Source: Diplonema papillatum (lineage: Eukaryota > Euglenozoa > Diplonemea > Diplonemida > Diplonemidae). From it: 64,000 nucleotides of DNA. The translations under genes were made by a program, and so were the position numbers. The notes beneath the pieces are model-generated. The model made no database searches and had not been told where the DNA came from. It saw nothing but the letters and a program-made list of their open reading frames with translations. The DNA lies in assembly GCA_030068145.1 (NCBI GenBank), contig JAPJBO010000561.1, positions 1 through 64,000 on the forward strand, given 5' to 3'. Of this stretch, positions 1 to 64,000 are shown piece by piece. Position 1 is the stretch's first letter, and each line of letters starts with the position of its first letter.

Positions 1-2616
1 ATCGATGTAGCGGAGCGCCCCATCTTGCTCGTGTGCCTTCCTGCCGAATTCGGTTGGTGCCTCAGTGACTTTTTGGTGCGAGTTCGGGAAGGTGATCAGA
101 GGTGGGTGGACCCTCCTTCGCATGTTCGCGGGTCGGTTGCCAGACTTGTCGATCGGGCGGAATTGAACAGCCTCCGTCTTCTTGTACGCCAGGTCCATCT
201 TCGCCTCGGAGGCCCAGGTTGAGAGTGCGTTTACCACTCGTTGGACTGTTTCTTTGAACCCTGCCGCCGAGCGACCAGCCACTACTACCCCCACGTCGTC
301 GGCGAATAGAGATGGGGTCACGCTATTTGGATTGGTGCGTGTTGGTTTCGGCATCGTGGACAGCTTTTCGCCGAGGTCGTCGATGTACAAGAGGAATAAC
401 ACTGGTCCGAGCACAGTTCCCTGGGGGACTCCACTTTCGAGTGTCACCTCTTCGCCGTATTTTCCCTCTACCCGGAACTTTGCCTTCCTGTCCTGCAAGA
501 AGGCCTCGACCCACCTCACTATCTTCGGCGGAATGCCGCGACGCTTCATGATCGCGATGAGTCTGTCGTGATCTACCGTGTCGAATGCCTTTGCGAGGTC
601 GAACACGAGTAGGCAAGTGTGGCATTCGTCCCGGAGGCTGCGGTCAACGGTCGTCACGGTCTTGAACAGCTGTTCTTCTGTCCCCCTTCCTTTCCGGAAG
701 CCACCTTGGCACTCCGTGAATGGTCGGACGTGAGGGTAGCTGTCTCCTTCGATGATGAAATCGAGCCTTTCCCTGATCACCGTTTCCATGATCTTTGCCG
801 CGACGCTCGTCAGCGAGATTGGGCGGTATCCTGCTGGTTCGGACTTGTCTTTTCCCGGCTTCGGAAGGGGTATGGCATGAGCCTCTTTCCACGGCTTTGG
901 GATCGTCGCGTTGTCCCACGACGCGTTGATTACCTTCAGTAGTGCCTGGAGGGTGCCCTTCTCCATCGCTTTGTAAACTTGGGGGCAGAGGCCTTCCGGG
1001 TCGGTTGATGCCTTCGCTTTGAGCTTCTCGACTGCTCTCTCTATTTCGGCTAGAGTGATCGGGCCTTCGGCTTCGTTGTTCGCGGTTTCCTGGCGTTTTC
1101 CGGATGGTGTCGCAGGCTCCGTCGTCGGTGTTGAACCCGTCTTCTTCTTGCAGACTTCGGTGTTATGCTGGGTTTTATTTGTGGTTTCCTGGCGTTCATC
1201 GGACGGTGTCGCCGGCTTTGTTGTCGGTGTTGGTTCCGTCTTCTTCTTGCAGACGTTGGCGTAATATTTGGCGAGGAGGGTTGCCTTCTCGGCCGGGTCG
1301 GTGGTGGTCCGCTCTCCTGACCGGAGGGGAGGGAGTGTGCTACTCGTCTTCTTCCCGTCGATTTCGCGGACCGTCCGGAACAGTAGCCCTAGGTCTGTTC
1401 CGCGGTTCACTTTGTCGACGATTCCGCCCCAGTAGATCGTCTTGGCGTGTAGCGCCGCTTCCGCGAATCTCGCCCTCGCTTCTTCGTACGCGGTCTTTGC
1501 GTGCTCCGTTTTCTGCTGCTGGAACGACCGGAATGCGGCGTCTTTGCTCCGAGACAGAGGTGTCAATGTCTTGTCCCACCACGGCCTCGGGGGCAGCTTC
1601 CCAGTTGACTTGGGGATGTGCTCGCGGATCGCGTCTCGGATGTGGCCTGTTAACGTGGCCGCTAGCTCGTGGGGGTCGGTTGTTTCGTCCTCCGGGGATG
1701 CGGCACACGTGTTTTCGAGATGTTCTGTGAACTTCTTCCAGTCTGCTCGACCCCAGGCGATTCCGGCTCTTGGTGTTTCCTTTCTGTGCCTGTATCCGCG
1801 TGGGATGTCGAACATGAGAGTTCGATGGTCAGCGCCCCATGCTTCCTCCGTTCTCCAGTTCAGGATGGTGTGTGGGAGGCCAGCTGCGATCGTTACGTCG
1901 GGGGAGGTGTTTGATGCGTCCCGCGTCGGCGTCGTCGGTTCGTTCCACACGGTTGCCGCGTTGCTGGAGAGCCATGCGTGGAGCTTCGTGCCTGCTTGGT
2001 TTGCGACCCTGCTGGGGCACCATGATGGGTGGCGTGTGTTGAGGTCCCCGCATATGATGGTTCTCTCATTCATGGCTAGCGGATCCATCTTCAGGTCTTT
2101 CCCGTCTTCCGGCGGGCGGTACACGTTGTAGATGCGGACGCTTGGGAGGCCTACGCGGTCTATTTCGATACCTAAGCACTCCATGAGTGTGTCTTCGCCA
2201 AAGTCCAGTTCCGGAAGTATTCGGCTGATCAACGAGCTCCGTACCAGGATGACGAGTCCTCCACCCCTCTTCCCCGAATTTTTCCTGTCGCGCCGGTAGG
2301 CGACGTATCCGGCGACGTTCGGTGTGGGCTTCGTGCTCGTCAGCCATGTTTCCTGTAGGAGTACTATGTCGGGTGCGTGGGCTCGAATGCCTCTCGTCAC
2401 TTCTTCGATTGAATACGGCCCTTGCTTCGCCCACCACGACCTGATGTTGCTCGACGCGATTTTGATCAGTGCGTCGAAGATGGCCGGCGGTCTAGGCTCA
2501 GTTTGTTTGGGGGCGGGGAGGTTGCGACGCCTTTGGCCCCTCCGGGCGCCGCGACGGGGAGTTTCGTCCGTCCCCCGGCTGGGCTTCGGTCCCCTGCGGC
2601 TCGTCCCCGGCCATTA
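1..2616 (-). CDS. LINE-A ORF2: AP endonuclease-reverse transcriptase (partial, runs off left edge)
   Basis: This frame reads without a stop from 2,616 to base 1. It starts with an APE-family endonuclease, which nicks target DNA: LLQETWL (catalytic Glu, about 2,361-2,341), NVYRPP, ICGDLNTRHPSW (GDxN box, about 2,060-2,020) and ADHRTLMFDI (SDH-like box, about 1,836-1,803). The RT follows: VFDLAKAFDTVDH (motif A, about 613-575), SGVPQGTVLGPVLFLLYIDDL-like motif B (about 440-378) and FADDVGVVV (motif C, about 306-280). There is no early Met in frame; the first lies near the endonuclease motifs. The frame overlaps the end of ORF1 in the +1 register, so translation by frameshifting or reinitiation is likely. 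A 99-bp in-frame tandem duplication sits in the linker between endonuclease and RT (1,084-1,281). I infer a jockey/CR1/L2-like clade from the APE plus RT layout; the exact clade is not resolved. Confidence 0.88.
1084..1281 (-). repeat. 99-bp in-frame tandem duplication inside LINE-A ORF2
   Basis: Two adjacent 99-bp units (1,084-1,182 and 1,183-1,281) each encode a linker ending in a C-K-K-K-T then P-T-T-x-P-A-T-P-S motif, followed by R-Q-E-T. The unit is 33 codons, so the frame is kept. The copies differ at several sites, so the duplication is not brand new. Confidence 0.8.
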
Positions 2617-5600
2617 GATCGGTTGACTCTTGGCTGATGATTGGAACGTGAGTCGGGGTGGCTGGGTCCCGTATTATCGGCAAGGGTGTCGGGGGGCTCG
2701 CCGGTGCGGGAAGACTGTTCCGCCGCCGCGTCCTCTTCTCTGCAGACTCCCGCTTCTGGAGAATCGCCTGGGTGGAGTGGGCTTTTGCCCTCTCGTCGAC
2801 TCGCGTCGTCGTTGGCAGCGCCTTCCTCGGTACCCCCTCCAGCACCTTGTCTTCTCGTCTGCGCTCCCGATCCCGCATTGCGATACAGAACATAGCCCTT
2901 TCCGCCTCTTTGCTGATTGGCCTGCGGAAGATGGAGTCTGTGCAGACGACGAGTTGTCCGTTGTTGGGCGGTGAGTTGCCCCCGTCGTTGTTGATTGACG
3001 GGGGGTTCGTCTGAGCGGGTTCGGCTTGGGTTGTGCTTTCGGACGGGGGTTCGAACGGGAACCCCACGGTCCGCGTAGGAAGTAGAGGTGGTTGGTGGGG
3101 GTGCGCGAGGCTGTGGCCTGCCGTGCCGGGCGCGTCTGTGTCCTGATGCCAGCTTGCGCGTCGCGTGGTTAGTTGCGGTGCTGCGTCGTTGGTGCATGTC
3201 GGGGTGTCGCGTGAGGCTGGTGAAATTATGGTTGTTGTTGATGCGCGGAGTGCTGTGCTGTTGGTTCGTGGGGTCGGTTCCGCCTTCGCGTTGTGAGTAG
3301 TTGGTGGCTTTGGTTCCTGGTTGGCTCGTGCCAGCACGTCTAGCAGCGCTGGCAGGGCGTTGACCAGGGCCTCTTGGAGTGTTTGTGCGGAGAGGGGTTG
3401 GCTCGTGGCTGGGCTGGTATGCGAAGCCGAGGTGGGGGGAGGTCGGGGTGGGGTGGTCCCTTCGTTTTCAGGTACTTGTGGGCTGCCTCCTTCTCGTCCC
3501 GCCTCGTCGTCGTCGGCCGCGCCAACCAGCTCCCCCCCAGCGAACGGGGCGCCCTCGTCGAACTCGTCGATCTCCGGGCGGTCTGCGTCGAGTGCTCCGG
3601 CGATCTCCCACACCGTTGCGGCTTTGTTGCCGTGCCTCGCTTGGAACTGCTGGAAGCTGAGGCGGTCGTTGTCCTTCGGGCGTGACGGGTCGTGCCTTCG
3701 GTGTGTCTCGGCGCTTCTCAGTTCGTTGGAGAGGCGGGGGCAGCGGTTCGGTCCGGTTGGCTCAAGCGGTAGCCTCTTCGTTCGACGGATGGTCAGTCGG
3801 ATGCCGTCGTGGGTCGTGTGGTTGTATTTCCCGGGTAGAACCTCTGACTTGACCGCCCATTCGATGTGCCTCCCGTTTTTTGCGGTCTTGAAAAGTGGTT
3901 GGGCGGTCCAACCCAGGCTGTCAAGCTTGGCGCGGAGGTGGTGTGCGTTCGTACCGCATGGGACGCCGGATACCAGGAAATAGCCGACTTCCGGGGGGGC
4001 TTCGGGGAGTTGTGCCCGTAGCTGCTTTGCTTGTTCCCGACGCACCCGGATACCCAACGTCCCCCGGCAGTACGTTAGCCCCAGCTGCCAGTCGGAGATT
4101 CGGGACGCGATTTCGTGGGCCTCGTGGAGCGCCGTCCCCTCGTTGAGCATGATGTTTACGTATGGGGACGGGGTGTCGTCGTCGTGCTCGGTGCGTTCGA
4201 TGAAGCCCCCGTGCCCGCTGCAGCGCAAGACCTCTTCCTCGTTCGCTTGTGGTGTCGAGAACTCCATGCGTAGTTCCCGGTGCAGTTCCCCTTTTGTGAA
4301 CGAGGTCTCCGCACTGTCGTTCCAACAGGAGTTGATGATGTTCCTGTTTACTGTGCGGTGGAGGCAGCTTTGCGCCCACGAGTAAGGCTGTCGGGTGACT
4401 TCTTCCCAGCTGCCGCTGGTTTCCGTCCACGGAAGCACGTACCTGAAACGAGTTTCTGGCCACTCCCAGCCTCCGTATAGCTTGTGCCCGCCTTGCTCGT
4501 CTCTGTTGTTGGCCTCTGGTTGCTGGTTCCTTTCGGGCGTTGGCCGCTGCGTGGTCCGCTTGTCGTCGACGTTCGTGCTTCCGCGGCCACTTGTGTTCGC
4601 GTGGTGGCCCGCTCTGGGGTCGCCTCCGCCAGCGTGACCTCGTCCGCCTCGTCCTCCCGCGCCCGCCGCGCTGTGCGTCGCGTGTGCTGCGCCTGGCCGT
4701 ACAACACGGACGTGGACCTTGCCCCTGCCGCCGCCGCCGCCGCCATGCATGCGCGCGCACACCGCGACTCCGGGGGACATCCCGCTTTCGAAGCCTATTG
4801 ACTCAAGCGGTTGGTCGAGGGGGAGTGGGGCGCCACTGCCGCGGATGACGTACGCCTCTAAGTTCGCTGGCATGTGGCGCTCCAGCACGTCCCCTAACCG
4901 TTCGTCGAGGTGAGCTGCGACGAGGTGTCGTTTGCCGTCTAGTCCCTGGACGAAGAAGTTCGTTCTGGCTGTCGTTTGGGCGCTGGGGCCCTTGGTGCCT
5001 TCAGGGTGTTGTTCGTCTGCTGCGGTGTGGGTCGTCGCTATGTGTGCTTCCGTTCCCGGAGGGGCTGTGGACGGTGCCGCTTGCTCGCTTCCCGGTTGTG
5101 ATGCCGTTGCTGTGGGGTGAGCGATTTCGGGCGCGATGCGGTGTAGCTGGCTGGTCGGGGCGTCGTTGCTGCGGTCTTTGCGCCTGTTCGTTGGTGGCAG
5201 CCCGGGCAGATCCGGGTCACCCGCCGGTGCAGTGCTTCTTGCCTCTTTCTCGTCGGCTGTCGTTTCCCCTATGTAGTAGTCCAGGGAGAGGTACAGCGGG
5301 CCGGCGGGTTGGGCGGAGTGTTGAGTCGTGGCGCCGGGAGTGGTCTCTTGTGCAAAGATGAGCATTTCCCTGCTCTGCGCCCTGTGCTCCCTTTTGCGGT
5401 TGTCCTCCTCTTGCTTCGTTCGCTGTCGGGCGAGCCTGCGGTCGTAGTCTCGGTGGAGACGGCGCTGCTTTCGAGTGAGGGAGCGGAGTAGGATGTACCG
5501 GGGAGGCAGGAGTACCGGTGTGGCTGCGGCGTGGCGTGAGAGGCTGCTAGGTCGTCGCGGGTTGGTGTTTTGTGTTCCGGCCGAGGTGACGGTTGAGGGG

Positions 5601-5872
5601 CGGATTGGCGGTGACCAATTGTAGACTTCCCTGGTGCTGTGAGGCGTGTCACGTTGGTGTCCTGCCTTTGTCGTGGGTTGGACCGGGGGTCTCGGCTGGT
5701 GCGTCGTGTTGCCTTGCGTCAGCCCGCCTCCCGGTTCCTGCACGTGCCCCAAGGGCTCGTCGTGCGTCTTCGTTGCGCCGCCGCCGTTGCTGTTTGGCGG
5801 CGGCGTTGCCAGTGCGGCGGCTAGTGCGACCAGGAGCATCACGCCGGGCGGGGTGTCGCCGTGTGCCTTCAT
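2498..5872 (-). CDS. LINE-A ORF1 protein with ubiquitin-like domain and RRM-like region
   Basis: An open frame of 1,124 codons from the ATG at 5,872-5,870 to the TGA at 2,500-2,498. The frame is open further upstream only because the 13-bp array has no stops, so I chose the first Met after the array. Order of regions: Pro/Thr/Arg-rich N-terminus; ubiquitin-like domain (residues about 306-378) ending in M-H-G-G-G and a glycine run; a Gly-rich basic spacer; a domain starting near Y-G-G-W-E-W-P; an RRM-like segment around V-G-Y-F-L-V-S-G-V-P with a second strand-rich part to about residue 780; then a long low-complexity Pro/Thr/Arg tail. ORF1 proteins of LINEs usually bind RNA and chaperone the RT particle. 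The ubiquitin-like insertion is unusual. The last 119 bases overlap ORF2. Confidence 0.75.
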   Translation of the reverse strand: MKAHGDTPPGVMLLVALAAALATPPPNSNGGGATKTHDEPLGHVQEPGGGLTQGNTTHQPRPPVQPTTKAGHQRDTPHSTREVYNWSPPIRPSTVTSAGTQNTNPRRPSSLSRHAAATPVLLPPRYILLRSLTRKQRRLHRDYDRRLARQRTKQEEDNRKREHRAQSREMLIFAQETTPGATTQHSAQPAGPLYLSLDYYIGETTADEKEARSTAPAGDPDLPGLPPTNRRKDRSNDAPTSQLHRIAPEIAHPTATASQPGSEQAAPSTAPPGTEAHIATTHTAADEQHPEGTKGPSAQTTARTNFFVQGLDGKRHLVAAHLDERLGDVLERHMPANLEAYVIRGSGAPLPLDQPLESIGFESGMSPGVAVCARMHGGGGGGRGKVHVRVVRPGAAHATHSAAGAGGRGGRGHAGGGDPRAGHHANTSGRGSTNVDDKRTTQRPTPERNQQPEANNRDEQGGHKLYGGWEWPETRFRYVLPWTETSGSWEEVTRQPYSWAQSCLHRTVNRNIINSCWNDSAETSFTKGELHRELRMEFSTPQANEEEVLRCSGHGGFIERTEHDDDTPSPYVNIMLNEGTALHEAHEIASRISDWQLGLTYCRGTLGIRVRREQAKQLRAQLPEAPPEVGYFLVSGVPCGTNAHHLRAKLDSLGWTAQPLFKTAKNGRHIEWAVKSEVLPGKYNHTTHDGIRLTIRRTKRLPLEPTGPNRCPRLSNELRSAETHRRHDPSRPKDNDRLSFQQFQARHGNKAATVWEIAGALDADRPEIDEFDEGAPFAGGELVGAADDDEAGREGGSPQVPENEGTTPPRPPPTSASHTSPATSQPLSAQTLQEALVNALPALLDVLARANQEPKPPTTHNAKAEPTPRTNSTALRASTTTIISPASRDTPTCTNDAAPQLTTRRASWHQDTDAPGTAGHSLAHPHQPPLLPTRTVGFPFEPPSESTTQAEPAQTNPPSINNDGGNSPPNNGQLVVCTDSIFRRPISKEAERAMFCIAMRDRERRREDKVLEGVPRKALPTTTRVDERAKAHSTQAILQKRESAEKRTRRRNSLPAPASPPTPLPIIRDPATPTHVPIISQESTDLMAGDEPQGTEAQPGDGRNSPSRRPEGPKASQPPRPQTN
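4727..4960 (-). other. Ubiquitin-like (beta-grasp) domain inside LINE-A ORF1
   Basis: The translated segment begins N-F-F-V-Q-G-L-D-G-K-R-H-L, matching the first ubiquitin hairpin pattern (hydrophobic-F-V-x-x-L-x-G-K). It continues through D-E-R-L-G-D-V-L (helix), Y-V-I-R-G-S-G-A-P-L (strand 3 and turn, compare the ubiquitin F-A-G-K-Q-L position) and L-E-S-I-G-F-E-S-G-M. It ends V-A-V-C-A-R-M-H-G-G, matching the final strand and diglycine tail. The length of about 73 residues is close to ubiquitin's 76. After the Gly-Gly the chain runs on into a glycine run and R-G-K, so any free C-terminus would need a protease cut. The fold call comes from pattern reading, not from a profile search. Confidence 0.65.
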
Positions 5873-6081
5873 GACCGTATTGTTCACACCCCTCCGCCGG
5901 GTGTGGGCCTTCACGCGCGCCGGAACGAAGGCGCTAGCCGCTGTCAGGTGGCTCTTCCCCGGACAGGAAGGTGAAGTCTGCCGGGACTTCAACTTCCGAC
6001 GCGCGGGGTGCCGACGGGTGCAGTGCCGATACGTGCACCCGGTGTGGCTCCCGCGCCAGCCGCGCCAGGCCGCGCCAGAAA

Positions 6082-6410
6082 GTTTGGGACCCAAGTTTGG
6101 GACCCAAGTTTGGGACCCAAGTTTGGGACCCAAGTTTGGGACCCAAGTTTGGGACCCAAGTTTGGGACCCAAGTTTGGGACCCAAGTTTGGGACCCAAGT
6201 TTGGGACCCAAGTTTGGGACCCAAGTTTGGGACCCAAGTTTGGGACCCCAGTTTGGGACCAAGTTTGGGACCCAAGTTTGGGACCCAAGTTTGGGACCCA
6301 AGTTTGGGACCCAAGTTTGGGACCCAAGTTTGGGACCCAAGTTGGGACCCAAGTATGGGACCCAAGTTTGGGACCCAAGTTTGAGACCCAAGTTTGGAAC
6401 TCAAGTTTTG
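6082..6410 (+). repeat. 13-bp tandem array, copy 1 (unit TTTGGGACCCAAG)
   Basis: About 25 head-to-tail copies of TTTGGGACCCAAG, with a few 12-bp or variant units near the right end (6,340-6,410). The core TTGGG-A-CCCAA is a near-perfect palindrome. Because 13 is one more than a multiple of three, all three frames of a strand read the same 13-residue repeat and no stop codon arises on either strand. The long open frames here are therefore an arithmetic artefact, not genes. The array is in inverted orientation to the large array at 7,741-10,265. Confidence 0.95.
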
Positions 6411-6560
6411 GGCACAAACTCAGGTCCGAGTCAGGAAACCGTACTCTTTTGGTATTTCACCCAACCAGCAGCCCGTGCCTGGGCCACGGCTGGGAAAGGG
6501 GGGTCTCTTAAAAAAACGAAGAAAAAGCAAAAACTACGGTTTCTGTGCATTTGGGTCATT
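6411..6560 (+). repeat. Left arm of a 150-bp inverted repeat flanking the 13-bp arrays
   Basis: The sequence from the TTTTGGGCACAAACTC box through the poly-purine AAAAAACGAAGAAAAAG to CGGTTTCTGTGCA is repeated as its reverse complement at about 7,607-7,745. Together with the two 13-bp arrays this makes a large palindrome of array-arm-spacer-arm-array, with about 1.05 kb of unique spacer holding the tRNA-like sequence and two minisatellites. Confidence 0.9.
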
Positions 6561-6645
6561 TCCCATTATAGTACACACTTTCTTAGAGTTACCCATTAAA
6601 GTACATACCTCTTAGAGTTACCCAAGATAGTACATGTTTCGAGAC
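6556..6645 (+). repeat. 30-bp minisatellite (CTTAGAGTTACCCATTATAG type), block 1
   Basis: About three units of CTTAGAGTT-(A/G)-CCCATTATAGTACAT. The same unit recurs at 7,505-7,570 in the same orientation and at 10,629-10,995 in inverted orientation. No coding potential is seen. Confidence 0.85.
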
Positions 6646-6768
6646 TGAGGTCCTATGAACATGCAATGTGAATAGCCTCTATTCGAGCCAACCGGCTTTT
6701 CTTCATGAAAAAAGTGTATTGTTTTTGGAAAGAGCCGGGCAAGCTTTTTTTTTCCCTCGCAGAAGGTA

Positions 6769-6838
6769 TGCGGGTGGCAGAGTGACCGGGCGCCGGCCTT
6801 CAGGCCGGTGAGTCCGGGTTCGAACCCCGCCCATGACA
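6769..6838 (+). tRNA. tRNA-like sequence / tRNA-derived SINE head (not a clean tRNA)
   Basis: The sequence has an A-box-like GGCAGAGTGACCGGGC, a strong hairpin CCGGC-CTTCAG-GCCGG where the anticodon arm should be, and a B-box GGGTTCGAACCCC. It is followed closely by a T6 run (6,838-6,843), a typical Pol III stop. The two ends do not pair into a proper seven-base acceptor stem, so I read it as a tRNA-derived element or decayed tRNA, not a working tRNA. A second partial match with only the A-box half lies at 12,308-12,345. Confidence 0.4.
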
Positions 6839-6999
6839 TTTTTTCCGGTCGAAGATTGTTTTCGAGGTTTGTTGCGTTTCGGGGTCAAATGTGCCCGAAA
6901 ATTGCGTTCTTGGCGGGTTTCTCAGTATCTCGCGGTATTTGGGTCACCCCGGGAAACGGAGTCGGGCGGCCGAGCTTGCCATCACAGGCCAAACTTGCT

Positions 7000-7460
7000 A
7001 CGAGAACCGAACTTTGCTTCACCAGAACTCAGCTTCGTGCGAACTTTGCTTCGTCCGAACTCAGCTGCGCCCGTACCAGAATTTAGCATCGCCCGAACTT
7101 TGCTTCGCCAGAACTTAACTTCGCCCGAGCGTTGCTTCGCCCGAACTCAGTCCGCCCGAACTTTTGCTTCGCCGGGGGCGGCGGGGGGGGCGCCCCCACC
7201 CGGGTACCAGCGCCAAACTTTTCCCGCACTCGGTGGGTCGGGGGGGGTCCGGGGGGGGTGTCCCCCCGGGTACGAGCACCGACCTTGGCTTCACCCGGAC
7301 TTTACACCCTGGCCGAACTTCGCTTCGTGCCCGAACTGTTTTTTAGTACCAGCGCAGCCTGAGCGCTTAGCAACGCCCGAACTAAGCATCACTCGAACTT
7401 AGCTTCACCAGCATTGCCCGAACTTAGCTTCGCCCGAACTTTACTGTTCCCCGAACTTTA
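7000..7460 (+). repeat. Degenerate minisatellite (CCCGAACTTTGCTTCG-like unit)
   Basis: Roughly 16-20-bp units based on GAACTT(T/A)GCTTCG-CCC are repeated across the block, interrupted at 7,165-7,330 by very G-rich and C-rich stretches. The short open frames here follow the repeat and are not supported as genes. Confidence 0.8.
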
Positions 7461-7504
7461 ACTGCTGCCTCCAGTCTCGCCACGCGCCGGCCTTAGCCGA
7501 GCGC

Positions 7505-7570
7505 ACGTACTTCCTTAGAGTTGCCCATTATAGTACATGTTTCCTTAGAGTTGCCCATTATAGTACACAC
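7505..7570 (+). repeat. 30-bp minisatellite, block 2
   Basis: Two units of CTTAGAGTTGCCCATTATAG with a GTACATGTTTC link. It is the same repeat as at 6,556-6,645. Confidence 0.85.
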
Positions 7571-7606
7571 ACTTGAAACTCCTGGAAGGCCCCCAGAAAT
7601 GCAAGA

Positions 7607-7745
7607 AAAATGCACAGAAACCGTAGTTTTTGCTTTTTCTTCGTTTTTTTTAGAGACCCCCCTCCCAGCCGTGGCCCAGGCACGGGCTGCTGGTTGGGTG
7701 AAATACCAAAAGAGTACGGTTTCCTGACTCGGACCTGAGTTTGTG
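7607..7745 (-). repeat. Right arm of the 150-bp inverted repeat
   Basis: This is the reverse complement of 6,411-6,550, including the poly-pyrimidine TTTTTCTTCGTTTTTTTT and the GAGTTTGTGCCCAAAACTTGAG end that leads directly into the large 13-bp array. Confidence 0.9.
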
Positions 7746-10265
7746 CCCAAAACTTGAGTTCCAAACTTGGGTCCCAAACTTGGGTCCCAAACTTGGGTCT
7801 CAAACTTGGGTCTCAAACTTGGGTCTCAAACTTGGGTCCCAAACTTGGGTCTCAAACTTGGGTCTCAAACTTGGGTCCTCAAACTTGGGTCCCAAACTTG
7901 GGTCTCAAACTTGGGTCCCAAACTTGGGTCCAAACTTGGGTCCCAAACTTGGGTCTCAAACTTGGGTCTCAAACTTGGGTCTCAAACTTGGGTCTCAAAC
8001 TTGGGTCCCAAACTTGGGTCCCAAACTTGGGTCCAAACTTGGGTCCCAAACTTGGGTCCCAAACTTGGGTCCCAAACTTGGGTCCCAAACTTGGGTCCCA
8101 AACTTGGGTCCCAAACTTGGGTCCCAAACTTGGGTCCCAAACTTGGGTCCCAAACTTGGGTCCCAAACTTGGGTCCAAACTTGGGTCCCAAACTTGGGTC
8201 CCAAACTTGGGTCCCAAACTTGGGTCCAAACTTGGGTCCAAAACTTGGTCCCAAACTTGGGTCCCAAACTTGGGTCCCAAACTTGGGTCCCAAACTTGGG
8301 TCCCAAACTTGGGTCCCAAACTTGGGTCCCCAAACTTGGGTCCCAAACTTGGGTCCCAAACTTGGGTCCCAAACTTGGGTCCCAAACTTGGGTCCCAAAC
8401 TTGGGTCCCAAACTTGGGTCCCAAACTTGGGTCCCAAACTTGGGTCCCAAACTTGGGTCCCAAACTTGGGTCCCAAACTTGGGTCCCAAACTTGGGTCCA
8501 AACTTGGGTCCCAACTTGGGTCCCAAACTTGGGTCCCCAACTTTGGGTCCCAAACTTGGGTCCCAACTTGGGTCCCAAACTTGGGTCCCAAACTTGGGTC
8601 CAAACTTGGGTCCCAAACTTGGGTCCCAAACTTGGGTCCCAAACTTGGGTCCCAAACTTGGGTCCCAAACTTGGGTCCAAACTTGGGTCCCAAACTTGGG
8701 TCCCAAACTTGGGTCCCAAACTTGGGTCCCAAACTTGGGTCCCAAACTTGGGTCCCAAACTTGGGTCCCAAACTTGGGTCCCAAACTTGGGTCCCAAACT
8801 TGGGTCCCAAACTTGGGTCCCAAACTTGGGTCCCAAACTTGGTCCAAACTTGGGTCCCAAACTTGGGTCCCAAACTTGGGTCCCAAACTTGGGTCCCAAC
8901 TTGGGTCCCAAACTTGGGTTCCAAACTTGGGTCCCAAACTTGGGTCCCAAACTTGGGTCCCAAACTTGGGGTCCAAACTTGGGTCCCAAACTTGGGTCCC
9001 AAACTTGGGTCCCAAACTTGGGTCCCAAACTTGGGTCCCAAACTTGGGTCCCAAACTTGGGTCCCAAACTTGGGTCCCAACTTGGGTCCCAAACTTGGGT
9101 CCCAAACTTGGGTCCCAAACTTGGGTCCCAAACTTGGGTCCCAAACTTGGGTCCAAAACTTGGGTCCCAAACTTGGGTCCCAAACTTGGGTCCCAACTTG
9201 GGTCCCAAACTTGGGTCCCAAACTTGGTCCCAAACTTGGGTCCCAAACTTGGGTCCCAAACTTGGGTCCAAACTTGGGTCCCAAACTTGGGTCCAACTTG
9301 GGTCCCAAACTTGGGTCCCAAACTTGGGTCCCAAACTTGGGTCCCAAACTTGGGTCCCAACTTGGGTCCCAAACTTGGTCCCAAACTTGGGTCCCAAACT
9401 TGGTCCCAAACTTGGGGTCCCAAACTTGGGTCCCAAACTTGGGTCCCAAACTTGGGTCCCAAACTTGGGTCCAAAACTTGGGTCCCAAACTGGTCGCCAA
9501 ACTTGGGTCCCAAACTTGGGTCCCAAACTTGGGTCCCAAACTTGGGTCCAAACTTGGGTCCCAAACTTGGGTCCCAAACTTGGGTCCCAAACTTGGGTCC
9601 CAAACTTGGGTCCCAAACTTGGGTCCCAAACTTGGGTCCCAAACTTGGGTCCCAACTTGGGTCCCAAACTTGGGTCCCAAACTTGGGTCCCAACTTGGGT
9701 CCCAAACTTGGGTCCCAAACTTGGGTCCCAAACTTGGGTCCCAAACTTGGGTCCCAAACTTGGGTCCCAAACTTGGGTCCCAAACTTGGGTCCCAAACTT
9801 GGGTCCCAAACTTGGGTCCCAAACTTGGGTCCCAAACTTGGGTCCCAAACTTGGGTCCCAAACTTGGGTCCCAAACTTGGGTCCCAAACTTGGGTCCCAA
9901 ACTTGGGTCCCAAACTTGGGTCCCAAACTTGGGTCCCAAACTTGGGTCCCAAACTTGGGTCCCAAACTTGGGTCCCAAACTTGGGTCCCAAACTTGGGTC
10001 CCAAACTTGGGTCCCAAACTTGGGTCCCAAACTTGGGTCCCAAACTTGGGTCCCAAACTTGGGTCCCAAACTTGGGTCCCAAACTTGGGTCCCAAACTTG
10101 GGTCCCAAACTTGGGTCCCAAACTTGGGTCCCAAACTTGGGTCCCAAACTTGGGTCCCAAACTTGGGTCCCAAACTTGGGTCCCAAACTTGGGTCCCAAA
10201 CTTGGGTCCCAAACTTGGGTCCCAAACTTGGGTCCCAAACTTGGGTCCCAAACTTGGGTCTCAAA
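7741..10265 (-). repeat. Large 13-bp tandem array, copy 2 (unit CTTGGGTCCCAAA)
   Basis: About 2.5 kb of the 13-bp unit, roughly 190 copies. The left edge (7,790-8,010) is rich in a GGGTCTC variant and the middle has many 12-bp or 14-bp length variants. From about 9,670 to 10,255 the units are essentially identical, with one GGGTCTC variant again at the very right edge. All six frames are open for over 2.2 kb purely because of the unit length. It is the inverted partner of the array at 6,082-6,410. Confidence 0.95.
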
Positions 10266-10628
10266 CGCGGTGCACCGTGCTGCACGCGAGGAAAACCCGG
10301 CTGAGGGGAATTGATGCCTGTTGTGTTTCAGTTTTTGATCGGCATGGCAGCAAACCTTGCCATTTTGGTCCTTGATTCGATGAGAGTCTGGATTTGCTAA
10401 CCGAACCTGGTTCTGCAGAAACTTGGACACAACTTGGACTCAAAACTTGGACCCGCACTCAAGTTAGAACAAAGTACTCTTTTGGGCACAAACAGGAAAA
10501 GGTGCTGTTTTGGGCACAAACTCGGGAAACGTACTGTTTTGGACCTTATCCCAGCCTCGTTTTGCCCGGGCTTCGTTCCGCCCCACAGGACAGAACAGAA
10601 CAGGATAAGAGACCGTACCAGAGCAAAA
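10266..10628. other. Gene-free spacer with remnants of the array flank
   Basis: No gene is supported. From 10,420 there are decayed units (AACTTGGAC, CAAAACTTGGACCC) and TTTTGGGCACAAAC boxes like the one that borders the other arrays, so the region is probably a diverged array flank. Confidence 0.5.
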
Positions 10629-10995
10629 CGTACTATCATGGACAACTCTAAGGAAACATGTACTATCTTGATCAACTCTAAGGAAACATGTACTATCTTG
10701 ATCAACTCTAAGGAAAGATGTACTATCTTGATCAACTCTAAGGAAACATGTACTATCTTGATCAACTCTAAGAAAAACCGTACTATCTTGGGATGTACTA
10801 TAATGGGCAACTCTAAGGAAACATGTACTATCTTGATCAACTCTAAGAGGTATGTACTATAATGGGTAACTCTAAGGAAACATGTACTATCTTGATCAAC
10901 TCTAAGAAAAACCGTACTATCTTGGGTATTGACTCCTCTAAGAGGTATGTACTATAATGGGTAATTCTAAGAAAGTGTGTACTATAATGGGAAAT
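10629..10995 (-). repeat. 30-bp minisatellite, block 3 (inverted, about 12 units)
   Basis: Tandem units of GTACTATCTTGATCAACTCT plus AAGGAAACAT, the reverse complement of the unit at 6,556 and 7,505. Variants with TATAATGGGCAACTC are interspersed. Confidence 0.92.
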
Positions 10996-11000
10996 GACCC

Positions 11001-11278
11001 AGCCCAAGGGGTGGCAAGAATAGTCATTTCATCTGGCGGGGCGCGACCGGACGAAGCGGTCCACCCTGTTGCAGGGGGTAGTGTCACTGCATCGCGGGTT
11101 TTTTTACCTGGTCGGACCTGCTCGCTAGCAGGCCAGCCCAGGTCGCAGTGAGACTGGCGTTCACTGTGTGCTGAAGAAGCATTTTTTTGGACTACCGCTC
11201 CGGAAGCAACCGGATACCGGCAGCCCCGCTGTATCAACATGGCTTGTACAGTGTCCCGCGCTCCAAAAAAAAAAAAAA
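11001..11278 (+). mobile_element. LINE-B 3' end, 5'-truncated copy 1 with A14 tail
   Basis: This matches the last part of the longer LINE-B copy (15,040-15,315): the AGCCCAAGGGGTGGCAAGAA start, the CGGGTTTTTTTACC box, the CCGGATACCGGCAGCCCCGC box and a tail at CGCGCTCC followed by A14 (11,265-11,278). It holds only the last codons of the ORF and the 3' UTR. Confidence 0.88.
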
Positions 11279-11289
11279 GCGGGTTTTCA

Positions 11290-11981
11290 TGCGGGCGGCC
11301 ACCGACGCCGCGGCCAAGAATCTACCCCCTCCGCTCTCGGCACGCCTCTGCGCCACGGCCGCTAACAGCCGCTATCGTTCCGTCCTCTGGCTGGAGAGCA
11401 GTGAAGCTGGAGCACGAGAGGCCTTGGACAGGGCCACCCTCCTCAGGAACCCGTCGTCGTTCGCCAGGTTGGTCTCTGGCCGCCGCATCCCCCGCCCCAA
11501 GCACTTGGCACCACGGGCGGAAAGAGAGGTGCGGCAGCTCCGCACTGGCCACCACCACCTGGTGATGACCATGTACGCCACCGAATGGCGCGACCTCTCG
11601 AGGGCGGATCGCAGACAGGCGTTTCTCCCGTGCCCTATTTGCGGCACCCGGTCGTTGGCCCCGCTACTCCACCTCTTCGTCGGATGTGACGCCCCCGCTG
11701 CAGCGCTGTCCAGGCTGACGATGGACGCCGACCTCGACGCGAAGAGCCGCCTCCATGCGAAGCCGCCGCCCGTCGATGCCATGGAGCGCCTCTGGGCAAT
11801 CCTCTTCGTTTTTCCGGAACTCGCTCTGGCGTACCTGCAGAGGTGCGGCACTCTGCCGAGTTACGGTATCCTCGCCGGCCAGACGTCCGCCGAGCCCGTG
11901 GGCGGCGGCGTCAATCGCTCCATAACGCCTGACGCCGCCTCCTCGCGCTCCGCCGACTCGGACGACGCGATCTCTCGCTGA
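11290..11981 (+). pseudogene. C-terminal fragment of LINE-C ORF2 with CCHC knuckle
   Basis: The reading frame has the usual features downstream of an RT domain: an S-x-Y-R-S-V-L-W-L-E segment, then L-R-T-G-H-H-H-L-V and a zinc-knuckle-like C-P-I-C-G-T...L-H-L-F-V-G-C (Cys-x2-Cys...His-x4-Cys) at about 11,630-11,690. It lacks endonuclease and RT parts, so it is a dead 5'-truncated copy. The clade cannot be fixed from this part. Confidence 0.6.
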
Positions 11982-12219
11982 GGGCGCTCACCACCAACTT
12001 GCGCGCTGCGGGCTGTACCGCTCGGACGCGCCAGACGCCAACTCCTCGCGGCGTTTCCGAAGACGCCATCTTGCGCCGACGGTCGATCTGCAGCTGCTCC
12101 CGCCTAACGTCTCAGTAAACGCCTGCTTCGGCACCCCGGCCGCCAAGGCCCAAAGGGGAGAAGCGCGCTTGACTACAAGCAATAAGCGGTATCGGCGCCC
12201 TACAGCAAACAACGGGTCT

Positions 12220-12660
12220 TCCACCTGACCTCACTCAACCGCCACTAGGCAGGTTCGAGTGAAAGGCTCAGAAACTGGACACCCACGCACCTAATCCCCC
12301 TTGCATAGCCGGGGCAGAGTGAGCGGGCGCCGATCTTCAGACCATGCCCAGTACACAGCCTCTGACCTCTGACTTCAGTGTCTGACTCTTAGTCGGTCCC
12401 CAACGTTTCCCGCCGGTGCCTCGATACCCGGCCGTCAAGGCCCTACGGGGAGAGGCCCGCAACAAACAAGCAACCGTGGGCTCCGCCACACCATACCAAT
12501 TCCCACATTCCAACTCCCCCCCCTCAAAGTTCCAGTGGCAGAGAAAGAAAGAAGCCAGAGAGGTCTCCCGGGTCTTCCACCTGACCTCACTCAACCGCCA
12601 CCTGGCTGGTTTGTGTGAAAGGCTCAGATACTGGACACCCACACACAGTTATCCCCCCCC
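12220..12660 (+). repeat. Pair of about 80-bp direct repeats
   Basis: TCTTCCACCTGACCTCACTC and the following AACCGCCAC...GAAAGGCTCAGA(A/T)ACTGGACACCCAC are present at 12,220-12,300 and 12,573-12,655, about 350 bp apart. They probably mark an internal duplication or two copies of an element end. Confidence 0.8.
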
Positions 12661-12999
12661 CTTGTACCATAGCCCTTCCCACTCTTGCATGTGTCTTGTG
12701 TCTCTCTGGCACGCCTTCCGGCCCGAAGAGGCCCGTAAAGCCTGCCCGAAAACTGGAACGCGGCTCTCCGGAGCTGCCAAAGAATGTGGTGCCTCTTGCA
12801 AAAAAAAAAAAAGAAAAAGGGCTGCTAAAAAGGGGTGCTAAGAAATACTGCTACACACACAAACACCGAAACACACAACTCGGCATCAAAGGCAAGGCAC
12901 CATGGGCAGCAGCCGTGTCAACGGCGGGTGAGTAGCGACACCCCCCGCAAGCGAGCCGAACACAACGGGCGAAAGGAGAGAAGACACAAGAAAGGACTC

Positions 13000-13275
13000 C
13001 AGCAAGGACACAAACCCGCACGGCAACCACGCCACTGCAGAGCAGAAAGACGAGTTGCGGCTAAACACGGTTTGCATGATCACTTCGCGCTCACAGTACC
13101 ACACTTACTGCTCTTTCTTCTTTTCACGCACCGAACACACGCGAAGGTACACACTGAGAGAAATACAGAAGACAGAAGAAAGGATTCCAGCAAGGACACA
13201 AGCCCGCACGACAACCACGCCACTGCAGAGCAGACAGACGAGTTGCGGCTACACACGGCTTGCATGATCTCTTCG
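13000..13275 (+). repeat. Tandem duplication, period about 183 bp
   Basis: The block CCAGCAAGGACACAA(A/G)CCCGCAC...GCATGATC(A/T)CTTCGCGC occurs at 12,998-13,092 and again at 13,187-13,278 with a 90-bp spacer. It contains no gene. The stretch from 12,813 to 13,740 as a whole is gene-free. Confidence 0.8.
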
Positions 13276-13753
13276 CGCCAAAAGAACCTTTGTTCGCTTC
13301 GCTCTTCCGTCCTTTCTCAACAACCGAACGCACACACAGCTACAGAAAAACGGGGCCTTTGCCCTCACGGAGACCCTGCCTGACATTAGGGAAGGCCAAC
13401 CGACACATCATTCGATTCAAGAATCATTGTCGGTCCCGAGTGTCAGGTCAATCTGTACCCTCACGAGGACAGAACCCCTCACACGTAACTCGTCTGACGA
13501 GTGCCCCGCGTGTGGGGGGATGCGTAACGAGCTCAGGGGCCGAAACGGGGGTCTCCGACGTGATTAGCAGCATACTACAGAAGGCTGCCAAAGCATCTTT
13601 TCAAAACACACCAACACGTCTACAGGAACCAGCGAAAGAACCTCTCCCACGGCAAGAACAATCAGCCCAGCTGGCCTCTTCCTCTCCTTTCCTTTTTGTT
13701 CTCCAAAGAAGACAGGATAGAAGGAAAAGGTGCCTCATCTAAAAAAAAAAAAA

Positions 13754-15315
13754 GGCGCCGAGAGGAAAATGCGGATGATAGCCTCCCTCCCTGATGCGCA
13801 TGTGGCTTTGACACTGCTGAAGTTCTGCGCCGGCTTCGTCAGCGTCGTCCACCTCATGCGCGCAGTGGGGGCCGTCTTTGACTTCGCTGGCATCGATCAG
13901 GCCACGCAGTCTTGCCTGGCGACGATCACGGGCATAGAGACGGACGCATCCGCCTGGGCCCTGGCTTCCCTTCCCGTCAGGCTGGGCGGCTTGGGCCTGC
14001 ACTCCTGCGCAGATACAGCGGCGATCGCGCACATCGCGGCCACCTTTGACGGCGAGGCTTGCCTGTCGTCCCTGGTGACCCCCTACGTCCTGCCGCACGC
14101 GATGCTTCTCAACGAGGACGACACCTTTCTAGCGTCCCTCGAAGACCCGCGCCTTGCACCCTTTGATTCCGTCCTGGAGAAGATTCAGGACGTTCTGCAG
14201 GCACGGGATAACTACGGGGGGCGTGGACAGAAAGTGTGGTCCACGACGGTTCACGGCGAGCGGCGCAAGGCCCTCCTTGACTCGATGACAGAGGAGCTTG
14301 GCCGGTCGGGCCAGCTCCAAGGGCCGGCACTGGCCCTGAAGCAGGTCCAAATCCGGGCGCGGATCCAAAGCTGCTCCGGCCAGCATGCGTCCGCGTGGCT
14401 TTACGGCAACGCGGAGGCGGACCCCAGGCTGTGGCTATCCCCCGCGGAGCTCGCGGTGGCCATCCGGCTTCGGCTCGGGCTGCCCATCGCCCCCATGCCG
14501 AGCATCTGTCGTCTCTGCGGGACAGGCTCGGCAGACGTTGACGGAGTGCACGCGCGTAGTTGCTTCTCCGGCGGCCGCCGGACGAGAATGCACAATGCAC
14601 TCCGCGACGTCATCGCTGACTTCGCCCGCCGCGGGCTGCTGGCCCCGGCGGTCGAGCGCCCCGTGTTTTCGAACACGGAGCGAAAGCGCCCGGACATCAG
14701 CTATGTCCGGGACGGCACCACCGTTGTGTTAGATGTCGCCGTCACCTTCCCCCTGCAGCCATCGAATCCCCAGTACGCTAAGAGGGCAGCGGAGAAGCCA
14801 GGGGGGGCGGCGACAGCCTACGCAACAGCTGTCAAAGAAGGCAAGTACCGCGGCATTATCGACAACGAGCCAAACCCTCGGGAATGGCTCGCTGTCCCGC
14901 TAGTCGTGGACACCTTCGGAGCGTGGTGTCCTGGAGCACTCACGGAGTTGCGGCAAATAGCCCGCAAAAGCGCCCTCCGTGAAGACCGGACCGCTTCGGC
15001 CGCCTGCCAGGACTTCTTCCACCAATTGAGCTTTCAGGTAGCCCAAGGGGTGGCAAGAATAGTCATTGCATCTGGTGGGGCGCGACCGGACGAAGCGGTC
15101 CACCCTGTTGCAGGGGGTAGTGTCACTGCATCGCGGGTTTTTTTACCTGGTCGGACCTGCTCGCTAGCAGGCCAGCCCAGGTCGCAGTGAGACTGGCGTT
15201 CATTGTGTGCTGAAGAAGCATTTTTTTGGGCTCCCGCTCCGGAAGCAACCGGATACCGGCAGCCCCGCTGTACCAACATGGCTTGTACAGTGTCCCGCGC
15301 TCCAAAAAAAAAAAA
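13754..15315 (+). mobile_element. LINE-B copy 2: 5'-truncated non-LTR element of the restriction-like-endonuclease type
   Basis: It starts immediately after an A13 tract (13,741-13,753) and ends in A12 (15,304-15,315). It carries a 486-codon open frame ending at 15,190 and a 125-bp 3' UTR shared with the other two copies. The 5' end lacks the RT palm, so this copy is not autonomous. Confidence 0.85.
13757..15190 (+). CDS. LINE-B ORF, C-terminal half: CCHC motif and PD-(D/E)XK-type endonuclease
   Basis: The frame starts in the thumb/linker region after an RT (L-K-F-C-A-G-F-V-S-V-V-H-L, then L-A-S-L-P-V-R-L-G-G-L-G-L-H-S). It then has a CCHC knuckle C-R-L-C-G-T...V-H-A-R-S-C at about 14,505-14,565. 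Next is R-K-R-P-D-I-S-Y followed 13 residues later by V-V-L-D-V-A-V-T-F-P (about 14,683-14,752). That pairing of P-D and D-V is the pattern of the restriction-like endonuclease of R2/NeSL/Hero-type LINEs, which cuts the target site. The C-terminal V-P-L-V-V-D-T-F-G-A-W motif is also typical of this family. The frame is intact although the RT is missing. It is a retroelement remnant, not a host gene. Confidence 0.75.
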   Translation, partial: AERKMRMIASLPDAHVALTLLKFCAGFVSVVHLMRAVGAVFDFAGIDQATQSCLATITGIETDASAWALASLPVRLGGLGLHSCADTAAIAHIAATFDGEACLSSLVTPYVLPHAMLLNEDDTFLASLEDPRLAPFDSVLEKIQDVLQARDNYGGRGQKVWSTTVHGERRKALLDSMTEELGRSGQLQGPALALKQVQIRARIQSCSGQHASAWLYGNAEADPRLWLSPAELAVAIRLRLGLPIAPMPSICRLCGTGSADVDGVHARSCFSGGRRTRMHNALRDVIADFARRGLLAPAVERPVFSNTERKRPDISYVRDGTTVVLDVAVTFPLQPSNPQYAKRAAEKPGGAATAYATAVKEGKYRGIIDNEPNPREWLAVPLVVDTFGAWCPGALTELRQIARKSALREDRTASAACQDFFHQLSFQVAQGVARIVIASGGARPDEAVHPVAGGSVTASRVFLPGRTCSLAGQPRSQ

Positions 15316-16195
15316 GGGTTTCCACTCGTTTTCCACATATCCGTCATTGCACTCACCAACGACTCTTTTGGTCGCCGGTTCGAGTCCCGCGGTGGGTGTC
15401 GTGTCCTCAGAATCTTGAAACCGACCATTTTCGCACCTACAGGTGGAAGAAATCGGCAGAAAGCCAAAAAAAGTCGTTTTTATGACACTTTTTCGTGAAA
15501 TGAGTGTTATACCATTCTATTACTACCCCCAAACTTTTGTACCATCCCATTACCATCGCCAACCACTTGAACCGGAGAACTCGCAGACCAGTACTTTTGG
15601 CGACAATACCTAACACGATCATCGTAAAGCAGCAGCGCGGCAGTTCATCGGCAGTATCGAAGGGCGCATTCGAGTCTTGGACTCCGAGTTGGTCCTGGTG
15701 CGGTCAGTCTTTGAACTCTTTCCGCCTTGGCTGTTTCACATGAAATTGTTGCTGACTCAGCCGATGCCTGGCTTGCCAGCGGTAGTAGGTGCAGCAAATA
15801 GCTTAGCGGAAAGGAACGTAGACAATATCGAGACACTATCGATAGCAGTGTGAAGAGAAGTGAGGAGACCGGAAACTCCCCGCAGAGATGGTCCCTGCAG
15901 TCTAACTCGTCTCTCTCTCTCTCTCCTTATTGTGGTAGTGGTTGGTCCGGTTTTGAGGTGTGAGAGTGCCTACCTTGGTCGCGCTACGGATTCCCCCCGT
16001 TGATCAGGCGGTGGGGTGGTGTCCCCCGTCGCGTCTCGCCTTGCTCGCTTCTGGGGAGGTGACGCCACTTACCTGTCGTGACCCAGCAGGGGCGACGCCA
16101 AATCACGATGCTGCCCAGAAGAGAAGAAGAGAGATAAAAGAAAATCGCACATTGCGATTGTCCTCATTGTGGTAGTGGGGCGACCGGACACTCGG
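15316..16195. other. Gene-free region with tRNA-like and dispersed repeat pieces
   Basis: No gene is supported. At about 15,347-15,405 there is a sequence with a B-box-like GGTTCGAGTCCC whose ends CACTCACC and GGTGGGTG can pair as an acceptor stem. There is no room for a D-arm, so it is a tRNA-like relic at best. At 15,871-15,930 a 60-bp segment (GACCGGAAACTCC...GATGGTCCCTGCA...TCTCTCTCTCTC) is shared with 22,205-22,265. Confidence 0.4.
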
Positions 16196-16860
16196 TGTCT
16201 CAGCAGAAAATAATGACTCTACCCACCCTTTGGGCGCCCCACTCAGCGCCGGAGAAATAGCACTCTACCTACCCTTTTGAGCGCTCCTCAGTGCTTCAGC
16301 AGACAATTCATTCTACCCACCCTGTGAACGCTCCTTCGGTGTCTCGGCAGGAGATAATGACTCTACCCACCCTTTGGGCGCCCCATTCAGTGCCGGAGAA
16401 ATATCACTCAACCCACCCTTTGGTCACTCCTTCAGTGTCCCAGCAGTAGAGCACTCTATCCACCGATCGCTCCTTCAGTGTCTCAGCAGGAAACAATGAC
16501 TTTACCCACCCTTTGGGCGCCCCATTCAGTGCCGGAGAAATAGCACTTATCCACCCTTTGGCCGCTCCTTCAGTGTCCCAGCAGTAGAGCACTCTATCCA
16601 CCGATCGCTCCTTCGGTGTCTCAGCAGGAAATAATGACTCTACCCACCCTTTGGGCGCCCCATTCAGTGCCGGAGAAATATCACTCACCCACCCTTTGGT
16701 CGCTCCTTCAGTGTCCCAGCAGTAGAGCACTCTATCCACCGATCGCTCCTTCAGTGTCTCAGCAGGAAACAATGACTTTACCCACCCTTTGGGCGCCCCA
16801 TTCAGTGCCGGAGAAATAGCACTCTATCCACCCCTTCAGTGCCTGAGCAGTAGATCACCC
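16196..16860 (+). repeat. Intronic minisatellite, compound units of about 60 and 120 bp
   Basis: The block repeats CCACCCTTTGGGCGCCCCATTCAGTGCCGGAGAAATA and GCTCCTTC(A/G)GTGTC(T/C)CAGCAG in alternating order. Many units end in YYCAGTGTCTCAGCAG, which looks like a 3' splice site. The array ends 12 bases before the acceptor of the NAGLU-like exon, so it lies inside the preceding intron. Confidence 0.9.
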
Positions 16861-16871
16861 TTGCCCTGCAG

Positions 16872-17656
16872 GAGCGTCGGCAGCGTGGACGAGTTTGCAA
16901 TCGACGGTCTACGACGCGCCGTCGCATTTCAAAGACGGATCGAGCATGTGGTCCGTGACGAAGTCCATCGTGACGCTGCGCCCTTCGATGTCGATGGAGT
17001 ACGAAGGCTTCATGCCCACGGCGCTGTACTACGATCCCGCGGTCGTGGTCTCCGCGTTCAAGTCGCTGTTGAACGACTCTTCGACGCTTGGCGACGTGTC
17101 CCTGTACAAACACGACGTCGTCGACTTTGGACGGCAAGCTCTGTCGAATCTGATGCTGGTGCTTAACCAGAACCACACCGACGCGTACAACTCGAAGGAC
17201 GGCGCGAAGCAGGCGAGGGTGGCCGCTCTGATCCGGTCGGTAATCAGCGACCTCGACGACCTGCTGTCGTCGCACGAGAATTTCCTCCTCGGGACGTGGA
17301 TAGCGGCCGCGAGGGCCTGGGGCGACGGCAGCGGCAGCAACGCGACCGGGGCTGCGTACTACGAGTGGAACGCGAGGAACCAGGTCACCCTGTGGGGTCC
17401 GCACGGCGAGATTCATGACTACGCCGCGAAGCAGTGGGGCGGGCTGGTGCGCGGGTATTACGCGCCGCGCTGGGACCTGTACCTGACGGCGGTCAACAAG
17501 TCGTTCAACGCCGGCGTGGGGTTCAACTCGACGGCTTTCAACAACGACTGTCTCGCCCTCGAACAAAGCTGGCAGCATGCTTCAGAACCGTACCCCGCGG
17601 CGCCGGCCGGCGACACGATCGAGATCGCCCAACGGATCGCCGCAAAGTACTTTTAA
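16872..17656 (+). CDS. Alpha-N-acetylglucosaminidase (NAGLU-like, GH89), last exon
   Basis: A 3' splice site CCCTGCAG ends at 16,871. The exon continues in frame with A-A-W-T-S-L-Q-S-T-V-Y and ends at the TAA at 17,654. GH89 enzymes remove terminal N-acetylglucosamine from heparan-sulfate-type glycans, usually in the lysosome. The exon shows family landmarks of the C-terminal helical domain: D-L-D-D-L-L-S-S-H-E-N-F-L-L-G-T-W, then Y-Y-E-W-N-A-R-N-Q-V-T-L-W-G, then D-Y-A-A-K-Q-W-G-G-L-V-R-G-Y-Y and P-R-W-D-L-Y-L. The catalytic domain must lie in earlier exons, none of which I can see downstream of 11 kb. They may lie left of the window or be separated by retroelement insertions. Several N-x-S/T sites fit a secretory-pathway protein. 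Confidence 0.85.
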
Positions 17657-17696
17657 AAAAAGATGCAATACAGGGCACAATGGGACGCAATCACGC

Positions 17697-18697
<1,001 letters not shown>

Positions 18698-18732
<35 letters not shown>
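18698..18732 (+). repeat. Poly-G run of 35 bases
   Basis: G35 without interruption. Runs of this kind recur in the window (for example C33 at 59,556) and are potential G-quadruplex sites. Confidence 0.95.
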
Positions 18733-18733
<1 letters not shown>

Positions 18734-18794
18734 AGCCGCGTTGTTACTCCCATCTCCCCCTCCAGCCCTATTTTCATCCCTTTCCTAGACAGCA

Positions 18795-18885
18795 TCTTCC
18801 TCGAAGAAGACTTGATGCTAGCATCAACCAGGCATGAGAGGCAGTGCTGCCTAAACATTAAGCAAAGGATTTACCCCCCTCCAGC
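18795..18885 (+). repeat. Diverged solo copy of the end of the PLE terminal repeat
   Basis: CGAAGAAGACTTGATGCTAG followed by CATCAA, then CATGAGAGGCA and a C-run, matches 37,066-37,141 and 54,406-54,483. It includes the perfect 16-bp palindrome TTGATGCTAGCATCAA. It indicates that other PLE copies have existed in this region. Confidence 0.7.
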
Positions 18886-18924
18886 CCTCACGGGCGGCTC
18901 CTGCGGGGATTTGTTGTACTTTAC

Positions 18925-19235
18925 TGTACTTGGATTCGAGTCCTTCTTCAGTTGCTTGCGAGTACCTGTATGCTGCAAGCACCGCTTTCCAATGTGTTGT
19001 TAGCTCAGACGATCCGAATGGGTACAGCCGTCTCGCGCATGAACTTCGGTGAAGATCTGAACACAGTGCAAGGCTTGCTACTGGACTTGGATTTGAGACA
19101 TTCTCCAATTGCTTACGAATACCTGTGTGCTTCAAGCTCCGCTTCCATAGAGTTGTACGCTTAGACGATCCGAATGGGCCCAGCCGTCTCGCGCATGAAT
19201 TCCGGTGAAGATGCGAACGCATGCAAGGCTTGACG
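18925..19235 (+). repeat. Two direct repeats, period about 155-160 bp
   Basis: The block from ACTTGGATT(C/T)GAG through GA(C/A)TACCTGT and GACGATCCGAATGGG to GTCTCGCGCATGAA and CAAGGCTTG occurs twice (about 18,928-19,078 and 19,086-19,232). The second copy is clearly diverged. No gene is visible. Confidence 0.8.
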
Positions 19236-20229
19236 AGTCGTTATCCGCGCTGATGATTGATGATGAATCTTGACAGTTGTGATCGGCCTTTCAGAATCAG
19301 AATCCAGAATCAGAACAAACATGCTTCACTCATTTTCCGTTCAACCGTGGGTTGAGCCTCTGTTTCGGGAGAATCGCGGTTGTATTGAGCTACTTTAGTT
19401 TGGGGGGGGTCAGGCCGTCATCGCGGTGGATAAGTCGTGCAAGGGACACGGGCCGCAGTCGCTTCCTTTCTTTTCTCACTCTGCGCAGGGGCCACTTCAG
19501 CACAGCGAAGCTTGGCAGGTGAGCAGCGACGCCTCCCCTTTGCGAGCGCAAGTGCGTGCCTCATGGGAGCAAATTTCACGTGTTCGGCGCCTACTGGTTA
19601 ATCAGCTACCGACTTCCCAAACCAACGCATCACAGCGTGGAGTACCTCTAAGGCTTGCGTTTGCTACGTGAAAACGAACCAGAGACAGACAGCACAGGGC
19701 AGAGAAGACGAGGCCGTAAAACCCTGCCCGCTGTTGCCACCACACTCCCCCCTTGCGTGTGCCAGAACGCATTTGGGGCTCACGTTTTCCGTTACAATAA
19801 CGTCGGCGTCCCCCCGCCAGCTTTTCGTCCAGAGCCGCCAAAAAAAAAAAAAAAAAGATGCCCCCGCCCCCCTGAGAGTCTCGAGCGTGGCCCGTTGTCT
19901 CACTTGGAAGCGTGGTCCGTCTTTTTCTTTCCCGCCGTTCAGTTGCGATTTGTTCCACCGTTGCGGACCAGGCATCGCACAGTAACCAGACACCCGATGC
20001 GTTCAGCCGAAGCACTTTAGCCGTGCGCACAACTCGTCATGCCGTTGATATGCTGCTGACATGCAAATGATACCGCTTAGATGCGTAGACGCATGCGCCA
20101 TCTAAGTGGCATCATTTGCTTCGCGCGCACCCGTTCCGATGCTTCTTGGTACGTACAAGCGAGAGGTCGAGCAAGTTTCGGCAGCGGAGGAAACGGTCCG
20201 CATGTGCCGAAGCCTGCACCGGTCTAGGA
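19236..20229. other. Gene-free spacer with A17 tract
   Basis: No gene is supported. An A17 tract at 19,840-19,856 follows GAGCCGCC and could be the tail of an old retrotransposed fragment, but no coding remnant is recognisable upstream. Confidence 0.4.
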
Positions 20230-20420
20230 CAACGAGCAGGGTCGGAAGCTGGCTTCCGTAACTCTTTACAGCCAGGATCACCCATGCTACGAGAGCACAA
20301 GGCAATATCGAGAGCCTGGTTACTGCCAACTCAGGACCACCCATGCTATGAGGGCACAAGGCACTGTCGTGATTGGCTACTGAGAGATCAGGATTACCCA
20401 CTGCTACGAGCACAAAAACG
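20230..20420 (+). repeat. Minisatellite, about three units of 60-66 bp
   Basis: Units share the order CAGGA(T/C)(C/T)ACCCA(T)GCTA(C/T)GAG(A/G)GCACAAGGCA, spaced at about 20,273, 20,333 and 20,391. They are imperfect copies with no coding content. Confidence 0.75.
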
Positions 20421-20943
20421 CAGGTTTACGCGTGCTGCCACATCCTCCTTGCGTGTTGCAGATATTGTTATCTTGCGAGAGGCGTTCATCTGAAGAGACG
20501 CTGTTTCTGAGCAAGCGCGGGCGCGGGCGTAAACGGCCGCGCGGCCGATTCGAATGGTGTGCTTCGAAAGCTCTTCTCGTCGTTGCCTGCACGTCTCATC
20601 GTCGGCTGCGCCCTGCGTGTCACGGTACTTAGGGGCTTCAAGGACACGCTTTTCGCTCCAACCCCCGTCCTGCGAGACGAAAACTTTCATTTTTGGTAGG
20701 CTTCGACCCTCACACTTCAAAGTCCGCGCTCGGCTAGACGTGTCATGTGCACCTTCGCCCTAAGAGTAGTGGTATTTCATTGTTGCGGCCTCTCACCTTT
20801 TCTGCACCTCTCGTGTCACTGCACACAGTCAGACTACGCTCTTCAAGGAGGCGGTTTCCCCTCTTCACACGCGCGGCCACAGGCGCGGGGGGTGGCGCGG
20901 AGTCGCTTGCGCTGGCGCGTGCTGGGGGGCCCGAAAAAAACAA

Positions 20944-21195
20944 ATGCCGATTGCCTCGCCAGATGCGCTGGCCGAAAACGCTGTGCTGCAGCTCGTCGAA
21001 AAGTACTTCTGGCAGCCGACGCCGGCCCACGTGAAGCCGATCACCGAGGTGCCACTCGCGCGGTTGGAGCAGTCGACCGAAGCCGTGAAAGAGTTGCTGG
21101 CGTCGTTGCAGGGCAAGGTCTCGGAGGACGAGCTTGAAGACATCGCCATCCAAGCCGCGCACCACTTTGTGCTCAAGAAACGACTCGGCACCTAA
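20944..21195 (+). CDS. Small hypothetical protein, 83 aa
   Basis: An ATG in a good context (AAAACAAATGC) opens an 83-codon frame ending at a TAA (21,193-21,195). The translation is balanced and looks real: E-N-A-V-L-Q-L-V-E-K-Y-F-W-Q-P, then L-E-Q-S-T-E-A-V-K-E-L-L-A-S-L and E-D-E-L-E-D-I-A-I-Q-A-A-H-H-F, suggesting three amphipathic helices and no membrane segment. I do not recognise the family. It could instead be the last exon of a longer gene, because a CGCCAG just after the ATG (ending at 20,962) could serve as an acceptor. Codon use is GC-rich at third positions, like the BILBO1-like gene. Confidence 0.5.
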   Translation: MPIASPDALAENAVLQLVEKYFWQPTPAHVKPITEVPLARLEQSTEAVKELLASLQGKVSEDELEDIAIQAAHHFVLKKRLGT

Positions 21196-22504
21196 ATGTG
21201 CTCCGGTCCCACGCGGTAGGCATGCTTGAGCGGGTCCACCTCTATCCCCTGCAACTGCATTGAGTTTCCTGCCGCTCATGCGAGGTACCACAGTATATCA
21301 GGGTATCCCTGTCCCCTGGAGGTGCATAGAATTGCCTGCAATTCTCTATCACGGTGTAGGGGACGGACCGGCTCCATGCAAGCTACATTGCCGCGTGCAG
21401 CCTTGCAGGAACAGCGGTCTGAAATTGTTGTCTACCGGCCTGCCAGCACCTTGCTGGCGAAAGAGCGGCCTCCGACACGTCACTGCGGAGCTGAGATCGG
21501 CATGCGACCCCGCATTCTGTGCGATGAGAGTGTGCACCACTCCACAATCGTTCTTGGCCCACCAGTCAGTCGTTTGGTCTACACAGGCAACCACAAGGGC
21601 AAGCCGACGAGCAGGCTTTGCGCAGCTCTGTATGCTGTGGCATGCAGAGCTGCATGCCACAGCATGAAGTGCATGCTAATCCATGTGGTTCATGTACTCG
21701 ATATAACTCAATGCTGTGGCGGTGTTGACCTGCATTTCAAGTTCACACTGCTGTGGCGGGCGTCACGTGCGCGCGATGCCCGTATGCACTTCCTGAGGCC
21801 AGCTCTTGAGTGTGCAGGTAACGTCTAGCGCTCATTCTACATGTTGCCTGTATGCACTTCCTGACGGGTCGCAATGCATTGGATTGCGGAGGCTGAGAAA
21901 TGTGATCAGGATTCCGAACATGAAATAACGCTATGAAAATGGAACAGGATAAAAACTAGTGGAGAACTGAACAACCGAAAACGAAGCACTTGTGTCTTTC
22001 CGTAGGCCGTACAATTGCCAAGAAGAAGAGAGCCCGCGACGCGTCAAGACGGTGCTCCCCCGCGAAACGGGCTCGCCCGCCAGCCAGATCGGCCCCGGTT
22101 GTGTCAACACCGACGCCGTCACCCTCAGTGACGGGGTAGCGGCCCGCACCGCGCCTCCGACGGAACGACCTACGCCCGCCTTACAAGTACGGGTTTGAAG
22201 TGAGGCGACCGGAAACTCCTCGGAGAGATGGTCCCTGCACTCCAACTCGTCTCTCTCTCTCTCTTTCCTTTTGTCGTTTTCTGTTGCCCAACACTCCGAG
22301 GAAGGTCGCCGCGAGTACTCGCCACCGTGTTTGCACGCATCCAGATTGACTCGTTCGGCTCATCGCGTCCAATTTGTTCACTTCGGCGCACGTACAATTA
22401 TGGCGTGGCTTTGCACTATGTCTCCGTCCTGTGCGAGGGTTAATTGCCAGCAATTTGACCCTGACCCTAAAAGCCTCGAATCATCGCTGGCCAGTGAAGT
22501 GGCA
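21196..22504. other. Gene-free region with a LINE-E-like tail fragment
   Basis: No gene is supported. At 21,666-21,715 the sequence GTGCATGCTAATCCATGTGG, then TTCATGTACT and AACTCAATGCT, resembles the 3' end of LINE-E (54,208-54,252), so it may be the tail of an older copy. At 22,205-22,265 there is the second copy of the 60-bp repeat also found at 15,871. Confidence 0.4.
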
Positions 22505-22587
22505 AGTGGCAAATATTGTGGAGATGTTCAGCTTGCCAATCGATTAAGGATCCAGGTTGGAAGCCTGCAAAGTTCTCCCACAGCGTC

Positions 22588-22690
22588 CTGGCACGAAGCT
22601 CGACTACGAGCGGGAATTTGCCGGGTCGCAGCACCATCAAGCTCCAAAAGCGGGTCAAGCACGCGTCGACGAGCCGCGCAAGCACCACTT
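22588..22690 (+). pseudogene. Degenerate copy of the 5' coding part of the BILBO1-like gene
   Basis: GGCACGAAGCTC(G)ACTACGAG, then TTTGCCGGG, then AAGCTCCAAAAGCGG and AGCACG align in order with 23,352-23,430 of the intact gene. Substitutions and indels break the frame. It lies about 760 bp upstream of the matching part of the working gene and in the same orientation. Confidence 0.7.
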
Positions 22691-22734
22691 CAAGACGTTT
22701 GGATGAGACGCGATGATCTACCGCCGCTTCATGC

Positions 22735-23320
22735 CAGAGGCACGCTTTTCGAATGCCTGCTCTCTTAGTTGCAACCAGGGTTCTGAAAACGAAACGCCAA
22801 GCACACCTAGGACACGGGCGGCGGGGGAAGCCGCAAAGACCCGCAAACGATGTTGATGGGACGCGTCATGCCAGACGATGGGAGACGCATGCTTTTTCGA
22901 ATGTCTTCTCACGGTTGCAACCGAAAGCGAATTCTCACGGTTGCAACCGAAAGCGAAACTCCATGGACACCTACACTGGACACTGGTGGTAATGGCTGGG
23001 CAAGGAATATGGTTGCTGTAGTGTCCCCTGAAGTAGTGGAAATGGGTTCTCAAGGGAAGACTTTGGAGTTGAAGTACATCGATTCCAGAATGGGTGATGG
23101 AAACCGGAGTCGATGAGAAGCATGTCCCGAAGAACCAACGGGGAGAAGCCGCAAAGACCCGCATGTTGATGGGACGCGTCATGCCAGACGATGGCAGACG
23201 CATGCTTTTTCGAATGTCTTCTCGGGACGCGAGTGAAAGCGAAACGCCAAGCACACCTACAGGACACAGGGTGGCGGGGTGGGGGCGGGGAGAAGGGCAG
23301 CCCGCTAAGACCCGCAAACG
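22735..23320 (+). repeat. Duplicated 5' flank of the BILBO1-like gene
   Basis: The block GAAACGCCAAGCACACCTA...GGACAC...CGGGG...AAGACCCGCAAACGATGTT occurs at 22,789-22,855 and at 23,239-23,325, the second copy running into the start codon of the gene. A second block, GTTGATGGGACGCGTCATGC then CAGACGATGG and CATGCTTTTTCGAATGTCTT, occurs at 22,852-22,910 and 23,164-23,221. The promoter and leader of the gene have therefore been copied at least once. Confidence 0.85.
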
Positions 23321-25333
23321 ATGTTCTCCGTCCTCGTTGCCGCCGACATCTTCGGCACGAAGCTCAACTACGAGCTGCAGTTCGCCGGGCCGCCGAGCGT
23401 CATCGAGCTCCAGAAGCGGATCGAGCACGTCTTCGGGGGCGAGTCGAATGCGCGGCGCCCCCCGCAGTTTCCGGCGGGCGCGACGCAGTTCACCATCCAA
23501 CGGCTGCAGGTCTTTGACGACCGAGTCGAGCTGTGGGTGGACCTGCTGAGCAGCTCGCAGCTGACGCCGTCGTGCCAAGTGTACGCGTTCCAGCCCGAGA
23601 CGCAGTTCCACAAGGAGGTCCAGAGCAAGCTGCCGCCGGCGGAGCGACTGCCGGCCGCCGCGGCCGCGCCGCCTCTCCACCACCCCTTCCCGCCCCCCTA
23701 CCAGCCGCCGCTGCCGACGACCCCGCCGAGTGCGCAGGTCGCCAGGAACCAGGCGGTCCAAGACTACCGCCTCGCGCAAGCCGCCGAGGCAATGCACGCC
23801 CACCAGCGGGAGAGGCTGCACCCACAGCCCCCGGCGCCGCCGGTCGCGGCGGCCCAGCATGCGGCGGCGGCTGCGTCGGCGGCGTACGCCGCCACCGCGG
23901 CGCGCGCGTTGTACGATCCGCCTCTGCAGCACCTCCTCCCCCCCGGGACGCCGCCGCCCCCGCCGCGGCTGCAGGCGGCGGCGGAGGTCGACCCGCCGGC
24001 CGCCGAGAAGGTCCGGGCCGTCTTCGACGAGATCGACGGGCGCCGCGCCGGCGCCGCGCACCTCGCAGACTTCGCCACACTCCTGCGCACGCTGCAGATC
24101 GAGCTTCCCGGACCGCTCGCGGTCAACGACCTGTTCCGGAAGGACCCCGCTCACGAGACCCTCGTCACGTACCCGGAGTTCGAAGCGTTCGGCGAGAAGT
24201 ACCCGACGCTGCTCGACGCCCTGTTCTCCCGCTGCCGGGAGTTCTGGGTGGGGGTGCGGCAGAAGGAGGGCCTGGAGCAGGCAGCTGCGGCGCTCGAGCA
24301 CCTCCACGCCCTCGGCTCCGACGCGCACGCCAAAGCGATGCACGCCGCCGCCGCGGCCCAGGGGCAAGAAAGCAAGCTGCAGAAGGCGGCGGCCGAGCTG
24401 CAGCAGCAGGAGGCGGTCGAGGCGGACGCGGCGGCGCGGTTGCAGGCGGCGCGGGCGGAGAAGGACAGGCTCTCCGCGGAGGTGTCGTCGCGCGCGGCGG
24501 AGATGACGCGGGCGGCGGAGAACACGCGGGTCGTCGACGCCGACCTGATGGAGAGCGTCCGGCACTGCGAGCAGGTCGAAGCCATGCTCCGCTCGCAGGA
24601 GGCCGAAACTCAGCGGTGCGAGGACAAGCTCGCCGAGATCGAGCGCGCCCTCCACGCGCAGCAGCAGGAGCTGGAGGCCATGCGGGTGTCGCAGGCGCAG
24701 CGCCGCGCCGAGGTCGCCGCCGCGCAATCGCACCAAACGGCGGTTCTGCAGGCGAAGCAAGAGTGCGAACGCGTCGTGCTCTTGATGGAAGAACAGCTCA
24801 ACGCCACCGAAGTCGCGATGAACATCGCACACGAACGAGAGCGTGAGTCTGAGTTCGCGCATCAAGCAGCACACGACACGTGCTCGAGGTACCGGATGAT
24901 GAGAGAGGCTGATGAGCATGAGCTGCACGCGTTGAGAGATCAGGAGGCCGCGTTAAAAGCGCACGAGGCGGAGGCATTCGGCTCGGTGCAGTCGCAGCAA
25001 GCGACGATGTTCGCCCTCGAGCAAGAGTGCAAGGAGCACCTGCTCATGATCTCCCGCGTGCAGCAGGAGGAGCAGCCCCTCATCGACCAGGAGGTGCACC
25101 TGCGCGCCCAGCGCGACGCGCTCGAAGCTAAGGAGGCACAGCTCCGCACGCAGCACACGTCGTTCCAAATCCGGAACGGCGCGCGGTCCCTCGTCGCGTC
25201 GCAAGCCGCCGCCGCCGCGAACGCGGCCGCCTTCGCGTACTCAGCCCACGCACCCGCGCCGCCGTACACCTCGATATCCCCCATCCCGTCGCCTCACCAC
25301 GATCTTGCCTTCCACCGAACGCCGCTCATGTAA
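23321..25333 (+). CDS. BILBO1-like cytoskeletal protein (ubiquitin-fold N-domain, degenerate EF-hands, long coiled coil)
   Basis: A single-exon 670-codon gene, ATG at 23,321 and TAA at 25,331. Residues 1-110 form a compact domain (M-F-S-V-L-V-A-A-D-I-F-G-T-K-L-N-Y-E-L, L-Q-V-F-D-D-R-V-E-L-W-V-D-L, Q-V-Y-A-F-Q-P-E-T) that resembles the N-terminal ubiquitin-fold domain of trypanosome BILBO1. Residues 110-215 are Pro/Ala-rich. Residues about 225-300 look like two degenerate EF-hands (V-F-D-E-I-D-G, F-R-K-D-P-A-H-E-T-L-V-T-Y-P-E-F). Residues about 310-620 are a long Glu/Ala/Gln-rich coiled coil, and the tail is Ala/Pro-rich. BILBO1 builds the flagellar pocket collar and has the same domain order at similar length (587 aa). 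Proteins of this shape in other protists are probably basal-body or cortical filament components. The homology is a reading of pattern and architecture, not a search result. Broken copies of both gene ends flank it. Confidence 0.7.
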   Translation: MFSVLVAADIFGTKLNYELQFAGPPSVIELQKRIEHVFGGESNARRPPQFPAGATQFTIQRLQVFDDRVELWVDLLSSSQLTPSCQVYAFQPETQFHKEVQSKLPPAERLPAAAAAPPLHHPFPPPYQPPLPTTPPSAQVARNQAVQDYRLAQAAEAMHAHQRERLHPQPPAPPVAAAQHAAAAASAAYAATAARALYDPPLQHLLPPGTPPPPPRLQAAAEVDPPAAEKVRAVFDEIDGRRAGAAHLADFATLLRTLQIELPGPLAVNDLFRKDPAHETLVTYPEFEAFGEKYPTLLDALFSRCREFWVGVRQKEGLEQAAAALEHLHALGSDAHAKAMHAAAAAQGQESKLQKAAAELQQQEAVEADAAARLQAARAEKDRLSAEVSSRAAEMTRAAENTRVVDADLMESVRHCEQVEAMLRSQEAETQRCEDKLAEIERALHAQQQELEAMRVSQAQRRAEVAAAQSHQTAVLQAKQECERVVLLMEEQLNATEVAMNIAHERERESEFAHQAAHDTCSRYRMMREADEHELHALRDQEAALKAHEAEAFGSVQSQQATMFALEQECKEHLLMISRVQQEEQPLIDQEVHLRAQRDALEAKEAQLRTQHTSFQIRNGARSLVASQAAAAANAAAFAYSAHAPAPPYTSISPIPSPHHDLAFHRTPLM

Positions 25334-25675
25334 CAGGCTTCGCCGCCCCCTGCACGGTGAGCTCCAGCCTCAGAAGTTGGGCGCTCGGTACTACTAGCTT
25401 AGATTAGGGGATCCAATCTGCGTTCGTGGCGCATCAACTTCCTCAGTGGAACGTGTACGCGCGTGGGGGGGCCCAACCCACTAAATTATTAGCGAATTTG
25501 TTGCCAACACTACTCTTTCCGCACAGTAGTTAGCTCACAAAATTCAGCTGGTCGGTGTCACGGGGTAAGCCGGCAGCCGCTGCTCAACCTAGTGCCTGCC
25601 TGCACTTTGCAGCACTCAATGCTCAACAGCTTTATCACGTGGGCGGCCCAGGAGCGATTATGGCACTTGCACTTT

Positions 25676-26037
25676 GCTGCGAACGCGGCCGCCTTCGCGT
25701 ACTCAGCCACGCCCGCGCCGCCGTAAACCTCGGTCCCCATCCCGTCGCCTCACCATGATCTTCCTTCCACCGAACGCCGCTCATGTAACAGGCTTCGCCG
25801 CCCCCTGCACGGTGAGCTCCAGCCTCAGACGTTGGGCGCTCGGTACTGCTAGCTTGGGTGGGGGATCTAATCTGCGTTCGTGCGCATAGTGGAACGTGTA
25901 CGCGCGTGGGGGGGCCCACTGACTAAATTCTTAGAGAATTAGTTGCCAGCACTACTCGTTCCACACAGTAGTTAGCTCACAAAATCCAACTACTAGGTGT
26001 CACGGGGGTAAGCCGGCAGCCGCTGCTCGACCCAGTG
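25676..26037 (+). pseudogene. 3'-end copy 2 of the BILBO1-like gene with its downstream flank
   Basis: TGCGAACGCGGCCGCCTTCG through to GCCGCTCATGTAACAGGCTT, then GGTGAGCTCCAGCCTCAGA and the downstream CAGTAGTTAGCTCAC block, match 25,216-25,620. Small deletions break the coding frame (CCGCCGTAA appears where the gene has CCGCCGTAC). It is an in-order tandem copy of the last codons plus 3' flank. Confidence 0.9.
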
Positions 26038-26540
26038 CTCAGCGAGACGCGCTCGAAGCCAAGGAGGCGCAGCTCCGCACGTAGCACACGTCGTTCCAAA
26101 TCCGGAACGGTGCGCGGTCCCTCGCCGCGTCGCAAGCCGCCACTGCCGCGAACGCGGCCGCCTTCGCGTACTCAGCGCACGCGCCCGCACCGCCGTACAC
26201 CTCGATATCCCCCATCCCGTCGCCTCACCACGATCTTGCATTTCACCGAAAATGTAACAGGCTTCGCCGCCCCCTGCGCGGTGAACTCCAGCCTCAGAAG
26301 TTGGGCGCTGGGTACTAGCTTGGGTGGGGGATGTGGGGGATCTAATCTGCGTTCGTGGCGCATCGACTTCCTCAGTGGAACGTGTACGCGTAGGGGGGCC
26401 CAACCCACTAAAAATGATTAGCGAATTTGTTGCCACCTACTCTTTCCACACAGTAGTTAGCTCACAAAATTCAGCTAGGCGTCACGGGGTAAGCCGGCAG
26501 CCGCTGCTCAATCCAGTGCTTGCCTGCCTTCATGGCACTT
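26036..26540 (+). pseudogene. 3'-end copy 3 of the BILBO1-like gene
   Basis: This copy starts earlier in the gene, at the stretch matching GACGCGCTCGAAGC(T/C)AAGGA (gene position 25,117). It includes the A-x-F-Q-I-R-N-G-A-R coding part, has an in-frame stop (CACGTAGCACACG) and lacks the final codons before the stop. It continues into the same CAGTAGTTAGCTCAC...GGTAAGCCGGCAGCC flank as the other copies. Confidence 0.9.
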
Positions 26541-26730
26541 GCACTTTGCAACACTCAATGCTCAACGGCTTTATCACGTGAGCGGCCCAGTGGGGATTAT
26601 GGCACTTGCACTTTGCAGCACTCAATGCTCAACGGCTTTATCACGTGAGCGGCCCAGTGGGGATTATGGCACTTGCACTTTGCAGCACTCAATGCTCAAC
26701 GGCTTTACCACGTGGACGGTCAGGGGCGAT
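26530..26730 (+). repeat. Tandem repeat, about 68-bp unit, three copies
   Basis: ATGGCACTTGCACTTTGCA, then CACTCAATGCTCAACGGCTT, TA(T/C)CACGTG and CGGCCCAGTGGGGATT repeat at about 26,532, 26,600 and 26,668. Single related units also lie at 25,606-25,665, showing that the repeat grew from the flank of the BILBO1-like gene. Confidence 0.9.
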
Positions 26731-28025
26731 TTCACCCCTCAGGTGACACCACTGATTGATTCACGTCCTGGGTGTCTTGTGATGGCTTGCCGAGTTAAAA
26801 TGCGCAAATATGTCTACATCCCTTTCACTTCGACTTCCAGCCCCCAATGGTCAACCGGAGACTTTAAACCACCGGTCCTTTAAACCTCAAAAACTCTTGA
26901 AACTGCGAGAGGCGCAGCGTCCGAGCACCAGCTGGTTGGCTCCGGCCTTTCCGGCACAAGTCTGCGCCCCCCCGCCCGGCAAGGGTTTAAGCAACATAGA
27001 TCCGGCTATTTGTATATTCGACCGGCGCAGCGTCCCGCGCCGTCTTCGCCCCGCACACCCCCCTCCTGCGCTTTTGCGTTGCTCGCAAGCGGAGCCTTTT
27101 TTCCCCCCTGTCTTCGCTTTGCCGAGCCGTGCTCGTAAAAATCACTAGAGATAGACTTTTTCTTCGTTTTCTTTTTTATAGCAGCACAGTCGTACTGAAG
27201 GGAGCATCTTCCGGAACACAAGGGTTGCACGTGACATAGGGTTAAACGATTCCGTGCTACTGTCCCCCTTCCCTCCAGGGAGAGGGGTTGAGACCCCGCA
27301 CACCCCAACAAGGAATATTTTGCCTTCAAATTTCCCCATCGTTGTTCAGTCGATGGATCGTCCGTCACTTCGTTCATCAGTGCAAGCCCCGACTCCGGAA
27401 ATGTTCTTTTTTGGTTCCGCTCATGTAGTTTGTCCTGAAGCACCGCCCCTCTTGTGACTTGAACCTGCCATTCCTTTTTCGTTCTTACGGTCGGCAAACA
27501 CAACACCACAAAAGCTGGATCCTACAAGGGTGCACCGCCAGATGGTACGAGACCTCTATGCAAGGGAGGATACCGTGTGCGTGGCATTCGCAGACGAGCA
27601 CCGCTGTCCTGTCTGCACACTCAACTCAGACGCCGTCTCAGCGGCGGTTCTGCGATAGCCGGGCGAGAAGAAAAGCGATAGCGTGGGCACGGGACCATAT
27701 CCCGAAGCAAGCAACTCGAGCATCGAGAGGCACGGGAACGGTGTGCATAGAAGCTCTATATAATAGTATGCGCTCAGCGAGTGCGAAGAACGTCTGAACG
27801 CAATATCTAGAAACCAGCGTGCCCAAAGCAGGCGTTCGCCGTGAATGATAAAGCATGGAATAACAAGGGATCGTGATTCATCGGGATCGACGACTGACCT
27901 CTAGAAGCTTGGCTTTGTGGGGTCTGGAAGCTGACTGCCTCAGGGATCAAAAGTGGACGACTGGCCTTTCAAAGCCTGGCACCCCGCCGATACCACAAAA
28001 AGACGATTTGCAAAAAAACAAAAAA
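26731..28025. other. Gene-free spacer
   Basis: No frame gives a recognisable protein and no repeat family stands out. The region has several pyrimidine-rich runs. Confidence 0.5.
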
Positions 28026-28028
28026 GAA

Positions 28029-28084
28029 GTCCAATAAAAAGCGACCGACCCGACAGTCCAATAAAAAGCGACCGACCCGACAGC
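28029..28084 (+). repeat. 27-bp tandem duplication
   Basis: GTCCAATAAAAAGCGACCGACCCGACA is present twice in tandem. Confidence 0.95.
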
Positions 28085-28254
28085 ACCTCACCACCACGCA
28101 AATGAGCAACGGCGAAGGGTGTACCGCCCAACCAACACATCTGGCCACGATTCTGCGTCAACCGACCCTGGCTGGGTGCCGTCTGCCAGGCGGACCCGTA
28201 CACGCGGGGGACCTCGTTGCCTCGGTTCCCGGCGCAACTTCCGCTCCCGTGGTC

Positions 28255-28600
28255 ACGTGCCACACCCTTTGACTTGTTTTTATGTGTTCTCGGGAAAGGT
28301 CAGCGCGGTAGCGGTGACCACGAGAGGGCGTACAGGTGGGTGGGGAGAGGCCCTGGGACTGTTAAGGCGTGACGAACCCCGTCCCTGTCCCTCCCAGGGA
28401 GCCACCCCGAATCTAGCCTGGCCCACCTGACGGTGGAGTCCCACACCCTTTGACTTGTTTTGATGTGTTCTCGGGAAAGGTCAGCGCGGTAGCGGTGACC
28501 ACGAGGACACATACAGGTGGGTGGGGAGAGGCCCTGGGACTGCTAATAAGGCGCCTCTCAGGGAACTCCGGAACTAGCCTAGCCCACCTGATGGTGGGGG
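28255..28600 (+). repeat. Direct repeat of about 180 bp upstream of the 29.1-kb gene
   Basis: CCACACCCTTTGACTTGTTT, then TGTTCTCGGGAAAGGTCAGC and GGTGGGTGGGGAGAGGCCCT through AGCCTGGCCCACCTGA, occur at 28,260-28,431 and 28,441-28,592. The second copy has an internal deletion. Confidence 0.9.
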
Positions 28601-28618
28601 GTGTGACTGAAAGTACTG

Positions 28619-28706
28619 CAGGCCACATCAAGACTGCGACCGAAGTTTTTCCTGGCAAAAATGCTATAGGCCACATCAAGACTGCGACTGAAGTTTTTCC
28701 TGGTGG
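28619..28706 (+). repeat. Tandem repeat GGCCACATCAAGACTGCGAC, two units of about 50 bp
   Basis: GGCCACATCAAGACTGCGAC followed by GAAGTTTTTCCTGG occurs twice (28,620-28,655 and 28,669-28,704). Confidence 0.9.
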
Positions 28707-29114
28707 TGAAGGCCCACACCCCACCCCGCCCCGCATCGAAGGCTAGTCACCCGCATCAATACCGACGGCCTCATCATCAAGAGAACGGATTGATAGCAGA
28801 ACCACCACCTAAAGGAAGGATAACAAGAAACGTCGAAAGACACCAGACTGTACATCAACCCCGGCTGATTGTTGGCAACACAAGAAAACAGATCAGGCGT
28901 GTGTTTGTTTGTACGTGCCGGGGGAGGAATAGCCTGATAGTGAGTGAACTTGATCGTTGGGCTAATCTTCGCCCAAACACGCTGCCAACGTTCTTTTTTG
29001 TGTTTCCAATGCATCGTTACTACGAAAAAAAAAAAGAAAAGACGACTTTCGACAGGATAAGAAAGGAATTGCACCCAAGGGTAGTGCCCCGGAGGCGGGG
29101 AAGGGAGGGGTCTG

Positions 29115-29636
29115 ATGTCATTCACTCCAGGGCCGGCGACGCCTGAGAACCAGCGGCAGTTGGAACGGCAGCGCGACGGCCTGGAGGCGAGGAAGCAGGC
29201 GCTGGGGTCGCAGTTCTACGGGTACGGCGACGGCAAGGATGGGTCGACGAAGGGGTTCGATTTCCACGCCATGACGAGCCACAAGCGGGCGTGGAACAAC
29301 CCCGTATTGTACCATTCCCTAAACGCCGCAGGCCTTGTCGGCGGGTCGTGGGGTTTGTACTTCTTCTTCCGACACCCCGTCCACAACAAGCTGTTCCACG
29401 TGACCGAAATGCTCCGGAGGACCCTCGTCGGCTCGTTGTGCGCCCTGCCGTTCACCTTCGCGCTCGCCTCTTACGCGCGGAGTTATTCCCTGGAACAGTC
29501 CCGTTCGGACCTCCACAAGAGGGGCGACAACTGGCGGAGAGACTACCTAGCCGACGGCGGCAAACTCATGGAAGCACCCCCGAACCCGATGTACCGGGGC
29601 CCCCAAGGCATGGCCGGCGACGAAAAGAAAGAGTGA
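29115..29636 (+). CDS. Conserved-looking 173-aa membrane protein, function unknown
   Basis: The ATG at 29,115 opens a 173-codon frame ending at TGA (29,634-29,636). The N-terminus is polar and charged (residues 1-65). Two hydrophobic segments follow: A-G-L-V-G-G-S-W-G-L-Y-F-F-F (about 72-86) and L-V-G-S-L-C-A-L-P-F-T-F-A-L-A-S-Y-A (about 105-122). The C-terminus is basic then polar (R-G-D-N-W-R-R-D-Y-L-A-D-G-G) with a Y-R-G-P-Q-G motif. A small two-helix protein without a clear signal peptide, with a short charged loop between the helices, suggests an inner mitochondrial or similar organelle membrane subunit. That is inference, and I do not recognise the family. The regular amino-acid mix and GC-rich codons support a real gene. 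Confidence 0.65.
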   Translation: MSFTPGPATPENQRQLERQRDGLEARKQALGSQFYGYGDGKDGSTKGFDFHAMTSHKRAWNNPVLYHSLNAAGLVGGSWGLYFFFRHPVHNKLFHVTEMLRRTLVGSLCALPFTFALASYARSYSLEQSRSDLHKRGDNWRRDYLADGGKLMEAPPNPMYRGPQGMAGDEKKE

Positions 29637-30040
29637 GGCTCCTCTCCCTTTCGGCCGCGCGCGGGAGCGCTTCCCAACTAACTCTGCAGGGGGAACTCGG
29701 CTGGCCCACAGGCTTCTAAAGGTGGTGCAGCGGACTACCGCGGCTGTATCGGACGATAACCCCTCATGCTAGCTTCCGACGAGCCTCCAGAAACGGCTTT
29801 CGCATCCGAGGATGGCAACACGTACGCGAGTTGCCTCAATAGACTTGCACGTGGAACCATGAAAATCGATGGCATGTTGCTGTTGCGAGTTCCAACACTG
29901 GCGAAGGTGCGTAGCCAAATCGGAGGGTTTTTTGGCTAAACCGAAAGATCCTGAGTTTTTCGCTTGTTCACGAATTCCAGGAGTGGGGGGGAACCTAGCG
30001 TTATTCGAGGGAGTCATTTGTCGGCCGCTCGCTTCTGCAC
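29637..30040. other. Gene-free spacer (likely 3' UTR and intergenic)
   Basis: No coding signal or clear repeat. Confidence 0.4.
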
Positions 30041-30041
30041 G

Positions 30042-30200
30042 GGTGAAGTCCAGCGTCAGGAGCTGGAGTTAAAAAAACGGGTGTCACGCGCTTTTCGGGT
30101 GTGGGTTTACTCGCGTTTTTGGCTGTGTTGTAGCACACCCGCTTTGCGGGTGTGACCCGGGCACCCTTCTTTAAACTCCGGCTTCTGAGGCTGGACTCAC
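30042..30200. repeat. Imperfect inverted repeat, MITE-like
   Basis: GGTGAAGTCCAGCGTCAGGA, then GCTGGAGTTAAA and CGGGTGTCAC at 30,042-30,090, is the imperfect reverse complement of GTGACCCGGGCACCC...TTTAAACTCCGG...CTTCTGAGGCTGGACTCACC at 30,151-30,200. The loop contains a further hairpin (CACACCCGCTTTGCGGGTGTG at 30,134-30,154). The arm shares its (C)TCCAGC(C/G)TCAG(A/G)AG core with the 3' flank of the BILBO1-like gene (25,361 and its copies). Confidence 0.7.
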
Positions 30201-32170
30201 CGTGTGCACTAGATGATAGCCACAATCTGAGAGAAAACAGGCTATCCCAGGAGTCGGTCGCTCCACCAGACCCGAATACTTGCCCCGCCCAGCCGGCGCA
30301 GAGAAATCCTGTGGGTGTCCGATTGTGCCCGAATATCCTTCGATGGGTCGCAAGACAGAGTTGACCCCCCACTCTTCCACCTTTTTCTCGGGAGAAGGCG
30401 ACGGATGGGAAATCCATTTTTCTCTAGCTTTTTGAAGAGCTGCGACTCAGCCACCGCTCCGCCCCTCACACACCCCCCCGCTTGCGCCGTTGCTGCGGTG
30501 AATTCTTTCAGCCTCTTTGGTGGCGCGCACCAGGGAAGCGCACATGGACAATGCTCGGCTATCCTTCGGTGGTCACAAGAAAAAGGTCCCTGCAAGGTAC
30601 CAACCTCCTTTCGAGTCGTCAGTTTACGGAACTCGTGTATTTTACGCCGAGTTCTGAGTGCGGCGCGCCGCCTCCAGAGTTACGCCTCTGTTGTTAGAGC
30701 CCCCGGATTGCCGACCCCCCTCCCTTTAATTAAACATACGAGACGATGCCAAGAGCGGAACCTGCAGCCAACATGGACTTCTAAAGAAAGTAGAAACGGG
30801 GTTCTACTTCTCAAAAGAGTGCTTTCAGGATAGAATTGGGCCCCCATTCAGCCCCAGATTACGGGTTCTGGATGGTGTAGATCGCACAACCCGCACATGC
30901 ACATCATCGTGCTTTGCCAGAACATTTCTACCCAAGCACACCCCCTCCCCTTTTGGCATCAAAGTGTTCCCCCGTGGGTGTTCCTGGCTGTTTGACGAAC
31001 GGCCGCGACACACCCCCCCCCCAATCCGCTGTCCTGTCTATAGGCACACAGATCCCGCGCTGATAACGGTCCAAAGACGCCCTGCACTTGACGTCGCCTA
31101 TCCTGGCTCGTCGGGACGCTTATGGTACTGTGAAACGACCCAAAGCGCCCATCTGGGAACCAATGGCAAGAGAGAAGGGAGCATGGAAAGAATGTCCCGG
31201 GGTCCAAGGCCAGGATTGGTTGTGGGCTTTTCGGGCAAAATTGAGCAGTTGCACTACCCACGCCCGAGGCGCCTCGTGTTTGAACCCTGCGTCTATCAGA
31301 ATACACCTGTGACCGCGGACCGAAAATGCGGCGCATCAAGGCGAGCAGAGGAGCTGAAAAACACGATCAATCCGGCGCAAAGAGACTAACCAAGGCAGGT
31401 TTCCAATCGCCAACAGGGCTTCTTTGCATTGGTAACACAACCGATCAGAGTCGATCAGCACTGGGGGTGGCGTGGAACAACTCAGCGTCTAGAGCCCGTC
31501 GGTTCGCAGCCAGACGAAAGGGGGAACTGTTTCCCGCTTTGCTTTTCTTCTTGTTCGATCAGTATTTGTAGGCGTCACGGGGGTGGCCGCTTACTCCCCA
31601 CCACCGCAGCTCTCTCCAAGAAATCGGATACCGCAAGGTTCCCGGATCTTGACTCCATGCTTGCTGCCGCTCCACCACATCCGCAGCCGTCCGTACCTTG
31701 ATCAGGGTCCGTGGACGCTGAGGGGACAAGAGCAGGGTACTAGCTTGAGGACGCATTCTGGTTCGAAGACCAGTTTCTTTCCGCCGGAAAAGATGGTTAT
31801 CCCTCTTGAAACAAAGCAGCATTTAGTATTCACCGACGGGATCCGTAGCGCGGTGGGTAGTCCAGTAGAGCGCATTAAGGTGCTGCTGTACTGCACTGGC
31901 TCACCTACCGTACCCTAGATGGCTACCCAACCAGTTTCCCCTTCTAAGTTCGAGGCCAGAGCTAGTACCCTGCACGAGAGAAACAGAGGAAACAACGAAA
32001 AATACTTCGGCCCTTGTCGAACCTGTCTTCTTCCCTTGGCCTTTGCGTCTACCCAAATGAGCTTCTAGATCGCCGCCATCGTGGTTTGATCCACGCTGGC
32101 TGATACCTGAGCTTCTTCCCTCGAGCTACGAATGGGCGAGAGGCCCTTCGGGCGCGGCGTACTTCGACAG
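30201..32170. other. Gene-free region
   Basis: Nothing coding is supported on either strand. Composition is mixed, with short C-runs and no large repeat. Confidence 0.45.
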
Positions 32171-32179
32171 CTATCCGGG

Positions 32180-32700
32180 GGTTCGTTCGGTGGCACGCAA
32201 AGCAGACCGAGGCCTGCCGCTTTGTCAAAGCGTATTCTTTAATTCGATCCACACCTGAACCACTAAGAGCTTCGCAGGTGGGAGAGAGTTTCCGTCAGTC
32301 ATCCCTCGAGTCGGCTGTTGTAGGTGTTTCGTTGGGTGGCACGCAAAGCAGACCGAGGGCACCGTCGCCTGCCGCACACCTGAACCACCATGAGCTTCGC
32401 AGCTGGGAGAGAGTTTCCGCAGCCATCCCTCGAGTCGGCTGTTGTAGGTGTTTTCGTTGGGTGGCACGCAAAGCAGACCGAGGGCACCGTCGCCTGCCGC
32501 TTTGTCAAAGCGGATTCTTTAATTCGATCCACACCTGAACCACCAAGAGCTTCGCAGCTGGGAGAGAGTTTCCGCAGTCATTCCTAGAGTCGGCTGTTGT
32601 AGGTGTTTTCGTTGGGTGGCACGCAAAGCAGACCGAGGGCACTATCGCCTGCCGCTTCATCGAAGCGGACTCTTTGAATCGAGCCACACCTGACCACCAA
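32180..32700 (+). repeat. Minisatellite, about four units of 125-160 bp
   Basis: GTGGCACGCAAAGCAGACCG recurs at about 32,190, 32,337, 32,461 and 32,618. Each is followed by CGCCTGCCGC and then by CACCTGA(A)CCACCA(A/T)GAGCTTCGC and GGGAGAGAGTTTCCG. The units vary in length because the TTTGTCAAAGCG...TTTAATTCGATCC segment is missing from some. Confidence 0.92.
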
Positions 32701-33726
32701 GAGCTTCGCTACTGGCCACGGCACGGGAGCCGGAGAATTCCGGTATCGTCATCGTCGTCATCATCCTTCTACTACGGAAGGATGCTGCACAGACACCCTT
32801 CAGAAGGTGGTATAGATGTTAGGTGCTATCACACTTCAGAAGGCGGCGACCCGCATCCAGACACACGATACCCGCTTCAGCGGCGGTGACGCGCACGTAG
32901 AGACGCTACGTGCACACCCCCAGGTGAGGTGCCGTACACACCCAGGTGCAGTGTCGCAGTTAAGAAGGTAGTGACACTACGTTGTCACAGTGTCCCTGAT
33001 GCTAGGTGGTGATACCATGCTAACGATGTACCCAAAAAATCGCAACGTAACGAACGCATATCTTGGATGGTGTTCCTGGTATGATGAATCCTAAATCCGA
33101 CAACCAGACCAAAATGCAGGTACACGGATAGTGGCTTGCGGTATAGTGGTCTGCGTCCAGGTGAACACCGAAGCACTTCCTAGCACTTCCTAGCACTATC
33201 CTCGCACTTCTGTGATATCAAAGTGAACCTTTTAAAAATACTTCCTGACAGACCTTCCTTTCGCCCCCTCAAACCCCTCCCCGAAACAGACACACACACA
33301 CAAACCCACGCACACACACACGGAAGAAAAGGTCCCTACAGGGTACGAACCTCCTTTCTTCGGGAGAGGAGGGAAACCCCCTCGAGCGCCACTCTTTTGT
33401 GCTAGACAAGAGAGAAGCAAGCCTCACCTCCCCCCGAGCTCTCTTCAAGAGGTTCTGGGGTATATTAAGGAAACCAGAAGCACAGTTCACACTACAAAAA
33501 ACACAACATCACCAAACATCAAAAAAAAGGATAGAAAGAACCCAACCTCACAAACAGTAACAAGAAAAAGCAAAAAAGAAAAAAAAACCCATCGAAAGCC
33601 GGTAGAGTAATCTTGCCTAAAGAAATCAACTGCCTTCGGGTAGGCTAGTCTGACACTAGTTGTCGTCGGGGGGGAAAAAAAAGCAGGGATTTATACGCCG
33701 GTCTAGATGGGCGCCCGTCCATCCTC
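32701..33726. other. Gene-free region
   Basis: No gene. Short repeats of GCACTTCCTA (33,171-33,195) and a CA/CACG-rich patch (33,286-33,325) are present. An A18 tract (33,727-33,744) ends the stretch. Confidence 0.45.
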
Positions 33727-33744
33727 AAAAAAAAAAAAAAAAAA

Positions 33745-34268
33745 GGGCGCAGCAGCCGCGTACGCTGTAGCCGTCAAGGAGCGTGTCTACAACGCAATCA
33801 TCGCCAATGAGCCAGACCCGCGGGAATGGAAGGCGGTGCCGCTAGTTGTAGACACGTTCGGGGCCTGGTGCCCAGGAGCAATCACGGAGCTGCGGCACAT
33901 TGCCCGCGCCAACGCCCTCCGTGAAGACCGGACCGTTTCGGCCGCCTGCCAGGACCTCTTCCACCGCTTGAGCTTTTCTATAGCCCGAGGGGTGGCAAGG
34001 ATCGTCATTGCATCTGGTGGGGCGCGACCGGACGAAGCGGATCCACCCTGATGCAGGGGGTAGAGTCACTGCATCGCGGGTTTTTTTACCGGGTCGGACC
34101 TGTTAGCAGTCACGCGCAGGCCAGTCCCGTGTCGCTGTGAGACAGGCGTTCACAGTGTGCTGAAGAAGCATTTCTTTGGACTACCGCTCCGGAAGCAACC
34201 GGATACCGGCAGCCCCGCTGTACCAACATGGCAAGTACAGTGTCCCGCGCTCCAAAAAAAAAAAAAAA
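33745..34268 (+). mobile_element. LINE-B copy 3, 5'-truncated, with A15 tail
   Basis: It begins directly after an A18 tract and encodes the last part of the LINE-B ORF (V-P-L-V-V-D-T-F-G-A-W-C-P-G-A, then the R-G-V-A-R-I-V-I-A-S-G-G-A-R-P-D-E segment) with a changed stop. It carries the shared 3' UTR and ends in A15 (34,254-34,268). It differs from copy 2 by substitutions and a small insertion, so it came from a different source copy. Confidence 0.88.
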
Positions 34269-34299
34269 CCCACGGGCTGGCGGGTGTGGGTAGGCTACC

Positions 34300-34395
34300 A
34301 CAGCAGTCATAGGGGGTCATGGGGGGGCCCATAGGGGGTCCATAGGGGGGTCATAGGGGGTCCCAGGGGGTCATAGGGGGGGGGGGGGGGGTTGC
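34300..34395 (+). repeat. G-rich short tandem repeat (ATAGGGGGTC units)
   Basis: CATAGGGGG(T/G) units run from 34,307 and end in a pure G-run (34,374-34,391). No coding content. Confidence 0.85.
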
Positions 34396-34839
34396 AGGGT
34401 GGACGAGCGTACGCCGAACATTATTGAAGTTCGCAAAGGCTTCGGTGTACTTCGATGCCGTGTCGGCGGTCCTCGCAAAGAGAGAGCAGTTGGCACGACG
34501 CCCCATGCCCTTATTCTCCAACTCTTCCTTGTAATCCAACTGCTGTGTTTTCCCCCTCACGCGCTCTTTGCCGGACAACTGCTGGTTCTCCCACCTCTCT
34601 GCTGCACCCTCCACCCTCTGGAACATCTGGCTCGGAATCTATACACGGTGCGCAGTGATGCACGGTGATGCACAGTGATCCACGCTAGTGCGGTGTGCAC
34701 AGTGACACGATAGCGCATGGTGGTGCATAGTGATCCACAGTGGAGGACAGTGGTGGCACTAATTTTCGGGCCCTCAACGACTTTGCAGGGCTGGCTGGGG
34801 TGGCTGGACAGGCTGGACCACCACTGGGGCTAAGTTGGA

Positions 34840-36052
34840 TGGAAACGCCGTTTCTTTTAGTTTTTTCGAAATAAGGAAACGGAAACGGAAACGGAAACGG
34901 AAACGTTTCCGTTTCTTTTAAAAGAAACGCCGGAAGGCTCTTCATGCTGAGGGGTCCTATAAGATACCACTTCACGGGTCCTTCTGTGTGTCCGTCGGGT
35001 GTCCGTTTCCAGCCAAATTTTGGCTTTCCTTTCAGACGGGATCACCTTCTTCTTTTGATCTACCAGCGGGCACTTCTCTTCCTCCGTCTTCTGGCGGGCT
35101 CTCTGACTCTTCAGGGCCCTTCCTGGGCTGTTCTTCGACTTGGCTCGGCCCCTTCTTGTGTGTCGTCGCGGCCTCGTTTGTGCAGAGCAGTCGCCGGTGC
35201 TCACCGCTTTCTTTCGTCGGCGATCTGACACGAGCAAATAGGTAACCACAAGCTAATGATGCAGAATGTCGTCACATGTGGATGTTTTCTGACACCAGAT
35301 TCCACTCTTCTGTGCCTACCACTTCGTCTTCTGCTGCTTCCAACCCACGTTCTCATGTGAGTGGGGCTTGTTGAATCTGCCGTCCTCTTCTGCATTGTTG
35401 GTGGTTTCTTCCTGCCGTCGTTGTCTATGCTCCGACAACACCGCCCCTTCCGGTGACGGTTGCCACCCGACGTCGTATGCAAGGTGCACTGTGGCAAGCG
35501 ATGTTTAACGCACACGTTACTGCGTGGCCATCGCTTTTCTGGCGGGTTCAACATTGCCCCGGCATACGTGTGCCCTTCTCACCTCCTGATGCTGATTGCA
35601 CTCCCTCTTTGTCTTACACCGCCGAAAGACCCTGGTCTTGTAGCCTGTGGCGCTGAACGATCGTATCTGTAGAGTCTATTTGTGCTTTTCCGATCGTCTT
35701 CAGCGCGTTGGCCAACAGCCTCGCATAACAGAGCATCGTCGCCACAACAGCCATTGATGTAAAGAGCTGCAGACCTCAAAGTCAGCACAACCGGATGCGT
35801 GTGGTTGCGTCTGCTCCACGCGGTCGCAACTCTTATGCTTCTTTCCTCCCTCTTTTCGGAGCCTCCTTGTCCATGGTTTCCCACTGGATTGCGGGGTCCG
35901 CCGTTCGGAACACATTTCCGGTCGGACCTTCAGCCAGTATACTAGTGGCATACCAGCCGTTTCTTTTGAAAAGAAACGGCGTTTCCATCCACCGCCAAAA
36001 AGAAGGAAACGGAAACGGAAAACGGAAACGGAAACGTTTCCAACGTTTCCAT
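34840..36052. repeat. Inverted-repeat pair rich in GGAAAC hexamers, possible MITE boundaries
   Basis: GGATGGAAACGCCGTTTCTT at 34,838-34,857 has its reverse complement AAGAAACGGCGTTTCCATCC at 35,969-35,990. Next to each lies a (GGAAAC)n run ending in a self-complementary GGAAACGTTTCC (34,875-34,915 and 36,005-36,045). The 1.1 kb between them has no gene. The layout could be a non-autonomous DNA transposon or two dispersed copies of a simple element. Confidence 0.6.
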
Positions 36053-36065
36053 CCTACATAGCACT

Positions 36066-36480
36066 GGGGGGGGGGGGGTCAGTGCTGATACTAAGCCTGA
36101 GACCCCAAAACGAAGTTGCTAACCCTGGTGGGGGTGGGTACCCCCCCCCCCCTACCCCCCCCCCCTCCCCCCCCCCCCCCCCCCTCCTGGTGCAACCCAC
36201 TGTGGACCTACTGTGGGACCCACCTTAGCTAAATTCTCTAAGGTGAAATGGTGGAAAAAGTGGGTCAAAATTTTTTTTTTTTCGAGTGCTTTTTTGGGAG
36301 GATTTTGGGCCAAAAAAAATTTTTTTTTTCTTGGTCGCCTGTGGAAACCACCTTAGAGCGGTCACCACCCTGCCTGCACACATAGCCCTGGGGGGGGGGG
36401 GGGGGGGGGGGGGGGGGAAAGGGGGGGGGGGGGGGTTCCTTTTGGGTGGGGGGGTACCCACCCACCCCTCGTTGCCGTCC
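36066..36480. repeat. Cluster of long homopolymer C and G runs
   Basis: Long C-runs (36,140-36,185) and G-runs (36,391-36,436), with T9-11 runs, occur in a 400-bp stretch without coding signal. Confidence 0.9.
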
Positions 36481-36756
36481 GGCTGACAACGATGCCGAGT
36501 TTAGGGGCCTTAGCATCAGCACTGGGGGGGGTCTGGGGGGTCGACAAACACGTGCTCGGCACCCCGGTGCAAAAGACGGGTACCCGTCCATCTACATGGA
36601 CTATTGCTCTAGGCCGAAATCCCCTTATAAATCCCTGAAAAAAAGAAAAGAAAAAAAAAAAAACCCATCGAAAGAAACCGACTCCTTCCCCCCTCTTCCT
36701 ATAAACCTGCTGAAGACGATCGTGGAGACTTCAAGGACAGGGCGGCACCCCCCCCC

Positions 36757-37140
36757 CCCTTTTTTTTTAAAGAAGAACGGACGAAGGAAGGAGGAAGTGG
36801 AACCATACCGTATGGTTTCAAACCACGGAGTCCTGGACTCCTTTCCCACACTTTTTCTGCGAAGCAGACGCACAAAGGGACGGTGCCACGGCATGATTCG
36901 GCAGCCGCTGCTAAACGAACATCGACGTGGGCGGCATAGAGAAAGAAGAACTACTCTACGGCACCAGAAAGTCCAAAAAACCATGGTAAAGAAAGTAGAA
37001 GGAGAAAAAAGAAGTTGTCGACAACGAAAGAAAGAAAAGAACAGAAAATAAGACTCTGCATTCCGCGAAGAAGACTTGATGCTAGCATCAAACACATGAG
37101 AGGCAAGTAGCGCCTGAACACGAAACTAAGATTTTCCCCC
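36757..37140 (+). repeat. Left terminal repeat of the PLE
   Basis: This copy is uninterrupted. It runs from a T-rich start through TAAAGAAGAACGGACGAAGG to AAGATTTTCCCCCC. It matches 51,461-51,622 and 54,259-54,481 nearly base for base. It contains the 16-bp palindrome TTGATGCTAGCATCAA. I looked for a hammerhead core (CTGANGA with GAAA), which PLE terminal repeats often have, and did not find one. Confidence 0.85.
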
Positions 37141-38005
37141 CAACGGAGTATGCCGGCCTTCTGAAGGCACAGGTCTTACTCTGCTCTCCAATGGAGAAGA
37201 CATCAGTTCCCCGGAAACAAGGGAATACCCAACCACCTACGAAGATAGGAAAACCCTGGCCGACTGCAGTAAAGCAGCACCGGCAGGAGAACGGCCCAAT
37301 AAACAGCATCGAACTGACAAACACCCCACCTCCGAATTCCCAAAACAAGGCGAGATTTGGAAAGGACCGCGTTGTCTACGCGGGAAAAGGTGAGTTGCCA
37401 GTTATTCTCTTCCCTCCTTCATTTCCCAACAAAGAACAGTCTTCCGGGTGGCGAAACGGAAAACAAAGCACTCAGCTGCCTTCCCCCGTCCCGCCTACCG
37501 GATGCAAAATGTGACGTCCCAGCTTCTCTGCAGCACAGGGACTGATAGCCGGAAGCAAAGCCCCGCATCCCTTTGTTGGCCGCGGCCGGTACCACTACAG
37601 CACTTTCGAGCGCCATAAGGTACCGGCCCCGATGCAAAGTAAAAGTTTTATTTACCCCCGCCCTGCAACCCCGCGTCAGAGAGGAAGGCTGTCTACCTTC
37701 CTGCGCCCCATTTCTTCCCCAGCTTAGAACAACCCATGAGCGAGCCCCAAGCCAACTCCCCGTCAGTGGCTCTTGTCGGGGCAGCCATTCACAACTGACA
37801 GGAAGAAGACGACGGGCGAACTCTAGTGTGTCTTTTCCAAGCAAAAACACCCCAAATAAAAAGGGTACAGAAAAGCACAGGTGCCATCCACACCAGTGCA
37901 GAAAACCCAGGGAAACCAGAACCCCGGGCAACGACGGAGACCCGAACCGATACCGACCACTTGGATGTTGTAACCACACGATGGCCCCTTGCCGTGTGGC
38001 CCTAA
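37141..38005. other. PLE 5' region, no gene recognised
   Basis: This lies between the left terminal repeat and the coding frame. No protein is recognisable on either strand. It may hold the internal promoter and leader of the element. Confidence 0.4.
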
Positions 38006-38026
38006 AAAAACGCCGCAGGACCGCTT

Positions 38027-39212
38027 TTGGACCTGTCAGCCCGACACGTTGATAGACCCAAAATAAAAAATCCCACACTCGTCTCTAAATCGCCATTGAA
38101 AGTGCCTAGGAAGCACAACCATTCGAGGCGGAGTGCTGCGTCGTCTGCCACCACCGAGTCCGAAAACATGAAAGTTGACTACTTTGATGATGAACTCGAA
38201 GGTACAGACACTAAGGTAGTCGTCGGATATCCGATTCGGACAGATGACGAATGCCTTATTTTCCGACAGCGCCACTCCCAGGAAGGACCTGAACTTGTTG
38301 GTCGTTTCCCAGCGACACGGAGAGAGGGAAAGGAAGAGAAACGCTGCGACAAAGGTCATCCCAGACCCCAAGCAGCCCCAAAAACAGAGAAATCCTGCGA
38401 GAAAGGTCTTTCCAGACCCCAAGCAGCCCCAGAACAGAGGAACCGTGGAACTACTCAACGCCCGGTTCACAATGATCGACCAAAGGAGCGCGAACAAAAG
38501 AGGCCACAAAAAGAAAAACCCAGAGCACAAACACGTAAACGCCGCCAAGAAAAATCGGAAGAACGACCACGTGACTCTGAGGCAAAAAAACAAAACCAAA
38601 AAAACAAGAAAAGAGCAAAAACACGCGCCAACAGAAAAGAACGGCGAAAACAAAAAACAAAACGGCCCAAATCTGACACTCGATTCCTCGCCGCTTTTGT
38701 CCACACCCGCCGCCACCCTGACGACGGCGACGACGATCACGGAAGTCGAAGAAGAAGCGCGATCGAAAACTTCTGGAAGCGATACGGCACGAAGGTGTCA
38801 AATGGACGGAACAAGTGCGGGACCGACCGAAGCGACGTCGCCGACAGCACGACCGGAGTGATCTACGTGCTTCTGAACGAAGGGGGCACCGTCCTCTACG
38901 TGGGTCAGACGTCGAAGACGGCCGAGATGCGAAACAGCAAGCACTGGGAAAATCGGAACTCCAAGGGCAACCGTGTGTCGCAACAATTGCGAAAGCGAGG
39001 CCGAAAGCTCTACGCGTGTCCGATACAGAATGTTCCGGAACGGCTGTACGTACAGCCCGCTGACTTCGCGCGCGTTGCTCTCCCTATCGAAGATTTCTGG
39101 ATCAAGTGGCTAAACCCGCCCTTGAACATGACGAATCGGCGCCACGGAGAGAGGGTCAACCGCAAGGCTGCAAAGAAGAAGAAGAGGCAACGTCCACCGC
39201 AACGCCTCCGCA
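38027..39212 (+). pseudogene. PLE polyprotein part 1: basic region and GIY-YIG endonuclease (interrupted)
   Basis: The frame opens after a TAA at 38,003. The first in-frame ATG is at 38,168. A long Lys/Arg/Gln-rich region (to about 38,750) is followed by a GIY-YIG nuclease domain: G-V-I-Y-V-L-L (about 38,855), then L-Y-V-G-Q-T (about 38,891) 11-12 residues on, then a downstream helix with R. GIY-YIG domains make the target nick in endonuclease-bearing PLEs. The frame reaches base 39,212, where LINE-D starts. The stop at 39,239 and the last residues before it belong to the inserted LINE. The matching codon phase resumes at 48,161. Confidence 0.75.
39198..39212 (+). repeat. 15-bp target site duplication, left copy (LINE-D)
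   Basis: CGCAACGCCTCCGCA here is identical to 48,147-48,161. It brackets LINE-D exactly. Confidence 0.92.
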
Positions 39213-39245
39213 GGGATTCAACACACATTATCAAAAATTAACGAA

Positions 39246-41898
39246 ATGAAGAGTGTTCTCCGGTCGAGACGCCCCGCCTCCAAGTGGCGGATCCTGGGCA
39301 CCACTCCGGTGGTGGCTGAGAGGGCGTCAGCCTGGTACCCGGGTGCGGGAGGGGACGGGTCGGCCGTGGTCCGATACGGCGCAGCGAGAAACGACGACGG
39401 CAGGATCGGTATCGCCGTCATCGCCGAAGGAAAGAAGGACCACCAGTCGTGGACCTTTGAAGAAGCGGTCGACTGCCTCGACATGGAAGAGGCGGAACTG
39501 GAAGCGGCCTGCGTGGCGCTGGAGAGGGTGTCACCGGGAGGCGCGGTGAAGCTGGTGGGCGGGATGGACAGAGTTAGACTCTGGATCTTGCGGCAGGTGG
39601 CGTGCCCGCACAGGCTGCTGGGAAGGACGAGGCGTGCGCAGCAGCTGCTCGGGGAAGCCAGGCGCAAGACGCGCGTGGAGATGCCCCGGACAGAGGGCGA
39701 TGTGGATGAGAAGGTGCGGGAAAGAGCTGTGGTGGCAGCGTGCAAAGGCGGGCAACGCGAGACGCGGAAGAGGAATCTGGAGGAAAGACTGGACATGTTC
39801 GGTCTGGAGGAGCGGGAAGCGGGGGCACAGGGCGACTGCCAGTTTCGTGCGGTATCGTACGCGATACACGGGACGGCGGTTCACCACGCCCAGCTGAGGA
39901 GGCTGGCGGTGGAGTCTTTGGCCGCCAGAGACATCACCGGCCGGGTCGAAGGCTGCGCCAAGCAGTACCTGGCGAGGATGGCGCGCCTTGGGACGTGGGG
40001 CGACCACCTCACGCTGCAGGCGCTGGCGTGGGAAGTCGGGCGACGGGTGGTGGTGTTCGAGCTGGCGCCCGACGACACCATGCGCGCGACAGTACTCTGG
40101 CCAGGAGAGGCGGGGAAGGCAGGCGACCTGGTGCTGGACGAGCTGGACGTCAAGCTCAGCTACACCGGGTCGCACTACAGGGCTGTGCGTTGGAGGGAGG
40201 AGGTGAAGACGGCGCCGGTACGCGCGACGCAGGTGAAGCCCCAGCTGAACGTGGGACTACCCCTGCGGACCAACAACAGCGGGCCGGAAAGGCCGACGCG
40301 ACGTCTGCCACTAGGCAACCTGCGCGGGGCGGAGTGGAAGGTGGAGACGGGGGAGGCGGAGCACTACAACCGGAGCGCAGCCGGAGTAGTGGTATGGCGC
40401 GGCGATGCGCTGGGCGCAACCGCCTTCGCCCGAAAGAACGCACAGGCGGCAGTGGTCACCACGTTCCCGGTTCCCGTGCGACATACGGAGGAACGGAGCG
40501 TCACCTGGAGGGGCGAGGGGACGGCGAGGGCGCTGTCAGTGTGGGTGTCATCACAGGCGCCTCTGGAGACGTTTTATGACGCGAAGGAGCCGAAGAGGGG
40601 TTGCCGGGGTGAGAGCGTTCAAGTCGTGGTGCAAGCGAGGCTGAAGGAGGGGGAGACGCGAGAAGGGGCCTACGTCCGGCTGTCGAAGCATTGCAAAAGG
40701 GTGCTAACCAGGTTCAGGCTGGTCGACTCGACAGCAGAGGGCATCTGCTTCGTATCGCCGGCGGAAGCGGATAAGGTGTTGAAGAGTTCGGGGGAGAGTG
40801 GGGTCTTCGTGAGGGCCTTGCACGAAGACAAGGAGAGGAGCCGCCTGGGGATGGTCTGGTTGGATTCAGAGGAGGAGGCGTCGAAGATGGCGGGTGTGCT
40901 GAGAACCGGGGGGATTACGACGATGGGACTCGGGAAGGGAGCGGACGGGAAAGTGGCAGTGCGTGTGGAGAGGGGGAAGATGGACGAGGCTTGCAGGGCG
41001 TTGGGGAGGACGAGGAGGTTTACGGTCGAGGGACCCCCTCTGGATATGACTGCGGATGAGGTCGTGAGGTCGTTGGGGGAGCAGGGCTGGCAGGCGGAGG
41101 CAAAGGAGGCGAGGGAGAGCAGGAGAGGAAAAGCGGTGTGGCTGGTCGAGGCACTGACAGCGCCGCCAGCAATGGACCTCGAAGTGGAGGGGGAGCTTTG
41201 GCTCGTGAGCCAGTCGATGTCAGCCGGGGTAGCGCGGGGGGACGGTCTGGGACGGGTCTCGGTCTTTCATGAAGAGATGGGAGACGGGGCGGAAGGAGGT
41301 CCAACCTACCACGGGACAGGGCAGGGTGTTTCGGAAAGAGGAGTTCCCAGTGTTGGAGCGTGCGGCGCAGCCTGCAAAAAACGAGGGCGCAAAAAACGGC
41401 AGAGGAGGGGGCTGGGGAAACGGCCGGCCAGGGGCGGCCGGGGGCGCAGAGAGTCCGCCGGTGGCGTTGGAAGAGGTGCTCAAGGGACTCTTCGAGGGGC
41501 TCGCAACGAAGCTGACGGCATGCTTAACCAGCGGAGGAGAGAGGGACACGGGGAGGGGCGGAGAGGACACGAAGAATGGGGCGGAGGTGGTGAGACAGAG
41601 AGAGCAAATAGAAGAGATGCGGACGGAAATGCTGCTCCTGAGGAAGGAAAACGAGGAGCTCAAAAACAGCCTGGCAGAGATGAAGGAGCTGAGGAAAGAG
41701 CTCGACGAGCAGCGAAGGGAGAACGAGGAGGTTCGGGAGACCGTGCGAGAGTTCAAGGAGCTCATGAAGCAGGCCCGACCAGCGCAGCAGAAAGAGGGCA
41801 AGGACGCGGAGATGGGCAGCCAGGCCTCCTCGGAGGAGGAGGAAGGAGCGAAGAGGAAGAAACAGAAGAGTGGCAAAGCCAAGGGGAAGCAGAAGTAG
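39246..41898 (+). CDS. LINE-D ORF1: OTU protease domain, RNA-binding-like middle and coiled coil (one frameshift)
   Basis: The ATG at 39,246 opens frame 0. Residues about 190-315 match the OTU cysteine-protease pattern: Q-G-D-C-Q-F-R-A-V-S (Asp197, Cys198), W-G-D-H-L-T-L-Q-A-L-A, and G-S-H-Y-R-A-V (His310). OTU enzymes cut ubiquitin or ubiquitin-like chains. Two strand-helix segments at about residues 455-660 look RRM-like. Near 41,230-41,340 the natural-looking protein moves to the +1 frame. The frame-0 reading becomes Gly/Arg/Glu noise, while frame +1 gives a clear heptad coiled coil (E-E-M-R-T-E-M-L-L-L-R-K-E-N-E-E-L) and a Lys-rich end at the TAG (41,896-41,898). This could be a disabling indel or a programmed shift; a G6 run at 41,235-41,240 is a candidate site. 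Confidence 0.75.
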
Positions 41899-41921
41899 GC
41901 GCCCCAGAGACGGCGGTCATT

Positions 41922-44900
41922 ATGATCGCAGTCCAAGGCGCAGCGGGTATGGAGCGGCTGGGGGAGCCCGCGCTTGTGGCCTACTGGGTGGCGGCTTTTG
42001 TCGGCGTGTTTTGCTGTGGGTACATATTCGAAGGGGTGCCATTCGACTTTTGCGAACGCTATGGCGGCGGACACCGCGTTTGTTACAGGCTCCGCGCGTA
42101 CGACAGCAGCTATCTCGCCCCTTTCATCGACGGATTTCACGGACCGCCTGTCGATCACCTTGTCGAGCGCGACGCGTCTACCGCACCCGGCAGGAGAGCC
42201 CCCCCGGCCAGCGAGGCAGGTTTGCACCGCCCCCCTGTAGACAATCGTCGTACGTGCGGCGACGTGCTTTGCTGTGGGTACATGTTCGAAGAGGTGATAT
42301 TCGGCTTTTGCGAGCGCTCTGATGACGGACACCGCGTTTGGTGCCAACTTCGCGCGTACGACGGCAGCGAGCGCGCCCCTTTCATCGACGAATTTCACGG
42401 ACCGCCTGTCGAGCACCTTGTCGAACGCGACGCGCCTACCGCACCCGACAGGAGAGCCCCCCCGGCCAGCGTGGCGGGTTTGCACCGCCCCCCTGTAGAA
42501 AATCGTCGTACGTGCGGCGACGTGCTTTGCTGTGGGTACATGTTCGAAGAGGTGATATTCGGCTTTTGCGAGCGCTCTGATGACGGACACCGCGTTTGGT
42601 GCCAACTTCGCGCGTACGACGGCAGCGAGCGCGCCCCTTTCATCGACGAATTTCACGGACCGCCTGTCGAGCACCTTGTCGAACGCGACGCGCCTACCGC
42701 ACCCGACAGGAGAGCCCCCCCGGCCAGCGTGGCGGGTTTGCACCGCCCCCCTGTACAAAATCGTCGTACGTGCGGCGACGTGCTTTGCTGTGGGTACATG
42801 TTTGAAGAGGTGTCATTCGACTTTTGCGGGCGCTCTGGTGACAGACACCGCGTTAGGTTGAGACTACGCACGTGCGACGGCAGCGATATCGCCCCAGGCA
42901 TCGGCGAATTGCGCGGACCGCCTGTCGATCATCGTGTCGGACGCGGCGCGCCTACCGCACCCGACAGGAGAGTCACCCCGGCCAGCAAGGCAGGTTTGCA
43001 CCGCCCCCCTGTAGACAATCGTCGTACTTACGTCAACGGCAGCCACGTCAAGTACGGCACGACTCTCGCATCCGGCAACGATGGTCCCCTCCACAACGAG
43101 GGTCGAGGGGCCCGGGTGCGGTTTCATAGGGACGCCGGAAAAGGATCTCTGCTGACGTGCGGGGATGTACACGAGAACCCGGGACCCGCGGTGACAGGGT
43201 GGATCGCCGCCTCCGCCAATGTCACGTCCTTGCTCGCGCACCCGGAAGTCCACACGATGGAGGCCTGGGGGAGAAAGGTGGATTTGCTGGCCTTGCAAGA
43301 AGTGAGGGTATGCGAGAGGGACAGGTCCCAGGCGGAAGGGGAAGCCCGGAGTAGAGGGAAGAGACTGGTTCGGGGACGCATGCAGAGCCAGACTAGGATA
43401 AAGACGGCTTGGCGGACGGAGTACGGGGGAGTAGCGTTCTCCGCGGCGACCGGACTGCCCGCCCGAGCGATTCCGCCGGGGGAGCTGACGAAGCGGCATT
43501 GGGAGAAAGGCAGATTCGCGCACGCACAGGTGGCGTACGGGGACGGCAGGAGGAGCCTCTCCATGTTGTCGATTTACGGGGTCGTGTCGGATGAGGACGC
43601 AACAGAGGAGATCCTGGCGGATACCCTCAGCTACGCGGCCACTCTAGGAGACGTGCCAATCCTCATTGCGGGGGATTTCAACGTCGAGCCGGAGGAAAGC
43701 CCGATTTTGAACGCGGCCGTCCAGTCCGGGAAGTGGGTCGATGTCGGCAGTACGTGGGCCAAACAGTACGCCCAGCAACCTGCGGTCACGTGCATGGCGT
43801 CGAAGAAGGGAAGGCGTATAGACGCGATCTTCGCGAACTCGGTGGCGGCGGTTGCGATATCGGGGGTGACCGTGCTGACAACCGAGTCGATACCGACTCA
43901 CAGACCAGTCGTGGTGAGGCTGGAGCTCGAGCGGTTGGAGCAGCGATACCCGCAACTGAAGCTACCGAGGACCTTCCCTGTCGCAGATTGGAGCGCGATG
44001 GACCCCGCGAAAGAATTCGGCATGGCGGAGAAATGGGCCAAGGAGGCTGCACACCGGTATCGAGCCGCGCAGGGGGTCGACGCGAAATGGAAGACGGTGT
44101 GCGATGCTGCAGAGCAGTATCTGCTGGAGAGGAGCGGAGGGCTACTGGAGAGGCCGCGCCAATACGTCGGAAGGGGGCAGCAGGCGCGAGAGAGCGTGCG
44201 CAGCCCTGCGGCGAGGCAAGTTGACGGAGAGGCGGATGCGGATGACCGGGACACGAGGGCAAGACTCGGCTCCTGCAGAAGACTCGAGGAGCTGGTGCGG
44301 CTGGGAGAAAAGCGGGACACCTGCGGCCAGCCGAGCACGGAGGAGATGAGAGTGTGGAGAAAAGCCCGCAAGGCGGGCGTCAAGCACGTCGATTCGCGCC
44401 TGTGGGAGGAGGCGAACCCGCCTGCATTGCCTGGGCTGCAGGCGCTCTGCGGCATGCTGAAGAAGGAACACGAGAGGACGCGTGCGACAAGGAGGACCAG
44501 AAGGCTGGAAACGTGGAGGGGGGAGATGCGTCGGGCGATCGATGACAACCCCAAGCGTGTCTACGACTGGTGCAAGCAGCCGGAGAGGCACAGCACCCTG
44601 TTCGTTGAGAGGGAAGACGGGTCGGTGACCGCAGATCTCCATGAGATGGATGAGATCCTGCGAGGCGAGAAGGCGTGGGGGGGCGTGTTCCAGATGTACA
44701 GGGAAGTACGGGAACCGAAGTGGGAGGACTTCGTGCAGAGGTATGGCAAGTACGTGAAGAGAGGAGCTTGCGAGGACCGCCCGTTGACCGGGGAAGACCT
44801 GAGCGCGACGCTGAAGAAGATGAAGGCGCGGAAAGCCGGGGGGATGGACGGCTGGCGAGTGTGCGAGTTGAAGGCGCTGCCGGTGCCTCTCCTCGACGTG

Positions 44901-47900
44901 ATTGCGCTGGCGCTGAACGACGTGGAGGGGACCGGCAGCTGGCCCGAAGTGGTGGCGCAGGCGCTGGTGGTGTTGATCCCGAAGGGGGAGGGTCCGCAGC
45001 CTCTCGAGCAGCGCCCGATCACGATAACGAGCGTTATGTACCGCCTCTGGGCGGCGACGCGCCTCCGTTTCGTAAGGGAGTGGCAAGAATCGTGGGCGCA
45101 CCCCGATCAACGCGGTTTCAGGAAGAAGGGAAGGACGCAGGAGGTGTACTGGCTCTTGGCGGCGAAGATGGAAGCGGCTCTGCTGAACGACGAGGATCTT
45201 TTCGCTGTGGCTTTTGACTACAGCAAGTGTTTTGACCGCATACCGCAAGAGATCATGTTGAAGCTTGTGGAAGACATGGGACTGCCGCCATCAGTGTTGA
45301 ATGCAGTGCGGGGCATGTACCGCCAGCTGAGGCGACGGTTCAAGCTGCCGGCGGGGCTTGGGAAGGAGTTCAAGGCGACGAACGGGATTCTGCAGGGCTG
45401 TCCACTGAGCGTAATCTTCCTGAACGCGCTCGTATCGGTCTGGATGTATCTTGTTGAAGAGGAGGTCCCGGGAGCCGAACCGCAAGCATTTGCGGATGAC
45501 ACCGAGGTCGTAACGAGGACGAAGCCGGATATGACGCGGGCAGTGGCTTTGACGGAGGAGTTTTGCGGCGACACGGGTCAGCGGCCCAACGCCCGAAAGA
45601 GCAAATGGACGGAAATGAGGGCTAAGCGTCCAACGGACGAGGAGGAGGGCGGCAGGAAAAGAAAGCGGAAGAGCGAAGCCGAGGCCAACCCCCAGATAGC
45701 CGGCCAGGAGGTCGAGAAGGTGGCATGGTTGAAGTGCTTGGGGGCAGGTTTGGGTACCGACGGAGGCGCCCAGAAGGTCTTGTCGATCAGGTTGGACGAG
45801 GCGTCCAAAATCGCGAAGAGGGCGGGCAAGTTGCCCCTTCCGCAGGAGAAGAAGGAGAGGATCTACGCTTCGGTCGTGATCCCGAAGGCGATTTACGGGG
45901 TAGAGGTGCAGGGGCCGGAGAAGAAGTGGCTCTCGCAGCTGACAGCTGCAATTGAAAGGGGACTTGCAGGCAGGGATAGGCGGGGACGTTGCGCCGCGAT
46001 TAGCCTCTCGCTCGTGAGGAAGGGTCACTTGGTGGATCCACCGGTGGCCGTGCACTACCGACGGGTCATGACGTGGATGGCGCTGATGAAGGATTCGGAG
46101 AGGTGCAGGGCGCACATGCAAGCGGCGGCCCACGTCTTTCCCTGCCCGAGCACCTCGGGGCCGGTACACTTGCTTGACGGGACGTTAGAGGCCATGGAAT
46201 GGCAAAGGACGGGACCGTGGTCGATCCGAATTCCCGATGACCATACAGACGAGACGGAGACGGGCGACGGGCGAGGTAAGGAAGTCGATCTGAGGACACT
46301 GGACGACCTCAAGGAGCTGGGGCACCTGGCGCGCGAAGCCCTGAGGCTCTGGCGATGGCGGAACATCGACAGGAAGAACCTGGAGGGGATTGGCGAGGGC
46401 GTGGACCGCAACGCAACGTTACGACTGCTGGATGTAGGGCGCGGTAGAGGGGATGCTAGAGGGGAACGCAACGGAGCGCCTGTCGTAAGTCTTAGCGCGT
46501 ATGAACGAGGCGTGCTCAGGCACATCATGGCGGATGCAGTGCTGCCGCAGACGCGGCTGCACCAACGGAAGATGCAGCCGAGCGCAACGTGCCGGTACTG
46601 CGGAAAGGAGGACGAGGACCACCTGCACATGTGGTGGCGATGTGAAGAGTGGGACGCCATAAGAAAGACGTATGCGGTAACCGCGCTAGAGTGGCAGGAA
46701 TGGCCGAAGTGTATGTCCGTTTGCGGGATCAAACCGAAAAGAGAGAGGGGAGGCGAAGGAGCAGGGGCATGGGTCTGCAGGGGCTTGACGCGCCAACTTG
46801 TCAACAGTGTGCAGGGCATGATGGTCCAGATCACCCTGGAGAGGCAGAGAAGGGACAAGAAGCCGGTGCAGCGGGAAAACGACGAACGTGGGCTTGCATA
46901 TCCTTGGGAGTGGGCGCCGCAGGAGACGGAAGTGATCCAGAATTCACTGGCGGAATACATGCCCAAAAACTGGAAGCATGGAAGGGCGCTATACTTAGCG
47001 TTGGCGCATTGGCTGGCGAGTCTGCGTTGGGCCAAGAGCGAGGAAAAGATGGCGGTGACGTTCATAGAACTCGCCGTCGACTTTGAGGTCGAATCCGGAA
47101 TGGACCTGCCGCGACGCGGACAGAAGGCGGTTGGGCCGGAAGACGCAGAGGACGGTGAGGAGGGCGCAGGCCAGAAAGGGGAAGCGCATGGAGGAGCTGC
47201 GCTCGCGGGAAAAATGAGGACGCTGTTGGGGATGCTCAAGACGCTCCAAGGAACCCACGATGGAGAGCTTTTGCCGACAAGAAAGAAATCAATAGGTTGG
47301 CTTCGGCGGCTCGGTGCGTCAGGACGGTGGACAGAGGGCCTGGAGAGGCGCTGTATCCTGGGCAGAGATACCCTGCAAGCGCTGCGAGGGCTCGAGGTGT
47401 CGGCAGGAGAGTACACGAAGGCAGAACACGGAAAGGTACAAGCAGAACGCAGGGAAGACGGGGAGAGACTAGGAAAATTTGATTTCAAAAAGTGGTACCC
47501 ATCGGACGAGGAAAGGGGGCGACGAGCCCAGAAGTGGTTCACCTTAGCGGAACAGGAGAGTCAGGCGGGACGAGGAGGGAGGAGCTCGAAGAGGAACACC
47601 GTCCAGGACAAGGAAGTGTCGCGAGGCGCGCCGGTGGCAGAGGACGCGAACCAGGATACGAAAACACGAGGACGACCGGCTCTGAAGAGGCCCGCGCCGC
47701 AAGCGGCGCGGGCAGCACGGAGTGCCAAGCAACGAAAGAAGAAAGACGAGGAGATTCAGATAGCACAGCAGGACGCCCGAGCCGAGGCGGCCGACGGACC
47801 ACAGAGGCGAAAGGCAGAACAGGAAAGACAGGCGCGTTCGATACGAGAAGCGACAAGCGCGGAAACGGCAGCGAGTACAGAGCAGTCGACGCGCAGGCGA

Positions 47901-48080
47901 GCAACAAAGCGGCCCGCGTCGCAGGTGGCACAGACCGAAGAAGCCCGTGAGGCAGGGAGTGGAGACGAGGTGATGCAAGTCGAAGGGGAAGCGCGAAGCG
48001 ACCAGCCCGGACGGACCAACAAGACGCAAGACCAGGCGACAAAGAGAAGGAGGGGGACGCGACCCAGAGACCCGGGCTAA
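41922..48080 (+). CDS. LINE-D ORF2: repeat N-terminus, 2A-like motif, AP endonuclease, reverse transcriptase, CCHC knuckle
   Basis: The ATG at 41,922 lies 23 bases after the ORF1 stop, in a different frame. Residues 1-370 contain four 86-residue repeats. A 2A-like motif G-D-V-H-E-N-P-G-P follows (Gly421, Pro422). The APE endonuclease is next: L-A-L-Q-E-V-R-V, L-S-I-Y-G-V, I-A-G-D-F-N-V, and a terminal T-H-R-P-V-V-V. The RT shows A-F-D-Y-S-K-C-F-D (Asp1099), G-I-L-Q-G-C-P-L-S and F-A-D-D-T-E-V-V (Asp1192, Asp1193). A CCHC knuckle C-R-Y-C-G-K-E-D-E-D-H-L-H-M-W-W-R-C begins at residue 1557. The C-terminus is a Lys/Arg/Gln-rich tail. All catalytic boxes are present, so the enzyme may be active. 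Confidence 0.85.
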   Translation: MIAVQGAAGMERLGEPALVAYWVAAFVGVFCCGYIFEGVPFDFCERYGGGHRVCYRLRAYDSSYLAPFIDGFHGPPVDHLVERDASTAPGRRAPPASEAGLHRPPVDNRRTCGDVLCCGYMFEEVIFGFCERSDDGHRVWCQLRAYDGSERAPFIDEFHGPPVEHLVERDAPTAPDRRAPPASVAGLHRPPVENRRTCGDVLCCGYMFEEVIFGFCERSDDGHRVWCQLRAYDGSERAPFIDEFHGPPVEHLVERDAPTAPDRRAPPASVAGLHRPPVQNRRTCGDVLCCGYMFEEVSFDFCGRSGDRHRVRLRLRTCDGSDIAPGIGELRGPPVDHRVGRGAPTAPDRRVTPASKAGLHRPPVDNRRTYVNGSHVKYGTTLASGNDGPLHNEGRGARVRFHRDAGKGSLLTCGDVHENPGPAVTGWIAASANVTSLLAHPEVHTMEAWGRKVDLLALQEVRVCERDRSQAEGEARSRGKRLVRGRMQSQTRIKTAWRTEYGGVAFSAATGLPARAIPPGELTKRHWEKGRFAHAQVAYGDGRRSLSMLSIYGVVSDEDATEEILADTLSYAATLGDVPILIAGDFNVEPEESPILNAAVQSGKWVDVGSTWAKQYAQQPAVTCMASKKGRRIDAIFANSVAAVAISGVTVLTTESIPTHRPVVVRLELERLEQRYPQLKLPRTFPVADWSAMDPAKEFGMAEKWAKEAAHRYRAAQGVDAKWKTVCDAAEQYLLERSGGLLERPRQYVGRGQQARESVRSPAARQVDGEADADDRDTRARLGSCRRLEELVRLGEKRDTCGQPSTEEMRVWRKARKAGVKHVDSRLWEEANPPALPGLQALCGMLKKEHERTRATRRTRRLETWRGEMRRAIDDNPKRVYDWCKQPERHSTLFVEREDGSVTADLHEMDEILRGEKAWGGVFQMYREVREPKWEDFVQRYGKYVKRGACEDRPLTGEDLSATLKKMKARKAGGMDGWRVCELKALPVPLLDVIALALNDVEGTGSWPEVVAQALVVLIPKGEGPQPLEQRPITITSVMYRLWAATRLRFVREWQESWAHPDQRGFRKKGRTQEVYWLLAAKMEAALLNDEDLFAVAFDYSKCFDRIPQEIMLKLVEDMGLPPSVLNAVRGMYRQLRRRFKLPAGLGKEFKATNGILQGCPLSVIFLNALVSVWMYLVEEEVPGAEPQAFADDTEVVTRTKPDMTRAVALTEEFCGDTGQRPNARKSKWTEMRAKRPTDEEEGGRKRKRKSEAEANPQIAGQEVEKVAWLKCLGAGLGTDGGAQKVLSIRLDEASKIAKRAGKLPLPQEKKERIYASVVIPKAIYGVEVQGPEKKWLSQLTAAIERGLAGRDRRGRCAAISLSLVRKGHLVDPPVAVHYRRVMTWMALMKDSERCRAHMQAAAHVFPCPSTSGPVHLLDGTLEAMEWQRTGPWSIRIPDDHTDETETGDGRGKEVDLRTLDDLKELGHLAREALRLWRWRNIDRKNLEGIGEGVDRNATLRLLDVGRGRGDARGERNGAPVVSLSAYERGVLRHIMADAVLPQTRLHQRKMQPSATCRYCGKEDEDHLHMWWRCEEWDAIRKTYAVTALEWQEWPKCMSVCGIKPKRERGGEGAGAWVCRGLTRQLVNSVQGMMVQITLERQRRDKKPVQRENDERGLAYPWEWAPQETEVIQNSLAEYMPKNWKHGRALYLALAHWLASLRWAKSEEKMAVTFIELAVDFEVESGMDLPRRGQKAVGPEDAEDGEEGAGQKGEAHGGAALAGKMRTLLGMLKTLQGTHDGELLPTRKKSIGWLRRLGASGRWTEGLERRCILGRDTLQALRGLEVSAGEYTKAEHGKVQAERREDGERLGKFDFKKWYPSDEERGRRAQKWFTLAEQESQAGRGGRSSKRNTVQDKEVSRGAPVAEDANQDTKTRGRPALKRPAPQAARAARSAKQRKKKDEEIQIAQQDARAEAADGPQRRKAEQERQARSIREATSAETAASTEQSTRRRATKRPASQVAQTEEAREAGSGDEVMQVEGEARSDQPGRTNKTQDQATKRRRGTRPRDPG
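41993..43025 (+). repeat. Four tandem 258-bp repeats at the start of LINE-D ORF2
   Basis: Units begin at about 41,993, 42,251, 42,509 and 42,767, with a period of 258 bp (86 codons). Units 2 and 3 are almost identical; units 1 and 4 are more diverged. In the ORF2 frame each unit has C-C-G-Y-(M/I)-F, F-C-(E/G)-R and G-L-H-R-P-P-V. Differences between units 1 and 2 do not concentrate at the third codon position of the ORF2 frame, so the block may be a regulatory array that merely stays open, not a selected protein domain. The reverse strand is also open here. Confidence 0.88.
43143..43187 (+). other. 2A-like ribosome-skipping motif
   Basis: The ORF2 frame reads G-S-L-L-T-C-G-D-V-H-E-N-P-G-P, with the Gly codon at 43,182 and the Pro codon at 43,185. 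The known 2A consensus is D-(V/I)-E-x-N-P-G-P preceded by a Leu-rich helix. Here His stands in place of the conserved Glu and a Glu stands at the variable position. 2A-like motifs near the N-terminus of ORF2 have been described in other APE-type LINEs. If active, it would release a 421-residue repeat protein from the APE-RT enzyme. The His substitution may lower activity. Confidence 0.65.
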
Positions 48081-48146
48081 GTAGCCTGGAACTAGTGTGA
48101 TGGACCTTTCTTCGGAGGGGCTCACGCACTCAAAGATCGACTTATA

Positions 48147-48161
48147 CGCAACGCCTCCGCA
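48147..48161 (+). repeat. 15-bp target site duplication, right copy (LINE-D)
   Basis: This is identical to 39,198-39,212. The PLE reading frame resumes in the same codon phase at 48,161. Confidence 0.92.
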
Positions 48162-50221
48162 AACGACGCACCGACGGCAACGTCTGGCACCGCATGGTAA
48201 ACGGTGAACTCCACATTGGCACCTCCCCGGGCTTCTGTTCTGGGTTGAGGAAACAATTGGACCACCTGCTGACACTCCCACAGGACCGGTTGGGAACATA
48301 CGACATGGCAACATGACACCCCAATCGCGCCCTACGCCTCCGCACGTGGCTGAGAACCTTCGTTCGAGGAAAGGACGTAACGGAAAAAGTACGTACCCTC
48401 GAGCGGCTCCTCAGTACGCGCATTCGCAACAGAACCGAGAAGCCGGCAGCCCCCCCACGACGATATTTTAAGCTGACACACCATCACCCGGCACAAGACC
48501 GAACAGCAATAGCCGGCGTCTTGTCACGCGCACGGGTTCGCGAAACATGCCCCAACCCGGCCGTCCTCAAAAACCTCATGGTGAGCAACCGACTGAAGCC
48601 ACCTCTGGTAACCCTCGTCAGCAACGTCACCGAAGTAAGTTACGAAGCGAACCAACCGACTAGCTCAAGCTCGGTTTGTCCATGCATGCAGCATCTAACA
48701 CCACACCGCGCGGACCTTGGTGGACACGCTTTAGGACTTGCAACGGACCTGAAGACCGACGAAGCCCTCCTTTCGCTCTTTCGGAAAGGACGCAAGTACC
48801 GAGTCGCGAGTAGCCCGATGACGATGTACGACTCGATAAGGCACGACGTCGAGGAATTCGTGAACTCGAACTTCCCGAAATCGAGCGAGGAGGAGAAGAC
48901 CAGATTTACAACGACTCTGGTCGAAGAGTTCGACGCCGTCCTTGGAACGCTCAACGCACACACCGACGAACCTCAACTCCGAGACGCCATACGAACCCTG
49001 AAAAAGCTCCAGGAGCACCTCGTATTTCTCCCTGTTGATAAGACGTCCCATGACTTTGGGTTTATCTGCAAGGAAAAGTACAAGGAACTTTTACGGAGCG
49101 AGTTACAAGAGAGCTCAACGTACCAGGAAGTTGGCGAGTCGATTGAAGACGTGCTCAAACGACACCATGACTTCAACAAGTCACATCAATTCACACACAC
49201 CAACATCCTACCGTACCTTTACGGCATCCCGAAACTCCATAAACCCGAGCCACGGATGCGGTACATTGCCGGCGTGTCGGAGAAAGGGAACATTGAGAAG
49301 AAAAACGAACAGAAGGACCGAGACGAAAAAGGCCGCGACAAGAAACGAGTGAAGACACGTGCATCAACTACCCCTGCCCACCAAGAAGCCTCCGGTTTGC
49401 TGAAGCTGGTTCTAGCCACGCTCCGAAGCAAGGACGAAGCGACGTTTTCGCAAACGGGGATACGTCGTTTCTTCGTCGTCGAGTCGGTCGATGACGTAGC
49501 AGTGCACGTAAAGACGAACTACGCACGACTTCGCAAAAAGACGCCACGAACTTTCGATTTCAAAGAAATGTACACAAAGATTCCGCAGAATCAGATCGTT
49601 GACTATGTCATGTCTGCAGTTGCGGAGGCTTTCGAGTACATGACGTCCGAAAAAGGAGCGAACGTGGAAGCCCAACGAGCCAAGCACCGTTTCGAGTTTG
49701 GGAAACCAGACGAATCGAACACAACCTCCTACAGTGTCGCAGAGATTCGGGAACTGGTCGAATTCATTGTCGGTAACACCTTCGTCACGAACGGCGGAAA
49801 GTGCTACCAGCAGGTCACAGGAATCCCCATGGGCGGCAATGCAAGCCCGGACCTCGCCAACCTATACTGCTACTGGTGCGAAAAGCAGTACATCGACGGC
49901 CTGGTCGCAAACGGATTGCAAGAAGAAGCCAGGAATCACGCCGACAGCGTCAGATTCATTGATGACTTCTTGACCTGGGGCGTTCGACCACCGCCGGAAT
50001 CTGTCTACGGCATGGAGTACGGAGAAACATCGAAAGGTGTCGACGACGTAGTCTTTTTGGGGATGCGGATCCGGATGGAGAGGGATACCAAAACGGACTT
50101 CATTCGGATGTCCGTCCTGGACAAGGGTGAGGAATTCCCCTGGTATCCGATCAAGTACACGCACGTCGAATCAACGGTACCACGGAACACCGGAACCTAT
50201 GTAACAATATGCCAGATCTGA
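48162..50221 (+). pseudogene. PLE polyprotein part 2: Penelope-type reverse transcriptase (one in-frame TGA)
   Basis: The frame continues from the GIY-YIG part, has a single TGA at 48,314-48,316, then is open to the TGA at 50,219. It shows PLE RT features: F-L-P-V-D-K-T-S-H-D-F-G-F-I (N-terminal RT box), L-Y-G-I-P-K-L-H-K, F-D-F-K-E-M-Y-T-K-I-P (motif A region), G-I-P-M-G-G-N-A-S-P (motif B) and R-F-I-D-D-F-L-T-W-G (motif C, about 49,951). A Lys/Glu-rich insert lies at about 49,285-49,350. PLE RTs are related to telomerase and prime on nicked chromosomal DNA. The downstream thumb seems to continue in the next frame (see the USP entry), so a small frameshift near 50,200 is likely. Confidence 0.8.
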
Positions 50222-51393
50222 AAGTCGAGCTCATGAAGGTCCACTACCGACTCCGCAACCGTGGATTCTCTGGACGGGAACTCCGACACACGTTCGACAC
50301 GTTCGTTGCGCAAACGTACGGGAAGTACGAACTGGATGCGCGAGTTCTATCACGGTTCTACCACTTCGTCGGAAAGGCCTTTGACGAAGGACGCTCGACC
50401 AACGAAGAGAAACCGTACATCAGCATCCGTTCACCGCAACCACCCGATGTTTCACCGAGACCTCCACCCGGGAGAACCTCGCCGCAGAAAACGTCGCCAC
50501 ACAAACCCGAACCCACCAGCACTACGCACCTTGCGACGAAGCCAACAAACCCACCTGGACGCAACGGCATAAGGAACATCCGCAACTCATGTTTCTTTGC
50601 CGCCAGCGTTCAGTTCCTGGCGCGAAGGACCTCCTTCCGACTGCAGCTCGCAGGCCTTTCGCACCCGAACACCAACCAGTTGAAGGTGCAGCAGCTGTTC
50701 ACGGATTTCGACGCAGGCCGTGACATCCACGGAACAATGGCCACACTACGAAGCCTTGTCTTCGACACGACGACAGACGACTCCGCGCAGCGGGACGTGC
50801 ACGAACTGTTGACGTGGATACGCTCTTGCGTAACGGACGACGACGACGACCAAGCGACGGTGACATACTCCCGACTGACAACGTGTACAACATGCGAAGA
50901 GTCTTCACGAGCACTGCCGGCGTCAGAACCGTTCCTGATGGTTGAACTCAAAAACAGGGAGAAGCCCTACACCGAGTCAGTAGAGGATCTGATAAAGAAA
51001 GTGAAAAACAAGAGAGCAACCAAAGTGGACGACTTCCCCTGTAGCACCTGCAACAAAAGGACCGTTGGACTCACGAAGGAGTATTACACATTTCCAAACC
51101 AAATGGATGTAGTACTGCAACGAGCACAGCTGTCGAAAAAAACACGCGAAGACATCAAAATACCAGCCCGCACCCCGATCCGACCAACCATTCTGATCGG
51201 GGAAGACTCCTACACGGTAAATGGCTTCATCATCCACACCGGAAGAGCGACGGCGGGTCATTACTATACCGTGCGAAAGGAAAATGACGAATGGGTGTGC
51301 TTCGACGACCAGCAGGTATTCGTACTCTCATGGGAGGAATGTGCCAGAAGATTCACAACGAATGGCTACATCATCTCTCTCGAGAAAGCGTAA
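50209..51393 (+). CDS. PLE polyprotein part 3: RT thumb remnant and ubiquitin-specific protease (USP, peptidase C19)
   Basis: A 394-codon frame, ATG at 50,209 and TAA at 51,391, overlapping the RT frame by 13 bases. Residues 1-60 (V-E-L-M-K-V-H-Y-R-L-R-N-R-G-F-S) look like the thumb end of a PLE RT, and a Pro-rich linker follows. From about residue 118 it reads as a USP: Cys box G-I-R-N-I-R-N-S-C-F-F-A-A-S-V-Q-F-L (Cys128), two C-x2-C pairs (C-T-T-C about 228, C-S-T-C about 280) as in the USP zinc ribbon, and His box G-H-Y-Y-T-V-R...W-V-C-F-D-D-Q-Q-V (His351, Asp366). USPs remove ubiquitin from proteins. All catalytic residues are present and the domain is compact (about 270 residues). It is the last coding part before the right terminal repeat. 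Confidence 0.82.
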   Translation: MPDLKVELMKVHYRLRNRGFSGRELRHTFDTFVAQTYGKYELDARVLSRFYHFVGKAFDEGRSTNEEKPYISIRSPQPPDVSPRPPPGRTSPQKTSPHKPEPTSTTHLATKPTNPPGRNGIRNIRNSCFFAASVQFLARRTSFRLQLAGLSHPNTNQLKVQQLFTDFDAGRDIHGTMATLRSLVFDTTTDDSAQRDVHELLTWIRSCVTDDDDDQATVTYSRLTTCTTCEESSRALPASEPFLMVELKNREKPYTESVEDLIKKVKNKRATKVDDFPCSTCNKRTVGLTKEYYTFPNQMDVVLQRAQLSKKTREDIKIPARTPIRPTILIGEDSYTVNGFIIHTGRATAGHYYTVRKENDEWVCFDDQQVFVLSWEECARRFTTNGYIISLEKA

Positions 51394-51460
51394 ACACTTT
51401 CACCTGGTGGAAGTAGTGCCCCGTGGCGGTTGGTTACGAGCCACAACACACTTTGAAAAC

Positions 51461-51622
51461 CCCCCTTTTTTAAAGAAGAACGGACGAAGGAAGGAGGAAG
51501 TGGAACCATACCGTATGGTTTCAAACCACGGAGTCCTGGACTCCTTTCCCACACTTTTTCTGCGAAGCAGACGCACAAAGGGACGGTGCCACGGCATGAT
51601 TCGGCAGCCGCTGCTAAACGAT
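51461..51622 (+). repeat. Right terminal repeat of the PLE, first part
   Basis: It matches 36,757-36,920 up to TGCTAAACGA, where LINE-E enters. The last ten bases (51,613-51,622) are the left copy of its target duplication. Confidence 0.9.
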
Positions 51623-54248
51623 CACGGGGGAGGAGTTGCGAATTCTGCTGAGGAAGAAGCCGAAGAAAAGCGCGTCAGGGGTGGATGGCTGTGGCGTATG
51701 GCTGAACTGCGGGAGTTGCCGCTCCCCCTGCTGAATGCACTTGCAGACGTCATGAACCTGGTCGAAGCAACTGGAGACTGCTCGGAGAGGGTGGAGAAGG
51801 CGGCTGCCCTGGCGGAAGGCCTCCGCCATGCGCCGTTCCGGTACGAAAAGCGGGTCCGGATTGTGCAGTCGAATGTGCTACCGGCGGCGCTGTCAGGCTG
51901 CTCTTTCGCGCCGGTATCGAAGGTGGCGATGAAACGGCTGACGACGTCGGTGATGGGACTGATCTGGGGTGGATCCAACCCGAAGCGCGCGAGGGAGATG
52001 GTCCTAAACTTTCAGGAGAAGGGCCACCTGACGGATCCCGGTACATGCCTAGCATATAGGGTGACGACAGCGTTTTACGCGGCGTGCGAGAGGTTGCCAC
52101 GACTGCTGCCTCTGATGGAGAGCATCCGGGGAAGATACGCCGAGGGGGACCCACCCCTGGGGCCAGTTGGACTGGCGATGAGGAGCATGGAGGAGTGTGG
52201 ACACGTATGGGGACCCGGGCCCCTGTCTCGCACGCTGAGGAATGGTGCAACATATGACCCGTTAACCTCGGCACCTTCGAAGAGGGGACATGAAGTTAGG
52301 GCGGACTTGAGGGCGAAGACGTGGTCCCGACTGGTGGCGAGGCGGCCGGGATTTGAGGGCATACAGAGAGCCGACCTGGAGCGGACGAACTCCTTCTGGA
52401 GGATGCGTGAATGTCCCGCGCACACCGCGAGGCTTATACGTGTAGCGTTGGCGGGGGGGGTGAACACGGCTGAGTACACGTCGCGGATGAGGCAGGCCGG
52501 AGCTGAGCCGCAGGCGCCCAGCTGCAAGCACTGTGGAAGCGGCGACACCGAGGACGAGAAACACGTTTTCTGGGACTGCGGAGCGTACTCGCACATACGG
52601 CGACGAGAGGCACATGCCGAGCTGATGGCAGCCAACCGGGCCGACTGGCCCAGATGCACGCTGGAACACGGTGTGGTAGTACCCGAGAATGCCCAATTCT
52701 CGAGGCGGCTCCAGGAGATGATGGCTGAAATCCTTGCGGAACGGGCTGGGCTCGAAGCACGTGGCTGGGTGGCCAGGAACCCCACGACCCCCTGGTCGAG
52801 AGCGAATGCGATGCCTGCCGAGAAATTTGACCACCCCTTCGCGCGGATTGCCCCGGCATGGACGTGGGAACGGAACAAGACCTGGGGACTACCGACGTTT
52901 TATGCGTTGGTAGCGTGGCTGTCGGACATGCAATGGACCGAGAACGGGCAGGCGTCAATGCTGGAGCTTGCGATCGACTTTGAACTCTTCTCGGGCCTCA
53001 GCATGCCGCTGCACGGGAATGCGCCGAAGGGGGTGAGAGAACGGGGAAACGTCCTGCGCTGCATGATGAGCGCGTTGGACAAGCTGGCGGCACAGCAAGG
53101 GCTGGGAAGCTGCATGAGAGGAGAGAGGGTGTGCCCGACGACGTCGCTGTCGTTCATGGGCATCACGGGGATATCGGGTATACGGCCCAGGCCACGCTTT
53201 CGCGAGGCACACACGGGGACGATACTTGAGGAACAAGTGAAAGGAAGCGATGTAGGGACGCAGTGCCCGGCGTACCCTGACTGGACGATCGGGAGAGCGG
53301 CGAGGTGGGCCCTGCCTGCCCCACCACAACTGCACCCAGACCCCGTGCATATGCCGGGTGTCGGTATAGAGAAGGCACTCGTCACGTGCGCGACCCATCA
53401 CAAAGGGAAGTGTGAGGCGTGCAGAGCACTCGTCCGAAGGGACGTTCCCACGGTAGAGATGTGCTGCCGGCACCATCACCACGCGAACGATGGGCAGCCG
53501 ATCGCGGTGTGCACAGAGCACAGCACGACGAAGTGCGGCGAGTGCAAGACGGCGGCGGCGTGTTGCCGCAGCGGGCATCATGCCTGCCGCACGCATGGCA
53601 GAGGAACCTGCCAAGAGTGCAAAAGGCTCCCTACGCTGACGCAGAGGCGACCGGCGGCATGTTGCAGCCGCGGCCACCACCAGTCCAACAAGCCGAACGT
53701 CCAGTCAACCCCCGGACGCAACAAGAAGAAGAGGCCCTCCTCACCCACCCAGGTGGGTGTACAGCGGGAGACGCCAGTAGGAAAGCGAGCGGCGCGAGCG
53801 CCGCTCGCGGCAACGAAAAAGGAGACGGCGGCAACCGGACGGGCGACCAAGAGGCCGCCACCAACGCCAGGAACCAGCGAACGACCAGCGCTGAAGAAGA
53901 GGGTGCTTGGCACCCCGAAGGAAGGCCCGATCGCCGGCCGCAAGCGAAGGCGACCACCCCCGAGTCAGGGGTGCATCGAAGGAAGAAGAAGGTTCCGAGG
54001 GCAAGCAGCTCTCAGAAACGACCGGGGACCACGGGCACACCAATGCCCTCGAAAGTCAAAAACGGGCACTCCTGCCCGCCATCGTACTCGCCGACTCAGT
54101 CTTTGGAATCGCAAGAAAGCCAAACCCCGCTAGCTCCACAAATGCTCGACCTTGACGACGCAATGGCAGGTGACGACGTCATCCGATAACCTGACTTTCA
54201 AGGCAGTGCATGTTGATCCGTGTGGTTCATGTACTTAAAAGAACTCAA
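51623..54248 (+). mobile_element. LINE-E, truncated and internally deleted relative of LINE-D, with 10-bp target duplication
   Basis: TGCTAAACGA at 51,613-51,622 is repeated at 54,249-54,258, and joining the flanks restores the uninterrupted left terminal repeat sequence. The element has no poly-A tail and ends in CTTAAAAGAACTCAA. It lacks ORF1, the endonuclease and the RT core. Confidence 0.88.
51635..54133 (+). pseudogene. LINE-E ORF2 remnant: RT fingers joined to thumb, CCHC knuckle, Cys/His-rich C-terminus
   Basis: The frame starts with W-R-M-A-E-L-R-E-L-P-L-P-L-L, equivalent to the LINE-D G-W-R-V-C-E-L-K-A-L-P-V-P-L-L before the RT palm. At about 51,780 it jumps to a thumb-like K-R-V-R-I-V-Q-S-N-V-L-P-A-A-L-S-G, so the catalytic palm with motifs A to C is deleted in frame. 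A CCHC knuckle C-K-H-C-G-S-G-D-T-E-D-E-K-H-V-F-W-D-C (about 52,525) and a P-T-F-Y-A-L-V-A-W-L-S-D-M-Q-W segment match LINE-D. The C-terminal 120 residues (about 53,385-53,690) have repeated Cys/His groups that LINE-D lacks. Near the end the better frame may shift: the alternative ends with an acidic D-L-D-D-A-M-A-G-D-D-V-I-R at 54,189. Confidence 0.7.
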
Positions 54249-54481
54249 TGCTAAACGAACATCGACGTGGGCGGCATAGAGAAAGAAGAACTACTCTACG
54301 GCACCAGAAAGTCCAAAAAACCATGGTAAAGAAAGTAGAAGGAGAAAAAAGAAGTTGTCGACAACGAAAGAAAGAAAAGAACAGAAAATAAGACTCTGCA
54401 TTCCGCGAAGAAGACTTGATGCTAGCATCAAACACATGAGAGGCAAGTAGCGCCTGAACACGAAACTCAGATTTTCCCCCC
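54249..54481 (+). repeat. Right terminal repeat of the PLE, second part (with LINE-E target duplication)
   Basis: Bases 54,249-54,258 are the right target duplication. From 54,259 it matches 36,921-37,140 nearly perfectly and ends in the same C-run. Confidence 0.9.
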
Positions 54482-54833
54482 CGCATTTCCTCACAACGGG
54501 GAGGGGGGGAGGGGGGGAGTTGTGCTCCTAGTATCGTCTTCCTCACGGTTATCTGCCAGCAGCCCGCTTCGATTTTGACAAGGGTGTCCCCAGCGTGACA
54601 TTGATAAAGCAAGAAGGCAGAACGAGTAAGCCATCTTCATCGAGAGTGTGGCCCGACAGAGACACATCCGACCCCCCCCCTCAGCTGAGCGGAGGAAAAG
54701 TGCGTGGGTGGCTTGCGTGTGTTTCAACAAACCGATTGCCACTCGCCCCTCGTGGCTTGAGGTTGGATACCGCCAACGCTATAGCCGCTGGCCTGCTGAT
54801 CCTCGAGCGAGAACCGCGAAAGAAGGAGGAGCG

Positions 54834-55389
54834 ATGGCCCGGGGGTGGTGGACCCCCGCGGTCGCAGCCGCGCTGCTGCTGGCCTGCTGCCGCGCGCCGG
54901 CGCCGTGCGCGGCGGACGGGCGGGTGGTGTTTTTCGGCGAAGACGGGATCTACGAAGTCGGCATGAACGGCGCGGGGCTGCGCACGATCGTGTCCCTCGA
55001 CCGGATGAGCTCCGACCGCGAGCTGTACCCGCCGGCAGTGGGTGGGTTGTGCGTGGACAGGGTCTTGAACGTCGTTGCGTGGACCGAAAATGTGACGCCC
55101 GCCGGGTCCATCGTGCAGCACCGCATCCTGAAGACCGCGTACAGCGGGGGCGGTGCGGTCGAAGAAATCCTCAAGCGGCCCGGCGAGCTGTGGGGGTGCT
55201 CGATCGATGGCGCGACCGGCACGCTCACGTTCCTCGAGTACTACGCGAAGCAAGGGGGCGTCAAAGCCCACGAGGTAGGCCTCACGGCACCCTACACAGA
55301 CCCGGGGACCAGCGGCGATGGCATCAAGGTTCCAAGACACGACGGCGGAGGCATCACGCGGTCTGGCGGTGAGAACTTCATGACACTAG
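54834..55389 (+). CDS. Secreted beta-propeller-like protein, first exon
   Basis: The ATG at 54,834 (GGAGCGATGG context) opens with a clear signal peptide: W-W-T-P-A-V-A-A-A-L-L-L-A-C-C, with a likely cut after A-P-C-A-A. The mature part begins D-G-R-V-V-F-F-G-E-D-G-I-Y-E-V. It has blade-like repeats of the form G-L-C-V-D...L-N-V-V-A-W-T-E-N and L-W-G-C-S-I-D-G-A-T-G-T-L-T-F-L-E, as in NHL/YWTD-type propellers. The frame stays natural to C-A-T-G-A-C-A-C-T-A-G at 55,389, followed by a GTACGG donor. It starts 350 bases after the PLE terminal repeat. The downstream exon is probably at 63.1 kb. The ligand or function is unknown. Confidence 0.6.
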
Positions 55390-56610
55390 GTACGGCGCCG
55401 ATCATTTTCCTTCTTTGCATGAGGGTACCGGGCAGGGGACTTTAGCTCTTTGTCTGACCGAGCAAAAAAGCCGGTTTCAGCCAAAACCCCAGTTTTGGGG
55501 CTCTGCGGTGCCTGTGGGTGTCTGAGTGCCTGGAACCGTCGCCCCGCGCACGCAAACAACGGGGCGGAGGGGGGTGGCGAGATATAAGCTTGCGGTGGTG
55601 GTGTGCACGTCTATCAAACTACGGAGAAGGGTAAGTGAAAAGCTTCGAATTGCAGTGACACACCGTGACGCGCCATGTAACTGCAGTACTGTACAGAACA
55701 GGGGCCACTTGAAATCGTGTTTTATAAATATTCTTAGGGTAAATTCCCTTGTATGGACACCTGACTTTGAAAAAGTCCCTTGTATGGACGACATATTTGG
55801 GTCCAGAATTTGGGTCCAATACTTGGATCCAAGTTTTGGGCCCGAGTTTGTCATTTTGGTGCATCATAGGTTCCCTGCCACCAAAGATTGAAGTGCTTTG
55901 TCTTTCTCCAGTCTGCCCTAACTTGGTCCACCGATTATAGATCGTCAGAACTTTGGACACGCAGACCTCGACAGGTTTGCTTCCTCCTGGTTCGTTTCCA
56001 CTGAGGTTAGCCACATACGATGTCGTGAGACAAAGTTTTTTATGGTACCGTCTGGCTCCTATTTTATGTAGTTTTTAATTTATAAATATTGGGAAATTTG
56101 AAAGGAAATAATTAACGAATTATAAATTAAAGAATACATAAAACAAAGGCCTGTAAAACAGAGGCGCGCCGCACACTGCGCCGTACCGTGGGCCTGCGGC
56201 GCCGCTAAAGCGGCGCCGCCAAAAAGAAATTAATTCATTGATCCACAAAGAGTGGTGCCGAGAATAATAATTAAGGATTCATAAATTAGCGGCCGATACA
56301 TTGTAAACCACGCATATTGTTGGCCTAGAAAATAGAGGCTGGACGGTAACAAGCTTGCTTGTCTATCTGAGACGATGCCAGACCCCCCCCCCCTCAGGCT
56401 ATTTTCACTGTGGAGGGGGGAGACGCTACCTGTCACACTCTAAGGTGGTCACCACGGTGGGCGGTCAGAAAAAACTTTTTTTTTTTGCCCCAAATACCCC
56501 AAATACCACACTTTGGAAAATTTTTGTGGGCCCACTTTTGGCAGGGAATTTTGACCATTTCACCTTAGAGAATTTGACCACCCAGCCTCCAAGGCAACAC
56601 GGTGCAGTAG
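55390..56610. other. Intron 1 of the propeller gene, first part
   Basis: No coding signal. It contains CCCTTGTATGGAC minisatellite units (55,745-55,800, inverted relative to 62,280-62,545), GGGTCCA(A/G)...TTGG remnants like the 13-bp array (55,798-55,850), an AT-rich patch (56,040-56,290) and a perfect hairpin GCGGCGCCGC-TAAA-GCGGCGCCGC (56,196-56,219). Confidence 0.5.
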
Positions 56611-56624
56611 TAAACTTGTAAAAT

Positions 56625-56755
56625 GACCCTTTTACTAGTAAATTTACTAGTAAAAACTTTTACTAGTAAAATTTACAGTTTTACTAGTAAAATTTACAAG
56701 TGCACTAGTAAATTTTACTAGTGCACTTGTAAAAATTACAAGTGAATTCAAGTGT
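56625..56755. repeat. Palindromic minisatellite (ACTAGTAAATTTTAC units), block 1
   Basis: Units of 10-21 bp with (A)CTAGTAAA and TTTACAAGT halves alternate, so each unit is self-complementary. The same repeat recurs at 59,325-59,465. Confidence 0.9.
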
Positions 56756-58120
56756 TTTTCAGTCCAAAACAGTGATTTATAGGGGGTTTTGCGTGAAAAA
56801 TTGCGAGATCGAAAACTGGGGAGGTTTGGTCGATGTGCACTACCCCTCGGACTGAGTTGGGCAGGGTTGTTGGGGGCCTTGATGGGAATCATCTCCCCTG
56901 ATAGACAGCGGCGCCGTTGAAAAAGGATGAGAGGAGCAGCGCGCACCCAACTGGAACTGTACGCACTGTCCAGCCCCTTTACCCTGAGACTTTTGTTGAG
57001 CTAGTTGACAGCTGCCGAGGAAAAGCGTCTACAAAATGAGAAGAAACGGAGGCAAGAGAGACGCACTGTGAGTGGTGTCGTGCCAAATTCACAACAGTGA
57101 AACACACTCTACAATAGCGACGTGAGCGGGGAGCGGGGAACCCTGGGCAGAAGCGGCCGCCTGACTGTTGCGAATACTTCCAGTCGGTCCGAGCATGCCT
57201 ACCATTTCCCGACACGCTTCGGCACGGAGGCTTTGCCCAAGCAGGGATCTTGACATTGTTGTTGCCGCAGTGAGGAGTTCCACACAGCCCATCAATGTAA
57301 CACTCGGGCTCGACCATAATAGTCAGAATTTGTGAGGTTTCGTAAACATGAAAAAGCGGACGAGGCAGCAGGAAGAGTGCTAAACGGACGAAGCGTCTTT
57401 GATGTGGATCAATATGTATGCGCCCAAGATGCCGCCGGCCTTGTGCAGATGGAAGAGATCGGCAGGTTTGCACGGGGGACCCTCGAGCATCAGAGAGCGA
57501 CTAAACGCGCCACAGAGCAGCATCAACGGCAAGACGCTGCACCAACTCCGGAGGTCCAGCGGAGCAGTGCGCTAGTGAGGCAATCGATTCTACAAAACGG
57601 CACAACGGAGATATGTGGTTTAGGAGGGTGCAACGAAAAGGCCACCTCTCAACACATTCTGACAGGGGGCGACACAGCGCACCTTAGATGGTTCAGCCGG
57701 AGGCGGACCAAAGGCCGGTGTTCGGGCACCCGAATGCAGGCCCTGGACGCCTATGCGAAGGGAACCACGCGGTAATCTGGAGTTTGACTCTACGCGTGCC
57801 AGCTGCCCGGGAGCGTGCCAGCTGCCCGGGAGACAAGTGCGCTGAATGGGCAACATGGGCCCTACAAGCATAGGAAGAAGGTGAGAACGCAAGCACGGCA
57901 GCGGCAGCAACACCCCAATAATCAACGACAATAAAATGAAGCAGTAGGCACACCGCGTTCGTTCCCAACACCCCGACCCGACCAAAGCAACCGCCAAACC
58001 CCAAGAAGTACTAATCTCACGGCAACAGCCCAAACAACTTCCCCTAGAACCTCGTGTGACAAGAATCCTTCAGCCCTCGAAACCCCCCGTGGATCTTCCA
58101 TACCATAAGCAGAAGAAAGT
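56756..58120. other. Gene-free intron region
   Basis: No gene recognised. A 17-bp tandem duplication, CCAGCTGCCCGGGAGNGTG-like, lies at about 57,798-57,832. Confidence 0.45.
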
Positions 58121-58126
58121 TGGACC

Positions 58127-58226
58127 GGAAATATGTTGGACCGAAAATATATTGGACCGGACAAAGGTTGGACCGCGGACGACCAAAACAATTGGACCAT
58201 TTTGTCCGGTCCAACATATTTCCGCC
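58127..58226. repeat. Hairpin-forming repeat (TTGGACCGGA units)
   Basis: CGGAAATATGTTGGACCG at 58,127-58,144 is the reverse complement of CGGTCCAACATATTTCCG at 58,208-58,226. The inside carries further TTGGACCG units. A partial second copy with CAATTTTGTCCGGTCCAACT-like sequence is at 58,735-58,810. Confidence 0.88.
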
Positions 58227-58547
58227 CAGGCACGTATCCACTTAGGCGGGGTTGGGTCGATGGGCATGAGGTAAAAAATGTCCCGTGACAAATGGGTAGT
58301 CAGGCGCGAGAGATGCGTTGCGTTTCTTCTTGAGCGTACCAAGATCATCGTTTATTGGCGGCTCATACTTTTTCCTTCACTGTCAGCCACACAACCTCAA
58401 GCCATCTCGATCTTTGCGTTTGCACTCTACCAAAGCAATGGGACAGACGGTGGACGCATCTTGGTCCACCCTCGGCACTGACCAACCGCAACCGGTCGCG
58501 ATCAAACATCCTTCCGCGCAAGGAAGATCTTGTGATTCCACCACAGG

Positions 58548-58720
58548 GCCATGGCGACCAATGACCATGGCCAGGGTGCTTCGTTGCGAGTTGCTGGAGG
58601 GAACTCAGCGGGTTACGCAGCGCCGCGCAGTGTTCGGGAACTCCTGGCGGCGGACCCATGCGCGACTACGGAGTGGAGCGAGTGCTGGCCAGCCGCAAAA
58701 CTGCACCAAGTACACAGAAC
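58548..58720 (+). repeat. Dispersed repeat, copy 1 (second copy 61,955-62,150)
   Basis: CCATGGCCAGGGTGCTTCGT, then TGCGAGTTGCTGGAG, CGCGCAGTGTTC and GGCCAGCCGC are shared in order with 61,955-62,150. The second copy has a 36-bp insertion after the first block. Confidence 0.85.
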
Positions 58721-59324
58721 CCCCCGAAAAAAAGTGGCCGGACAAAAGTTGGACCACCAGAGCCCAAAATAGGTGAGTTGGACCATTTTGTCCGGTCCAA
58801 CTTATTTCCGTTTACGGTATTTGCCCTTCAGAGTTGACCGCACTGTTGCCCACGACTCAGTCCAAAAAATGGATGCCAAGCCTGTCCGGCACAAGACGCA
58901 CGCAGGCAGAGATATTCGTAACCTCCTGGGCCAAAAGCAAGATACCAGAGCGTCTTTTGCCGTGCAACTCTATTTCTGGTACCAGGACGTACCTGTGCAC
59001 GACTCTGCTCTGAGAGGACAAGAACGCCTCCTCCTTCGCGCTCCGTCTCTTCCGATGTTATTGTCCCGTGTTCCCACCGCATCGAGCCACAGGGGGGTCG
59101 TGTTCGAGTGTTCACGTTTGCCTTGGAGTGGGGGAAATCTGGATTGACGCGGTCTGCCTACGCGCGGGGCTCTCAAGCACTGGGTTGTCACTTTGCTCTG
59201 CTCTCCCAGCCCCATTTTGACGAGTTAGGTGAAAAAGAAGCCGGTTCTTCTGAATGTGTGCTTCACTTGCCACGGTTTCTTCTTGTTTCACCCCAAAACA
59301 CCTGCCAAAACACCTGAAATCACT

Positions 59325-59465
59325 TGTAAATTTTACTAGTGCACTTGTAAATTTTACAAGTGCACTTGTAAATTTTACAAGTGCACTTGTAAAATTTACT
59401 AGTGGCACTTGTAAACCATTTTCACTTGTAAAACCACTAGTAAATTTACTAGTGAAAGCCTTTAC
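59325..59465. repeat. Palindromic minisatellite, block 2 (ACTTGTAAATTTTACAAGTG)
   Basis: About seven units of roughly 21 bp. Each unit reads the same on both strands. It is related to 56,625-56,755. Confidence 0.92.
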
Positions 59466-59554
59466 TACTGCACCGTGAACTGCACTGTAGAGGGGGGGGG
59501 GGGTCTGGTTTATCCGGCCATCCGGCCAAAGTGGCTGATCCTTAACAAGAGTTG

Positions 59555-59555
<1 letters not shown>

Positions 59556-59588
<33 letters not shown>
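59556..59588 (+). repeat. Poly-C run of 33 bases
   Basis: C33, immediately followed by TTTGCACTAATAAAA, the same sequence that borders the foldback element at 60,262 and 61,690. Confidence 0.95.
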
Positions 59589-59600
59589 TTTGCACTAATA

Positions 59601-60255
59601 AAACCAGACTCACACCGCAGTCCTGTCTGCAGACACTCAGGTTCCACGCTGATGATGGTCCGCCTTATGTGTCCGTGGCTTAAAGGACCGAAACACGGCG
59701 CAGACGGGACCAGTGCGGTGTTGAGCACATACCCATTCCAAGCACGTTCTTGCAATCCCCCCATTCCAGTAGGGTACTTCGCGTAACGCGACTTGCTGCC
59801 CTCAGCACGCAGGATTACTTCCTCGCACTCTTTTCCTTTTGGTACTTCAACCATTGGTGCTGCACACGGCAACCCCATGTCCACTGTGCTCTGCGGAGTT
59901 TACTTCGCAGATTGCCACCGTAAAAAGAAGACAAGTCAGTGCTGCCTAGCGAGTCGCAGTCACAATCAGGGCGAGTGCCCTGAGTTTTTTAACTGATTGC
60001 TCAGACACGGTTGTAGGGGCCTTCTCCCCGTGACGGATTCGCCTGTGCTCTAGTAGCACGGGTGGTCCTGGCTGTGACGAGCTACGATCAGCCGCCTGAC
60101 AAACCAGACTCACACCGCAGTCCTGTCTGCAGACACTCAGGTTCCACGCTGATGATGGTCCGCCTTATGTGTCCGTGGCTTAAAGGACCGAAACACGGCG
60201 CAGACGGGACCAGTGCGGTGTTGAGCACATACCCATTCCAAGCACGTTCTTGCAA
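59601..60255 (+). repeat. Direct repeats of 155 bp, 500 bp apart
   Basis: AAACCAGACTCACACCGCAG through AAGCACGTTCTTGCAA is present at 59,601-59,755 and 60,101-60,255, nearly identical. Each copy is next to a C-run and a TTTGCACTAATAAAA box, on opposite sides. This suggests duplication by recombination at these boxes. Confidence 0.92.
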
Positions 60256-60261
60256 CCCCCC

Positions 60262-61690
60262 CCTTTGCACTAATAAAAAAAATTTTGATGTCACCCCATA
60301 CTGGCCCCGAAACCCCACTTGTGTGGCCCAAAACGGTTCTCAAACGGTTTTTGGCGGGCTGAGTCGAGGTAAAGGGGTCTCTGAAGGCCCACGAATAGGC
60401 CCAGGTGGGCCCAGGTGGGCCCCGGAGCGGGTACTCAGCGCGAGGGGGAGAGCCCCCCAAAATGGGGTCATTTTCGGGCCTCGCCACTACTCAAGCTAGT
60501 CAAACACTTTCTGGCCTCCAGCGGGAAACCCAGACTTCAAAACGACAAGATCGGCTGTGTTCAGCCGTAGATAGCCACCAGCGGGTCCTCTTGAAGCCGA
60601 AGAGTGCTCTCGGGGGTCACAGTTAGCCCCATGTGTGCAGCGCCAGCAGTGGGCAGGCACACGCTTAGAATGTGTGGTATGCAAGTGCACCCTGCCTAGA
60701 ATCCGGCTTCACCCGCTTTTGAGAACACAGTGCTTACAAGGAAAACGCAGAATATAAGGTGGAAAAATGCAAAAGAACCAAGATGAGGACTCCCCCGCCA
60801 ACGCCAATCTCGGCAGCCTTTCCCCGGTTCTTTCAGAGATTGTCACCCACGACCATTCCAACAGCCCTGTACCGGGCACGTGCCCAGTCCAAACCGCTCA
60901 CGATGCGTCGCCGGCTCGCCTCGTCGTCAAGGCTGTTGAAGGCTTCTGAAAGCCTACCAGAAAGGCGCTTCCAGATGTCAACGTTCTCCTCTGTCATTAG
61001 GGCGAGAAAGAAACCGATCAGGTCCTCACCAGAGACCTTTTCGCAAAAGGTCCTGCTGGCTACGAGTCGTCTCTGCATGGACTGACCACGTCTCGTTTCC
61101 TCATGAAACGGCGACAACTTCTGCATTGCTCTCACCGATGACTCCACGAACTCCAGACCCGTGATCTTTGGCATTTTCCCTCTCTTAGTTTCCGTTTTCC
61201 TGGGCAACCTTATTCTTAATTCGTATTGCTGGTAAAGCCGGATTCTAGGCAGGGTGCACCTGCTGCACCCACTCTATTTACAAGGTGTGCCTGCCCACCG
61301 CAGGCGCTGCAGGGTGGCCAAGTAGGGCTATCTGAGACCCCTGAGAACATTCTTCGGCTTCAAGAGGACCCGCTGGTGGCTATCTACAGCGGAACAGGTG
61401 GGCCCAGGTGGGCCCCGGAGCGGGCACTCAGTGCGAGGGGGGGTGCCCCCAAAATGGGGTCATTTTCAAAGCCTCGCCACTACTCAAGCTAGTCAAACAC
61501 CTTCTGGCCTCCAGCGGGAAACCCAGACTACACAACGACAAGATCGGCTGTGTTGGGCCTATTCGTGGGCCTTCAGAGACCCCTTTACCTCGACTCAGCC
61601 CGCCAAAAACCGTTTGGGAACCGTTTTGGGCCACACAAGTGGGGTTTCGGGGCCAGTATAGGGTGACATCAATTTCTTTTATTAGTGCAA
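60262..61690. mobile_element. Foldback (palindromic) element with about 450-bp inverted arms and one internal ORF
   Basis: The outer arms (60,262-60,401 and 61,555-61,690) and inner arms (60,562-60,709 and 61,235-61,394) are inverted copies. Both ends carry CCTTTGCACTAATAAAA. A 160-bp middle segment (60,402-60,561 and 61,395-61,554) is in direct orientation in the two arms, so it has been flipped in one of them. The 525-bp centre holds a 124-codon ORF. It resembles a foldback or Mutator-like DNA transposon in shape, but no transposase is recognisable. Confidence 0.75.
60833..61207 (-). CDS. Hypothetical 124-aa protein in the centre of the foldback element
   Basis: An ATG at 61,207 opens a 124-codon frame with a stop at 60,833. 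The start is basic (M-P-R-K-T-E-T-K-R-G-K). Helix-rich segments follow: V-E-S-S-V-R-A-M-Q-K-L, E-D-L-I-G-F-F-L-A-L-M-T-E-E-N-V-D-I-W-K-R-L and S-G-R-L-S-E-A-F-N-S-L. The residue mix is natural and the frame fills most of the unique centre. I recognise no family. It could be an accessory or regulatory protein of the element, or a captured host fragment. Confidence 0.5.
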   Translation of the reverse strand: MPRKTETKRGKMPKITGLEFVESSVRAMQKLSPFHEETRRGQSMQRRLVASRTFCEKVSGEDLIGFFLALMTEENVDIWKRLSGRLSEAFNSLDDEASRRRIVSGLDWARARYRAVGMVVGDNL

Positions 61691-62279
61691 AGGGGGGGGG
61701 GGGGGGGGTTTGGCATCGTACCATATCAAAAAGTGTCGGATGGCAGCGTGCTGTGTTAAATCACTCAAAACAGGGTTGACACACGTACGCACAAACAAAA
61801 GTTGCTAGTTGCGAGGAACCACCTGCAGGAGTTGCTCAAAGCATGAACGCCGAGGACGCTCAACAAAGCCTATGGTAGGGCTCGCATCAGATCTAAAACC
61901 TTGTGGCATAGTGGCACGGATCAAACTGACTGGCACGGCAGGAATTCCCGCGTTCCATGGCCAGGGTGCTTCTACCAATGGCTGGACCATAGCAGGGTGC
62001 TTCGTTGCGAGTTGCTGGAGCGGGTTGCGCAGTGCCGCGCAGTGTTCTAGAACTCTCGGCTGACTAAGCAACAAATTCATGCGCGACTTTCAAACTTACG
62101 GAGGTGAAGCGAGCGCTATTCAGTGGCCAGCCGCGAAATCTTACTAAGTACACAGGACCCCAAGATGGTTCCTGGGGGGGTATGGGTCCTATACCCCACA
62201 TGCCCAGTATCTTACTATACCAGAAAACATCTGCCCAAACCCCCCCCCCCCCCCCTTTTGGCATCGTACCATATGTTGA
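61691..62279. other. Gene-free intron region with G-run and dispersed repeat copy
   Basis: It holds a G-run (about 61,692-61,708), the second copy of the 58,548 repeat (61,955-62,150) and a C-run (62,240-62,254) next to a TTTTGGCATCGTACCATAT box. That box also occurs, without the first T's, at 61,711-61,727. Confidence 0.5.
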
Positions 62280-62545
62280 GTGAGTGTCGTCCATACAAGG
62301 GACTTTTTTGAAAGTACGGCGTCCATATATGGGTAGGTTCTCCGTACAAGGTATTTTTGAACATCTGCCGTCCATAAAAGGGACCAAGAAAGTCTGTCCA
62401 TACAAGGTCACTTCTGAGAATGTGTGTGTCCATATAAGGGTACTTATTCAGAATATTCTGTCCGTACAAGGGTATTTTGCAAAACTCTACTGTCCATACA
62501 AAGGCCCTTTCAGAAACTAGTGAGCCCATACAAAGGTTTATTCCA
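62280..62545 (+). repeat. Degenerate minisatellite (GTCCATACAAGG units, about 38 bp)
   Basis: Seven or eight units of (G)TCC(A/G)TA(C/T)A(A)AGG followed by a T-rich, GAA-containing spacer. Inverted units occur at 55,745-55,800, at the other end of the same presumed intron. Confidence 0.85.
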
Positions 62546-63120
62546 AAAGTTCGGCTCCGGATAAGGAACTTTGTCCTTATTTTCTTTTTTTTTTTGAAAA
62601 AACGAAACCGGAAAACCGGGGTTTCTGAAACCGGGAAACCGGGTTTCCAAAGTCCCCTGGTACCAGGGAAAGCCTGCTGCACGGGCAAGCTTCACGTGTT
62701 CGGCGGTACTGCAGAGCCACGGGCCTACGGGTCAAGTGGCAACCGATTTCCCAAACTAAAGCATCAAGGCGTGGCGCTCGCGCTGAACACAAGCTCGTCG
62801 AGACGGTCAGCCGCAGGGCAGAGCGGACGGGGTTGTAGCACTGTGCTGCCTCCGACTCGTCACGTTCCTGGCCTTTTTCTTCTTCTCTTTGTATGAGCAC
62901 CTGCTTTTTAGGAAATACATGAGGAAACTGCCAGTTGCGAAATCTCGCATGCTGATGAATTATTCCCTGTTCTCAACGGCGGGGCCGTTCTGTTCGTGCG
63001 TGCCGGTTGATCGTTTTCCCCACTCGCATTTACCGTATGTCATTTTAAGGTTAGGAGTTCTGATCAACCACCAAAACACGCCTGCCCACGTTTTTTGTAG
63101 CCTTGTGCAATACATTGAAG

Positions 63121-63411
63121 GTCAACCCGCAAGGTTGTTAGTACTAAATGCATCAACAGGATACAGCCAATCCGATACTTCCAGCGTGTTCGATGGGGAT
63201 TTCAAGTCCTTCGATACGTCCCAGCAGTTCACCGGGTGGCTCGGTTACATCGGATACATCGCCGCCGACCGGTCCTCGCGAAAGGCGTACGTCGTCGATT
63301 CAGAGGATCCGCAGGACAGAGGACGCAGCACGAACCTCATCGAAGTCGATCTGGACGACAGCGCCCCCCACAGCATTGTCTGGTCCGACGCTCCTGTGTG
63401 CCCTCACATCG
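63121..63411 (+). CDS. Secreted beta-propeller-like protein, second visible exon
   Basis: The frame reads Q-P-A-R-L-L-V-L-N-A-S-T, then G-W-L-G-Y-I-G-Y-I-A-A-D-R-S-S-R-K-A-Y-V-V-D-S-E-D and L-I-E-V-D-L-D-D-S-A-P-H-S-I-V-W-S-D, the same blade style as exon 1. It ends at a CATCG|GTATGG donor (63,412). Two acceptors are possible: TTTTTTGTAG ending at 63,100, or TTGAAG ending at 63,120. Only the second matches the phase left by the 55,389 donor; with the first, another exon must lie in between. The exon is on the same strand as exon 1. Joining them is inference. The gene continues past the window. Confidence 0.55.
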
Positions 63412-64000
63412 GTATGGCGCTACGCTCGATTGGGCAAGTTTCTTTTGCATCTTGTGTGTGTAAGCAAAAAAATCTATGACACCGACGATGAGAAAGTCGA
63501 GTTTGTCAAAGGCATAAGGGGGGTGGGGGGGGGGGGGGTAGGGGGGGTCAAAAGGTCTTTTTTTGCGTCAAAATGGTGACATTTTCAGCCTGTGGACTTA
63601 ACGACAGTTTAAGCCTAAAAAAACATGCAACCCACCTCAGAAATGCCCGGAAACGTGTTTTTGGGGGAAGTTTTATGGAAAATGGCCCAGGGGGGGGTGT
63701 TTTAGTTGATGGTTTTAGGGTGGACACCGTTTGGTACCGGCTAGCAGCCTGTGGGTGTGCTTCACTGTTCATACCATGCAAAGATGAGACTACAATCACG
63801 TACAGGCAGCCACAAATGGAAGCAACAAAAGGGCGAACGACACCCAGGAGGAAGGCAGCTATGAACGTTGCTCGTCTGGATGGTTAACAACGTCCCAAAA
63901 GGTTCTCTGGGTCTTGCGCAAGCTGAGGTGTTGTTGACACCGCAGGCAGCAGCTCTTCCCCGAACTTCTGCTAGAGCGATATTCACAAAGTTCGATGTCT
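63412..64000. other. Intron or downstream sequence, no gene seen
   Basis: This follows the donor at 63,412. It contains G-runs (63,516-63,546) and no recognisable coding sequence. Confidence 0.45.

Follow-up and report, generated by a model that had tools for sequence, protein, structure and literature searches.

Deubiquitinase-type domains in LINEs and Penelope-like elements of Diplonema papillatum

Retroelements of the window and their ubiquitin-system modules

The window analysed here is the whole 64,000-nucleotide stretch C561:1-64000 of the marine flagellate Diplonema papillatum. An earlier note on this DNA had claimed that the retroelements of the window carry three ubiquitin-system modules, and all three were recovered: a USP domain in a Penelope-like element (PLE), an OTU domain in the element LINE-D and a ubiquitin-like domain (Ubl) in ORF1 of the element LINE-A. 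Each is present in multiple copies in D. papillatum rather than as a single decayed copy. The PLE is a GIY-YIG–RT–USP element, but the copy in the window is broken, with LINE-D nested inside it. Its parts are as follows:

36755..39212, + strand: 5' part, with terminal repeat (36755-37141) and GIY-YIG frame (99% alignment to the full copy L033)
38855..39118, + strand: GIY-YIG domain, upstream of the RT (Pfam PF01541, 2.8e-5, above cut-off)
48147..51621, + strand: middle part with RT, thumb, USP and the start of the 3' terminal repeat (L033 alignment)
48317..50221, + strand: RT frame
50131..51393, + strand: thumb and USP frame, shifted by a deletion at about 50198
50566..51372, + strand: USP (UCH) domain (Pfam, 4.1e-17)
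54204..54481, + strand: remainder of the 3' terminal repeat (L033 alignment)

The GIY-YIG ORF (38006-39241) was also considered as a separate element, but was assigned to the PLE because the empty site restores one frame, bar one stop, and because L033 is continuous. The insertions within the PLE comprise:

39213..48146, + strand: LINE-D, bounded by a 15-bp duplication at a place where L033 is continuous
39198..39212, + strand: left copy of the 15-bp target-site duplication
48147..48161, + strand: right copy of the 15-bp target-site duplication
39132..48080, + strand: single open frame of LINE-D, 2982 codons from stop to stop, with the first Met at codon 39
39765..40202, + strand: OTU domain, GAQGDCQF ... 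SHYRAV (Pfam 2.5e-5 for the domain piece alone; PDB match)
40749..41165, + strand: ORF1 core of LINE-D, residues 540-678 (blastp with LINE-A)
42005..43027, + strand: four in-frame 258-bp repeats of LINE-D
43215..43874, + strand: EEP endonuclease of LINE-D (Pfam 1.1e-5)
44982..45614, + strand: reverse transcriptase of LINE-D (Pfam 1.2e-16)
51626..54203, + strand: another nested LINE fragment, located within the 3' repeat of the PLE (by eye of the L057 RT-frame family; LINE-D kin by blastp)

Around this last fragment, no target duplication as long as 6 bp was found. LINE-D, of which 25 near-complete copies were counted, is an EEP-type LINE that combines ORF1, EEP and RT (Pfam). Its OTU domain scores 25.2 bits against PF02338 as a piece and 18.8 bits within the whole protein (cut-off 23.3). 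The Cys motif, QGDC, has Gln where OTUs usually carry Asp before the catalytic Cys; the His motif is SHYRAV. Single-sequence fold prediction of the domain was poor, and the protein database yielded no relative of the ORF1/OTU region among proteins of 0.55-1.75 times the length of LINE-D. On the opposite strand, LINE-A includes:

1..2613, - strand: ORF2 with EEP endonuclease and reverse transcriptase (Pfam), cut by the contig end
2501..6400, - strand: ORF1, open frame of 1300 codons, the first part of which crosses a 13-bp satellite
4727..4969, - strand: ubiquitin-like domain of ORF1, ending in ARMHGG, followed by a Gly-rich stretch
3833..4261, - strand: ORF1 core common to LINE-D, ORF1 residues 714-856 (blastp)

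LINE-A, of which 100% copies of ORF1 are present in D. papillatum, also is an EEP-type LINE with ORF1, EEP and RT (Pfam; RVT_1 9.5e-32 and Exo_endo_phos 8.8e-14 in ORF2). Given that the ORF1 core is common to LINE-A and LINE-D, the description of the three elements as unrelated was too strong for the two LINEs. The Ubl also occurs in families 39–42% identical. A Pfam scan of LINE-A ORF1 gave no ubiquitin-like domain match, and a PDB profile search with the Ubl did not reach significance, the nearest entries being ubiquitin and FUBI-eS30 (best E 0.31). The best fold matches of a low-confidence predicted model are nearly all ubiquitin-like entries. Judging by fold matches and profile rank, without significant sequence E-values, the module looks like a ubiquitin-like domain. 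As in FUBI-eS30, a Ubl with a Gly-Gly end would precede a nucleic-acid-binding protein; unlike in FUBI-eS30, the Ubl belongs to a LINE ORF1, the sequence match is weak and processing is only putative.

The USP in the PLE family

Continuous GIY-YIG–RT–thumb–USP frames of 1417–1513 codons, representing three subfamilies, were found in 10 of 12 other PLE regions, most of which had been picked for long frames, and both continuous frames scanned match the Pfam GIY-YIG and UCH profiles above cut-off. Among at least 1538 candidate places in the genome, 100 were scored; the USP lies in a PLE frame at all of them, with no stops at 99. By identity, these places fall at 96-100% (n = 20), 87-89% (n = 44), 81% (n = 1) and 68-69% (n = 35). 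An origin of the USP as an assembly or gene-model chimera was rejected, as the same joint is found on different contigs, within continuous frames. Some NCBI gene models, P0009-P0011 judging by their names and domains, join parts of PLEs to host genes; these were therefore not counted as USP losses.

The USP of the window matches PF00443 (E 4.1e-17) over profile positions 2-251 of 254, and the UCH profile is likewise matched in P0005, P0006, P0014 and P0016. Across five aligned rows, Cys154, His377 and the second CxxC (Cys304, Cys307) are invariant, the third catalytic position is Asp or Asn, and the first CxxC is incomplete in P0016; we take Cys154 and His377, together with the Asp/Asn, to be the catalytic residues and the CxxC motifs to form the finger. 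The catalytic Cys and His are kept down to about 20% identity. In the only pair with unsaturated dS (0.23), dN/dS of the USP is 0.25 (NG86; 0.30 by YN00), and in four pairs with saturated dS (>1.5) it is 0.10-0.15. The corresponding values for the same five pairs are 0.07-0.12 in the RT, 0.23-0.63 in the linker and 0.45-0.55 in the N-terminal part.

PLEs in which GIY-YIG precedes the RT (Naiad/Chlamys type) were reportedly described by Craig and colleagues in 2021. The elements studied here resemble them in the PLE-type RT (related RTs P0018-P0020) preceded by GIY-YIG, in the long direct terminal repeats (436 bp and identical in L032; 388 bp in the L038/L039 family) and in the head-to-tail arrays (spacings 5726 in C510 and 5850 in C2819). 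They differ by a USP at the C-terminus (in a related family, an OTU), a kind of domain that P0018-P0020 lack. Rfam gave no hammerhead match up to E 0.5 in L032, L035 and L039; its only matches to these three loci were below cut-off and lay in repeats.

OTU domains in LINEs and PLEs

The OTU profile exceeds the Pfam cut-off at no fewer than 150 places in the genome (all 150 scored, of 656 candidates). When grouped by score and range, 121 of the best 150 fall into four groups, each represented by one sampled element with the order OTU-EEP-RT-RNase H; 23 belong to two groups with one sampled member each, a PLE in both cases; three form an unsampled group and three are single. In the sampled LINEs, the OTU precedes endonuclease–RT–RNase H and, in several families, opens ORF2, with EEP and RT detected by Pfam in L054, L055, L056 and L058. 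Dualen/RandI LINEs may have an OTU too. Against PF02338 (cut-off 23.3 bits), the domains of L054-L058 score 34.9-57.9 bits and those of the PLEs L059 and L060 36.4 and 39.7 bits, respectively; the OTU of the PLE P0017 stays below the cut-off (19.4 of 23.3 bits, E 0.0016). Cys and His motifs are present in L054, L055, L058 and both OTUs of L056, a LINE with two such domains, a DGNC-type Cys motif and a C-terminal His being the usual OTU signature; in L059/L060, the His lies within YIAQVHYIP. L054 and L056 are 77% identical in the OTU and 41% in the RT, and one L056 OTU apparently was exchanged between LINE families. For an OTU pair with low dS, dN/dS is 0.28, over few changes. An ORF1-like frame lies upstream of the OTU LINEs in three of the four regions inspected, and none of these three frames contains, by eye, a Ubl for cis-processing. 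No relatives turned up in viral contigs scanned for LINE-D, for the USP alignment or for P0017.

Some PLEs have an OTU at the C-terminal site that is occupied by a USP in related PLEs. In the PLE RT tree, the USP clade (96/97) is joined next by the OTU-bearing P0017 (83/93), with the OTU-bearing L059/L060 and P0018, which has no deubiquitinase (DUB) domain, outside, giving two changes; the tree has 10-12 rows and long-branch warnings, and without two far rows the USP clade receives 85/94. This topology favours replacement of OTU by USP, whereby the fold would have changed and the kind of activity would have been kept. The P0017 and L059 OTUs are so dissimilar (15% identity, in an alignment with shortened P0017) that a single source for the OTUs of the PLEs stays putative, and the replacement depends on that origin as well as on the small tree. 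A fold swapped at the same place with the activity class kept would argue strongly that selection acts on ubiquitin removal itself.

USP and OTU are non-homologous folds, and their positions differ: C-terminal in PLEs, N-terminal in ORF2 of several LINEs and before the ORF1 core in LINE-D. Together with the presence of the Ubl in a different group of LINEs, this supports the independent gain of the modules proposed in the earlier note. The note's suggestion of a shared purpose gains strength as well, given that related PLEs have either an OTU or a USP at the same C-terminal site and that an OTU cassette seems to have passed between LINE families.

A putative role in the contest with the host

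The sequence itself shows domains that lie in continuous frames, in high copy number and conserved; enzyme activity, a substrate and a benefit to the element are what we infer. On balance, we favour the reading that DUB-type domains are standing parts of the replication proteins of these retroelements, most likely removing ubiquitin to protect integration, with the Ubl in ORF1 of a separate LINE group as a possible built-in ubiquitin mimic or cleavable N-terminal part. LINEs and PLEs would encode their own DUB-type domain (OTU in LINE-D and the ORF2 LINEs, USP or OTU in the PLEs), which would strip ubiquitin (or a ubiquitin-like host tag) either from the proteins of the element RNP or from the chromatin into which it inserts, and thereby keep turnover or silencing by the host from stopping integration. 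Stripping of host ubiquitin is compatible with the data and in our view the likeliest reading.

Alternatively, the domains might be polyprotein proteases that cut the long protein of the element itself, as is the case for the TYMV PRO/DUB, with or without DUB activity on the side. This would suit the great length of the single frames that contain them (1417-2982 codons), but we regard it as unlikely: in PLEs, the domain, whether USP or OTU, is at the extreme C-terminus, and DUBs are specific for ubiquitin-like C-termini, and ubiquitin-like domains were not detected by Pfam in these polyproteins. A viral OTU combining both activities is nevertheless known (PMC5695851). Still less probable is that the domains are ubiquitin readers whose main task would be to tether the integration complex to ubiquitinated chromatin, catalysis coming second. 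DUB folds do bind ubiquitin, and a C-terminal place after the RT would suit tethering, but conservation of the catalytic residues suggests catalysis rather than mere reading.

Similarly doubtful, and marginally more so, is processing in trans, whereby DUBs of other elements or of the host would cut LINE-A ORF1 behind the Gly-Gly of the Ubl, as in FUBI-eS30. Both the profile neighbours and the Gly-Gly, found at the ubiquitin position in six of six aligned rows, speak for it, but the Gly-Gly runs into Gly-rich sequence and its conservation may reflect the linker, the Ubl lacks a significant E-value and Pfam detects no protease in LINE-A. The Ubl and the proteases reside in different elements, linked only by the common genome, and we found nothing in favour of the cleavage behind this Gly-Gly that the earlier note had envisaged. 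That the domains are captured host sequence carried without use is very improbable: elements do take up host sequence in general (PMC6431247), but dN/dS is below 0.3 in the computed USP and OTU pairs, including the two with low dS, the catalytic residues are kept, there are multiple subfamilies and a second OTU was gained by an element already carrying one.

A broader scenario, which we put forward tentatively and would not yet back, is that diplonemid retroelements are under ubiquitin-based restriction. At least four DUB captures (the OTU of the ORF2-OTU LINEs, the LINE-D OTU, the PLE OTU and the PLE USP), the fold replacement and the OTU exchange would then reflect an arms race, with the Ubl as mimic or decoy.

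Ubiquitin-system proteases are described for DNA transposons (PMC2836005, PMC4067079) and for some restriction-endonuclease LINEs (PMC4640811), usually as isolated cases without an assigned role. Such a LINE resembles the OTU LINEs in its N-terminal ubiquitin/SUMO-system protease, but has Ulp1 in place of OTU and a restriction-like endonuclease in place of EEP. OTU (or Ulp1) domains also occur in Helentrons and Ginger1 transposons, for which the authors already propose a ubiquitin link to transposition (PMC4067079 and PMC2836005), and a Trichomonas transposase is fused to peptidase C19 (PMC2836005); these parallel the OTU elements and the USP-bearing PLE, respectively, but are DNA transposons. 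Here, a single genome has ubiquitin-system proteases in both EEP LINEs and PLEs, at high copy number, with one enzyme fold apparently having taken over the position of another. These findings hint at a part for ubiquitin in the contest between the D. papillatum cell and its jumping genes, and why transposons carry DUBs becomes a testable question in a cultivable protist.

Nested insertions and the genome setting

Diplonema papillatum has been described as having a genome rich in transposable elements, in which ~2500 gene models carry retroelement-type protein annotations (PMC10161547); the words 'ubiquitin' and 'Penelope' do not occur in the main text of that genome paper. We searched the 271 Mb assembly (2910 contigs) for the modules of three window elements, namely, the ubiquitin-like domain (Ubl) of LINE-A, the OTU domain of LINE-D and the USP domain of a Penelope-like element (PLE). 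The window corresponds to positions 1-64000 of contig C561. Its PLE is interrupted as follows:

39213-48146, LINE-D insertion inside the PLE, supported by a 15-bp duplication and an uninterrupted copy, L033
51626-54203, second LINE fragment, within the 3' terminal repeat of the PLE
54204-54481, remainder of the PLE 3' terminal repeat

The duplication flanking LINE-D is exact (39198-39212 and 48147-48161), and L033, a nearly identical copy of the PLE in another place, reads through the site without a break and contains the 15 bp once; LINE-D is therefore nested in the PLE. When LINE-D is removed in silico, the GIY-YIG frame (38006-39241) and the reverse transcriptase (RT) frame (48317-50221) are in the same phase with one stop between them, and a 36-37 bp deletion near 50198 separates the RT frame from the thumb-USP frame. 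With this stop, the deletion and the nested LINE insertions, the window PLE copy is dead.

LINE-D is a single open frame of 2982 codons; between its ORF1 core (the part of the ORF1 protein common to LINE-A and LINE-D) and the endonuclease lie four in-frame 258-bp (86-residue) repeats (42005-43027). LINE-A comprises ORF1, which over the region searched is identical to D. papillatum proteins, and ORF2, which continues past the contig end. A 13-bp satellite lies beside LINE-A (6080-6408 and 7750-10266), a 25-copy stretch of which lengthens the ORF1 frame; a short-unit array in another region, L045, resembles it. The window also contains an AC repeat of 120 units (17699-17938) and a 489-codon open frame (13721-15190) that by eye resembles the C-terminal part of a LINE protein bearing a restriction-like endonuclease but has no Pfam match. 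By eye, the LINE proteins of 51626-54203 and of genome regions L056, L058 and L064 end in a series of Cys/His clusters (CxxH..CxxC..CCxxxHH).

USP and OTU modules of PLEs and LINEs

The profile check bears out the USP domain (Pfam UCH, E=4.1e-17), which is the C-terminal domain of the single long PLE protein. A protein search with the PLE yielded 16 matches, including four with UCH C-terminal to a PLE RT (P0005, P0006, P0014 and P0016). P0006 is 82% identical to the window element in the RT core and 70% in the USP; the other three are 62-82% and 22-68% identical to P0006, respectively. All five aligned USP sequences keep the catalytic Cys and His and have either Asp or Asn at the third catalytic position. 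Three NCBI gene models with host-protein names (P0009, P0010, P0011) contain PLE RT pieces; thus, the genome annotation fuses element and host exons.

The USP is not confined to one decayed copy: the 100 places scored of 1538 candidates have identities of 100% (n=1, the window), 96-99% (n=19), 87-89% (n=44), 81% (n=1) and 68-69% (n=35), and in 99 of them the stretch is stop-free. In 10 of 12 regions fetched, most of them picked for long open frames, GIY-YIG, RT, thumb and USP are encoded in one uninterrupted frame of 1417-1513 codons. L032, 6286 bp long, has identical 436-bp terminal repeats at both ends, and the L038/L039 family has a 388-bp terminal repeat and forms head-to-tail arrays. For five between-subfamily pairs, dN/dS (NG86) is 0.10-0.25 in the USP, 0.07-0.12 in the RT, 0.02-0.07 in the thumb, 0.03-0.10 in GIY-YIG, 0.23-0.63 in the linker and 0.45-0.55 in the N-terminal part; USP dS is low only for L032/L033 (dS 0.23, dN/dS 0.25, YN00 0.30) and exceeds 1.5 in the other four.

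The OTU of LINE-D likewise finds profile support (Pfam E 2.5e-5 for the domain alone, 0.0024 within the full protein) and is multi-copy. Of 85 genome matches to OTU plus ORF1 core, 5 at 100% and 20 at 88-89% identity span residues 1-510; the remainder are partial, often decayed copies and a further six matches at 32-33% that cover the ORF1 core only. Comparison of LINE-D with an 88-89% copy gives an OTU dN/dS of 0.28, based on few changes. An OTU profile scored above the cut-off at all 150 places scored, the best 150 of 656 candidates, a set that LINE-D itself scores too low to enter, and had no matches in 14 control genomes. Places were grouped by hand on score and matched range, and one member was read per sampled group. 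Among these best 150, the members read from four groups (15, 49, 9 and 48 places; L054, L055, L056 and L058) are OTU-EEP-RT-RNase H elements by Pfam, EEP being the LINE endonuclease, and those read from two others (15 and 8 places; L059 and L060) are PLEs with a C-terminal OTU; three places form an unsampled group and three are single. PLEs carry two alternative deubiquitinase-type (DUB) folds. L059 also has GIY-YIG ahead of the RT, and L060 runs into the contig end. An ORF1-like frame precedes ORF2 in three of four regions inspected (L061, L062 and L063; absent in L064), so that the OTU stands at the start of ORF2 there, in contrast to LINE-D, where it lies ahead of the ORF1 core.

Kinship of the elements and probable turnover of their modules

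The earlier note regarded the three elements as unrelated. Their modules do differ, and the RTs of LINE-A and LINE-D are only 22% identical (LINE-D versus OTU LINEs, 33-40%), but the LINEs share the ORF1 core, which blastp recovers with varying strength in every sampled LINE group with a readable ORF1 (LINE-A/LINE-D 7e-5, LINE-A/L062 9e-7, LINE-D/L062 0.02; LINE-D versus L061 no better than 0.25, and elsewhere in the protein). The LINEs therefore have some of their chassis in common while the modules differ.

In a tree of 12 PLE RT cores, USP-bearing sequences form a clade (support 96/97) joined by the OTU-bearing protein P0017 (83/93), with OTU-bearing L059/L060 and DUB-less P0018-P0020 outside. 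Removing the two most distant sequences changes these supports to 85/94 and 92/89, and the tree carries long-branch warnings. The three states (USP, OTU, DUB-less) require two changes, and the simplest reading, assuming single inheritance of the P0017 and L059 OTUs, is that USP replaced OTU in a PLE. In the LINE ORF2 of L056 (218-6601), two unlike OTU domains follow one another, and the first almost matches the OTU of another LINE family. This first OTU shares 77% identity with the L054 OTU although the RTs are 41% identical, suggesting exchange of an N-terminal OTU cassette between LINE families; the second is closest to the L058 OTU (40%), consistent with the RTs (51-52%).

The ubiquitin-like domain, precedents and a possible role

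The Ubl is the least certain module. Pfam and single-sequence PDB searches with it were negative, and the top PDB matches of a Ubl profile have E values of at least 0.31 (ubiquitin 0.31, FUBI-eS30 0.52 and 0.53; next, unrelated eL14, 0.93). The stretch is nonetheless multi-copy with a kept pattern: none of 99 genome matches to Ubl plus ORF1 core contains a stop, with 28 full and 3 partial matches at 99-100% identity, 50 at 39-40% and 18 at 41-42%; the 39-42% matches start at query residue 2 or 3 and therefore include the Ubl. Eight Ubl pieces read share a pattern ending in LGG, and F5, G12, D27, L49, L51, G76 and G77 are kept in a six-sequence alignment. The best 50 Foldseek matches of a low-confidence model (three sequences) comprise 47 ubiquitin-like entries and 3 talin FERM domains. 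Between families, where dS is saturated, the Ubl has a dN/dS of 0.10-0.21, and close pairs, which differ by few changes, give 0.31-0.40; upstream it is 0.49-0.69 where computable with any change. In the D. papillatum 'Astacin' gene model P0004, an astacin-like stretch (aa 77-173), its zinc motif altered by eye, is joined to a LINE ORF1 with Ubl, either a true fusion or an annotation artefact.

OTU/Ulp1 domains are described in DNA transposons (PMC4067079, PMC2836005) and a C19 peptidase in a Trichomonas transposase (PMC2836005), whereas the Diplonema USP/OTU carriers are PLEs and EEP LINEs; NeSL/Utopia LINEs carry Ulp1, in contrast to the OTU of Diplonema EEP LINEs. Among the open-access papers listed by our literature searches, which do not establish absence from print, no title or abstract describes a USP or OTU in a PLE, an OTU in an EEP LINE or a Ubl in a LINE ORF1.

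Processing of the LINE-A Ubl is possible, though without a link to the DUB elements. The sequences themselves show the domains, where they sit, how many copies exist, how well they are conserved and that PLEs use either of two DUB folds. Activity of the DUBs is argued by the apparent fold replacement and the kept catalytic residues. We infer that these domains would cut ubiquitin, that the substrate would be the element's own RNP or the target chromatin, and that such removal of ubiquitin would defeat host control.
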